From Adineta ricciae (Eukaryota > Rotifera > Eurotatoria > Adinetida > Adinetidae), in assembly GCA_905250025.1 (NCBI GenBank), contig CAJNOJ010000080.1, positions 186,001 to 250,000 of the forward strand: a DNA stretch of 64,000 bases, written 5' to 3'. Shown one piece after another: positions 1 to 64,000 of this stretch. The position numbers were made by a program, and so were the translations under genes. Positions within the stretch are counted from its first letter, which is position 1. The number at the start of each line of letters is the position of its first letter. The notes beneath the pieces are model-generated. The model worked only from the letters and a program-made list of their open reading frames with translations, searched no databases and had not been told where the DNA came from.

Positions 1-3000
1 TTATCTTCAACTTGATGATCATCTTCTTCGTGTTCACTGGGTTGAGGAGATTCGGTGTGAGCTCTTTCCGAGCTTCGTCTTTGTTCAAGCTTATGATCAT
101 CTTCGATATCACGTCTTTCTTGTTCAAGTGTTTCACCAGGTATAATCACAGTTCCTTTATCACTGGAAAATTGTTCAGCTTGATGACCCTTATCGTCAAT
201 TAGTGAAGATCTTAGGAAAGCTTGGTCAACGTTAATCTGTTGTTGTGATGAATAATTTGGTTCTTCATGTTTCTCATCTTCATCTTCGCTATGTTGAGTT
301 GATCCAGTGATAATTTGTTGTACACTTGGCTTGCGCTCAGATCTCACTTCATCTACTGCGACCTTTTCAGAGCTTAGTTCTGACTGCAACTTGTGTTGAT
401 CTTGTACATCGGGCCCCGCTTCATGTTGATCAGCTGAAGTTTCTTCCTGTTCAACATCTTGCGGTGTTCCAATATAAAATTTGCCTGATTGTTGATCTTG
501 TTCTTTGTCGACAGTGATGTCATCCGAAATTAATTTTTCATGTGTTTGGTCGGGAGTACGAATCGATGATTCATGTTCAGCTTCGATTGTTGACGAAGGT
601 TCGAAGATTTTATCTGTACTCCAAGTTCGTTCAATGTGCGATTGTTCATTTTCATCTCGGTGCTCGTAATCATGTGACACATCTTCTATTGTTTCATCTT
701 CAATATCTTCAGTCGATTGTTTTAACTCCATTTCACTGGTAGTAGACTGTTGTTGAAGTGTTGTGGTCGGTGGAAATTCTTCACTAAATCTTCGTTCGGG
801 TCGATACTGTTCGCCATAGACTTCTTTTCTTTGGTTCGATGATTGTATCCAATCTTGAGCGTGCGATCGAATTTCATGTGTAATTTTTTCCAATTCACCT
901 GTGGGCTCTTCGATCAATTGTGATTCTTCTTGTGGCCAACGTTCAGTCTCTTGTCGAGTTAAGATCGTTCGATGTATAACAATAGGTATTTCGGCACTGA
1001 ATGGAGAGATGGTATCGCGTTCTTCGATTTGAATGGCTGATGATGATGATAACGGAAAATTTTCGATTTCATGCACGATTTCGTATGAAGTTGCAGGCGG
1101 ATGACGTTGTTCAGTTGTAATAAACGATTCCGCTAAAACTTCTTCATCTTCTCTCACTGATTGTTCTTCGATTTTCGTCGGTTTTTTTGTCCACGAAGCA
1201 GCAAGCATAAGATCACTCATAATGTCTCGAAGATTATCAATTGATGATGGTGGTGATGGTGATCTTAACTGTCGTTCAGCATGTATCGATGGTGTACGTT
1301 CGACAAATAGTGAGCGACGTGAGTCGCCTTCATAGAAAACATCACCCGATACCAGCGGACTTTCCGGTATGAGCGGTTTTTCATGTTCACTCGTATCATT
1401 GTCTTTGTTCGCTTTGTGATAGAATGAACGATGGATATCACCTTCATAGAAACTATCTGCACTAATTCGCGCTTCTTCCGGTATGAGATGAGTGGTATGT
1501 GTTAATGAAGTTTTCTTTTCTCGAGGAGGTTTATCTCCTTCGAAAAAGACGTCGCGTGTAATGACAGGATCTTCAGGAATGAGATGAGATTGCGATTGCC
1601 GAGGTGACAATAATCGGCCATCAGGTCCACGATGAAAATATTCAGCCATTTGTTCAGGTGTCCAATCGTTTTCTGCTGATACTTTCGATTCCTGTTCAAC
1701 AATATCAGTTCTAGTCGGTTGCAAATCCTCGATTTTACTTGATTTGATATCATTGATAATTCGACGTAACTCGTTGACATTTTGTTCGAATAATTCAATT
1801 AAACTATAATCTTCTTGATGAACGTTATTCTGTAAATTTTCGTTGATAGTTTGAAATAAATTTTCTAATTCATCTAATTCGTATTCAATGCGTAATTCAT
1901 CAGTTTTGTTCAACTGAATATCCGACATGAGTGCTTTCAAATCATGAATTTTCGTAAGAGTATCTTGGAAGTTAGCTGCGGTAAACTGATTGTTCTTTAA
2001 ATAGTCAATAATCGAATAAAGTTCATCGATCTTATCGTCGAATTGTTCGATTTGATCTTCAATTTGTAGAAGTGATGAAGAACGAATAGTTTTCATTTCA
2101 GAAATCTGCTCTTTTACATCAGGAAATGAACGTTGATCTTCCGGTGAGATTTCAGTCTTCAGATTCTCTTCAATCAACTCTGACGTTGGTTCTATCGGTA
2201 ATGTACAGAGATTGCCCGCGGAAGTAACCAATGAATCTTGATGAGTAGACTTCCCTCTTGTCGGGCTACTTGTTTCTTCGACTACTGACGGTGGAATAAC
2301 TTCCATTGACCAGCTATTTTCACTTTGTTTCAACTTCCGAAGATGTTTATCAGCTAAACGTTGAACATTTTCTATCGTTAACGGTTTTTCGTCGACTGAT
2401 GGTGATGGTGGTTGTCGTTTGTTTGGTTCTTCTGTTGCCACAAGTTCTTCTTCAGTTTCGCTGTCAGTTAAGAATGTCTGATCGAATGCTGGTGGTAATT
2501 TGACAGTTGCACGTTTCATGACCGGCGATGAAAACTTCTGTAAATGCGTTTCAGCTTCGGATATAGGTATTGGCTGTGCGATCCAAAATAAATTCTTCGC
2601 TTTAACAAGTAAATACGGACTTTTTGGAGCTTGAGCATCATAATGGATCTCGACCGATTCGGGAATTTCAGGAAATGATTCAATCATGGGCGATGTTTGA
2701 ACGGCTAACGATTGATTGAATAAACTATGCTTATAGATGTCAAGTGGTGAAGTTGCGATATCAACTTTGTGATGTGGTTCAAACTGTTCTTTGAGTGATT
2801 CGAGAATAGTACCTGTTACAGCTGTTACACCTTCGTTGACAGCTAAACGTGAACGTAAAACAGATAGTTCGTGTTCAGCTGTTAACAATTCCGATTGTAA
2901 TAATGGAGATTCTTTTTCGAGAAGATTTGTAATGCTCTGTTCGAATGTTAATGTATTTGGTAATGGTAATCGCCGTTGATGAACTGGTGATTGCGGTATC

Positions 3001-3217
3001 GTATCTATTCGAGATAGTCTCGTTGATGTACTCGTGCCTTCATATTGTGACATCGATGACGAAAGATTCGATTCTGCGTTAGCGGTCATATGAGGAGAAG
3101 AAGAAGTAGGAGAAAAAAGAGAAGGAACAGCAGTAGAAGGAGAAGTAGAAGAGATTAATAATGATGCAGCTTTCGATGATGACGGTGGTATTTCTTCTCC
3201 TTTGTCGGTAAGAATGG
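1..3217 (-). CDS. Giant ankyrin exon, partial (left copy)
   Basis: Minus-strand open frame from a splice acceptor at 3217 to the window edge, matching the first part of the giant exon at 25653-28866. The copies differ by in-frame indels of 3 or 6 nt. I found no stop or frameshift in the stretches compared. The translated region contains the threefold LIPE...YEGD motif (about 1320-1600) and the W-x-Q-S...YG-x-x-YRP motif (about 790-860). Everything downstream, including the tandem acidic repeats, lies beyond the window or in the missing part. It is probably a functional allele and not a decayed copy. Confidence 0.8.
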
Positions 3218-3992
3218 CTGTAAACAATAGAAAACAAGGAAAATCGAGAGATGTGGTCGCTTAATAATAGAGACTGTATCCTTTTTTGATTCTGCTGCTT
3301 ATTCTTCGTGGTGAATTTGATCGGAAAGAGAACGAGAGAAAAAAAGCTGGAATGAAGAAGAAAAAATCTGTCGAACATACACGAAATTGAATCTATTTTT
3401 AGAAATTCAAATCGAATATTACATTAAATCAAACTCGACGAGTATGGACACGAGACATGTGATACAGTCTGTCTCGTTATGAAAAGAAGAATGAAGAAGA
3501 CTTTCCCTATCATATCATTGTTTGAAAACGTTAATGGAAAGAGAATGTACACTGTCGAAAAACGGAAGCGAGAGCTATACATCATGCGAAGAACATCGAA
3601 CTATGCTCTCGTATCGTTTCACTCGATAGATTGACTGAAATGTAGAGCAAGATAAATGTGTAACGATGTTAGTGGGAAGAATCAAATCCATGCGTTAAGT
3701 TTCGTTCCAAAATTATTTTTATAGCTACATGCGAATGTTTTGTTATGCTATTTCATAATCATAACCCACCCCATTCTCAAAAATCATGCGTTTTTTTTTT
3801 CAAATCTGATTGCTTACGTTATGAAGTTCTCGATTCATCTTGAACTAGAATAATCATGTCAATTAGATAATGAAGTTTTTTTGAATTTCACATGCAATTT
3901 TTCGTTACTAACACTAGTTTACTTAGTAGTAATAGTAGCAGCAGCAGCAGGATCAATAGAATTTAAAACTATCTAATGAACTAATATCTTAC

Positions 3993-6585
3993 CTTCTTTA
4001 TTCGAAGTAGTTGCTGATTGCTCAGTAGCACTGGTACTGCTCTCCAGATGGTCTAAATGAAGGGAAAAAAAAGACATTATTAAATGAAAATCTAGTTTTA
4101 CTCAACGAATGAGTTTCAGATAGAATAGTCTTCATGCGCAGTCAATTTCACCTTCAAACATGCGTGTACGCAAACATCATTGCCAACGAAGATTACATTT
4201 GTAATCATCAAAAATGGGCTGTGAAGATGAAACATTATATCTATTAACTAAATGGATCTTACATTCATTTTTCTCGAAGACAGACCTCAGGTTCACGTTA
4301 CATTGATAGAAAAAAAAATGTGCTTTTCTGATTACTAGTATATATCTAGATATAGATATTTAGAGAGAGATAGAGAACGGGAGCGTTTTCATGTACATGC
4401 GCCGGACATTAGACAAACGGGTTATGGTTGAAGCATGCCGGGACAAAGATCAATCAATCGTTTCGTGCTGGTATAGTTGCATGAAATGCAATCTATCTAA
4501 TGCGCTTCTACCTTCGGGCGATCGAAATGGATCGGTTGATGTTAATACTGGCGTTTCGACATCATATGATTCAACAAGATCTTCATCGCTTATATCTGAA
4601 TTTATATGCGCTGCAGACAGTGTTGAATTACTCGAAGTAACGTTCGTATTAGCGCCTTGAGCGGTCACGTAGGTGGCTGTTGACGATGATGCTTGTGAAG
4701 TATCTGCGGTTTCGTATATTGTTGATACAGACGATGCACTTGTTGGTGCAACTGATGTAGCTGTTTCCGAAGCGACTAACGATGACGGAAGTACCGGAGG
4801 AAATGGATGTTGTGTATCATCATTGAGACTTCCATATGAACCATGTAAATTATCATAATCAGATAGTAGTGAACGTGCGGGTGTTGCACTACCTGTATTC
4901 AACTGTTGCGCGATGGGTGTATCGAACGGACTAATGTCATTTGAGTCAACGCTACTCTCCTTACTACTGGTTAGTAAAGTTTTTGAACGATCGGATGTTA
5001 CACTGTTAGGCATTAGTGTTGAAGTACTCGTGGAAAGTTCTTCTTCGTCCGATTGCAGATTTGTTGTCGATGATGTTAGTTCCGGCTGTGGTGGACTAAT
5101 AACAGTCACGGAGGTTGTTATTTTCGGAGTTGATTTCGTCGTCACAATATCGAGTAAGGGTGAAGTGGTTTTCGTGGTATTCGAACCTGAGTCGACTGAA
5201 ACGAGCGTTAGCGGACGCGTTATCGGCGAAGTAGAGGACTCATCTGGTGTCGATATAGTCTCAGATAATGTTGGTGGATCGTCACGAGATGTTTTACTTG
5301 TTGAGGATGTTTGTACTGAAACTTTTATTGGTAATGTTTGTTGCTTGTTATTTGTACTTGAATTGAGATTATTTGTAGCTTGATCATATTTTTCAAATGC
5401 TTTTTCGGCTTGTTGCAAAATATTCTCAGACATGTGTTTCGCGAATTCTGTAATTTCATTTGGTGCTGAAGGTAGTTCAGATGACTGTTCGGTTACATCA
5501 TTTGATGCCGTTGACGTGATACTCAATGGTTCACTGATCGATTTTGTTATCACTGGTGAATCTGTGATTAGAGTGACTCTTGCTGGATCGACAGTGAATG
5601 ATTCTACAGTTTCGTTAAGAGCGAGTTTTTCATCGGCCAATTCGTTACTGTTTGACGGCTGTTGAATATAAATCGGCGGAGCAGATGCTTGTCGAAGAAT
5701 ATTCATGTCCGTATCATTTTCAGATATAATACCAAATGTATCGACAAGATTCAGAACTTTCTTGACGACATTATCAGTTTGTTGAATGAGTGTAGGGTCG
5801 GTACTGTTATTATTATTATTATTATTATTACTACTACTACTAGCACCATACAAAGAGAAATGTCTTGGCGGTTTTGCAGGTGGTGAACTAATCTCAGTAG
5901 ATGAGGATGAACCTGATTCATCGCCATGGCGAGGTGGTTTAGCTGGCGGTGGTGTTAGCGGAAGAGAAGTAGTTGATTCATTTGAATCAACAGGGACTTC
6001 GGTTAGTAATGGTTCGGAAGTCTCATTTACATTTGCTGATCGAATCGATATTGCCGGTGCTGCTTGTAGTTCGTTGTTACTTATATCAACGGATTTCTTT
6101 TTTGTCATCATCGATTTTTTCAATGGTTTCACAACAGCATGTTTCAATGCATGTGCTAATGCACGTGCTTGATCGGGTATTATTTTCGATTTTATCAAGC
6201 GTTCACCTACGGCAGGTGCTGCTTGAGCGGACACAGCACGTGTAGGTGCTGGAAAGAAATTAGTAGTTAGGAAAAGCAAGTTCGAGAAGAAGAAGAAAAA
6301 ACTTGGAATAAAACTTACGAATATCATCAAGTAATTGAGCTGTTTGTTCAGCTAACTGCTCGGTTGCTGTTACTGTCGGTTGTGCATGTAACACATCTTC
6401 ATCTAATTTGTTGAGATCCAATTTAGCTGGAGAAACATAAGTTTGCTGAACAATAGTATCCATAACAGGCGGAGCAGGTTTTGATAATGGTTCATTTTCT
6501 GCTAAGATTGGCGTTGGTTCCTTGGCAATATGAACGACACTAAAGTCATCGTTTCGTTGAACTGGTGGTCTGGCCTTTGTGTAAA
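3993..6585 (-). CDS. Ankyrin C-terminal tail exons (left copy)
   Basis: Three exons equivalent to the right copy. 6319-6585 is a 267-nt exon ending D-D-I with a phase-1 donor. 4450-6248 is a terminal exon of about 600 codons with a stop at 4450. 3993-4052 is a 60-nt exon that links to the giant exon instead. The terminal exon is Ser/Thr/Pro-rich with two PPAKPPRH motifs (SH3-ligand-like) and an Asn run encoded by the AAT repeat near 5808-5832. Relative to the right copy the Ser/Asn run differs (four Ser, eight Asn here). The introns 3218-3992 and 4053-4449 hold nothing else I can recognise. Confidence 0.75.
5808..5842. repeat. AAT/AGT trinucleotide microsatellite in coding sequence (left copy)
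   Basis: Runs of TTA then CTA on the plus strand encode Ser-Asn homopolymers in the ankyrin tail exon. Its counterpart at 31448-31486 has three more Asn codons and one Ser codon fewer, so the tract is polymorphic between the copies. Confidence 0.9.
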
Positions 6586-7097
6586 CTTGAATGGAAAAGA
6601 ACGAGTAGTTAGAAATGCTTACTAAGGATGCTCCGAGGAAGAGAAAGAAAATGTCGGCTGCTTGTCCTCGATAGATTCAATGGACTTGCTCAACCAAAAG
6701 AATTAGAAATTTTCTTCCTTTGCCTGACAAACGTCTTTTATTTTTCTGTTTAATACTACACAGGATATGTAGAGTTTTCTCATCTCGAAAAGCAAATTCA
6801 CAAATCATCTAGCATCAGTCAGTGTATCAACGAAGTATTATGTCAATTATGATTACTAATCGAACAACATCTCTTTAATTACAAAAATATAACATTGACA
6901 TCGTTGTGCATTATTTTGATTCGATGTGGAATATTGATCAAGTCGAACAACGCTATGCTCATTCTTGTTCTCTTTATTCCTATAATTGGATGTTTAGAAA
7001 TGAAAAGAAAACCTCTTCTTTTTTTCTTTCTTCTGAGACAAACTCTTCGTAAATGATTCTAACAAGCCTATGAATAGAACGAAGAAAATAATCTTAC

Positions 7098-8693
7098 GCG
7101 GTGATAATGGTGTGATGCGTCCTTCGCCAATATCTGTGCTTCGTCGTTTTCCTGTCGAATCATCATGATCAGCTGAAAATAGAAATGCAATGATTATACA
7201 TGAATTATATAGAGATCAAAACGACAAATATAAAAAGAAAAGTCACAGCAAACTCGATCAAGACTGCATGCAGAATAGAGAACACATCAAGCTGAAAAGA
7301 ACCTTTATCACGTGTCAGACGGTTCAATTTGTCTCTGAGACTTTCAAGATGTGTCAGTTCGAATGGATGAGCATAACAACTCAATGGTGTCATCGATCCT
7401 GATTTGCTAAATGGTTGATAGATGGAATAATAGCCACCATAACGTGATGCGGGCGTTGGTGCTTTACTTGAATCAACAAAATGTAAGGGAGCATCACGTT
7501 CACCTTGGAAAATACATAGAAACAACATTGACGAGTAGTAACAACAATGGCAACAACAAAAAGCTAGAAATGTGCTTATCTATTTTCGTCAATCTACGAG
7601 ACAACATTTAGACAATATTTATCGATATGAACCTAATTTTCTATCGGAAATCTTTGCATTTATGATCGTATCTGCACTTGATGTTGATGATGACGAAGGA
7701 ATATGTTCTCTCGATATATCTCTTTTAACCATCTTAAGCGGTTCTAATTGTTTAAATTGTAAAGTTGGATTCTGTTGAGAAGAGAGTTTCTCAGTTGTTT
7801 GTTCTCCTACATCTTCTTCAGTCGATTCTTCGTATGTGATCGTTTTTATTATTGTTCGTGAACGATTTCCATGATCAATGGTAGAATCTTGAGAGTTTTC
7901 AAAAGAGAACACACATTTATCGAAATATTCTCATGAAAAAAAAGTCTTCTATTCTCATTCTGCTCTTCTTTCGTTAACTTACTAGATCTTACATAACGAC
8001 GACGTTCATATTCTTCATCACTTTCAAAACCTTCATCGAACTAAATAAAGAGAAAGAACACAACGATTATATACAAGTCGAGCATAGAAAGAAACATACG
8101 CGACGTCCACCATATCCTGATCCTTCAATACTGCCACCGCGACTTGTTAAACGAGCTTTAGCAACTTCTTTCTCGGCGGCATCAGTTACCCACTCGATGT
8201 TAAAGACACAATTGTGCACAATATTTTCTTTACCAATTTTACGTAAAGCTTGTTGAAGGCAGTTACCTAACGAAAGGTATTGAATGAGAAAGACTTTCAG
8301 TCAGAAATGTTCGTACCCGTTGCATCAGTGCCGCGTGATTTAAGCCAGTAACGTAACATATGCAAAGCAGCATTTTGTCCATATTCATCCATCAATTTTG
8401 TCACTTCTTCTTCAGTGAGTTCGAGTTCAGCAGCGAGTGTTGGCCATTCTGAGCCAAGGGATTTCGCGATGTCAGTTAGACGAATTTCACCTTTTCGATA
8501 CATATCATCCGATCGCCAACCTACACAAAATCTTTCGTCAATCCATTCGCGTATATCAATTCTGAGCACTCACTTTCTGAACGTGGTTCACGATCAACAG
8601 AATGAAGATTTCGAAGACGTTCCTCGTGCTAAATCAAAGTTCAATCAAATCAAAGCAACTTACTACGAAAACTAAACTTACTCCCAGTGCATC
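7098..8693 (-). CDS. Ankyrin death domain and following exons (left copy)
   Basis: Exons, 5' to 3' on the minus strand: 8682-8693 (12-nt microexon, DALG), 8574-8628, 8317-8520 and 8100-8266 (death domain), 7983-8040, alternative terminal exon 7619-7887, 7303-7503, 7098-7172. Exon lengths equal those of the right copy, and splice phases agree throughout. The death domain keeps the G-E-I-R-L-T-D-I-A start and the W-P-T-L-A core. The 512-nt intron 6586-7097 shows no gene. Confidence 0.8.
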
Positions 8694-8749
8694 CTAGAAA
8701 GACGAAATCAAATAACGTTAGAACAACGAATCATCAACTGATGTCCTAC

Positions 8750-11263
8750 CTTATCGTAAGATGGTAGGATGATATTCAAATTGCAGATCGGCTGTAGTGT
8801 TTGCGGATCAACAGAAGTGTTTGCTGGTGCATGACCATTCGTCATTGTGACTGATGATGTTCTCGGAATAGGTGTTAACTTTCCATTATCTTTAGAGAAA
8901 ACAACACGTCCCGATGGTTCTTGTTGTTGATCACGTATTCGAATAACACACGGCAAACGATTTTCTCGAAATGCTCGAAATGTAAATGTTAATTGTTCAT
9001 TTGTTTTTGTAATAGTTTGTAAATTAGTCGATTGTAAATCCAAATAGATCGTATTTCCGTTAACAACCTCCACTTCCCTGGATTTGGCGATTTCAATGAA
9101 ATGCTCTTGCATTTCTAATGTTTTGTTTTCTTTATCGTCAGTGATACAGAAAAGACGTGCTAATGCTTCATTGGGATCGTTTCGTTTTGCGAAAACAACA
9201 AAACGAGACATATACGGGACGGCAGATGCTTCGCGATAGATTTCATGAGCTAATTTTAGAACATCAGGTACACCTTGCGCATCGATTAGCCAAAATCTAT
9301 TAACGAAAGAACTTGATGTGAGTCAATGTTGATAAAAAATACAACTGTAGCATTCTGGTAGGAATCTTAACAAGCTTTTATCTCCTATATTCAGAAAATA
9401 TTGTTCACGCCTACACACATTTCAATGCTCACAATCGGAAAAGATTCGTCTGAAAAACACCAAAGTAGTAAAAATAGATTTCTACTGAAAGAATGCTCAA
9501 TCAATTGATGCGCTCATTGTATTCTTCTCGGGCAATTCAATCAACAGTAAAGCATCATCGAAAGATTCTCATATTCTTCATTAATAATCTATATGGTTAC
9601 TAGACATGCTCATAATTTCTTCGAACATCTTTACCTGGCTGAAACTGTTGTTGTAAACGTCGCACAATCGTTGGAGAATGTCAATGGAGTATGTCCTGTG
9701 ATATCATCGAATTGTGCGGCATGTGTACCACCCGTAATGCTACATAATAATCGTAAGGTTTGAGAATCACTGGTGTATGCATTGCCATGCTGTGCATCTT
9801 TCGAAGTACCTTGCTTGTTTGCTTTCGTTGGCAATGGAATTGTTACGGTAATTGGTTTGTGAAATTTTCTTCGACGTGGCTCGACTGTGACGACAGGACT
9901 AACATTAACACGTGATCCGTAGACACGTTGAATCGTTTGAGAAGAAATCGGTAAAACGTGAAGTGATACGCGAATACGTTTTTGTAAAGCTTTTTCAGGT
10001 ACATGAGCTTGACATGATGGAATTATTGTTGATGTTAAGAGACCACCATGCTCATCGACAAAATGCGATTCCTGATGTAGTCGTGTTATCAATGCGAAAT
10101 AACGTGGAAAATCATTAGTGATAATACGAGTTATTCGACGTGAATTGAGTTGTTCAGTAGATTCGAGTCCTGATATGAAGAGAGGAAATGTAGAAAAGAA
10201 ACATCAGAAAACGATGTTTACCTTCGGATTCGAAAGCATCACCAAGTGTTTCGCGCACAGCGTCATCTGTGATTGGACCCGTATGTTCTGTCCATTTTTC
10301 ACCGTTATCACTTCGTAGAACAATAATTTCGCGTTCATGATTTCGTAATGAAGCAAAGTGAGGAATTTCAAGAATGACAGGCCTAGAAAAACAAAGCCAA
10401 AAATCGTCATCCTCATTATCATCATTAAATTAAAATATTCTCTGAAGTCTGCAATGAATTTCATCAAATGGCGACATCGAAAACAAAAGTTAATATCCCA
10501 GATGATGCTTACATGTGACAACTATCATGAGAATATATCTCAAACAACAATTTTTTCTTATTACTGCATAAAAATGAATGATTTCTGGAGATTTGATTTT
10601 CATTAAGCTAAACTTACCCGAGAAATTTGCAATTCACAGGTCCAACTTCCAAAACTCTTGCTGCTAATGCTTCACCTTCGTTAATCGGTGGAGGTACAAC
10701 TAGTTTATCACGCTTGATGAATCGACATGTAATTCTTGTCGGCATACTGGCACGTTTGGGTGGAATAATAACCCGTACACCCGAATGTCGACATCCACGC
10801 ATAGCACCACCACGAGCATCGACCAAAAAGCTCACCAAAAATCTACATAGACATCAACCAATCAATAAGCTATATCATTAGCATAAGCCGCACAAGAAAA
10901 AAAAACAGGCAAATAACTGTCAATGAGTTTAAGGAGATTAGTAGTTTAGTTTGAAAAAAAAAACAAACTAAGCATGTGTGAGAACTTACGATCGGCAATA
11001 AAAACGATCCCTAGAAAGACATAACAGATACACATCACGCTCATGCTGATCGATAGGTTTCATGCGAGTCACATCGAATCGAAAACGAAGGTCAGAAGTT
11101 GGAAAAAGTTTACTCACCCTCCATGTCGTGGTCTACTAATCATCTCATTATCGGCAGGCATTGTTTGAGAAATTTTTATTGGCGTTTGTGAATGATCGAG
11201 AAGATTATCTCGACTTTCATTCCAATTATCTTTTGTTGCTAATGCTGGATATTCGGAATCTTC
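8750..11263 (-). CDS. Ankyrin ZU5-UPA module (left copy)
   Basis: Exons 11118-11263, optional 21-nt microexon 10990-11010, 10618-10842 (starts the first ZU5 with [17 protein letters not shown]), 10222-10382, 9635-10169, and 8750-9296 (second ZU5 and UPA). All have the same lengths and phases as in the right copy. The module binds spectrin and positions the membrane adaptor in known ankyrins. The 338-nt intron 9297-9634 holds no recognisable gene. Confidence 0.82.
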
Positions 11264-11299
11264 CTGCAAATAAAACATCGAGATTAAAAAAAAAGGAAA

Positions 11300-13118
11300 T
11301 TCGATACGAGCCGATTGATTTACTTTAACAAATGATGTTGGATGAAGTTTATTCTCTTCGGTTTCATTCATGAGAACACCTTCGCGTAAGTATTGCATAT
11401 GCACATTTGAACTAGCATCACCAAGCATGTCTACAGATGAAGAGAAAAAAAAAGAACGTCGGTTACAAAAGACGGTCTGCAATTGATATAGTGGATAATT
11501 AGCAGCATTCATGCGCGCGTATCTGCTGGGGATAGAGAAAAAAAAGGAAGCAGAGGATGTTCAGTTTTGATCATTCATTCGTTTGACAAGCAGAAACAAA
11601 AATGTTCAAACTGCAGACATACGACTACCTTGAGTCGTTTTTTGTTGAGACTTTAAATTGTTTATGGCTCTCGCCATATCAAAATATCCAAGTTCAGGAT
11701 AGACAATATCATCTTCATCTGTTTTTCTATCTTCTAGATAAGTAGATGATATGTAGACCATGTCGTTTTTCCTCGTTATTGGTTTGTCTCGAATCAAAGT
11801 GATATTTACCTGCTTCATCATCAGAATCTGTGACTGGATGTTCTTCATGAGAGACTTCCGGTGCTTGAATCTAAAATTCAGCACTCAGAAAATATCAAAA
11901 AGAAATGATCGATTAGTTACCTTATAACGCTCTTCGCTTGATGTTTCTTGTTTATTCACAAGTGTTGCTTCAGTAACACCTTTGAGTTCTTCGACAACGG
12001 ATATGTAACCAAGACGTTGTGCAATGGATAACGCAGTCATTCCATGCTAGAAAGATCGAGATGATGTAATCTAATCGGAAAGAAAACATGACATGGGATT
12101 ACTTTGTTTGTTTTATTTGGCGAAGCACCATGTTCAAGTAATAATTTAACAATCATAACATGTCCTTGTTGAGCAGCTGAATGAAGTGGTGTGAACATGA
12201 GCTGAAAGGAAAATAGTGATGATCATTTCGAAAAACTGCTTTTTTTCTGAATTATCCTACATTTGTTTCTGCATTAACGTTGGCACCGAGTTTAAGTAAA
12301 TACCGAACCATATTGATATGACCAAAATGACAAGCAACATGTAAACTTGTATAACCAGTCTAAAAATAATAAACATTTTCTTGTATCTGTTACAATGCTT
12401 TCTCAAATATCCTCGATAATCATGCTGACAAAAAACATATTGACCGCTCATATCCAGGGTCTACAGTTTGGTAATTGATTTCGATTATCCAAGGACTATC
12501 TGATGAGAGAATAGAATAGGATCTAATGAGAATTTAGTTCAAATGTAGACATTGTCATGGAATAGAGATGATTACTCTTTTGTCTTCTTCTGTTCGAAGT
12601 AGTCATATGATCAATTATTTGCTTACAACTGTTTGAGCATTAATATCTGCATTTTTACGGATTAATGCTTCGGCACATTGAACACGATCTTCTTGCGCAC
12701 ATAAGTGTAATGGTGTCAGTTGACTTTTCGATCCAGTGTTCGGATTTGCTTGGTTTTCCAGAAGAAGTGTTGTCACATTCAGGTGACCATCTTGACAACT
12801 CAAATGTAATGGTGTAAAACCACCTGTTGATTGAGCATTGGTATTCGCATTGTATTCTAGCAATGTTTCAGAAATAGCCTTCGCATTTTTCTTCGCTGCG
12901 ATATGTAATGGTGTGTAACCATTGCGCGCTGTTACATGTGGACTTGCAGCATGTTGCAATAAAAGTAGAGCTATATTTTCATGATTATAATGAACAGCAC
13001 AATGTAATGGTGTTAGATCATTCTAGAAAGAACGAGTTGAGAATGGGAGATATGTTGGATTTGTAAGGATTCATTCTTACTTTGCCTTGTATGTCTGCAG
13101 TTGCTCCTTTTTGGAGAA
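11300..13118 (-). CDS. Ankyrin last repeats and linker, 5'-truncated (left copy)
   Basis: Exons carry the last ankyrin repeats (12627-13022 with about four repeats, then single-repeat exons near 12260-12360, 12095-12200 and 11925-12050) and the acidic linker. The most 5' exon, 13081-13118, is cut by the N at 13119, so about 16 upstream repeats and the start are absent. The linker in this copy has changes such as DMARAI where the right copy reads DMPRAV. Confidence 0.78.
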
Positions 13119-13119
13119 N
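13119..13119. other. Single-N assembly junction
   Basis: One undetermined base where the left ankyrin copy stops in mid-exon and the 3' flank of the main copy begins. The homologous exon at 38729-38827 continues without a break, so the N marks a join between unrelated ends and not a mere ambiguous base. Confidence 0.85.
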
Positions 13120-13645
13120 AGAAATCAATTGATATAGAAAGAAAATGAAAAAAAAAGAAAAGAATTGATCTCGTTTTTTTCTCTTGGTAAGAAGATAAGA
13201 AAATGACTTTAATTTTGATATACGATCAAACGTGTTTCACACGTATTTCTGTCGTCATGTAGAAGATTTTTCCAATCAATTATGCTCCTATGTTATAAAT
13301 AGCATACAGAGAAATAAAAACTGAATTTATAATCAAACACACAAATACAACCGCAAATCGGTTGATGACAAAGCAAAAGAAAAAGAAATGAATATTGTCA
13401 GTACATGATACAAGACTACCCCTTCAATGTTGATGTTCACCTGAAATAAACAAAAACAAAGACATGAATATACTGATTGAGACATTCCGTTTTGGATTAG
13501 TAGCATTTAGTGGTAAAACACAGCAAGCAAGCGTAAAAGTCATGCATTCGTGAGAAGTTGAAACGCGTAGAGAGACGATGACGAGGAAAAGAGAGAAAGA
13601 GAGATGGACGATTGAAAGTGAGAGATGTTTACCACATAAGAAAAT
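13120..13645. other. 3' flank of the main ankyrin copy
   Basis: No gene seen. On the minus strand a donor-like site (GTAAAC, 13632-13627) lies 13 nt after the ankyrin stop and an acceptor-like site (TTTCAG) ends at 13441, so a 3'-UTR intron of about 192 nt is possible. The rest is AT-rich and featureless to me. Confidence 0.5.
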
Positions 13646-16600
13646 TTAATGCTGTTGACTAGTTGATGGATCTGCACAATAGCAATCGTCGGAATGATGA
13701 GAAGAAGACGATGAATGCGAAGACATAGATGTGAGAGGCGAAGAAGTGACTCCTTCTTTAGGTAATGTTGATCGAGGAGATTGATGATGACCTCCTAACG
13801 AACCGGGATGCGAGTGAGTTTTTTTCTTCGGTTGGCTAGTCGACAATTCTGTTTGACTAACGGATGGAGACGATGAAACTGATGCGGAGGATTGATGTCG
13901 AGAACGAACCGGATTGGCATTGACAAACGGAGGTAGAAATGGTAAATCCGTTGCCGATTGCGTCTGCGGTTGTTGTCGAAAACTGGCGAGGTCAGTTTCA
14001 GCTTGTAAGATCCGCTGTTGAGGATAGGATGAAATTGAATGTTGTTGAGAATATATCACAGAACGAGACGTTGAAGAAAATGAGGAAGAAGAAGATGAAC
14101 TGGATGAAGGAGTTTTAATACGTCTTGTTGGTTGATCATGTGTAGGTGCGGATAAACGGCGTTTATCATGACTAGACGAGGCTGTTTGATGCTGACGAAT
14201 ATCTTCATCAGATGAAAATAGATTCTGTTCTTGGCTTTGTAGGTCTTCATGTGTGATTTCAACGAAGTCATCATCAATCGAATGACGTTGTGATTTTTCG
14301 ATAACAGTTGTTGCATCGGATTGCGACGAAATAGAATTAGTTAAATCACCTGCCATGTCGAGAATGTCATTGAGAACATTTTGTACATCGTTATCAACAG
14401 ATGAAAAATGCTTTTCGATAAACGATTCGACTTTGTTGTTGTTGTTCGTGTTTTCATTTGTTTCATGTTGTTGAATTAACAAATCAACTGACGAACGTAT
14501 TTCGCGTGCGGCATCGGTGACGTTTGTTGATGAAGGATTCTTTAACAATTCCATTTCAATACGTTCGAATTCCATTAATGAATCATCGGTGTTTGGTGTA
14601 TTTGACGAATTATGTTCAGTTGAATACGGACGAAGAATATCGCTTGTTGTTAAACTTAATGTACTAAGAGCAGGTTTGATCTCGTCTTGTCGTAGTTCAG
14701 GACTTTCATAAACAGTTTCCAGTGTTGTACCCGAGCGTAGATCGAACCCAGTATCAAGTGGGGGATATTCACATTGATGTTGAAGAATATCAATTAAGTC
14801 TGGACTTTCGTGTTTATCAGATGAACTTGATGAAGAATTGGATGGTGTATCGGTTTTAATTTCTTTCGGGTTTGTCGATGGTGAACTATTCTTTACTAAA
14901 ACGAACTCATCAGACACATCTCCGATGTCTCGTTCGCCGAAATCTAAAGCTGAATCGTCTAACGAACGTGGTGTGTAGCGATTTATCGGTGAGATATTTT
15001 CAATCAATTCTGTTTTAACTGTTAACATTTCAATTGGACTACTCGATGGCTGAGGTAGTTCTTGTTTTGTATAGAAGCTAAACGCTGACGTTGGCTTTTC
15101 GATAATCGTTGGTTTCTGTTCAAGTTGTTCAGCTTTCAATTGATCGAAAAATAACGTTGACGATGGTGTATATTGTTCAGGTACGCGAATAATGATACAA
15201 CTGTCCGAACTGAAACGTTGCAATGTACCATAGTCAAGTTCGTCCGGACAAGCTTGCAGCTGTTGTTCACTATGTGCGTGAATGAGATTTGTTGCTGTAG
15301 TGGTGGTTATTGCCGCTGCTGGTTCACTTGTTGGCAGTGATTGATTCAGACTTTGATCAGTGAATGGCGAGATGATGTCGGATTTATTGGTGTCATCGTC
15401 GCCAGCGAGAGTTTTTTCGATCAGACGATCTAATGAACGTTCGAATTTGAGCTTGATCTGGTCAATTAATGTTTCTTTTTCTTGATAAATATCATCTAAT
15501 TGTATATGAATAGTCGATTTAATGGAATCAAGTAACGAGGAATCGCGGTCGCTTTCACTGCCAGCATCATAATCCGAATGAGATACAGTTTTTGTTGTTG
15601 TTTGCATCTTTGGTGATTCTAGCGGTGGAGTTGATGCTAGTGGATAAGTTTGGCTTTCACCTAATTCTAAATCTGTTTTCAATGTTGCAAGATTAGTACG
15701 AAGAATTTCTTCTTGAATGCTTTTGATTAATTGTTTTTCATTGGAATCGCCATTCAGTGAATCTACACTTTCCTCTCGATGAAAGTTTCCGCTGGTAAAC
15801 CCACTGCTACCGGGTGGTAATCGTGGTGAACGCGGTGAAATATCATTGGTATCTAATTTGAATGAGACGCTTTTCGACGAAATGTTTTCGGAGAGATTTC
15901 CAGTTGCATCATTCAAAAGCGAGAATCGTTGTTCATTCGAACGTTTTCGTCGTTGTGTGGCTTCTTGATTTCCACCACTACTCTCTTCGCCCTCGCCCGA
16001 ATATTTCTCTTCTCGAAGTTTTTCATTGGTTGTCGTGCTCGAGAATAGTGATTGAGTTTCATTCGATTGTTTCTCATCGGAACTCGAATCATCATAACCA
16101 GGATTGATTGTTCCGCTTTCATCAGCATAATCATTATCATCAGATGTTAAGAAGTTTGGTGTTTCATCGTCGGCGGTTAAATACTGACTAGAATTCGATT
16201 GAGTCGGCGGTTGAAGACGTACTTTGTCATCATCAACAGTCGAATTGGTGCTGCGAACATCGACATATTCGCCACCGCTGGATGGTGATATTGCACTAAA
16301 GTATGTTCCCGTATCGGATTGAGAACCATGACGAACGATGACTGGTGGCGGTGGTAAGGGTGATAATGCTTTTGGAGATTGCTCTAGATTGAGAATTTCA
16401 GCATCTGTATATGAGTGACGGAGATTCTTTGTTGGCGTTGTTGTTGTCGATGATCGAGCTGAATGGTCTTCATCAGCAGATTGATCACGAGTATTCGACG
16501 ATTCATCAGCACTGTAGTGATCGTTGAAACCAAATGAACTTGTGTCGGTTGGTATTTGACTTTGTTTATGTTCGTCTTCACCCTCTTCACGAAGTTCGTC

Positions 16601-18577
16601 CTCATCATCATCATCATCGTCATCAGATGAAGTACCGTCGCCTAGTTGGTGGTCACTTTTGTTGCTGTGAGACGAATCATCATGTTCACCAGTCATTTGA
16701 GCTACAACATCGGTTAATACTTGATTAACGTAATCAGACGTCAGAATATCGAATTCTTCTTCCGTCATTGTTTCATCGGCTTTTTCTTGCAATTGTTGTC
16801 CGGGTGCATTCAGTGCTAGTGGTCTTTGACAACTACTTGTTGGTTCGAATGTATCTAAAAATGCTGATGTTGGTAAACTGCACGATTCAGAATGTTCAGG
16901 GCTTGATTCTTTTTCTACAGCATCATCGTATGGTGTTGAATGCCGTTGGTGTTGTTGATGTATGAATTCTAGTGAGTTGTCTTTCGAGATCGTCGGTAAA
17001 AATCCTTCCGAGACTTCATTGTTGGCTGCCACTAAACTATCACGTTTCGAACCGTTCGTGGGCAATACTACTTCGGATTGTGTACGATTTTGCGCATGTA
17101 AATGTGGTAAGGTTGTTTGATCGAGATTATTGATATTATCTATTTCGTATAATTCCGGACTACGAACGAGTTTGTTTTGTTCGTCGTCATGTAATTCATA
17201 GGCTGAGTGAAAATGTTGTTGTGGCGATGACGTCAATGATTCGTTTTCATTGTCCACAAGTTGTTTTTCAGTAAAATCAGAGTTACTGTTCAATGAAGAT
17301 GTTGAGCGTTGCTTACGACGATTCTCCATAACTTCTTGAACTATTTCTACTGGTTTAGCAACAAATGCTTTGACACGATCGAAAAATCCAACTGCACTTG
17401 TTGATGGAGAGGAACTTGGATTAAATTCGAGATTATCGTCATCAACATCTTTTCGAGTTGTTTCACGATAGATCTGCTGATTCTTCTGTGATTCATCGTA
17501 TAAAATCTGCTGTTGATCATCCATGTATTCATTCGATGGTGTCAATTCATCTTTATCGGTCAAACACGATGCGGACAAGGAGTGACCATCGTACATGTGT
17601 AACGGTGTTGACGATGTACTGAAAAGACTGTTTTCACTTGCTGTACGACGCGCGTGAATAACTGGTAATTGGCCGATGTCGATCTCATTGGATATTAATG
17701 GATATCGATTGGCTGATGGCTTGAGATCATTTGACTCATCGTCATCATAATATTTTTTCATCATTTGACTCGGCGTTGGTTCACTTTGGTGTTGTTTCAC
17801 AATGAAATCATAGGTTTCGTTTGGCGGTTCGACAGGAGTTTTCGGCGAAATAATTTTTAATTCTTGTTCCGAATCGAGAGAATCAGATGACTGTTGTTTA
17901 AGAGAATCTTGGCTAATGATCATTTCTTCATTGATAGAGTCCGTGCTCATTTCCATTTCTTGTTGACTCTGTTGTTGTTGTTGTTGTTGGTGTGAAGATT
18001 GATAAGTTTGTTTTTGATTTGATTCATTTGAAGTCGATGGTTGCTGTTGTTGTGATTCAGATGAAGTTGTTTCTTGTGTAATGGACGAAACTAATGGCTT
18101 ATCACCTTTGTGATCGTGATCATCGTCATCATCATCGGAATCATGATGTTCTGATAATGATTTATCATGGTCATCAGTAATTGATTGCCGTTTCGACTTC
18201 TTTTTCATTTCATCATCCTCGTCTTCATCCGATGGAAGTTGCTCTTCACGAACACTCTTTAAATAATGGTTCGAAGCGAACTCTGCTTCTTCATCACCAA
18301 CTGTCGTCTGAGAAACATTGTCTTTACCATCTGTTGGATCAGCTTCTGTTCCATCTCGTTGCTGCTGCTCGTCCATTAGATGTTCATAGCGCGACATGCG
18401 TCGAAGATAATCCAGTTGAGCAGCTAATTCACTCGATCGATCACCAGTGCTATCTTCATGAGAGTAATCTAAGTCATCTGATATACTTGTTCCTGATGAT
18501 TGAATGTGAGGTGCACGCCGTTGATCAGTAGAGAGTGTGGGAATCGACTTCTTTCTTATTTGTGGTATATCCAAATG
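13646..18577 (-). CDS. Last ankyrin exon, giant tail (1,643 residues)
   Basis: Separated from the giant exon by a 57-nt phase-0 intron (18578-18634); starts [11 protein letters not shown] and ends at a stop at 13646. It is low-complexity: poly-Gln near 17945-18060, Asp runs (18110-18150; 16600-16625), Ser-rich C-terminus, with scattered conserved-looking acidic motifs ([12 protein letters not shown] near 14900; [15 protein letters not shown] near 14250). No known domain recognised. The left copy's version would lie beyond the window. Confidence 0.85.
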   Translation of the reverse strand, partial: HLDIPQIRKKSIPTLSTDQRRAPHIQSSGTSISDDLDYSHEDSTGDRSSELAAQLDYLRRMSRYEHLMDEQQQRDGTEADPTDGKDNVSQTTVGDEEAEFASNHYLKSVREEQLPSDEDEDDEMKKKSKRQSITDDHDKSLSEHHDSDDDDDDHDHKGDKPLVSSITQETTSSESQQQQPSTSNESNQKQTYQSSHQQQQQQQSQQEMEMSTDSINEEMIISQDSLKQQSSDSLDSEQELKIISPKTPVEPPNETYDFIVKQHQSEPTPSQMMKKYYDDDESNDLKPSANRYPLISNEIDIGQLPVIHARRTASENSLFSTSSTPLHMYDGHSLSASCLTDKDELTPSNEYMDDQQQILYDESQKNQQIYRETTRKDVDDDNLEFNPSSSPSTSAVGFFDRVKAFVAKPVEIVQEVMENRRKQRSTSSLNSNSDFTEKQLVDNENESLTSSPQQHFHSAYELHDDEQNKLVRSPELYEIDNINNLDQTTLPHLHAQNRTQSEVVLPTNGSKRDSLVAANNEVSEGFLPTISKDNSLEFIHQQHQRHSTPYDDAVEKESSPEHSESCSLPTSAFLDTFEPTSSCQRPLALNAPGQQLQEKADETMTEEEFDILTSDYVNQVLTDVVAQMTGEHDDSSHSNKSDHQLGDGTSSDDDDDDDEDELREEGEDEHKQSQIPTDTSSFGFNDHYSADESSNTRDQSADEDHSARSSTTTTPTKNLRHSYTDAEILNLEQSPKALSPLPPPPVIVRHGSQSDTGTYFSAISPSSGGEYVDVRSTNSTVDDDKVRLQPPTQSNSSQYLTADDETPNFLTSDDNDYADESGTINPGYDDSSSDEKQSNETQSLFSSTTTNEKLREEKYSGEGEESSGGNQEATQRRKRSNEQRFSLLNDATGNLSENISSKSVSFKLDTNDISPRSPRLPPGSSGFTSGNFHREESVDSLNGDSNEKQLIKSIQEEILRTNLATLKTDLELGESQTYPLASTPPLESPKMQTTTKTVSHSDYDAGSESDRDSSLLDSIKSTIHIQLDDIYQEKETLIDQIKLKFERSLDRLIEKTLAGDDDTNKSDIISPFTDQSLNQSLPTSEPAAAITTTTATNLIHAHSEQQLQACPDELDYGTLQRFSSDSCIIIRVPEQYTPSSTLFFDQLKAEQLEQKPTIIEKPTSAFSFYTKQELPQPSSSPIEMLTVKTELIENISPINRYTPRSLDDSALDFGERDIGDVSDEFVLVKNSSPSTNPKEIKTDTPSNSSSSSSDKHESPDLIDILQHQCEYPPLDTGFDLRSGTTLETVYESPELRQDEIKPALSTLSLTTSDILRPYSTEHNSSNTPNTDDSLMEFERIEMELLKNPSSTNVTDAAREIRSSVDLLIQQHETNENTNNNNKVESFIEKHFSSVDNDVQNVLNDILDMAGDLTNSISSQSDATTVIEKSQRHSIDDDFVEITHEDLQSQEQNLFSSDEDIRQHQTASSSHDKRRLSAPTHDQPTRRIKTPSSSSSSSSSFSSTSRSVIYSQQHSISSYPQQRILQAETDLASFRQQPQTQSATDLPFLPPFVNANPVRSRHQSSASVSSSPSVSQTELSTSQPKKKTHSHPGSLGGHHQSPRSTLPKEGVTSSPLTSMSSHSSSSSHHSDDCYCADPSTSQQH

Positions 18578-21500
18578 CTGAAGAGATCAATAGTGAAAAA
18601 TGAAACTTCTCTACTTCTTTGCTTTTTTACTTACCTCGCCTTGAACGTTCACTCGCGCCTGTTGGATAACGTCGATTATCATTTTTTGTAAACCTGGATG
18701 ATCGTCTTGTTCATGCTGTAGTTGTTTTTGCGCTTCGTCAACATCGCTCATTGACGAGCATGTGACGTGAACAAATTCGTTTTTCAATAATGGCGATCCC
18801 GGTGGACTCGAGGGACGACGTTCTGTTTGATGAGATTCACCTGATTGTGAATCGTGACGATATTGAAGAATATCACGTGACAATGAATCGACACTGGCTG
18901 ATTGCAAGGCCTTTTCGTCGTGTTGTTCAGGAGCGTCTGTCGCTTTATCAGGCTGATCGACAATTCTGGTCGTTGATTCAGGTAAGTGTAAATTGTCTTC
19001 GGTAGGTTGTAATTCGATTACGGGTGGGATAGTTACATCGTAATGACGAATTTCATCATTGTCGGACATTGATGATGATGCTGATGGTGACGACGAACGA
19101 ATAATATCAATATTGTCGTTGATTTCTTGCTCAAATTTATGTAACTCTTGCATAAGGTCAGCAAGTTCATGTGTTGATTTGGCAGTTGCTGCATCTGTTA
19201 TGGATAAATATGGTTCACCGGTGATATTTTCAATCGATTTGTCTTTTTCTTCGTCATCTGATGTTAAATGTTCTTCTTCTTTCTCGACGTCAACCCGATC
19301 ACTACCACTACTTGTCAGTTGAGTTGGCTTTTCTTCTGTGATAGCATCGGGTACGTTCTTAACCAAACTTGACCAATCAGTTAAGTCACTAATCGATACA
19401 TCAGCACTGGTTGTTTCATCACGTTGCGACGAAGGTATTTCATCATCATATTTTGTGTAGACATTATCGAGTACATCGTTAACAATGCCTGTTGCTGTTT
19501 GATAGAGAGAGTAGTTTCTGTCTTGTTCGACAGTTTCGTTAACAGCTTCATCGAGGATTCGACTGACGAATTTCTGTGATGTTTGTTCAAGAACTTTTTC
19601 ATATTGATCATCTCGGTCAGATTTGGAAAGAATATATTCTGTGTCAGGGGTAGATGTTTTGAACAGATTCTTATCTTGTTCGACAGGAAGTGAAATATCA
19701 AGGTGTGTCGGTCGAAAATCATCTTCGTCTTCGTGTTCCAACTCTTCGTCGCCTTGATAAGATGGAATTGTACGAGATATGATACTTGAATGTTGAACGT
19801 GGGAGATTAACGACGATTCAGGATTTTCAGCAACTGGTGAGTCAAGTGCATATTTCGCTGGTCGATATTTGTCACCATAGATTTCTTCACGTTGGAAAGC
19901 TGATTGCGTCCATGGCTCTGGTCGTTTCAGTTGTTCACTTTCGACTTCATCTTCATCCGAACGGACGGATGATTGCACGTTGGCAAAATTTTCATCGCTA
20001 ATTTCCCGTTCGAAACTCTTGGCCGACTCCATGTGGAAAGGTTCATCTTGACTTGGAAACGATTCATATGGATATTGTTGTTTTGGTGATGTTTCAGTGA
20101 TATGATGATCTTCTGGAGCGTGCTCGTCAGGAGATTCAATAGAGGATTTCTTTTCGACGCTCGGACTACGTTCGACTTGACCTTCATTAAGTATTTGTGG
20201 AAAGGAAAGAGCAACTTGTTCCGCACTTAACAATCTCGTGAAATCATTTGTTTCTTCTTGGTGAGTTTCCGTAATGCTGTGATCAAATGTCTTATGTTCT
20301 TCAAGTTCTTGAGAACTGGCGAGAATGTCTTGATCTGGTTGTGCTTTGCTTTCTTCATCACGACGCTCTTCCTCAGATTCACTATCTACGCGTGATTTAT
20401 TACTCACTTTGTCAACACTTAAGCGTCGTGCAAATTCTTGCTCGGTTGCTTCTTCCTCGGTCTTTGCACTCGATGTTTTTGATGATAACGCTGGCGTTGG
20501 TTCGGCACTGAGTTGATCAATTGAACTTCGTCTTTGTTCAGATGGAGAGGGAAGTTCTTCCTCATCTTGCGATGTAGATGGTGCAAAGTGTTTTGATTCA
20601 ATTATTGGAGATACTTCTTCAGCTACCAGATGGTCAGTGCTGTGTTCATGTTCGGACTGATACTGTTCTTCTTCTTCTGCATCCGAGATATGAGATGCAT
20701 GAATAACTTCTTTTGGAAGTTCGCCGTCATCTTCGTGTGATGATTGAGTGAAGGATTCATCTGGTGTTGGTTTTTCTTCCTCCAATTTGTGCATGTCTTC
20801 CGTTTCAGATTTGACTTCTTCAGTGATGAACTCATCTGGATATTGATCTTCGTCATGTTCAGTTGCTGGCGGAGATCGAGTGTCGATTCTTTCCGAACTT
20901 GGGTAGCTGACAGGTTTATAATCGTGTTCAATTCTAGTTTCATACTTTTCAGTTTCATCAGGAGAAGTAGCGAAAGTCTGTGGAATAGTTTCAATAGTTG
21001 GCGAAGATTTCGTGATGATTTCTTCGGTACTCTCTTCCCGTCCGAACGGATGCTGTTCAGCTTCATGAGATGATACAGCAACAGTGTCATGTACTGTCAC
21101 CTTTTGATCAGATTTATCTTGATCGTCATGTCTTTGTTCAAAAGCATCGGCGCGATCTTCGGCAGTTGTATGAGAAGGTTCGAGATTAAAGTCTTGTGAT
21201 TCTCGATCTTCTTCGAATGATGATGAAGGTGCAGATGCAACAATAAATTTCACATCGCTCATTTTGTCATCTTTGTGCTCAATTGTGCCAATAGCAGATT
21301 CATGTCCTTCAGCTGTTGGATGACTGTCAGCAGGCACTTGCTCAGCACTCGATTGCTTTTCGTATCGAGTTCGATCTTCTTTAGTTTCCATTTCAGTATC
21401 AGATGATGGTAATGATTCAGCGCTGGTACGATGTTCACTTAATCGTCGTTGTGTTTCGTGTTCCTCATCTTCTGTAGATTTGTGTGAATCTCTTTTGCTA

Positions 21501-24500
21501 GGCTGAACAGTGGAGGAAATCTCTTCTTTTTCGTCTTCATGAGATGTTTTCATGATAACGTCATTGTCGTCATCGTCGTCGTCATCGGCAACGAAATGTT
21601 CTTCTGCAATGTGTTGTGAACTTTGCAGTGATGATTGATCTGTGACTTCGGATTTTTCCTCTCCCGCACTTTGTGTGCTTGGGTAACGTTCATAGAAATC
21701 TTTGTGTTGTTCTACTTTTGGCGATGGTTCCATGTTAATTTGGTCTGAGCTGACTTTTCTTTCGGATTGATATTTTTCTTCTTCAGGTTCAACTGATTGA
21801 TGAGTATCAACAGCTATATGTTCTGGTTTCAAAACTTGAATGTCATGTTTATCTTCGGATGATGCTGGAGATTCAGCATGTGTTTGTTCAGTAATCGAAT
21901 GCTGTTGATATTCATATTGATGTCCATGGTCGTCTTCACTTGATCGACGTGATTCTCTGTGAACAGTTTCTAGACTTGTTGGTCGTTCTGATACATATTC
22001 TTCTTCAATAAGTGATTGTTTCGAACTGACTGATTTCTCGAATTGATCTTCTTCATCTTCATGCTCGCTGAACTGCGGAGATTTCATATCTGTTCTTGTT
22101 AGTGTTGCGCTTACTGGACTAATCGCAGTTTCTTTATCGATCGAGAATTGTTCATGTTGAAATTCTTTCTCTTCGATCATCGGAGAAGATTCAATGTTAA
22201 TTCTTTCTACAGGATGTTGTTGTTCTGTATGCAAGTCGACCACTTTTTCGACAATATCTTCTTCCGCTTCGGGTTCCTGTTGACTGAATTCAGATTTCCG
22301 TTCAGATTGGTGATCTTCTTCATATACAATACTTCTTTCCGATATGACTGGAGATTGTTCGAAAGCAGTTTCATGTTCTTGTTGGTGTTCCTTGCCAATT
22401 GTCGATTGAGACGGTTGAACAGAAGTTTTGTCGGTACTAGGTTCTCGTTTGAGATGAGGCTCTTCAATTTCTTCTTCGTGTTCACTGGATTGAAGAGATG
22501 CAGAGAGAACTTTTTCCACACTTGGTGTTCGTACTAACTGTTCTTGTTTCGTATGTTTGACGTCAAACATTGGTTGAACATGTGCTTCGTCAACGTATCT
22601 TTCTTGTTCGTCATGATTTTCTTCTTCTTCGTGTTCACTATATCGAGGAGATTTGGAGCGAGGTTCTTCAATGCTTGGCGTACGCAATAACTGCTCCTCT
22701 GTATGTTCATCTTCTGCATGAGTAACATGAGGTGGTTGTGTAGACACGATTCGATCCAAACTGCGTTGTCGTTCCAGACGGTTTTCTTCATCTTTGCCGT
22801 CTTCAGATTCGCTGTCGACACTGCGATGTTCTTCTTCATGTTCACTGAATTGAAGAGATGCAGAGAGAGATTTCTCATTAGTTGGTGATTGCGCTAATTG
22901 TTGTTTCTGTTCGTCTTCTACATGTATGGTATGAGGTGGTTGTTCAGTGGCGATGTCGTCGATGTTGGGTTGACGCTCATGCTGATGTTCTTCTTTTACT
23001 TGTTCTTCGTGTTCACTGGACTGGCGAGATGTAGAACGCAGTTCTTCAATGTTTGGTGTTCGTAGAAGTTCTTCTTTGTGTTTCTCGTCCACGTGTATGA
23101 AATCGGCTGATGATGGAATAACAGTTTTATCGATGCTAGATTGTCGTTCGAGACGATGTTCTTCTTTTTCATCATGTTCTTCATGTTCCTCGTCTTCGCC
23201 AAGTTCGAAAGATTGCGAGTGAGGTTGCTGTTCTACACTTGGTGTTCGTAGCAGTTCCTGTTTATATTCGTCTTCTACATGTGTGGTATGAGGTGGTTGT
23301 TCAGTGACGATGTCGTGGATGCTAGATTGACGCTCATGTTGGTGTTCTTCTTCTACTTGTTCTTCGTGTTCACTGGACTGGCGCGATGTAGAACGCGGTT
23401 CTTCAATGCTTGGTGTTCGTAGAAGTTCTTCTTTGTGTTTCTCGTCCACGTGTATAAAATCAGCTGATGATGGAATAACAGTTTTATCGATGCTAGATTG
23501 TCGTTCGAGGCGATGTTCTTCTACACTTGGTGTTCGTAGTAGTTCCTGTTTATATTCAGCTTCGACATGTCCGAAACCAGTTGCAAGAATTTTCTCGCCA
23601 CTAAGTTGTTGCTCAAAGTGGTGTTCTTCTTGATATTCTTCGTGTTCACTACATTGAGGAGATTCAGAACGATGTTGTTCTACGACTGATGTTTTTGATA
23701 GTTCTTCTTTGTGCTCATCTGCCACTTGGGCGAAATCAGCTGACGGAGGAATAACAGTTTTATCAATGCTGGCTTGTCGCTCAAGACGAGGCTCTTCGTC
23801 ATGTTCACTGGATTGAATAGATGCAGAACGCGGTTTTTCAATACTTGGTGTTTGCATTAGTTGTTGTTTCTGTTCATCTTCCACATGTATGATGTCAGAT
23901 GGTGCTTGCCGCTCGAGCTGATGTTCTACTTCTATCTCTTCATGTTCACTAGATTGACGAGATAAAGATTGCGGTTCTTCTACGCTTGGTGTCCATGGTA
24001 ATTCTTGTCTACGCTCCTTTTCTGTATGCGTAAATTCAGCTGATGGAGATAGAACAGCGTTATAGACGTTTGTTTGTCTTTCGAGATGATGTTCATTTTC
24101 GTGCTGCTCATATTCTTCATGTTCGCTAGAATGAATAGATGTAGAACGAGACTTGTCGATACTTGGTGTTCGTATTAATTGTTGTTCATGTGTCTCTTCT
24201 ATATGTTTGGCTTGGGATGATAGTTGGGTATTAGTTTCATCGGCAGCTTCTGGTTGTTCGAGGTAAGACTCTTTCTCGTGTTTACTGGATTGAGAGGATT
24301 CAGAACGAAGCTGTTCAACGCTTGGTGTTCGTACTAATTGCTGTTCATACGTCTCGTCTGTGTGTGTAACATGGGATACTGTTTCAGTAGCAGATTTCTC
24401 AATACTAGGTTGACGTTCAAAGCGATGTTGTTGTTGTTGTTCTTCTTCTTCTGGTTCTTCATGTTCACTTATGTGAGACGGTTGAGAGCGAATCTCCTCC

Positions 24501-27500
24501 GTACTTGGCGTAAGAACCAACTCCATTCCATGTTCATCTTGATGGTATGTAAATTCGGATGTTGGCTGGACAACCATTTCATCGACACTTGATTGTTGAT
24601 GGTCTTCTTCTTCATGTGGCAAATCTGATGACGGTGAAGCACGACTTTCATGGGCATTGCGCTGTTGTTGTTGTTCGAGATGATCTCCTTGCTCCCCATG
24701 CTCACTGATTTGCGGAGAGTGAGAACGAAGTTTCTCACTACTTGATGTTCTTGCTAGCTCATGCTCAAGTTCGATCTCTGTGTGTGGAAAGTTAGACACT
24801 GACGAAACAGAAGTTTGATGGATGTTAGATCGTTGTTCCAAATATTCTTTTTCTTCTTCTTCTGGTTCACTGATGTAAGGAGATTCTTGATGAAGTTTTT
24901 CGACACTTGGCGTTCGCGTCAATCGTTGTTCATGTTCATCTTGTCGATAGGTGAAGTCAGATGATGGATGAACAACTGTATGATCGATGTTAGATTGCTG
25001 TTCAAGCTGTTGTTCCTCTTGTTCTTCGTGTTCACTGAATCGGTGTGAGTTAGAGAGAGATTTTTCAGAGCTTGGTGTTCGTGCCAATTGTTGTTCGTAT
25101 GTCTCGTCTACATGGGTATCATGAGAGAGTGATTGAATCACATTTTCGTGTCGAAGTCTTTCTTGTTCGTAATGATGCTCTTCATGCTGATCTTCTTCTT
25201 GTAATTCTGTTTGCATAGTTGGCTGTTCGTGCTCACTGGGTCGCGGTGATTGAGAATGAGGTTCTTCAACACTTGGAGTTCGCACTAGTTCATGTTTATC
25301 TTCTTCATGTTCGACTACGTTCAAAGGCGTAACTGATATTTGTTCAATCCTTCGCTTTTCTTCTGGAAAATCTTGATCCGTTTGTTCGTCGTCATTGTGC
25401 TCACTTTCTCGTGAAGATTCAATAGTATGTTCGTTGAAGTGGAATGATTCACTTTCGTGTTGAGCTGCGACTGGACTTTCCTCAGCGCTAAGCCGTTTTT
25501 CTTTTTCATACATGTGACTTTGGATGTCTTGAGATGATTCAAGCACATCCTCTTCATGTTTGCTGGATCGTGATGATGTTGTACTAACTTTTCTCGAGAT
25601 TGATTTCTCATCAGTTTCAACGTTTTTGTCAACCGGAACTTCAAATTTCATTTTATCTTCAACTTGATGATCATCTTCTTCGTGTTCACTGGGTTGAGGA
25701 GATTCGGTGTGAGCTCTTTCAGAGCTTCGTCTTGGTTCAAGCTTATGATCATCTTCAATATCACGTCTTTCTTGTTCAAATGTTTCACCAGGTATAATCA
25801 CAGTTCCTTTATCACTGGAAAATTGATCATCTTGATGACCCTTGTCGTCAATTAATGAAGATCTTAGGAAAGCTTGGTCAACGCTAATATGTTGCTGTGA
25901 TGAATAATTTGGTTCTTCATGTTTCTCATCTTCATCTTCAATATGTTCAGTTGATCCAGTGATAATTTGTTGCACACTTGGCTTGCGCTCAAATCTCACT
26001 TCATCTATTGCGACCTTTTCAGAGCTTAGTTCTGACTGCAACTCGTGTCGATCTTGTACATCTGACTCCACTTCATGTTGATCAGCTGAAGTTTCTTCCT
26101 GCTTGATATCTTGTAATGTTCCAATATAAAATTTGCCTGATTGTTGATCTTGTTCTTGTTCGACAGTGGTGTCATCCGAAATTAACTTTTCGTGTGTTTG
26201 GTCGGGAGTACGAATCGATGATTCATGTTCAGTTTCCATTGTTGACGAAGGTTCGAAGATTTTATCTGTACTCCAAGTTCGTTCAATGTGCGATTGATCA
26301 TTTTCATCTCGGTGTTCGTAATCATGTGACACATCTTCTATAGTTTCATCTTCAATCTCTTCAGTCGGCTGTTTTAACTCCATCTCACTAGTAGTAGACT
26401 GTTGTTGAAGTGTTGTGATCGGTGGAAATTCTTCACTAAATCTTCGCTCGGGTCGATACTGTTCGCCATAGACTTCTTTTCTTTGGTTCGATGATTGTAT
26501 CCAATCTTGAGCGTGCGATCGAACTTCATGTGTAATTTTTTCTAATTCACCTGTAGTCTCTTCGATCATTTGTGATTCTTCTTGTGGCCAATTTTCTGTC
26601 TCTTGTCGAGTTAAGATTGTTCGATGTATAACAATAGGTATTTCGGCACTGAATGGCGAGATGGTATCGGGTTCTTCGATTTGAATGGCCGATGATGATA
26701 ATGGAAAATTTTCGATTTCGTGCACGATTTCATATGAAGTTGCAGGCGGATGACGTTGCTCAGTTGTAATAAATGATTCTGCTAAAATCTCTTCATCTTC
26801 TTTTCCCGATTGTTCTTCGATTTTCGTCGGTTTTTTTGTCCACGAAGCAGCAAGCATAAGATCACTCATAATTTCTCGAAGATTATCAATCGATGGTGGT
26901 GGTGATGGTGATCTTAATTGTCGTTCAGCATGTATCGATGGTGCGCGTTCGATAAATAGTGAACGGTGTGGGTCGCCTTCATAGAAAACATCACCCGATA
27001 CCAGCGGACTTTCCGGTATGAGCGGTTTTTCGTGTTCGCTCGTATCTTTGTCTTTGGTCTCCTTGTGATAGAACGAACGATGGATATCACCTTCGTAGAA
27101 GCTGTCTGCACTAATTCGCGCTTCTTCCGGTATGAGATGAGTGGTATGTGTTAATGAAGTTTTCTTTTCTCGAGGAGGTTTATCTCCTTCGAAAAAGACG
27201 TCGCGTGTGATGACAGGATCTTCAGGAATGAGATGAGACTGCGATTGCCGGGGTGACAATAGTCGACCATCGGGCCCACGATGGAAATATTCAGCCATTT
27301 GTTCAGGTGTCCAATCGTTTTCTGCTGATACTTTCGATTCCTGCTCAACAATATCGGTTCTAGTTGATTGCAAATCCTCGATTTTACTTGATTTGATATC
27401 ATTGATAATTCGACGTAACTCGTTGACATTTTGTTCGAATAATTCAATTAAACTATAATCTTCTTGATGAGCATTATTCTGTAAATTTTCGTTGATAGTT

Positions 27501-30500
27501 TGAAATAAATTTTCTAATTCATCTAATTCATATTCAATACGTAATTCATCAGTTTTGCTCAATTGAATATCCGACATAAGTGCTTTCAAATCATGAATTT
27601 TCGTAAGAGTATCTTGGAAGTTTGCTGCAGTAAACTGATTGTTCTTTAAATAGTCAATAATCGAATAAAGTTCATCGATCTTATCGTCGAATTGTTCGAT
27701 TTGGTCTTCAATTTGCAAAAGCGATGAAGAACGAATAGTTTTCATTTCAGATATCTGCTCTTTTACATCAGGAAATGAACGTTGATCTTCCGGTGAGATT
27801 TCAGTCTTCAGATCCTCTTCAATCAACTCTGACGTTGGTTTTATCGGTAATGTAGAGAGATTGCCTGCGGAAGTAACCACTGAATCTTGATGTGTCGACT
27901 TCCCTCTCGTCGGGCTATTTGTTTCTTCGACTACTGACGGCGGAATAACTTCCATTGACCAGCTATTTTCACTTTGTTTTAACTTCTGAAGATGTTTATC
28001 AGCTAAACGTTGAACATTTTCTATCGTTAACGGTTTTTCTTCGACGGGTGGTGGTTGTCGTTTGTTGGGTTCCTCTGCTGCCACGAGTTCCTCTTCAGTT
28101 TCGCTGTCAGTTAAGAATGTTTGATCGAATGCTGGTGGTAATTTAACAGTTGCACGTTTCATGACCGGCGATGAAAACTTCTGTAAATGCGTTTCAGCTT
28201 CGGATACAGGTATTGGTTGTGCGATCCAAAATAAATTCTTCGCTTTAACAAGTAAATACGGGCTTTTCGGAGCTTGAGCATCATAATGGATCTCGACCGA
28301 TTCGGGAATTTCGGGAAATGATTCAATCATTGGCGATGTTTGAACGGCTAACGATTGATTGAATAAACTATGCTTATAGATGTCAAGTGGTGAAGTTGCG
28401 ATATCAACTTTGTGATGTGGTTCAAATTGTTCTTTGAGTGATTCGAGAATGGTACCTGTTACAGCTGTCACACCTTCGTTGACAGCTAAACGTGAACGTA
28501 AAACAGATAGTTCGTGTTCAGCTGTTAACAATTCCGATTGTAATAATGGAGATTCTTTTTCGAGAAGATTTGTAATGCTCTGTTCGAATGTTAATGTATT
28601 TGGTAATGGTAATCGCCGTTGATGAACTGGTGATTGCGGTATCATATCTATTCGAGATGGTCTCGTTGATGCATTTGTGCCTTCATATTGTGACATCGAT
28701 GACGAAAGATTCGATTCTGCGTTAGCGGTCATATGAGGTGAAGAAGAAGTAGGAGAAGAAAGAGAAGGAGGAACAGCAGTAGAAGAAGGAGAAGTAGAAG
28801 AGATTAATAATGATGCAGCTTTTGATGATGACGATGGCGTTTCTTCTCCTTTGTCGGTAAGAATAGCTGTAAACAATAGAAAACAAGGAAAATCGAGAGA
28901 TGTGGTAGCTTAATAGAGACTGTATCCTTTTTTGATTCTGCTGCTTATTCTTTGTGATGAATTTGATCGGACAGAGAACGAGAACAAAAACTGGAATGAA
29001 GAAGACAAAATCTGTCGAACATACACGAAATTGAATCTATTTTTAGAAATTCAAATCAGATATTACATTAAATCAAATTCGAAGAGAATGGACGCGAGAC
29101 ATGTGATACAGTCTGTCCCGTTATGAAAAGAAGAAGAAGAAGGACGAAGACTCCCTATCATATCATTGTTTGAAAACATTGATGGAAAGAAAATGTACAC
29201 TGTCGAAAAACGGAAGCGAGAGCTGTACATCATACCAAGAACATCGTATTACGTTCTCGTATCGTTTCACTCGATAGATTGACTGAAATGTAGAGCAAGA
29301 TAAATGTGTCACGATGTTAGTGGGAAGAATCAAATCCATGCGTTAAGTTTCGTTCCAAAATTATTTTTTATAACTACATGCGAATATTTTGTTATGCTAT
29401 TCCATAATCATAACCCACCCCATTCTCAAAAATCATGCATTTTTTTTTCAAATCTGATTGCTTACGTTATGAAGTTCTCGATTCATCTTGAACTAGAATA
29501 ATCATGTCAATTAGATAATGAAGTTTTTTTGAATTTCACATGCAATTTTTCGTTACTAACGCTAGTTTACTTAGTGGTAATAGCAGTAGCAGCAGGATCA
29601 ATAGAACTTAAAAGTATCTAATGAACTAATATCTTACCTTCTTTATTCGAAGTAGTTGTTGATTGCTCAGTAGCACTGGTACTGCTCTCCAGATGGTCTA
29701 AATGAAGGAAAAAAAGAAATTATTAAATGAAAATCTTGTTTAACTCAGCGAATGAGTTTCAGATAGAATAGTCTTCATGCGCACTCAATTTCACCTTCAA
29801 ACATGCGTGTACGCAAACATCATTGCCAATGGAGATTACATTTGTAATCATCAAAAATGGGCTGTGAAGATGAAACATCATATTTATTAACTAAATGGAT
29901 CTTACATTCATTTGTCTCGAAGAAAGACCTCAAGTTCACCTTACATTGATAGAAAAAAATGTGCTTTTCTGATTACTAGTGTATATTTAGATATAGATAT
30001 TTAGAGAGAGAAAGAGAACGCGAGCGTTTTCATGTGCATGCGCTGAACATTAGACAAAAGGGTTATGGTTGAAGCATGCCAGGACAAAGATCAATCAATC
30101 GTTTCGTGCTGGTATAGTTGCATGAAATGCAATCTATCTAATGCGCTTCTACCTTCGGGCGATCGAAATGGTTCGGTCGATGTTAATACCGGCATTTCGA
30201 CATCATATGATTCAACAAGATCTTCATCGCTTATATCTGAATTCATACGCGCTGCAGACAATGTTGAATTACTCGAAGTAACGTTCGTATTAGCACCTTG
30301 AGCGGTCACGTAGGTAGCTGTTGATGACGATGCTTGTGACGTATCTGCGGTTTCGTATATTGTCGATATAGACGATGCACTTGTTGGTGCAACCGATGTA
30401 GCTGTTTCCGAAGTGGTTAACGATGGCGGAAGTACCGGAGGAAATGGATGTTGTGTATCGTCATTGAGACTTCCATATGAACCATGTAAATTATCATAAT

Positions 30501-31445
30501 CAGATAGTAGTGAACGTGCGGGTGTTGCACTACCTGTATTCAACTGTTGCGCGATGGGTGTATCGAACGGACTAATGTCATTTGAGTCAACGCTACTCTC
30601 CTTACTACTGGTCAGTAAAGTTTTTGAACGATCGGACGTTACACTGTTAGGCATTAGCGTTGAAGTACTTGTGGAAAGTTCTTCTTCGTCCGATTGCAGA
30701 TTTGTTGTCGATGATGTTAGTTCAGGCTGTGGTGGACTGATAACAGTCACAGAGGTTGTTATTTTTGGAGTTGATTTCGTTGTCACAATATCGAGTAAGG
30801 GTGAAGCGGTTTTCGTGGTATTCGAACCTGAGTCAACTGAAACGAGTGTTAGCGGACGTGTTATCGGTGAAGCAGAGGACTCATCCGATGCCGACGTAGT
30901 CTCAGGTAATGTCGGTGGATCGTCACGCGGTAGTTTACTTGTTGAGGATGTTTGTACTGAAACTTTTATTGGTAATGCTTGTTGTTTGTTATTTGCACTT
31001 GAATTGAGATTATTTGTAGTTTGATCATGTTTTTCAAATGCTTTTTCGGCTTGCTGCAAAATATTCTCAGTCATGTGTTTTGCAAATTCTGTAATTTCGT
31101 TTGGTGCTGAAGGTAGTTCAGATGACTGTTCGGTTACATCATTTGATGTCGTAGATGTGATACTCAATGGTTCACTGATCGATTTTGTTATCACTGGTGA
31201 ATCCGTGATTAGAGTGACTCTTGCTGGATCAACAGTGAATGGTTCTACAGTTTCGTTAAGAACGAGTTTTTCATCGTTCAGTTCGTTACTGTTTGACGGC
31301 TGTTGAATGTAAATCGGCGGAGCAGATGCTTGTCGAAGAATATTCATGTCCGTGTCATTTTCAGATATAATACCAAATGTATCGACAAGATTTAGAACTT
31401 TCTTTACGACATTATCAGTTTGTTGAATGAGTGTAGGATCGGTAC

Positions 31446-31481
<36 letters not shown>

Positions 31482-34400
31482 TACTACTAGCACCATACAA
31501 AGAGAAATGTCTTGGCGGTTTTGCAGGTGGTGAACTAATCTCAGTAGATGAGGATGAACCTGATTCATCGCCATGGCGAGGTGGTTTAGCTGGCGGTGGT
31601 GTTAATGGAAGAGAAGTAGTTGATTCAGTTGAATCAACAGGGGCTTCGGCTAGTAATGGTTCGGAAGTCTCATTTACATTCGCTGATCGAATCGATATTG
31701 CCTGTGCTGCTTGTAGTTCGTTGTTACTTATATCAACGGATTTCTTTTTTGTCATCATCGACTTTTTCAATGGTTTCACAACAGCATGTTTCAATGCATG
31801 TGCTAATGCACGTGCTTGATCGGGTATTATTTTCGATTTTATCAAGCGTTCACCCACGGCAGGTGCTGCTTGAGCGGACACAGCACGTGTAGGTGCTGGA
31901 AAGAAATTAGCAGTTAGGAAAAACAAGTTCGACAAGAAGAAGAAAAAACTTGGGATGAAACTTACGAATATCATCAAGTAATTGAGCTGTTTGTTCAGCT
32001 AACTGCTCGGTTGCTGTTACTGTCGTTTGTGCTTGTAACACATCTTCATCTAATTTGTTGAGATCCAATTTAGCTGGAGAAACATAAGTTTGTTGAACGA
32101 TAGTATCCATAACAGGCGGAACAGGTTTTGATAATGGTTCATTTTCTGTTAAGATTGGCGTTGGTTCCTTAGCTATATGAACGACACTAATGTCATCGTG
32201 TCGTTGAACTGGTGGTCTGGCCTTTGCGTAAGCTTGAATGGAAAAAAGTGAGTAGTTAGAAATGCTTACTAAGAATGCTTCGAGGAAGAGGGAGAAAATG
32301 TTGGTTGCTAGCTCTCGATAGATTCAATAGATTTGTTCAACCAAAAGAATCAGAAGTTTTCTTGCTTTGCCTGGCAAACGTCTTTTATTTTTCTGTTTAA
32401 TACTACACAGGATATGTGGAGTTTTCTCATCTTGAAAAGAAAATTCGCAAATCATCTAGCAGCAGTCAGCTTATCAACGAATTATTACGTCAATTATGAT
32501 CACTAATCGAAAAACATCCCTTTAATTACAAAAATATAACATTGATGTCGTTGTGCATTATTTTGATTCGATGTGGAATATTCATTAAGTCGAACAACGC
32601 TATGCTCATTCTTGTTCTCTTTATTCCTATAATTGGATGTTTAGAAATGAAAAGAAAACTTCTTCTTCTTCTTCTTTTCTTTCTCCTGAGACAAACTCTT
32701 AGTAGATGATTCTAACAAGCTCATGAATAGAACGAAGAAACTAATCATACGTGGTGATAATGGTGTGATGCGTCCTTCGCCAATATCTGCGCTTCGTCGT
32801 TTTCCTGTCGAATCATCATGATCAGCTGAAAATAGAAATGCAATTATGAGACATGAGTTATGTGGAGATCAAAACAACAAATATAAAAAGAAAAATCAGA
32901 GCAAACTCGATCAAGGCTGCATGCAAAATAGAGAACACATCAAGCTGAAAAGAACCTTTATCACGTGTCAGACGATTCAATTTGTCTCTGAGACTTTCAA
33001 GATGTGTCAGTTCGAACGGATGAGCGTAACAACTCAATGGTGTCATCGATCCTGATTTGCTAAATGGTTGATAGATGGAATAATAGCCACCATAACGTGA
33101 TGCTGGTGTTGGTGCTTTACTTGAATCAACAAAATGTAAGGGAGCATCACGTTCACCTGGGAAAATACATAGAAACAACATTGACGACAGTAACAACAAC
33201 GACAACAACAAAAGCTAAAGATGCGCCTGTCTATTTTCATCAATCTACGAGACAACATTTAGACAATATTTATCGGTATGAACCTAATTTTCTATCGGAA
33301 ATCTTTGCATTTATAATCGTATCTGCACTTGATGTTGATGATGATGAAGGAATATGTTCTCTCGATATATCTCTTTTAACCATCTTAAGTGGTTCTAATT
33401 GTTTAAATTGTAAAGTTGGATTCTGTTGAGAAGAGAGTTTCTCAGTTGTTTGTTCTCCTACATCTTCTTCAGTCGATTCTTCGTATGTGATCGTTTTTAT
33501 TATTGTCCGTGAACGATTTCCATGATCAATGGTAACATCTTGAGAGTTTTCGAAAGAAAACACACATTTATCGAAATATTCTCATGAAAACAAAAATTTT
33601 TCTATTCTCATTCTGTTCTATTTTCGTTAACTTACTAGATCTTCCATAACGACGGCGTTCATATTCTTCATCACTTTCAAAGCCTTCATCAAACTAAATA
33701 AAGAAAAAGAACACAACGATTATATGCAAGTTGAGCATAGAAAAAAACATACGCGACGTCCACCATATCCTGATCCTTCAATACTGCCACCGCGACTTGT
33801 TAAACGAGCTTTAGCAACTTCTTTCTCGGCGGCATCAGTTACCCATTCGATGTTAAAGACACAATTGTGCACAATATTTTCTTTACCAATTTTACGTAAA
33901 GCTTGTTGAAGGCAGTTACCTAACGAAAGATACTGAATGAGACAGACTTTCAGCCAGAGATTTTCGTACCTGTTGCATCAGTGCCGCGTGATTTAAGCCA
34001 GTAACGTAACATATGCAAAGCAGCATTTTGTCCATATTCATCCATCAATTTTGTCACTTCTTCTTCAGTAAGTTCGAGTTCAGCAGCAAGTGTTGGCCAT
34101 TCTGAGCCAAGTGATTTCGCGATGTCAGTTAGACGAATTTCACCTTTTCGATACATGTCATCAGATCGCCAACCTACACAAAATCTTTCGTAGATCCATT
34201 CACGTACTTCAATTCCGAGCACTCACTTTCTGAACGTGGTTCACGATCAACAGAATGAAGATTTCGAAGGCGTTCCTCGTGCTAAATCAAACTCCAATCA
34301 AATCAAAGCAACTTACTACGACAACTAAACTTACTCCAAGTGCATCCTAGAAAAACGAAATAAAAATAATGTTAGAACAACGAATCATCAACTGATGTCA

Positions 34401-37400
34401 TACCTTATCATAAGATGGTAGGATGATATTCAAATTGCAGATCGGTTGTAGTGTTTGTGGATCAACAGCAGTGTTCGATGGTGCATGACCATTTGTCATT
34501 GTGACTGATGATGTTCTTGGGATAGGTGTTAACTTTCCATTATCTTTAGAGAAAACAACACGTCCCGATGGTTCTTGTTGCTGATCACGTATTCGAATAA
34601 CACACGGCAAACGATTTTCTCGAAATGCTCGAAATGTAAATGTTAATTGTTCATTCGTTTTTGTAATTGTTTGTAAATTAGTCGATTGCAAATCCAAATA
34701 GATCGTATTTCCGTTAACAACTTCCACTTCCCTGGATTTGGCGATTTCAATGAAATGTTCTTGCATTTCTAATGTTTTGTTTTCTTTATCGTCGGTGATA
34801 CAGAAAAGACGTGCTAATGCTTCATTGGGATCATTTCGTTTTGCAAAAACAACAAAACGAGACATATACGGGACGGCAGACGCTTCGCGATAGATTTCAT
34901 GAGCTAGTTTTAGAACGTCAGGTACACCTTGCGCATCGATTAGCCAAAATCTATTAACGAAAGAACTTGATGTGAGTCAATGCTGATAAAAATATAACTG
35001 TAGTACTCTGGTAGGAATCTCAACAAGCTTTTATGTCCTATATTCAGAAAATATTATTCACGCCTACACGCATTTCAATGCTCACAATCGGAAATGATTC
35101 GTCGGAAGGACACCAAAGTAGTAAAAATAGATTTCTACTAAAAGAATGCTCTATCGATTGATGCGCTCATTGTATTCTTCTCGGGCAATTCAATCAACAG
35201 TAAAGCGCCATCGAAAGATCCTCATATTCTTCATTAATAATCTATATGGTAACTAGACATGCTCATATTTTCTTCGAACGTCGTTACCTGGCTGAAACTG
35301 TTGTTGTAAACGTCGCACAGTCGTTGGAGAATGTCAATGGGGTGTGTCCTGTGATATCGTCGAACTGTGCGGCATGTGTACCACCCGTAATGCTGCATAA
35401 TAATCGTAATGTTTGAGAATCACTGGTGTATGCATTGCCATGCTGTGCATCTTTCGAAGTACCTTGCTTGTTTGCTTTCGTTGGCAATGGAATTGTTACG
35501 GTAATTGGTTTGTGAAATTTTCTTCGACGTGGCTCGACTGTGACGACAGGGCTAACGTTGACACGTGATCCGTAGACATGTTGAATCGTTTGCGAGGAAA
35601 TCGGTAAAACGTGAAGTGAGACACGAATGCGTTTTTGTAAAGCTTTTTCAGGTACATGAGCTTGACATGATGGAATTATTGTTGATGTTAAGAGACCACC
35701 ACGCTCATCGACAAAATGCGATTCCTGATGTAGTCGTGATATCAATGCAAAATAACGCGGAAAATCGTTAGTGATAATACGAGTTATTCGACGTGAATTG
35801 AGTTGCTCAGTAGATTCGAGTCCTGACATGAAGAGAGGAAATGTAGACAAGAAATATCAGATAAGGATGCTCACCTTCGGATTCGAAAGCATCACCAAGT
35901 GTTTCACGCACAGCTTCATCTGTGATTGGACCCGTATGTTCTGTCCATTTTTCACCGTTATCACTTCGTAGGACGATAATTTCGCGTTCATGATTTCGTA
36001 ATGAAGCAAAGTGAGGAATTTCAAGAATGACAGGCCTAGGAAAGCAAAGGCAAAAATCATCATTATCATCATCGTCATTAGTTTAAAATATTCTCTGAAG
36101 TCTTCAATGGATTTCATCAAATGGTGACATTGAAAACAAAAGCTAATATCCCAGATGACACTTGCATATGACAACTATCATGAGAATATACCTCGAACAA
36201 AATATTTTTCTTATTACTGGATAAAACTGAATAATTCTTGGAGATTTGATTTCATTAAGCTAGACTTACCCAAGAAATTTGCAATTCACAGGTCCAACTT
36301 CCAAAACTCTTGCTGCTAATGCTTCCCCTTCGTTAATCGGTGGAGGTACGACTAGTTTATCACGTTTGACGAATCGACATGTAATTCTTGTCGGCATACT
36401 GGCACGTTTGGGTGGAATAATAACCCGTACACCCGAATGTCGACATCCACGCATAGCACCACCACGAGCATCGACCAAAAAGCTCACCAAAAATCTACAT
36501 AGACATCAACCAGTCTATAAACTATATCATTAGCATAGGCCGCACAAGAAAAAAACAGAGGCAAATAGCTGTCAATGAGTTTAAGGAGATTAGTAGTTTA
36601 GTTTGAAAAAAAAACAAACTAAGCATGTGTGAGAACTTACGATCGATAATAAAAACGATCCCTAGAAAGACATAACAGATACACATCACACTCATGCTGA
36701 TCGATAGGTTTCGTGCGAGGCGCATTGAATCGAAGATGAAGGCGAGAAGTTGGAAAAAGTTTACTCACCCTCCATGTCGTGGTCGACTAATCATCTCATT
36801 ATCGGCAGGCATTGTTTGAGAAACTTTTATTGGCGTTTGTGAATGATCGAGAAGATTATCTCGACTTTCATTCCAATTATCTTTTGTTGCTAATGCTGGA
36901 TATTCGGAATCTTCCTGCAAATAAAACATCGAGATTAAAAAAGGAAATTCGATACGAGTCGATTGATTTACTTTAACAAATGATGTTGGATGAAGTTTAT
37001 TCTCTTCGGTTTCATTCATGAGAACACCTTCGCGTAAGTATTGCATATGCACATTTGAACTAGCATCACCAAGCATGTCTACAGATGAAGAGAAAAAAAA
37101 GAACGTCGGTTACAAAAGACGGTCTGCAATTGATATAGTGGATAATTAGCAGCATTCATGCGCGCGTATCTGCTGGGGATAGAGGAGAAAAAAGGAAGCA
37201 GAGGATGTTCATTTCTGATCATTCATTCGTTTGACAAGCAGAAACAAAAATGTTCAAACTGCAGACATACGACTACCTTGAGTCGTTTTTTGTTGAGACT
37301 TTAAATTGTTTACGGCTCTCGGCATATCAAAATATCCGAGTTCAGGATAGACAATATCATCTTCATCTGTTTTCCTATCTTCTAGACAAGTAGATGATAT

Positions 37401-40400
37401 GTAGATCATGACGTGTTTCCTCGTTATTAGTTCGTCTCGAATCAAAATTATATTTACCTGCTTCATCATCAGAATCTGTGACTGGATGTTCTTCATGAGA
37501 GACTTCCGGCGCTTGAATCTAAAATTTCGCATTAAGATAATATGAAAAAGAAATGATCGATTACTTACCTTATAACGCTCTTCGCTTGATGCGTCTTGTT
37601 TACTCACAAGAGTTGCTTCAGTAACACCTTTGAGTTCTTCGACAACGGATATGTAACCAAGACGTTGTGCAATGGATAGCGCAGTCATTCCATGCTAGAA
37701 AGATCGAGATGATGTAATCTAATCGGAAAGAAAACATGACATCGGATTACTTTGTTTGTTTTATTTGGCAAAGCACCATGTTCAAGTAATAATTTAACAA
37801 TCATAACATGTCCTTGTTGAGCAGCTGAATGAAGTGGTGTGAACATGAGCTGAAAGGAAAATAGTGTTGATCATTTCGAAAAACTGCTCCTTTTTTTCTG
37901 AATTATCCTACATTTGTTTCTGCATTAACGTTGGCACCGAGTTTAAGTAAATATCGAACCATATTGATATGACCAAAATGGCAAGCAACATGTAAACTTG
38001 TATAACCAGTCTAAAAATAATAAACATTTTCTTGTATCTGTTACAATGCTTTCTCAAATATCCTCGATAATCATGCTGACAAAAAACATATTGACCGCTC
38101 ATATCTAGGGTCTACAATTTCGTAATTGATTTCGATTATCCAAGGACTATCTGATGAGAGAATAGACTAGAATCTAATGAGAATTCGATTCGAATGTTGA
38201 TGTTGTCATGGAATAGAGATGATTACTCTTTTGTCTTCTGTTCGAAGTAGTCATATGAGTAATTATTTGCTTACAAGTGTTTGAGCATTAATGTCGGCAT
38301 TTTTACGGATTAATGCTTCAGCACATTGAACTCGATCTTCTTGCGCACATAAGTGTAATGGTGTCAGTTGACTTTTCGATCCAACGTTCGGATTTGCTTG
38401 ATTTTCCAGAAGAAGCGTTGTCACAGGCAGGTGACCATCTTGACAACTCAAATGTAATGGTGTAAAACCACCTGTTGACTGAGCATTGGTATTCGCATTG
38501 TATTCTAGCAATGTTTCAGAAATAGCCTTCGCATTTTTCTTCGCCGCGATATGTAATGGTGTGTAACCATTGCGCGCTGTTACATGTGGACTTGCAGCAT
38601 GTTGCAATAAAAGTAGAGCTATATTTTCATGATTATAATGAACAGCACAATGTAATGGTGTTAGATCATTCTAGAAAGAACGAGTTGAGAATGGGAGATA
38701 TGTTGGATTTGTAAGGATTCATTCTTACTTTGCCTTGTATGTCTGCAGTTGCTCCTTTTTGGAGAAGAAGATTGGCAACTTTGAGATTGCCATATTTGGC
38801 ACAAATGTGTAAAGCAGAAAAGTTACGCTAAGAAGAGAAAGATGAATTCTTTTTATTTTCGAATAAAGTGGATGTATTATACCTTTGTAAACAGATTCAA
38901 GTTCGCTCCATGATCAATCAACAGTTGAGCAATTTCATCATGTCCTTCTTTCGCTGCGATGTGTAAACTCGAATACCCATCTTTAGTCGTACTGTCCACT
39001 TGTGTGTTTGCACGTAATAATAATTTGACAATTTCAACATTTCCTAAACGTGTTGCTAAATGTAAACATGTTTGTGCTTCTTTAGCTTTTGTATCGACTA
39101 ATGCACCATAGCGAAGTAGTGTTTCAACGACTTCTATTTGATTATTTCGTGTTGCTAAATGTAATGGTGTTTCGCCTCGGATTGTTGTTGCATTGATATT
39201 TGCACCATGTTGCAACAGATAAACAACAATATCATGGCTGCCGACGAATGCAGCAACGTGAAGACTTGTTAAACCAGATTCTGTTTTCGCTTCGATGTCA
39301 ACGCCATTTGCAATCAATAATTCGACTAATTTCAAACGATTTTTCTTGCATGCAATATGTAAACATGAAAAACCGTTTAGTGCTTTGGCATTCACATCTG
39401 CACGTCGTTCGCAGAGAAGCTTAGCAACATTGTAATTGCCACAATGAGAAGCAACATGTAGTGGTGAAAGATAATCCTGCAAAGAGAATGTTTCAATTGT
39501 CGAGAAAACCTCGAGTAACTCACCGAACTAACGTCATCGACAAGAGTAGATTTGTAATAGAGTAAAATACGTGCTGCATCAACATGATCGCCTTGGGCAG
39601 CTGAAATCGGTAAACAAAGTTTCGATCGACGGAAGTCAAGGTCGTGAATGAATTATTTACCCATATGAAGAGCCGAGAGACCGTTTTTTGTTTTTGCACC
39701 AAATGGAGCACCATTTTCAAGTAATATATCAACAACTTGATCATGACCGGATCGCGCAGCACAATGCAAAGGTGCTAGAATGAACGAATCACAATGTTGT
39801 CAGCTTTTCTAAGTACTCTCATTCACTTACTCAGTCCATCCTTTGTTTTAACATCAATTTGTGCACCTTTTTCAAGTAGTAATCGAACTAATTTATCTTT
39901 TCCCCATTTCGATGCGACATGTAATGGTGTAATGTTTTGCTAAAAGAAAACAAAACAAAAGATATAATTAATTTTCATCTTGAATCTATCTAGACGATAT
40001 TCAATCATCTCTCGAGAATTGTCTCGTTGATTTCCTACATCCCATAGATGAAGATCAGTTCTATCCTACTGGCACTATGTTGATTAATGTCATTTCGCCC
40101 GCGGCATTTCAAGTGTTTTTTCGATCTAATAACTAATTTCCATTTTCTCTCGGTTTGATGCAATCAAATTGAAATCTGACGATGAAACATGTTTTCGTAC
40201 GCACTTCACATCTCAAGAACAGTCTTATTTTCATTTGAAGTTTATATCTATACACATGCTTACACTAGCAGCATAATTGACGTCTGCGCCACGAGTAATC
40301 AACAATTGCGCTACTTCGAAATTTCCATAATGTGCCGCGATATGCAATGGAGTAAAGCCAGACTAAAAAGAAAACAATATGTATATATATATACTCATGT

Positions 40401-43218
40401 CAGATCCAATCATATCGAAATCGTTCGCTTTTTTTTTGTATGAACATGCTACCCTAATCTACACTGATATGTTAACCGATAACATGTTATCGATTTGTCT
40501 ATATATGTAGTCGAGAAATTAGTCGAAAAATTAGTCTAGATCAAAACTCTAGTGCTTACTCTTCCCAGCTAAAACAAAAAAGAAAAAATACACATGATAA
40601 ATCATAGATAGACAACATGGAAACATGAAACAAGAATTCTTCCACCACCGGATAGACAATAAAGTATACAGACATTCATCTAGACATTAAGAAAACAAAC
40701 CTTTGTTGTACAATTAACAAAGCCTCCTCCCTATTGATTATGAAGTGTTTATATGAAAATAATCTTCATGTTTTTGCAAGTACAAACCTTATAATTAAGA
40801 TCGGGTTGATTATCGCCTTGTAATAATAAAGCGGCAGCTTTTGTATCATTCTTCTTCGCTGCAATATGCAATGCTGGTAGACGAACTTTCGAACCTTTCG
40901 AGTCATTTTCCAGAAGTATAGCAACCACTTTATCATGTCCTTGCTGAAGACTAACAGCTAAGGGCGTAAATCCATCCTAAACGAAATCAACGCCAACATT
41001 TCCAATCAGTAAATCTTCCGGGAAGATAAATTACCTCAGTTGCTAGACTTTGATTAGCGCCATTAGCGAGCAGAAATTTAACTACTTCAATATGATTCTC
41101 TTCTATAAATAACCGAATGAAAATATTATTGTAAGCCGACCAATTCGTTTTCGTTTGTTTCACTTACGTGCAGCCATGTACAAAGGAGAGAATCCATTTT
41201 GTGATTGACAATTGATATTCGCATTGTGTTTAATTAAAGTTTTAACAACTTCTTCTTGGCCCGCCAATGATGCAATATGAAGAGCTGTGTTTCCTTTCTA
41301 AAACGCACGCGAGAGAGAGAAAAAAAACATGATTAATGATTAAGCCTTGTCAGAAAGACATCTTCGAGACCTTCGTTGCTGCATTAACATTGGCACCACG
41401 TGAAAGAAGCTCCTGGACAATATTTACATGACCCTCCCTAAATACAAATATCATTTAATCATTAANTTAAGCTTGAATAATAGAATTAGAAGAAAAAAAA
41501 AATCAAAATTCAATGAGAAATGCGCTCCGTTCGAAAAGAAAAACGAGCTCTCTTCTCGCTTGTAATTTAGATATTCAAAGATACATTACATATGATTTGA
41601 CAATTGTCAATATGTGGACAGAGAAACTGAATTGTTTCGAATCGCATTTGAATTCATAGACATATCTCTATTTTCAAGTACCATTGAAAATCTCAACCAA
41701 CTGGTCGTTCTCCTCGGTCGTACAAATATTGGAAATGTAAGAGACTAAATGCAAATACAATGCGTGCGCTTACATCGCCGTACGAACACTGTCATGGGAA
41801 ATATCTTTCGAAGTCGTATGCCAATAGAAAACAAATGATAGTGATGAGATGACTGGCGCATTCTTCTCTTCCTTTGTCTTCTTATCATGTCACCCTTAGA
41901 AAATAGAATTAATGAAAATAAGAATAATGAACAAAACAAGCAACGAATTCGAAAGTTGAACGACAGTATTGTCTTTTCGCACAAGTCAACGCGAAGAAAT
42001 CTAAGGTTTCGGCCTCTCGCCGACTTATTTTTATATTTCATAAGTGAACAATAGTTGAACAAGAAAGAAGTCATCGAAATGTGTTATTGTATGTACGAGT
42101 ATACTCAAATGTATTACATAACCTAAATGAAAACTATTCCTCGTAAAGTGTTACTGATACATGTGTATGTAGATGTCATAATTGTCCAAGATTACGATGA
42201 GTTCAAACTATGTGTACGGATGAAATGTACATATTTATGTTCGCTTTCTCACTTGTGGTTGATGACGATGATGGAAATCGATGGTTGGAGGCAATGAAGA
42301 TAGGTTGATAGACGTTGGACGAGGTCTGGATGCTTGAATATTGTCTGATGCTGTCTGATCGGACATCATTGCTGATCAAAAGATCTTTATTGATAGGGAA
42401 TACGCATAGGAAACAATAGGCTTTGTATTATCGTTCGGATAGTATCAAGAGAGACGATCTACTATCGAAAACTACTTGATGAAAAACAAGTATTTCTTCT
42501 CTATCATTCCAGTCTTATAGGCATTGACTAGAAAGCTGCTTAGCGTCAAAAGAAATATTGTTAATAATCAGCCGTCATCATCTGTTGGTAAAAGATGCGT
42601 AGAGGCTAGTCGGAAAGACCGATTCTTCGTCGTCGTCGTCTTCTTTTTCCCCTCCACTTTCTCTCTCTTTTTTTCTTCTATTTCTTATGACTTCGAATTT
42701 CCTTTTCGGATTACCGAATTGTTCATTCCTAACTGAACGAACTCTGTTCCGGCGACAACGAACAGAATCTTGGTACGAGTAAAGAAGAAAAAGCAACAAC
42801 AGCGTAGACAGAATTGTGTCACTATATTGTATGATGATGCGGAGAGAAAGAATTTGCTCTAACAAGCAATAACCCAGATAATTTTATTAAAACTTCTCTT
42901 TTTCTTTTTCCTTCCATTTCATTAGTCAGGGAAAGCTCGTCTATTGATCGAACGATCATTACTTCTCTCGTAAATCAGACCAAACAACAAGTAAAACAAG
43001 AATATTCTCTTGTCGTCCTCAAGACAGGATCAATTACAGTCCTAATACGTTTTTAAATAATACACAAAAAAAAAGGAATCGAGGAATAAATACAAAATCA
43101 GAAGCGAAAAACACACATACTTTCAGAAACATCTGTGCATGGATGTAAATGCATCTCTGCGTGTATTAAATTAGCTCTTATTACTTACTGTTGATGAGTT
43201 TGGTGTTGAATGGGTCAT
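13646..43218 (-). CDS. Giant ankyrin gene, main copy
   Basis: Ankyrins tether membrane proteins to the spectrin cytoskeleton. Coding order on the minus strand: ankyrin repeats (41437 to 37569), acidic linker, ZU5-ZU5-UPA (36494 to 34404), death domain (34173 to 33753), then alternative tails. I followed GT-AG introns across about 35 exons; the reading frame is kept at every junction. The longest path ends through the 60-nt exon 29638-29697, giant exon 18635-28866 and terminal exon 13646-18577, giving about 6,800 residues plus the missing N-terminus. Vertebrate giant exons sit between UPA and the death domain; here they follow the death domain, as in Drosophila Ank2 and C. elegans unc-44. Repeat 1 and the start of repeat 2 are missing at the N at 41466. 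Introns longer than 300 nt (28867-29637, 29698-30090, 32233-32750, 34951-35287) hold no other recognised gene. Confidence 0.9.
18635..28866 (-). CDS. Giant ankyrin exon (10.2 kb)
   Basis: A single open frame of 10,232 nt (about 3,411 residues), acceptor TTTACAG at 28867, donor GTAAGT at 18634, phase 1 in and phase 0 out. The protein is very acidic (Glu/Asp/His/Ser-rich) and probably extended. Visible parts, 5' to 3': a Ser/Pro start; short coiled-coil-like stretches (26-28 kb); three copies of LIPE...F/YYEGD; a [18 protein letters not shown] motif; the 17-fold acidic repeat array at about 22470-25290; then a second [18 protein letters not shown] motif near 19850-19915. Similar giant ankyrin exons act in axonal microtubule organisation in flies and worms; that role is by analogy only. 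Confidence 0.9.
22470..25290 (-). repeat. Tandem imperfect acidic repeats in the giant exon
   Basis: At least 17 units, each about 45-75 residues. Core: L-x-RTPS-x-E(E/K)-x-x-S-x-S-x-x-SSEHEE, then an acidic run, (L/H)ERQ-x-SIDK, and a T/A-H-x-EDE-x-x-Q stretch. Many units are degenerate (EPEE, KHEK, EDEE for EHEE). A longer unit of 119 residues (357 nt) is present twice, starting at 23512 and 23155, with almost identical first halves, which points to recent internal duplication. Confidence 0.85.
29638..29697 (-). CDS. 60-nt linking exon to the giant exon
   Basis: Phase 1 in and out, Ser/Thr-rich ([18 protein letters not shown]). Left counterpart 3993-4052. It joins exon 31966-32232 to giant exon 18635-28866. 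Confidence 0.65.
30091..31895 (-). CDS. Alternative terminal exon T2 (about 600 residues)
   Basis: Acceptor TTTCCAG at 31896, phase 1, stop at 30091. Begins [17 protein letters not shown], then a Lys-rich amphipathic segment, and is otherwise Ser/Thr/Pro-rich and likely disordered. Two PPAKPPRH motifs look like SH3 ligands. An Asn run is encoded by the microsatellite at 31448-31486. Near the end, [14 protein letters not shown] precedes a short terminal helix-like segment [16 protein letters not shown]. The left copy has an intact equivalent. Confidence 0.75.
31448..31486. repeat. AAT/AGT trinucleotide microsatellite in T2 (main copy)
   Basis: Encodes three Ser then eleven Asn on the minus strand; longer than the left counterpart at 5808-5842. 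Confidence 0.9.
31966..33693 (-). CDS. Post-death-domain shared tail exons
   Basis: Exons 33636-33693 ([18 protein letters not shown]), 32956-33156, 32751-32825, 31966-32232. All junctions are phase 1. The region is hydrophilic with a Tyr-rich [15 protein letters not shown] patch. It leads either to terminal exon T2 or, via the 60-nt exon, to the giant exon. Confidence 0.72.
33270..33538 (-). CDS. Alternative short terminal exon T1
   Basis: Entered in phase 1 from exon 33636-33693 through acceptor CTCTCAAG, ending at a stop at 33270, 88 residues. Contains [22 protein letters not shown] and a Ser-rich end. The left copy has the same exon at 7619-7887 with equal length. Skipping it leads in the same phase to exon 32956-33156. 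It gives a compact ankyrin without long tails. Confidence 0.6.
33753..34281 (-). CDS. Death-domain exons of ankyrin (main copy)
   Basis: Exons 34227-34281, 33970-34173, 33753-33919. The fold signature runs [18 protein letters not shown], then [11 protein letters not shown] and ALHMLRYWL, and finishes with LQQALRKIG. The domain is six-helix type as in other ankyrins. After it come a basic RLTSRGG stretch and a Gly-rich [14 protein letters not shown] end. Confidence 0.88.
34335..34346 (-). CDS. 12-nt microexon between UPA and death domain
   Basis: GATGCACTTGGA (DALG) with acceptor TTTCTAG and donor GTAAGTTT, phase 0 on both sides. The left copy keeps it at 8682-8693 (one synonymous change). 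It is followed by exon 34227-34281. Constitutive or optional use cannot be told from sequence. Confidence 0.6.
34404..36494 (-). CDS. ZU5-ZU5-UPA exons (main copy)
   Basis: Exons 36270-36494, 35875-36035, 35288-35822, 34404-34950. The first ZU5 begins with [17 protein letters not shown] followed by IIPP, nearly invariant in ankyrins, and has the [14 protein letters not shown] segment. The second ZU5 and UPA follow, ending near [10 protein letters not shown]. In known ankyrins the first ZU5 binds beta-spectrin and the three domains pack as a ZU5-ZU5-UPA supramodule. Confidence 0.92.
36641..36661 (-). CDS. 21-nt microexon before the first ZU5 domain
   Basis: Acceptor TTTCTAG and donor GTAAGTT flank 21 nt on the minus strand. 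In phase 2 it inserts GDRFYYR-like residues just upstream of the [12 protein letters not shown] start of ZU5. The left copy preserves it at 10990-11010 with both splice sites and the same length, despite substitutions. Inclusion is probably alternative, since skipping also keeps the frame and gives the family-typical join. Confidence 0.6.
36769..37518 (-). CDS. Acidic linker exons between repeats and ZU5 (main copy)
   Basis: Exons 37458-37518, 37277-37381, 36972-37078 and 36769-36914, phases consistent. The product is acidic and Ser/Asn-rich with no globular signature, apart from a [10 protein letters not shown] segment. In other ankyrins this linker binds partners and controls autoinhibition. 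That role is not visible in the sequence here. Confidence 0.75.
37569..41437 (-). CDS. Ankyrin repeat array exons (main copy)
   Basis: Exons, 5' to 3': 41371-41437, 41168-41297, 41035-41102, 40788-40976, 40264-40362, 39831-39939, 39661-39774, 39524-39600, 38883-39476, 38729-38827, 38275-38670, 37912-38010, 37751-37849, 37569-37694. Many are 99 nt, one 33-residue repeat each. Consensus G-x-TPLHIAA-x-x-GH and LL-x-x-GA-x-x-N motifs are plain throughout. Aligned from memory to human ankyrins, which have 24 repeats, this covers the middle of repeat 2 to repeat 24. The array includes the diverged [11 protein letters not shown] repeat where the usual TPLH is replaced. It ends with [14 protein letters not shown], typical of the last ankyrin repeat. 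Confidence 0.92.
40560..40568 (-). CDS. Candidate 9-nt microexon in the repeat array
   Basis: CTGGGAAGA (LGR) between a good acceptor (GTTTTAG) and donor (GTAAGC) in the same phase-0 intron as the 30-nt candidate. So short a match to splice consensus can arise by chance, so it is weaker. Confidence 0.3.
40701..40730 (-). CDS. Candidate 30-nt in-frame microexon in the repeat array
   Basis: On the minus strand it is bounded by an acceptor (ATCAATAG) and a donor (GTTTGT) and encodes [10 protein letters not shown]. It lies in the intron between exons 40788-40976 and 40264-40362, both phase 0, so inclusion keeps the frame and inserts ten residues between two repeats. No left-copy counterpart exists in the window for comparison. 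Confidence 0.5.
41466..41466. other. Second single-N junction, inside ankyrin
   Basis: Lies in the intron upstream of the first visible repeat exon. The exon for repeat 1 and early repeat 2 is not found on either side, and the base sits at the end of an inverted repeat. A mis-join or collapsed gap is likely. Confidence 0.75.
41467..41669. repeat. Left arm of a perfect inverted repeat
   Basis: Reverse complement of 43890-44092, identical over 203 bases including a 10-base homopolymer. The match extends 5 bases past the N. It carries no gene. Confidence 0.9.
42253..42369 (-). CDS. Candidate alternative first coding exon A of ankyrin
   Basis: 117 nt from two successive ATGs to a donor GTGAGA, phase 0. 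It encodes [10 protein letters not shown]... followed by a Pro/His-rich stretch. Located upstream of the repeats in the same orientation, but separated from them by the N at 41466, where the next exon should lie. The donor and the open frame are the evidence; no homology is recognised. Confidence 0.4.
43189..43218 (-). CDS. Candidate alternative first coding exon B of ankyrin
   Basis: ATG, then [10 protein letters not shown], then a strong donor GTAAGTAA in phase 0. It cannot be spliced in frame through exon A (a stop would follow), so the two would be alternatives. Confidence 0.35.
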
Positions 43219-43889
43219 TTCGGCAAGCAAGTAGGACAAACGTCAATGATAAGATTCAAATACAGCAAAAATAATCGACTATGTTGAGTACGCACATTTC
43301 ATTAATACGGACAATTTAGTTCTTTTCTATATACTAAATGGAGGTAAAAGCGAAAAGAGAGAAGAAGAGAGAAAGAGAGAAATCGACTGGCATATGTATT
43401 GAGCTGCAATCGTTCTTTCTCTCCTTTCTCTCTGTCAATATTATTTACCACGATGAGTCTCGTTTGCCAATATTCTCTCTTTCTCTTCTGTTCTTCCCTG
43501 TAGCAAAACGAAGCGAGTGTAGGTCTTTTTTTCTTGATAATAATCCTTCTCAATATAGTACAGATGATGTAGCGAACAACAGAATATGATACACAAGGCA
43601 ATACATACGAGTCTACTCACATGCCGAGTGGATCATGTCACAGAACAATATATCGACATCAGCAAAAAAAACGCGAAGAAAGAAAGAATGAAAGCTGAAG
43701 GAGAAGAAAACTGATTGATCTAAGAAAAAAAAAGGGTAATTGTGGTTTTTTCTCTCCCTCCCTACGACAACATATACTAAGAAACAAATACTTAATTGGA
43801 CAAGCCCACATCTATATACAATTATCTCACACGAAGGACTATCATCAATCAATCAAATAAGATCTCGTCTATGTACAACATTACAAAAA

Positions 43890-44092
43890 AGAGATATGTC
43901 TATGAATTCAAATGCGATTCGAAACAATTCAGTTTCTCTGTCCACATATTGACAATTGTCAAATCATATGTAATGTATCTTTGAATATCTAAATTACAAG
44001 CGAGAAGAGAGCTCGTTTTTCTTTTCGAACGGAGCGCATTTCTCATTGAATTTTGATTTTTTTTTTCTTCTAATTCTATTATTCAAGCTTAA
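43890..44092. repeat. Right arm of the perfect inverted repeat
   Basis: Mate of 41467-41669, spacer about 2.2 kb. No transposase or target-site duplication seen around it. Confidence 0.9.
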
Positions 44093-44221
44093 TTTAATTG
44101 CATGAAAAGGAAGAAAAATGTCAGAAATGACATCGTCAGAATTGATCACCGACGTTTGATGGAATGCAGGTCTAGTTTTCATTCAATCAAAACAAGATTT
44201 TCTTCTCAATGATCAACTTAC

Positions 44222-44236
44222 ATCTGAATTATTCAT
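44222..44236 (-). CDS. Candidate alternative first coding exon C (MNNSD)
   Basis: Five codons between an acceptor-like CATTTTAG and a donor GTAAGTT, ATG at 44236, phase 0 end. Very short, so only weakly supported. It shares phase with candidates A and B. Confidence 0.25.
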
Positions 44237-47200
44237 ACTAAAATGAAAATTCTATTAGTAGGATTAAATATACATAACATCTGTTAAATCAAACTTAAAC
44301 TAATCGATCGAAACTTTGATTTCTTCTTATGATTACAAAAGAAAAATCATCGATAACCTCAGGCAAATATATCAATCGTATTCTTTTATGTTCGTCAATT
44401 CATTGTATTAGACGTATCGATCATAACTTGTAATTATTCAGGTTTATGTTAAAAAGCTTTCTCCCACTCTCTCCTCTTTTTCCTGCTTTCAAACATAGTC
44501 GAAGTCACCCAAACCTATGTCTACAATGAGTACGATTAGCGACGAAAAGAGAAAAATCATTCGTCGGGATGATTGCAAGTTATTATTGTAGCCAAAACAT
44601 GCTCTTCTATGTACAATCATCTGTTTGAATAAGTTTGTCGCAAATATCGATTTTCAATTGAAAACTTTGCTGAAATCTTAAGTTAAATATTATGATTTGC
44701 GGTGATATAAATACGAAAACAGACTACTTCGATCAATTTCAAGGTGAATCACTTAGTTATTCACGTTTCATTTTCAATAACGAGGATTCAACTAGTCTAA
44801 TCATATCAATACCATTCGGATTGATCAGATCGGCTTTTTTTCTACGATGTAATTACATTAATTCGATAAATAATAAAACAATGACATCTATGATAAGAAA
44901 AAATTCTTAATCATAATATTTTTTTACCAGTAGATTGTTGGTTGTGGTTGTAGGAGCAGTGGTTGCCTGCTGTTCTATGTTCATGACCATGCCACGATAT
45001 TGTATGCTGCTGAAACAAGCAAAAGAAGTAGATGAAATGACGTGCCGCTCTCTTTTTCCTCTCTGCGATGTCGCCGTTTTGTTTCCACTTTTCTACTGTT
45101 GTGGCGGAAAAAAAAACTTCTCTTTCTTCTATCCATCGACCATTTTCTTCCTCGGTTTTTTTTCCTGTGTTCTCGCCATCTATAGTGTGCAGGGAACATT
45201 CCCTCTTGCGTTCAATCCATAATTCATCTGAGACATAAAAAGAACGGAATGGAATGCGCGCGCAAATAAAAAAGAACTAAGAAAAAAAAAATGGAATGAA
45301 AAACGTCTTTTTAGCTTGTTTGCTACTACTGTCTAGCATGCTTTCTGATCATTATTATGTGTGTGTATATGTTTCTCGCTTTCCTTCTTATCGTTCGTCT
45401 TGTATAAACAGGAAAACGCGCTGGAGAAAGATCGTTCGCTCAAGTGCGATGTCAATATGTACTTAGATGAACTTACTGAATGATAAGCGATTGAATAGGC
45501 TCGAAGAGTTCAGGACCGAACACATCTACAATTAGATAATTGAGAAGTTTTTTTTTCCCTAGAATGGATAATAACAACATCAAGTAAATCAGTGTATTTA
45601 ATCAATAAAATTAGCCGAAAAAGAACCGTAGTGCTTTGATGTTCTCTTGCCGCGGACTTGTTTTCTGCTGCCCTTGTCAGATTCAATCAAGTGAATCAAA
45701 TGTTATTCGATGGGTTAATGTATGTTCTGGCGAAATCAAGCTGCTTTGTCAGTTGATTTTTTTCTCTGAAAATGAAAAGTCAACTATCAATGTGAAATTC
45801 AATCAAGAAATGCAAGTTAACGGGTTTGGGAAGTCATACTTGACAATTTATGTCTGTGCAACCATAGAAATTTGAAATACATGAGGATTAATCTCCAGAG
45901 AGTCGAAGTCGAAGATCGCAAAAGATTAGTTTTTTTTTTACATATTGTCTCATAATGAAAAAGTTCATTTCCAGTCAATTAAATCGCTTTGATTGAATGC
46001 AAAAAAAACCAGCTGATTTGCTTCTTCTTGTTATGAATCTATTGAGAAAATACTCAGGAAATGTGTCACCGTTTCTTGAAGACGGAAGAAGAAAAAAGAA
46101 AAAGAAATCATTCGTCCGAACGGAAATAAATTTTCCTAGTCTAATGAACACATTCAACTGACTTTGTTTTTCTTCGCTGCTGTTGAAAAATCATCGACAT
46201 AATCTCAGGCAAATGCTCGTTGACAAGACAATTAATCTGCAATAAGTCCATCTCAATTGAGATTACTACGCATTCTTTCCTCAAGACAAGTACAGCAAAT
46301 CTACATCGATAACTTATGATAGTCTTCCAAGTACTACTATAAGTCGAGTTTAGCGAAAGACTAACATGAGGATGGTCGATGACACATCGAGTGTATTTTG
46401 TGCAAATTAAATATGATGATTGAGAAATGAAATCGCATGTGATGAAAGATGATTTTCTTTTGCGAAGGAAAATAATGAAATGTGATCTTTTCAACGGAGA
46501 CATTGAATAAAACATTTTGAGAAAATCTTCCGCGGCAAGTATTCTCCTAAGATTACAAGAAGAAATCCTTCCATTTCCGACATTTTCAATCGTAAATCAC
46601 GATTAGAAAACAACTAATATCGCCTTAGTTTTTCTCTCTCCGTTCACATTGTAACAATCTAATCTTCACACACACGAGAGAGAACAAGTTTGCTTAGTTT
46701 TACTTCCTAACCGACATCTAATTATTTTCCAATCCGATCGAGACATGCATCTGAGAAATGTTCCTCGTGTTTCTGATTTTCATTAATGATTATTTGATTA
46801 TATAATCAAAAGAAAATGTTCCACGTGCAAGACTAAACCGAAGAGAAAGATTCTTTTCTTCTACTTTGATTCAATTTATTATTGAAGCCAATATTTACTT
46901 TGACAAATAAAGACTTCTCTATTAATACTCAAATAGTGACTCAATATTTTCAAGGACGACTCGTTTCATTACTTACTGATATTAGTTCATGCTGAAATAA
47001 CCATCCACATCAATTATAATTTCCTTTACCGCAAACGCAACTCGATACATCGATTCCGTCTAGCAAAAAAAGCAACGTATCGACACAAGTTCTTCCTATT
47101 ACCTCAATTTAATCAAAGAAATGATTTTCAAAGATTATATCGGATATTTATAGAACTCGAGAATGCTCGGTTGAATTCTTGTGGCTGATTAGACGATGTA

Positions 47201-47809
47201 GTATATATTGCTTAGTGGATTGAGATATATTATGCAGAATTTATTTCTATCACCACTTCAACTTATTGCATTTTGTGTCGAACAATATCGAGTGGTCGAT
47301 TAGCATATTTTTTACATTAGGAAAATGATGAACATATGTTTGACAAGTCAATCGGATTTAATTGATCGTTGAAATCTTTTAAATGTGCTTCGGATTGCAT
47401 AATCGAACTTTCGTAAGATGTCAACAAGGAAAGATACGGCTAATTACCGAGTTTGCAGTTCTAATCGGTGGCATATGCATTGTATTGAACACTAGCGCCA
47501 TCTATACGAGGGAAGCCCATGCATGGATTTTTGTTTAGTTTTAAAATTTTCTATATTTAGTTTACGGAATAAAGAAGGAGGATACCGATTTGTGAAAGAA
47601 TAATTGGTTTAAATAGAATCGCGTCATTTTGAAGACATCGTTTCGCATTAGATGGCCGAGTGAACAAAAGTATTGAAAAATGATTGGCTGAAAGTTTTGT
47701 TTCTATAATTTCGAAGACATCTACTCATGTCAGTGAGGACGAGCCATTCTCTATTGTAGATTGGACATCATTATATATTTTTATTGTCTTTTCTTTTGTT
47801 ATTTCCACA

Positions 47810-49232
47810 ATGCCGACGAAACTTTATATTGGAAATGTTTCTCCATCCGTTAGTTCAACTGAATTGAAAGAACTATTTGAAAAGTATGGGAAAGTTCTCG
47901 AATGCGACATTGTCAAAGACTATGCATTTGTTGTAAGTTCTTTCTTGATGAGTTGAATGTGTCAGAAATGGAATTTGAATTCTTATTTTTCTAGCATATG
48001 GAAGACGCCAGTAAAGCGAAAGCATCTATAGCAGCTTTAAACGATTTTAATTTGAAAGGCAGTCGTATTAGAGTCGAGGTATGTTATGATTCAATGAACA
48101 GTTTTCTGTATAGTTTAATTAAAATTTTCAAACTAGATATCAACGACACAACTTCGAAATGCTGGTCGTTCATCGTAAGATCTAACGAAGAGTTTGCTAG
48201 AGATGTCAGAGTGTTAACGTTCGTTTTCCTTTTCTTCGAATAAATTTTAGCCGTCGAGCAGAATCTCCGCGATATGAATCGGGATCAATGCGATCATCAC
48301 GGTTAGTTTTATTTTGTTAAGACAGAACTCAATAAAGCATTCCATATTGGATTTTTTAGCAACCGTGATTATCCGTCGATGTCATCTAGTCGAAATGGTG
48401 GTTATTCAAGTGGCGGTGGTCCCGACCGATCGTACCCGAGTATGCGTAACAGTTACATGGATGCCCGATCTCGTCCGTATGATTCACCTTATGATCGTCA
48501 ACGTATGCCTCCACCGCCTATAAACTATCCTGATTTGTACAGTCGCTCTGGTGATCCGTACAGTATGCGTAGTAGTGGTGGAGATCCGTATGGTCGCGAA
48601 GGTTACTATCATCAACGAGCTCCGCCAATACCTATGCCTGATCATTATGGACGTGGACCTCCAATGCGGTATGTCGCTATCCGTGCATATTGAAAGAAAA
48701 ACACAGAAAAAGTTCTATGTCGAAAATTCGTCGGCCTTTTGTTTACATCTTCCTCTCCCTCTCCTCCTATCTTTGTGAAATATCTGTCCGTTCGTTCAAA
48801 CATACCCATTGGTCGTAATCCGTTTCAGGTCTGCTTATGATGCCTACGCTGGATATCCACCTGGACCGAGTTCAATGGGGCCGCCACGAAGGTGAGTAAC
48901 AAAACTAGAAAGAAAAGCTAAATCAATCGGTTCATTCATGACTATTTGGAAAACTTCGTCGTCCTACTGAATCTTTCACGAGAGTTGCATTTATTAATAC
49001 ACATATAACCGAGAGGGAGAGAGTATTATATATGCACATGAAACCTGAATTCTTTCGTCCTTCGTATATCTAATACTCTTGCATTAGTCGCTATGCTGCT
49101 TCGCCACCACCATCGTCATCGTCGCGTAATGGATCTGGTCGTTATGGATCACCGTCACGATCTTCATCGTCTCGTCGTCCTTCAAAAAGATCGCCGCCGC
49201 CGTCGTCAAGTTCATCCCGATCGCGTCGATAA
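47810..49232 (+). CDS. RBM4/Lark-like RNA-binding protein, one RRM plus RS tail
   Basis: Seven exons: 47810-47932, 47995-48078, 48137-48174, 48251-48301, 48360-48668, 48829-48891, 49088-49232; 813 nt, 270 residues, frame closed. The RRM occupies about residues 3-70: RNP2 [26 protein letters not shown] at the RNP1 position, typical of the RBM4/RBM14 branch. There follows a short RSSRRAES segment, a Tyr/Pro/Gly/Arg-rich middle (likely disordered) and an RS-type tail ending SRSRR. RBM4 usually has two RRMs and a CCHC zinc knuckle; both the second RRM and the knuckle are absent. Probably a nuclear splicing or mRNA-handling factor. The 38-nt third exon is required for the frame. An AATAAA lies at 49407-49412. 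Confidence 0.85.
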
Positions 49233-49406
49233 TCAATTCGCATCTGATAAAAGACAAGTTTTATTTTGATTTCTCTCCTCTGACAATGATGTATTCTTTT
49301 CAAAGTCAGACGGAGCAAATACTACGAACATATGTCATCTAATTAGTCATACTGAAATGATATTGTACAAAAATCATTGACTTTTCTTGGAATTGTATGC
49401 ATGACC

Positions 49407-49412
49407 AATAAA
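49407..49412 (+). terminator. Polyadenylation signal AATAAA for the RBM4-like gene
   Basis: Canonical hexamer 175 nt after the stop, followed by a T/GT-rich stretch at 49425-49480. Confidence 0.6.
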
Positions 49413-50272
49413 AAACTTATACCTTTTTGTGTTCTTTGTTGACTTTTTTTTGTATATGTGTGTGCATATGTATGTTTGTCTATGTATGAGTGATAAACGA
49501 AACGCAGTTTGTATGACATTCAATGAACAGAAGTCATCAAAAATGAAATATAATTAAATGAAATATATCAGTCAAAGATGAATGAACAAAATCGATTATT
49601 TTGCTAAACGTTCACACAAACGAAACAATCTTTCTATTGTAAGATGACTACTGCCATTTCAACAATTTCATTCGAGCTCAGCTAAGTCATTTGGACATTC
49701 TCTTCCTATTCAATTGTAATTTCGAGCATCTTTACATCTACATTCGTTGTCCATTACATTGGAAAGAAGTCATGTCTATGGCATTATCATTGTTTTGCAT
49801 CTATTCGGTGCGCCGAGGTCTTTTACTTTTAAATATTAACGACATAAAAATCAATAATTCCATTAGTCGTATATATTTTTTATTCATATACTTCTCTTAT
49901 TTCATTTTCTGTGCAGAATCTTTTCTTCTTTCATGTCTAGTCGAGCTTCTTTCATTACTTCATATCATCTATCCTCATTCGTCGTTGTTTCCTTCTCCTA
50001 ATAGATTTTTCATCGTTGCTTTTCTCATTTTCTACCATGAACACATTCATTCTTGGGACAGAATCGACAAAAAAAAACTAATGCTTCTTTCCGCTCGTCT
50101 ATATCGAAAGCACTTGAATAACTCGTAGAAACAAAGAGCAAAATATGACGAGAAAAAAGAAAGAAGAAAAGAGAAAAGATTCCTATTTTTCTCTTCTAGA
50201 CTAACTTTCTTGTTTTTTCATCTCAGTCGTTACACCGTTGGGAAAAACATCACACATAATAAGAAAACAAAA
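49413..50272. other. Intergenic region before the 7B2 gene
   Basis: No gene supported. A 145-codon open frame at 49691-50128 is composed of hydrophobic AT-driven residues without family resemblance. An acceptor-like TTCATCTCAG ends at 50225 just before the 7B2 start, which may be a 5'-UTR intron or a spliced-leader acceptor. Confidence 0.5.
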
Positions 50273-51153
50273 ATGATCATGTGGTATGGTATCTCAACAT
50301 TAACAACGGCTGTATTAATTCTTATGATGAGTTCAAGTAGTGAAGGAACAGATTGGATTGACTATGGAGAACCAGCGCCGAATGTTGCCATGGCATTTGA
50401 TGATGATTCGGATCAATATTTAAGCGCATTGACACGTGATGAAGAACAAGAAATACATAGCCCATTAATAACAGGGTACAAATATGTGTCAGGTAAATTT
50501 TACATTGAAGTGACAGACCGAAGTTTATTTTATACGTTTTATTTGAAATCAGGTGGAGCAGGTGAGGGTCGACAACATCTAAGTCCTAGTGGGCAAATAC
50601 CAAATCGTCCAGAAGTGAAAACTGACGAAGAATTACCAGCCTACTGTCATCCACCAAATCCATGCCCGTTAGGATTCGAAGGTAAATTGAGTTTCGATAT
50701 CATTATTGTGTTGATAGATACAATTCCTTGCAGCTGATGATTGTGACGCTTCACCAATGACGAAGTTCACTGCTGAATACAGTCGATCATATCAAACTGA
50801 ACAAAATTGCCAATGTGACAATGATCACGATGAGTGTTTTCTGAATAATATCATGGTAAATGAAAAAATCGATTCACCTATCGAAATATCTCATACTTTC
50901 CTTACTATAGTATACAGTTCCGCCTAACAGTGCATCAGGAGGTGTTTTGAAACGCGCTCGACGTGTTCGCCGAGTATGATGACAAACTTTTCTTCTCACA
51001 AAGCCCATTCAAAAATTTCTTTTCCAGGCTACAAACAATAAACAAGATGGAGAAAATGCTACTAAGTCTCATCCACAATGGAACTCGTACCACCGAGGGC
51101 AAACTCTACGATTTCATGTTGCTAAAAAATCCCCGACTACTCTGACGTCTTAA
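50273..51153 (+). CDS. SCG5: Neuroendocrine protein 7B2 (secretogranin V)
   Basis: Four exons: 50273-50681, 50734-50855, 50911-50973, 51028-51153; 720 nt, 239 residues. 7B2 is a secreted chaperone that binds pro-PC2 in the secretory pathway and, through its C-terminal peptide, inhibits the mature convertase. N-terminal signal peptide (about residues 1-25, hydrophobic LTTAVLILMM). The family core CHPPNPCPLGF-x-ADDCD is followed by F-x-AEYSRSYQ. A basic cleavage site RARRVRR separates the C-terminal peptide, which keeps the VAKKSP inhibitory motif near the end. The middle has an unusual Cys pair (CQCDNDHDEC) absent in vertebrates as far as I recall. Start chosen at the ATG giving the signal peptide; an ATG two codons later is equally possible. 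AATAAA at 51295-51300. Confidence 0.9.
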
Positions 51154-51294
51154 ACGGTACACTAACAAAACATTGAACTAAGTGAACACAAGAAAATGAA
51201 TTGATTTGCAGAAATTTAAAAAAAAAAGAGAAGATAAATATAAAATATTAATTCATTTTGTAAAAAAAAAAGCAAAATATATCTTCTTCGTAGA

Positions 51295-51300
51295 AATAAA
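51295..51300 (+). terminator. Polyadenylation signal AATAAA for 7B2
   Basis: Canonical hexamer about 140 nt after the 7B2 stop. Confidence 0.55.
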
Positions 51301-52334
51301 ATTCCAATGTACTACTCTGATTTTCTGTAATGCTCATCAAGCACACTACTGAAGCCAGACAATTCACTTGAAAAAATATTTTTGCTTTTCAATGTCACTT
51401 GATGAAAAGACACTGCGTGTTAAAGTTAAAAAAAGGAGTCGACAGCCGTAGAAATCTACTCAACATCATCTATGATAAAGACGGAATAATATTCTTTTCT
51501 TAGCTACTCGGTAATTCGATTATTAAATATACGTCAAACGATGCGTGTATGTCACAGTTGACATAAGACTAATTCAATTCAGTTCAAAATGTACGAACGT
51601 GTTTTTGAGTATGTAATATCATTCAGTTATGAACTCAAATAGTTCATAATATCCAGCTGCGACGTCATTTCTACAGAAAAGAGAACACAGGTACGTGACA
51701 AGTACCTCGAAGTCTATAAATAACTGTGGAGTACATTCATTTTACATATATAGAGTAAAATGAAGAAATTTGAAAACTTGAAAATACTCATTATAGCAAT
51801 TAACAATGATAAGAATCCTTGTGTCAAGAATCTAGCACCCAAAGATGAACTTCATATTCTCTATATTTGTTCATAGCTGCAGTAGGTTTTAACACAATGA
51901 GAGAAAAAAAATCTTGATATTCACCTTCACTTTAAATAAATATATGCTTGTTTGGTTTTATTAAAGAATAAAGAAGAAATATATCATAGTTTCATATGTA
52001 CAAAAGTGCAAGAAAGAACGAAATAAAGAAACCGTAAATACATTTAACAAAGAGAAAAAAAGCGACAAACACATTCGACGGGGGTTGCAGATGGTCAATT
52101 AGAGACTGTTGAAACAAGTCTACGATTCCCCGATCGATTATCTCACTGTTCTCTAGATTTTTAGTCTTTGCAAAGAAATCTAGACAGAATTAGTCTTTAG
52201 ACATGCACAAAACCGGGTGTACAAAGAAATATATATATAGTTCTGCTCTTTTCCCAAATAAAATATATAACGGATGGTAATGGACCTGAGGTATAAATGT
52301 TATATGGGCAAATATAAAAAAACAACAGCACTTT
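51301..52334. other. Convergent intergenic region between 7B2 and BCAS3
   Basis: AT-rich, no gene recognised. It should hold the 3' UTR and polyadenylation signals of BCAS3 (several TTTATT hexamers on the plus strand, for example near 51957). Confidence 0.5.
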
Positions 52335-55428
<3,094 letters not shown>

Positions 55429-55882
55429 TCAAGCAGTTAGTATTTTCCAAACAGAAAAAAGCTTTTGATTTGTATCAATTCTAAAAAGAAATTGCATATG
55501 ACAAGAATGATTTGCTTTCATATAAATATTATCTACACAAAACTTATCATACGACAATAGAAAATATTTATGAAGGCAATTCAAATCAGCTGACGTTTTC
55601 ATCACGGAGAAAAATCTGTAGATGACTCATACTTATGCCGTAGTTAGTTGAAAAAGATAAAAAATCTAACAAAGAATAGCAAACAAAGACCTGAAACGCT
55701 CGTTTAATTGGTTCTTGAAAGTAAATCGATGGACACAGATGTCGCTGTTTATGTTTCAGATTGCCAAAATGTATTAATGATTTATTTAGAAAGAAAAAGT
55801 TCTAATTACTACTAAAATATTTGTTTCATGCTTTCTATCTATCAACAAACACTGCATTCCGTTAAGGAAAGAAAAGAAAGAT
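55429..55882. other. Spacer between metaxin and BCAS3
   Basis: 454 bp with 3' flank of metaxin and presumed promoter of BCAS3. No gene or recognised motif. Confidence 0.5.
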
Positions 55883-57163
55883 TTAGGATGTAATCGTTTG
55901 CGTTTGATAATTTGCACCAATTTTTGTTAACATGAACAGGAAAATTGAGAATGAGATCACTTGTGACACTACGTATAGAATCGAAGCAGTATCGAATGAA
56001 TTTTCTGATGAAGATGAAGATAAAAGAGTCTGAGTGACATTCTCTTTTAATAGTAATGATTGTTCTTCATCGATTCGTTGAATATAATCAACAAGACGAC
56101 CATATCGAACTAGTAATGTTCGTAAACGAGATTTTTCCAATGTATGACGAACAAGGACGAGAAGATGAGCACTAACCCAAGCATCAATAAGTGAAAATCT
56201 AATTCACAAAACAAATTACTGATTCACAAAGACTTTCTTTTTATTCCTTACTTTTCTCCACCGATGTATGGCTGATTATGTTTCTCTAATTCATTGTTAA
56301 GTATTGCTAAACATCGATCAGCATCTGTATATATCTATAGAAAATAATTCAGTCGAGAAAAAACAACTGATTGATTTTCTCACTCGATTCTCTTCTTCGT
56401 GAGAATACGAACATCGACTGCGAATTAGATTAAACCATACGCGGGCTGACGAGAACTTTTGACGTATGTAAAATAAACTACTGGGTAAACCAATTGTATA
56501 GTGATATAAAGTATGGACGGATGGTTTGTTCGTTTCGTCAATCCATTGCGAGTGCATCTATTACAAACAAGAAAAAACCCAACTCAGTTTTATACACGAT
56601 ATACCTATAAGAACATACAAATGCTGGAAGAAATAATCGCTTGAAAGCTGCTAATAGAGCAAGTTCATCAGCCGATGGCTAAACCACACAAACATGTATT
56701 CACTGGGGTTTCATAACTCAATATAAAATATTTACATCTGATTGACGACTGTATTGATATATAGCATCAAATCCAACATAGTGCTTCTTATTAATAACAT
56801 CATGTAATGTCGGATAAGTTCCTATTGAATACTCCAGATGAGAAATCGTATTCAAAATAGAAAACGAGATAGATTACCGATGATCAATGATAATTGTCGA
56901 TTGGCATTGACAATTGAATACGAATATCCTTGTGTTCGAAGCCATAGCTATACACTCAAATAAATAAATACTCGAATACGATAAACACTTGTCATACGGA
57001 AGCTGCTAAACAAGTCGGATCAATTGTCAATAGATTCTTGCAGTTAGGCCAAACAGAAAGCACTAAATTTCCTCGTACTTGACTCTAAAAGCGAAAGATT
57101 CAATGAATTTTCCCTTGAAAATTCACTTTTCTTGATATTTACATTCGAACTAGTTGATTCCAT
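55883..57163 (-). CDS. Metaxin (MTX1/MTX3-like), mitochondrial outer-membrane SAM component
   Basis: Eight exons: 57143-57163, 56998-57084, 56878-56947, 56736-56821, 56619-56678, 56384-56557, 56252-56334, 55883-56198; 897 nt, 298 residues. Metaxins act with SAM50 in beta-barrel insertion and in MICOS contacts. The N-terminal thioredoxin-like half has LSVWP and DPTCLAA. The GST-C-like half begins ADELALLAAFKRLFLP, then HSQWID, DADRCLAILNNEL and IGGEKFSLIDAWVSAHLL. A C-terminal hydrophobic segment (about residues 267-290, LYVVSQVISFSIFLFML) is a tail anchor, as in MTX1/MTX3 and unlike MTX2. The first exon is only seven codons long. Confidence 0.85.
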
Positions 57164-57339
57164 GTTGACTACTAATCAAAAGAATTGATTGACGAGTAAA
57201 CAGTTGAAGAAGAAGACATCTATCTTCATTGCAATTGATCGATTGTATGCGTCAATCAAATTGCTGGTAGACACGATGACATTAAGATGGAATTTAAACG
57301 GATCGATCGAACAAAAAGAAAAGATAAGCCCTTTCGATA
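57164..57339. promoter_or_regulatory. Divergent 176-bp promoter region, metaxin and FAHD1
   Basis: The two start codons point away from each other with 176 bp between them, so both promoters and 5' UTRs must fit here. No TATA box is clear. Confidence 0.5.
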
Positions 57340-58179
57340 ATGTCAGGAACATTGAAAAATTTTCGATCGATTTGCAAAAAAATTATTTGTATCGGACGAA
57401 ATTATAGGTAGAAGAAATACTTTAAAACGAAAAATATTTGAACTCTATTTAACTTTTTCAGTGAACATGCCAGTGAATTGGGCAATGTAATATGATAAAC
57501 CACTTTGATTTTCGTTTTTTTTTTCTAAGAAAACTTCGTTTATTAAGACTGTACCAACTAAACCAATGATTTTCATGAAACCTCCAAGTGCTTTCGTGGC
57601 GCCACCGAATGAAATTCAAGTATGAAACACGATAGACAAGCAGATCTTCAATACGCACGAGTTTTTCTGTTCGATTAGATTCCACCGGAATGGGACGAAC
57701 TTCATCATGAAGTTGAATTAGGTGTAATCATTGATCAACAATGTCGAAATGTATCGAAAGAACAGGCGGAAAAGAATATTGGTGGTTATTGTCTTGCACT
57801 CGATATGACCGAGAGAAAAATTCAAGATCAATTAAAAAAACAAGGGTATCCGTGGTTATTAGCCAAAGGTTTCGATACATCATGTCCATGCGGAGATTTT
57901 ATCGATAAAAGCCAAATCAGTCTCTCATCATCCGTAAATATTTGGCTAAGTGTGAATGGAAAAATGAGACAAAATGGTCATACACGGGACATGATTTTCT
58001 CTGTTCCTGATCTTATCGCTTATATTTCCAAGTATATCACCTTAGAGCATGGAGATTTGATTCTGACTGGTACACCAGCTGGTGTGGGTGCGGTAAAACG
58101 TGGAGATCAAATTGAAGCCGGATTGAATGGTGATAATAACTTGAAATACGCAATGAAAATCAACGTTGCCTCAAAATAA
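57340..58179 (+). CDS. FAHD1: FAHD1, mitochondrial acylpyruvase/oxaloacetate decarboxylase
   Basis: Four exons: 57340-57407, 57462-57486 (25 nt), 57530-57619, 57679-58179; 684 nt, 227 residues (human 224). Family landmarks in order: IICIGRNYSEHA, MIFMKPPSAF, the metal-binding LHHEVELGVII (Glu residues coordinate Mg), GGYCLALDMT, WLLAKGFDTSCP, and the C-terminal LEHGDLILTGTPAGVG followed by GDQIEAG. The enzyme hydrolyses acylpyruvates and decarboxylates oxaloacetate in mitochondria. The ATG was chosen because it opens the frame of the short first exon; an N-terminal Arg/Lys-rich stretch (LKNFRSICKK) suits mitochondrial import. Confidence 0.92.
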
Positions 58180-58319
58180 ATAACACGAACAGTCCCTATG
58201 ATTGATCCTTTTCTTCCGTTATAATTTAAACGCACACATAGTTTTGTTAGTTTAAAGATTATGAACACAAATATAATTCGATGATGATTTTGTATTTATT
58301 TTAGATCGATTAAATAGTC
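58180..58319. other. Short spacer between FAHD1 and PGM3
   Basis: 140 bp with no recognised gene; the two genes run in the same direction. Confidence 0.6.
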
Positions 58320-60462
58320 ATGACGCACATTGCTAAGGAAAAACTCGCTACATTGCTGATGGAGTACCCAAAACCTGCTGGAATTGTGATGGGTTATGGA
58401 ACAGCAGGCTTTCGCGCTCGAGCTGATACACTTCCATGGATTATGATTCGAATTGGAATTCTTGCTGCATTTCGATCCAAAGTTAAACGAGGTTATCTTT
58501 CGTAACTTCATTGATCTATGAACAAGGATTTTATGTTTAACAGCTTGTGTTGGCGCAATGATCACTGCCTCACATAATCCTGAATACGACAATGGTGTTA
58601 AATTGATCGACCCGTATGGTGAAATGTTAGAGCAAGCGTGGGAAGTTTACGCTAATAATCTGTCTGTTCTCGAGTAATTGACATTGTGCATATGAAAATT
58701 CAAATGATTATCAGGGACTTTTGTTTCATGTAGCGATGATATCCATATTCTTTCGGATTATCTCGAAAACTTGATGAACCAACTGAATATCCAAGCCAAT
58801 GATGAAGGAATCGTTGCTATTGCTTATGATACTCGGTTTGTTGCGAAGTTCAATTCATTTTTTATAAGTTGATAGATCAAATCTTCCTTTAGACAGAGTA
58901 GTCCACTATTGGCAAGTATTGTTAAGCGAGCTGCCCAAGCGTTTTATACAACAATTATGGATTTCGGTAAGAAAAAAAGACTGAAAGTATAAGTAGACAT
59001 TCTTTCGTTCGATTAGAATTGATGACAACACCACAACTTCACTATGCTGTTCGTTGTTACAATGACAATGGTACCTATGGGCATTATACCGAAGCTGGAT
59101 ATTTCGATAAATTATGCACAGCTTTTCAAAACTTGATTGAAGTGAGATTGTTGTGTATATTTTTCTTTTTGATGTTTTTAGCGTTTCAGATGACACCGAA
59201 TATTCAACGATTCGAACCACTTGCTATCGATGCTGCGAATGGAATCGGTGCTATGAAATTAGCATACATGCGGCAAACATTAGCGAAATATATTCATATT
59301 GAGATTTTCAATGATGGAACACGTGGTCATTTGAATGAAAAAGTAGGCGAATGTGATTAGAAATCTGTCAAGGATGTTTTTTTTTCGCATTCAGTGTGGT
59401 GCGGATTATGTTAAACTCTATCAAAAAGCACCGGATGGTATTCCATTGACGAATTATTCGAAATATTGTTCGATCGATGGCGATGCTGATCGTTTGATCT
59501 ACTTCTTTATTGATAAAAACAAGCAATTTCGCTTACTTGATGGTGATCGATTCTCTGTATTATTCGCCTCGTTTCTTGCAATGAAATTAAAAGAAGCTAA
59601 GTTGATTGATGATGTTAAAATTGGTGTTATCCAAACAGCATATGCCAATGGTCGTTCAACCGACTATCTCATCAATAAAATGGTAAAAAAAACTCTTTGT
59701 CAACATTTTGAAAATCGTCAAATCTTTCTTTAGCATGTCCCGGTGGCTTGTGTGCCCACAGGTGTCAAGCATTTACATCATAAAGCACTTGATTATGATA
59801 TTGGGGTCTATTTTGAAGCGAATGGACATGGAACGGTATGAAACTGTAGAACGATGAACGAATTGTATGCGGATTTGTATAGGTCATATTCAGTGCTGAG
59901 TTGAAAAGTAAAATCAAAATGGTACTTGAAGATCCGAAGTAAGTTTCACTGATGCACGACGATTTATTTGACGGGAAATGATTTAGACGAACAGTGGAAG
60001 AACGATTAGCTGCAAATCAAATTCGTGCGTTCATTAACATAATTAACGAAACTGTTGGTGATGCAATAGCTGATTTATTAGCAACTGAAGTGATTCTTTC
60101 CATCCTACATCTAAATCTTGAAGGATGGTTAAATCTATACGATGATTTACCACAACGGCAATTGAAGGTGGCAGTTCGAGATCGAACAATGATACAAACA
60201 ACGGATGCTGAACGACGTTGTATAACACCTCCGCACTTACAAGATTGTATTGATGAGCTTGTTTCGAAATATCCATCAGGCCGTGCATTTGTTCGGTAAG
60301 AGAAAGAAAAATCGATCATTTCATTTAAAGTTTATCTTTTCTTTGCAAAGACCATCCGGCACGGAAGATATCGTTCGTGTTTACGCTGAGGCTCTAACAC
60401 AACAAGAAGCTGATGATTTGGCTGATAAAGTGCGCTTAGTAGTGGAACAGTTAACCAAATGA
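58320..60462 (+). CDS. PGM3: Phosphoacetylglucosamine mutase (PGM3/AGM1)
   Basis: Eleven exons: 58320-58491, 58544-58673, 58734-58835, 58893-58966, 59017-59141, 59190-59342, 59395-59682, 59734-59835, 59883-59938, 59987-60295, 60351-60462; 1,623 nt, 540 residues (human 542). Converts GlcNAc-6-P to GlcNAc-1-P for UDP-GlcNAc synthesis in the cytosol. The catalytic serine loop [16 protein letters not shown], the Mg-binding loop [11 protein letters not shown], the sugar-binding YFEANGHGT and the C-terminal phosphate-binding [15 protein letters not shown] are all intact. The N-terminal YGTAGFR motif is also present. A standard, complete enzyme gene. Confidence 0.95.
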
Positions 60463-60854
60463 TAAAACTGCATTTCGTCAATATAAGTATACAATCTATT
60501 TTTATTGTCTTATTTTATTCCAAGTTATTTTATGGATGTTGCCGGGTGATCTCAATCTGTTATCTCATGCATATTTTTATTGTTATTTTTATTCTAATAC
60601 ATTTATGTACTCAAAAATGAGAAGTTCTCGTTGAAATTAAGTCAACCGGGTAGAGTAACTTTTTACAAACAGAACAACATAAATGTGCTATGTAAATGAT
60701 AACAAAGTATTAAAATATGTGATGAAATGATGACGGTGAAGATAAATTGAAGTATCGTTTACTTGTGAAAGAGAACAAAGTGTCAGATGTCTATCTTTTT
60801 CCTTCTTACATCGTCAGCTATCTAGTCTATAAATAAAACTAAACAAAAATACTC
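60463..60854. other. Spacer upstream of the MFS transporter
   Basis: AT-rich. A TATAAATAAA stretch at about 60829-60838 is close enough to the next start codon to be a TATA-like element, or else a polyadenylation signal for PGM3. Nothing else is recognised. Confidence 0.4.
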
Positions 60855-62345
60855 ATGGGCTTAGACCAACGTCCCTCTTGTTTGCGTAATTTTCCTCATG
60901 AACTACTCTATGTTAGTACTCTGTCATGCGCGCAGTTGCTTACTCAAGCTGCACTAGGAAATGTTCTGGTTCCATTGCACATTGTTGGTCCGGATATCGG
61001 TATCACAAACACTGCTGAATTGCCGTGGACATTGGCGGCGTATTCGTTAACCGTTGGAGTTTTTATCATGGTTACGGGACGGTTAGGCGACATTTTCGGG
61101 CATAAATTGTTGGTCATAATTGGTTATGTGATGTTTTCGATCTTCAGTCTTTTAACTGCTATGGCTGCGTACGTAAATAATGGTATATATTTCCATATCA
61201 TGAGAGCATTCCAAGGTATAGGGCCAACAATGCTTTTGCCCAACGCTGTAGCTTTACTTGCTCGAGCTTACCCAGTTGGTTTGAGAAAATCGATTGTTTT
61301 CTCAATTTTTGGGGCCACAGCTCCAGCTGGATTTATTTTGGGTGCCGCATTCGGAAGTTTATTTGCTCAATTGGTGTGGTGGCCTTGGGCACATTGGGTG
61401 TTGGCGATCTTCTGTTACATCTTAGCTATTTCAACTTATATTGTAGTACCTAGTGAATTATCAAAACCGGTGCATCCTACAGGTAAAACTGATATAGTTG
61501 GTGCAATTGTGGGAATCTTAGGTTTAATTCTATTCATTTACTGTTGGAATGAAGGACCTGTTGTTGGTTGGGATAAACCATATGTGTATGGGGTACTGAT
61601 TGCCAGTTTAGTCATTATCGGTATTTTTATTTTTATTGAAAGAAAAACCGACGAACCGATTATGCCACTTTCGATTTGGTCTGTCGCCGGCTTTCCCGGT
61701 GTACTTGCTTGTATGGCGCTAGGTTGGTCAAGTTTTGGCATATTTATTTATTATATTGTTCAATTTCTTGAAAACATTCATCATGCATCACCATTATTAA
61801 CAACAGCCATGTTAAGCCCTTTGGTTATTTTTGGTCTGGTGGCAACCATTATTGTTTCTCAATTATATGGTCGAGTACCTGCTCATTATCTTCTAATGGC
61901 ATCGATGATTTTCTTCTGTGTCGGTAATATTCTTATTGCTACGGCACCACCTGATCAAACTTATTGGGCACAAGTGTGTGTAGCCACAGTGCTTACACCC
62001 TTTGGAATGGATATTAGTTTCCCTGCTGCATCATTAGTCATCAGTAATCGAATGCCTATTCATCAACAAGGTGTAGCAGCAAGTATGCTCAATACAGCAA
62101 TCAATTGGTCAATCTCATTAGGTTTAGGCATTGCTGGAACAATTGAAAGTGAAATGCTCAAAAGAGGCAAAACTCCTCTCGAAGGTTATCGATACGCCTT
62201 ATATGCGGGTATTGCCCTAAGCGGACTAGGCGTTCTCATAGCATTGCTATTCTGTCGCGTGCCTAAAACAACAGTTTCCGAGAACACATCTGACGTAACT
62301 CCGGATACAGCGATCAATACTGAGCGAACCGGCGATGACAGCTAA
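60855..62345 (+). CDS. 14-TM MFS drug:H+ antiporter-like transporter, fungal type, intronless
   Basis: One uninterrupted frame, 496 residues, while every neighbour has 4-11 exons. Motif A GRLGDIFGHK (residues 75-84) follows transmembrane segment 2. The RAFQGIGPTMLLPNAVALL segment and the motif-C-like GATAPAGFILGAAFGSLFAQ are followed by WWPWAHWVLAI. About 14 hydrophobic segments are visible, with a short hydrophilic C-terminus. These features place it with the DHA2-type multidrug and aminotriazole-resistance-like transporters abundant in ascomycete fungi. The substrate cannot be inferred. Fungal origin by horizontal transfer is likely from sequence style and lack of introns, not proven. AATAAA at 62460-62465. 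Confidence 0.85.
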   Translation: MGLDQRPSCLRNFPHELLYVSTLSCAQLLTQAALGNVLVPLHIVGPDIGITNTAELPWTLAAYSLTVGVFIMVTGRLGDIFGHKLLVIIGYVMFSIFSLLTAMAAYVNNGIYFHIMRAFQGIGPTMLLPNAVALLARAYPVGLRKSIVFSIFGATAPAGFILGAAFGSLFAQLVWWPWAHWVLAIFCYILAISTYIVVPSELSKPVHPTGKTDIVGAIVGILGLILFIYCWNEGPVVGWDKPYVYGVLIASLVIIGIFIFIERKTDEPIMPLSIWSVAGFPGVLACMALGWSSFGIFIYYIVQFLENIHHASPLLTTAMLSPLVIFGLVATIIVSQLYGRVPAHYLLMASMIFFCVGNILIATAPPDQTYWAQVCVATVLTPFGMDISFPAASLVISNRMPIHQQGVAASMLNTAINWSISLGLGIAGTIESEMLKRGKTPLEGYRYALYAGIALSGLGVLIALLFCRVPKTTVSENTSDVTPDTAINTERTGDDS

Positions 62346-62451
62346 GAGGATGCTGTATTTTAATAGGATAGTGACATAAGTATCGTCTAGTTCATTCTAC
62401 CCATGATTTGCATATACTTTTTCTGTCATTGACGATCACAGTCCATTCTTG

Positions 62452-62465
62452 TTTATTGAAATAAA
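62452..62465. terminator. Back-to-back polyadenylation signals of MFS gene and REV3L
   Basis: TTTATT at 62452-62457 (AATAAA on the minus strand, 26 nt past the REV3L stop) and AATAAA at 62460-62465 on the plus strand lie two bases apart. The 3' ends of the two genes therefore probably overlap. Confidence 0.6.
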
Positions 62466-62482
62466 AGAAACGAAAAAAAAAT

Positions 62483-64000
62483 TTAACATTCATTATTTAA
62501 ATACAATCTTGTTTCTTCTGCATTCTGCATTGATTGCGTAATTTTATGAACACGAAATTTCACCGGACAATCGGTTGACGAACATTGAAACCATCCATCG
62601 ACTCGATCTGAACATGCCAGACATAATCGCTGCAAACCAGCGTGCTGTCGTTCTAATTTATTTGCTTTATTTTCACATATAATCATCGTTTCAGTTAAAT
62701 CCTCTTCTTCACGACATTCACTACATATCGGTGTACTTGCTATTTGTGAACAAACGACACAACGTTTTCGAAGATTCGTTCGTTGAACGTTCCCATCGAA
62801 CATTTCTCCTTGCTGTTTATCAGTAGAATTCATTTCAGCGCATAGATCATCGATCCATTTGAAGCAGTTCACACCAATCAGTGCTAAACAACGATCAAGT
62901 GCAGGTAGAATTTGTTTTTTGATATAATACATGGAATTCAGTTGAAATTCCGATTTGAACTCCAACACATTATCCAGAGTCCATATACAATCGATAAGAT
63001 TTGCATTTGGATTATCATTATTCAAACCGATTAGATACGGAACGCGTTCACCTTGATTTGGTTCAGCTAATGGATTGTGTCTTGCTCGTTCCATCGCAAT
63101 GCGTAAAGCCGGAACAGGAGCTGCTGGATGATATCGTGCTTTGCCGCGATATTCTTTTGCAAAGATAAAATCCAATAAATTCAAACGATGCGTCATGATT
63201 TTTTCACATTCGGATTGAACATAACGTCGAACACGTGTAACATCTTTACTTTGGAATAATAATTTCAAAGAATGTTGGAGAATTTTCGATACAATTGCAC
63301 ACGTATCACGACGAACTGTTTCAATGCCCTTGGCATCAAATTTACCTTGTTGTTGATCGACCGTTTCATAGGACATGCCGACATAACGCTTTTTCGATGC
63401 TAGAACACTTTGCATAAAGATTTTTTCAAATTTTATCTTAATTGGCGAAGGATATAGTTGATTCAGTGCCTTGACAAGTAAATGAGATTGCTCGAAAGCT
63501 TGTGCACGGGTCGAATGAGGAAATTGAATGAATAAAGAGTCCTAGAAACGAATGCATTTATAAGATAGTGCACAAAACTCAACATACAGTATCACCGTAA
63601 ACTACGCGACCACCGAAATGTGGATTAGTCTTGATAAAGTCAATAGCACGTTCCAGAACTGTACGAGCAGTATGAACGATAGTATCACCAACCTACAGTA
63701 AAACATCCAGACGAGTATGATTCAAAGAGATAATAATAAATTGAACTTACCTCGACGCTTGGCATTCGTCCACTGAAACTAGCAGATGTGTATCCAAATG
63801 TTACATTGGCAATTAACTTTAAACACAATTGTCTAGCATCTAGCGTTCGATAAAGTGTTGATTTCTTATCGATTAATTTCATGGTGTTTTTAACCATGAC
63901 ACGTGTGGCTAGAATTTCTTCTAACATAAGAGGTAAAATTCCTTGTCGGACATGTTTTTGTACGAATGCGATGCCATTCGGTGAGCAGAAGATATCCGTA
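62483..64000 (-). CDS. REV3L: REV3L, DNA polymerase zeta catalytic subunit, C-terminal part
   Basis: Exons 63751-64000 (runs off the window), 63588-63692 and 62483-63541, stop at 62483. Translesion-synthesis B-family polymerase. Seen in order: GILPLMLEEILATR, KLIANVTFGYTSASFSGRMP (motif B region), the active-site YGDTDS formed across the intron 63542-63587, KKRYVG, DAKGIETVRRD, and the C-terminal cysteine clusters CVVC...CSEC and CLAC...CSSTDC. In Pol zeta the second cluster binds a 4Fe-4S centre and accessory subunits. All eight cysteines are present. The exonuclease-like and N-terminal regions lie beyond 64000. Confidence 0.94.

Follow-up and report, generated by a model that had tools for sequence, protein, structure and literature searches.

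A probable giant ankyrin gene of the rotifer Adineta ricciae with two giant exons 3' of the death domain

A 64,000-nt stretch of Adineta ricciae contig C80 (positions 186001-250000, hereafter the window) very probably carries, as a single gene, a giant ankyrin of the neuronal type. The gene, here copy B, runs on the minus strand from 41437 to 13646 in 35 exons and encodes 7,440 residues with its 5' end missing (837 kDa and pI 4.76 from the 35-exon model). Its identity as a giant ankyrin, proposed in an earlier sequence-only reading, is borne out by an ANK-ZU5-UPA-Death core, by an in-frame chain of that length and by the dN/dS of the tail. That reading put the protein at about 6,800 residues or more without the N-terminus, which was correct in making it very large and slightly low as a figure; its coordinates for a tail of 5,050 residues were right, and the tail measures 5,053 in the model. 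The genome (130.46 Mb in 1,033 contigs) holds at least four ankyrin copies, two on C80 (copies A and B) and one each on C84 and C110, a lower bound from a ZU5-UPA protein search.

Copy B consists, in order, of ankyrin repeats, ZU5, UPA, a death domain, 926 further residues and two giant exons. Its features in window coordinates are as follows.

41371..41437, minus strand: first recognisable coding exon, holding the rest of ankyrin repeat 1 (22 residues); same frame in C110
37569..41437, minus strand: ankyrin-repeat exons, 1-14 of the model (gene model and Pfam)
34404..36398, minus strand: ZU5-ZU5-UPA exons (UPA_2 at 34539-34874, best ZU5 stretch at 35960-36397)
33753..34173, minus strand: death-domain exons (domain at 33864-34135)
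31966..33693, minus strand: five exons following the death domain; a similar series occurs in copy A, C110 and C84, with some lengths differing
30153..31895, minus strand: 581-codon exon following the death domain (gene model)
29638..29697, minus strand: 60-nt exon, a multiple of 3 that could be skipped in frame (gene model)
29253..29282, minus strand: further 30-nt exon, uncertain and outside the final model
28867..28891, minus strand: acceptor tract preceding giant exon 1, the same in all four copies
18635..28866, minus strand: giant exon 1, 10,232 nt and 3,410 residues (open frame, gene model and dN/dS)
28376..28621, minus strand: best-conserved island within giant exon 1 (80% identity with the diverged duplicate)
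22349..25279, minus strand: imperfect repeat array rich in S, E, H and Q, with 16 units, most of them about 53 residues long and ranging from 39 to 126 (unit split; one counted unit is of double length)
19604..26701, minus strand: block of giant exon 1 almost wholly missing from C110, residues 722-3087, ~2,370 residues (alignment)
13646..18577, minus strand: giant exon 2 including the stop codon, 4,932 nt and 1,643 residues (open frame, gene model and dN/dS)

A codon-scoring gene finder was applied to each of the four copies. The copy B model was then corrected by hand using open frames and the models of the other copies, which themselves were left uncorrected. The first automatic model of copy B had missed or shortened several ankyrin exons, continued through a short stretch near 36915-36971 and differed at 31966-32232; the exons it proposed upstream of 41437 were discarded as noise. 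Two choices in the final model are uncertain, namely the exclusion of the 30-nt exon and the retention of a 12-nt exon (34335-34346). Every internal exon border carries AG/GT and no internal stop occurs, while the continuity of the frame is partly by construction, as the gene finder demands it at each junction.

Ankyrin repeats hold membrane proteins, and the ZU5-UPA unit binds beta-spectrin. Both are recognisable in the copy B protein, in which Pfam finds ANK, ZU5, UPA and Death in canonical order. Canonical ankyrins begin with an array of 24 repeats; in copy B the Ank family is matched by 19 stretches and Ank_2 by 13, repeat 1 being cut by the assembly break. The ZU5-ZU5-UPA cassette is present, with ZU5 in two stretches and the best UPA_2 stretch at residues 1198-1309 (protein match E = 2.9e-38), as is the death domain (E = 2.6e-10). 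The best solved relative is Ankyrin-2 (4d8o, E = 6.8e-152), along which the ZU5-UPA-death segment aligns. This core has a dN/dS of 0.041 between copies A and B and is more constrained than the giant exons. A genome search with ZU5 gave five further matches (C109:279864, C66:118557, C179:216323, C74:113674 and C56:368213), which were not counted as ankyrins because they are absent from the ZU5-UPA protein search.

The giant exons occupy minus-strand open stretches of 3,432 codons (18611-28909) and 1,646 codons (13646-18586). About 207 stops would be expected in the 3,410 codons of giant exon 1, and none of 200 shuffles of this exon gave an open run of more than 211 codons. The comparison of copies A and B yields a dN/dS of 0.288 for giant exon 1 and 0.131 for giant exon 2. 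The corresponding values against C110 are 0.209 and 0.222, computed over 924 and 819 aligned residues, some of them scattered in the block missing from C110, and at a dS near saturation (1.9-2.4). Changes fall most often in third codon positions (183/173/356 by position in giant exon 1 and 37/31/170 in giant exon 2). These patterns indicate that the giant exons evolve as protein, under selection.

The tail they encode is acidic (pI 4.58) and biased in composition. Serine and glutamate make up 29.1% of giant exon 1 and 24.2% of giant exon 2 versus 13.0% of the core, and S, E, T, D, K and P together reach 53.5% and 52.3%, versus 36.1% in the core. The sequence-only reading had recognised no domain here. 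This holds for Pfam, which gives no family for any of the three tail ORFs, and for a Protein Data Bank search with both giant exons, which returned no match, but the tail does contain strongly conserved islands. Over residues 82-163 of giant exon 1, identity with the diverged duplicate is 80%, versus 80.9% for the ZU5-UPA-DD core, and all six genome matches to the conserved tail start at E <= 0.01 fall in the ankyrin loci. Giant exon 1 varies in length, with 3,317 residues in copy A versus 3,410 in copy B and one 96-residue gap in A. It also contains a 284-nt internal repeat pair (22882-23165 and 23239-23522, 91% identical).

The EB-binding SxIP motif occurs 4 times in copy B (shuffle mean 3.3), once in A (2.9), twice in C110 (1.3) and 3 times in C84 (1.3), which is not above shuffles, and neither are the LC8 (TQT), NPF and PxxPxR motifs in the ankyrin copies. 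A loose LIR-like pattern, with overlapping matches counted, is found 37 times in copy B (shuffle mean 23, maximum 38 of 200 shuffles) and 35 times in copy A (mean 23, maximum 37). Short glutamine runs exceed shuffles in both copies. One strongly basic 40-residue stretch was found in the region following the death domain; it lies within the 581-codon exon (31741-31860) and is alike in C110.

The copies on C110 and C84 are colinear, 94.5-95.5% identical and diverged from those on C80. Each was modelled alone, and each has the part order of the C80 copies, with giant exons after the death domain. They share the tail islands with copy B, but their giant exons are far shorter, with 1,011 and 826 residues on C110 and 1,008 and 888 on C84, the last value being unreliable as it is read across an 86-N gap. 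The tail thus amounts to 1,837 residues on C110, in a protein of about 3,960 residues (uncorrected model). The block missing from giant exon 1 of C110 carries the repeat array, and residues 1087-1415 of giant exon 2 are almost wholly missing as well. Synonymous divergence is near 0.14 within the pairs (A/B and C84/C110) and 1.16-2.36 between them, and the GC content of the C80 stretch is 0.37. These figures resemble the GC of 35.6% and the pair values of 0.14 and 1.27 given for Adineta ricciae in the available text of PMC5916493, which concerns another assembly of 174.5 Mb.

On the minus strand the death domain ends at 33864 and giant exon 1 starts at 28866. Model and domain coordinates therefore confirm that the giant exons lie 3' of the death domain, as first read, and not between UPA and the death domain. 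The layout is common to all four copies, which shows that it predates the divergence between the C80 and C110/C84 duplicates, although this cannot separate a common origin from an older independent gain. The sequence-only reading had offered an old protostome arrangement or an independent gain. That choice is not new, since the arrangement has already been argued to be old, and the rotifer gene agrees with the older origin. In the available text of PMC5135030 (Jegla 2016), long exons are present in 23 of 36 bilaterian ankyrins, eight of the 23 having two. Those after the death domain occur across protostomes and in echinoderms, are called ancestral, and are argued to have a single bilaterian origin. 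The same text describes a Ser/Glu bias that is common, not defining, with S+E at about 25% and S+E+T+D+K+P above 55%; copy B fits the former and, at 52-54%, falls just under the latter.

An independent gain of the giant exons in the rotifer lineage would be compatible with a tail for which neither Pfam nor the PDB yields a homologue, and PMC5135030 likewise reports, in its available text, no sequence homology among the long exons of different phyla. Loss of homology is, however, expected at the evolutionary rate of the tail. The shared position in other protostomes and echinoderms (PMC5135030, available text), the similar composition bias and a tail predating the split of the duplicates also speak against such a gain, which we regard as unlikely. 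The word rotifer does not occur in the main text of PMC5135030, tables aside, and among the papers searched none combines "giant ankyrin" and "rotifer". The gene extends the pattern of giant ankyrins with long exons after the death domain to what would be a new phylum, and is a good further example of a known layout, not a surprise.

The window contains a second, 5'-truncated copy of the gene to the left of copy B.

1..13118, minus strand: copy A of the ankyrin gene, 5' truncated, extending past the left end of the window and interpreted as the other allele
13119, no strand: single N at the exact border of copies A and B, a probable contig misjoin (alignment of the copies)

The two copies align in three pieces (94.4, 86.9 and 93.9% identity) over about 25 kb, and the sequence before the N ends inside the repeat just as the sequence after it begins inside the repeat. 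Copy A is most likely the other allele of the same locus, the two alleles having been laid end to end. A real, recent tandem duplication of the giant ankyrin is what the contig presents at face value, with copies head to tail and 87-94% identical. The left side gives the allelic reading no support, as a genome search for an allele of the left flank returned C80 itself and weak C84 and C110 matches only. We nevertheless reject a tandem duplication as very improbable. The border of the repeat coincides exactly with the single N, and dS between A and B in five segments (0.177, 0.163, 0.134, 0.145 and 0.061) resembles that of the C84/C110 pair (0.148, 0.135, 0.120, 0.121 and 0.000). The searches gave two plus two copies (lower bounds), and the right flank of the C80 locus is matched separately by a stretch of C163 that is 95% identical and ends at the equivalent of window position 42471. 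Moreover, the duplicate locus is single, with the left flank matching C84, the right flank C110, and these two contigs colinear. Copy A, read as an allele, cautions that a gene duplication can be mimicked when the contigs of two alleles are joined end to end.

The N-terminus of copy B is absent because a single N (41466) interrupts the assembly there. Motif searching of 41437-45300 did not reveal the exon in which ankyrin repeat 1 begins, part of which is present in C110 (NGLNALHLASK). A short minus-strand frame at 44907-45092 (GMVMNIEQQATTAPTTTTNN...) has a counterpart in C110 and may be the true first ankyrin coding exon. In every copy of the locus the assembly is interrupted within or close to the 5' part of the gene, either at a single N or where a contig ends (window 13119 and 41466, C110:206840, and the ends of C84 at 385156 and C163 at 242050), and something near this part of the gene resists assembly. 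A 208-nt inverted repeat, 99.5% identical between its arms (41467-41674 and 43885-44092), adjoins the N at 41466 and is possibly a hairpin artefact of assembly; C163 stops short of the position of the first arm. Further to the right, six ORFs at 49643-63541 were scanned against Pfam. Four match neuroendocrine 7B2 (50129-50734, plus strand), BCAS3 WD40 (54318-55208, minus strand), an MFS transporter (60846-62342, plus strand) and the C-terminal part of DNA polymerase delta (62486-63541, minus strand), and the other two are without a match.

Whether the giant exons belong to the ankyrin is best judged at the acceptor of giant exon 1. In copy B this exon opens at a consensus acceptor, not at an ATG, and the acceptor tract is identical to that of C110 at 25 of 25 nt. 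It is the most conserved of the 24 compared, which are those of the 35 model acceptors that have a plain partner in C110. Without gaps, 22 of the other 23 share 8-15 of 25 nt and one shares 21. The latter is a second well conserved tract (36399-36423, minus strand), located before ZU5 and bordering the exon that ends at 36398. When 60 nt are compared with gaps, the number of identities is 48 for giant exon 1, 49 for the acceptor at 36398 and 35-44 for the other 22. A frozen acceptor in a comparison in which synonymous sites are near saturation points to selection on the splice site of giant exon 1. Such selection would be best explained if the exon is spliced to the upstream ankyrin exons, perhaps in a regulated manner. 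The in-frame joining of the giant exons to the ankyrin, claimed at the outset, is thus supported by the 35-exon chain and the acceptor; in all four models giant exon 1 is in phase with the exon upstream of it, a fit that the method imposes.

Alternatively, the ankyrin could be shorter and the giant exons could make up an independent gene on its 3' side. A promoter for such a gene would have room in the 1.3 kb between the 581-codon exon and giant exon 1, and a read-through of the 581-codon exon, which would stop at 30091, gives a possible short form. An exon start at an acceptor in fitting phase, the conservation of that acceptor above all others in the ungapped comparison and the same part order published for many bilaterians (PMC5135030, available text) make this reading hardly credible. 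For the giant exon of mammalian Ank3, PMC12713133 describes neuron-specific inclusion in its available text. The papers that we found offered, in their available text, nothing usable that links a conserved acceptor to ELAV-type factors.

Read as one gene, copy B would work much as its family does. Its ankyrin repeats would bind membrane proteins and its ZU5-UPA unit spectrin, and the long acidic tail would extend from the spectrin-actin cortex in the direction of axonal microtubules, fixing the spacing and providing docking sites. The docking sites are probably the conserved islands with which giant exon 1 begins, and the spacer is probably the repeat array. Whether giant exon 1 is included is probably decided by regulated splicing at the conserved acceptor, which would yield short and giant forms. 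According to the available text of PMC7159925, giant ankyrins link the cortex to microtubules directly in Drosophila and via EB proteins in mammals, and UNC-44 of C. elegans anchors UNC-33/UNC-119 as a route to microtubules. Microtubule binding by the rotifer tail has no direct sequence support, given its acidity and a SxIP content that is not enriched.

We tentatively suggest, while leaning somewhat against it, that the diverged copies of the only ankyrin gene found may have split the giant-ankyrin job by length after a genome duplication of the bdelloid type. One allele pair, its two members unequal in length, would encode a protein of ~840 kDa whose repeat array sets its reach, the other a protein of ~4,000 residues, both with the same frozen acceptor. 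If true, this would parallel the several giant and short ankyrins of vertebrates, achieved by genome duplication and not by alternative exons. Duplicates with tails of 5,053 versus 1,837 residues offer a natural test of the effect of tail length, and the frozen acceptor marks a spot where splicing of the giant form could be probed.

Among known giant ankyrins, Drosophila Ank2 (L and XL) is alike in having two long exons after the death domain, a repeat array in one of them and a Ser/Glu bias. The available text of PMC5135030 gives 93 repeats of 76 residues for the XL form, whereas the rotifer array is imperfect, with 16 counted units of mostly about 53 residues. The giant isoform of C. elegans UNC-44 likewise has its long exon after the death domain (PMC5135030, available text), but one such exon where the rotifer gene has two. 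The vertebrate ankyrin-G (480 kDa) and ankyrin-B (440 kDa) share the core domains and a giant exon with the rotifer protein; in these the long exon precedes the death domain (PMC5135030, available text), whereas in the rotifer it follows.
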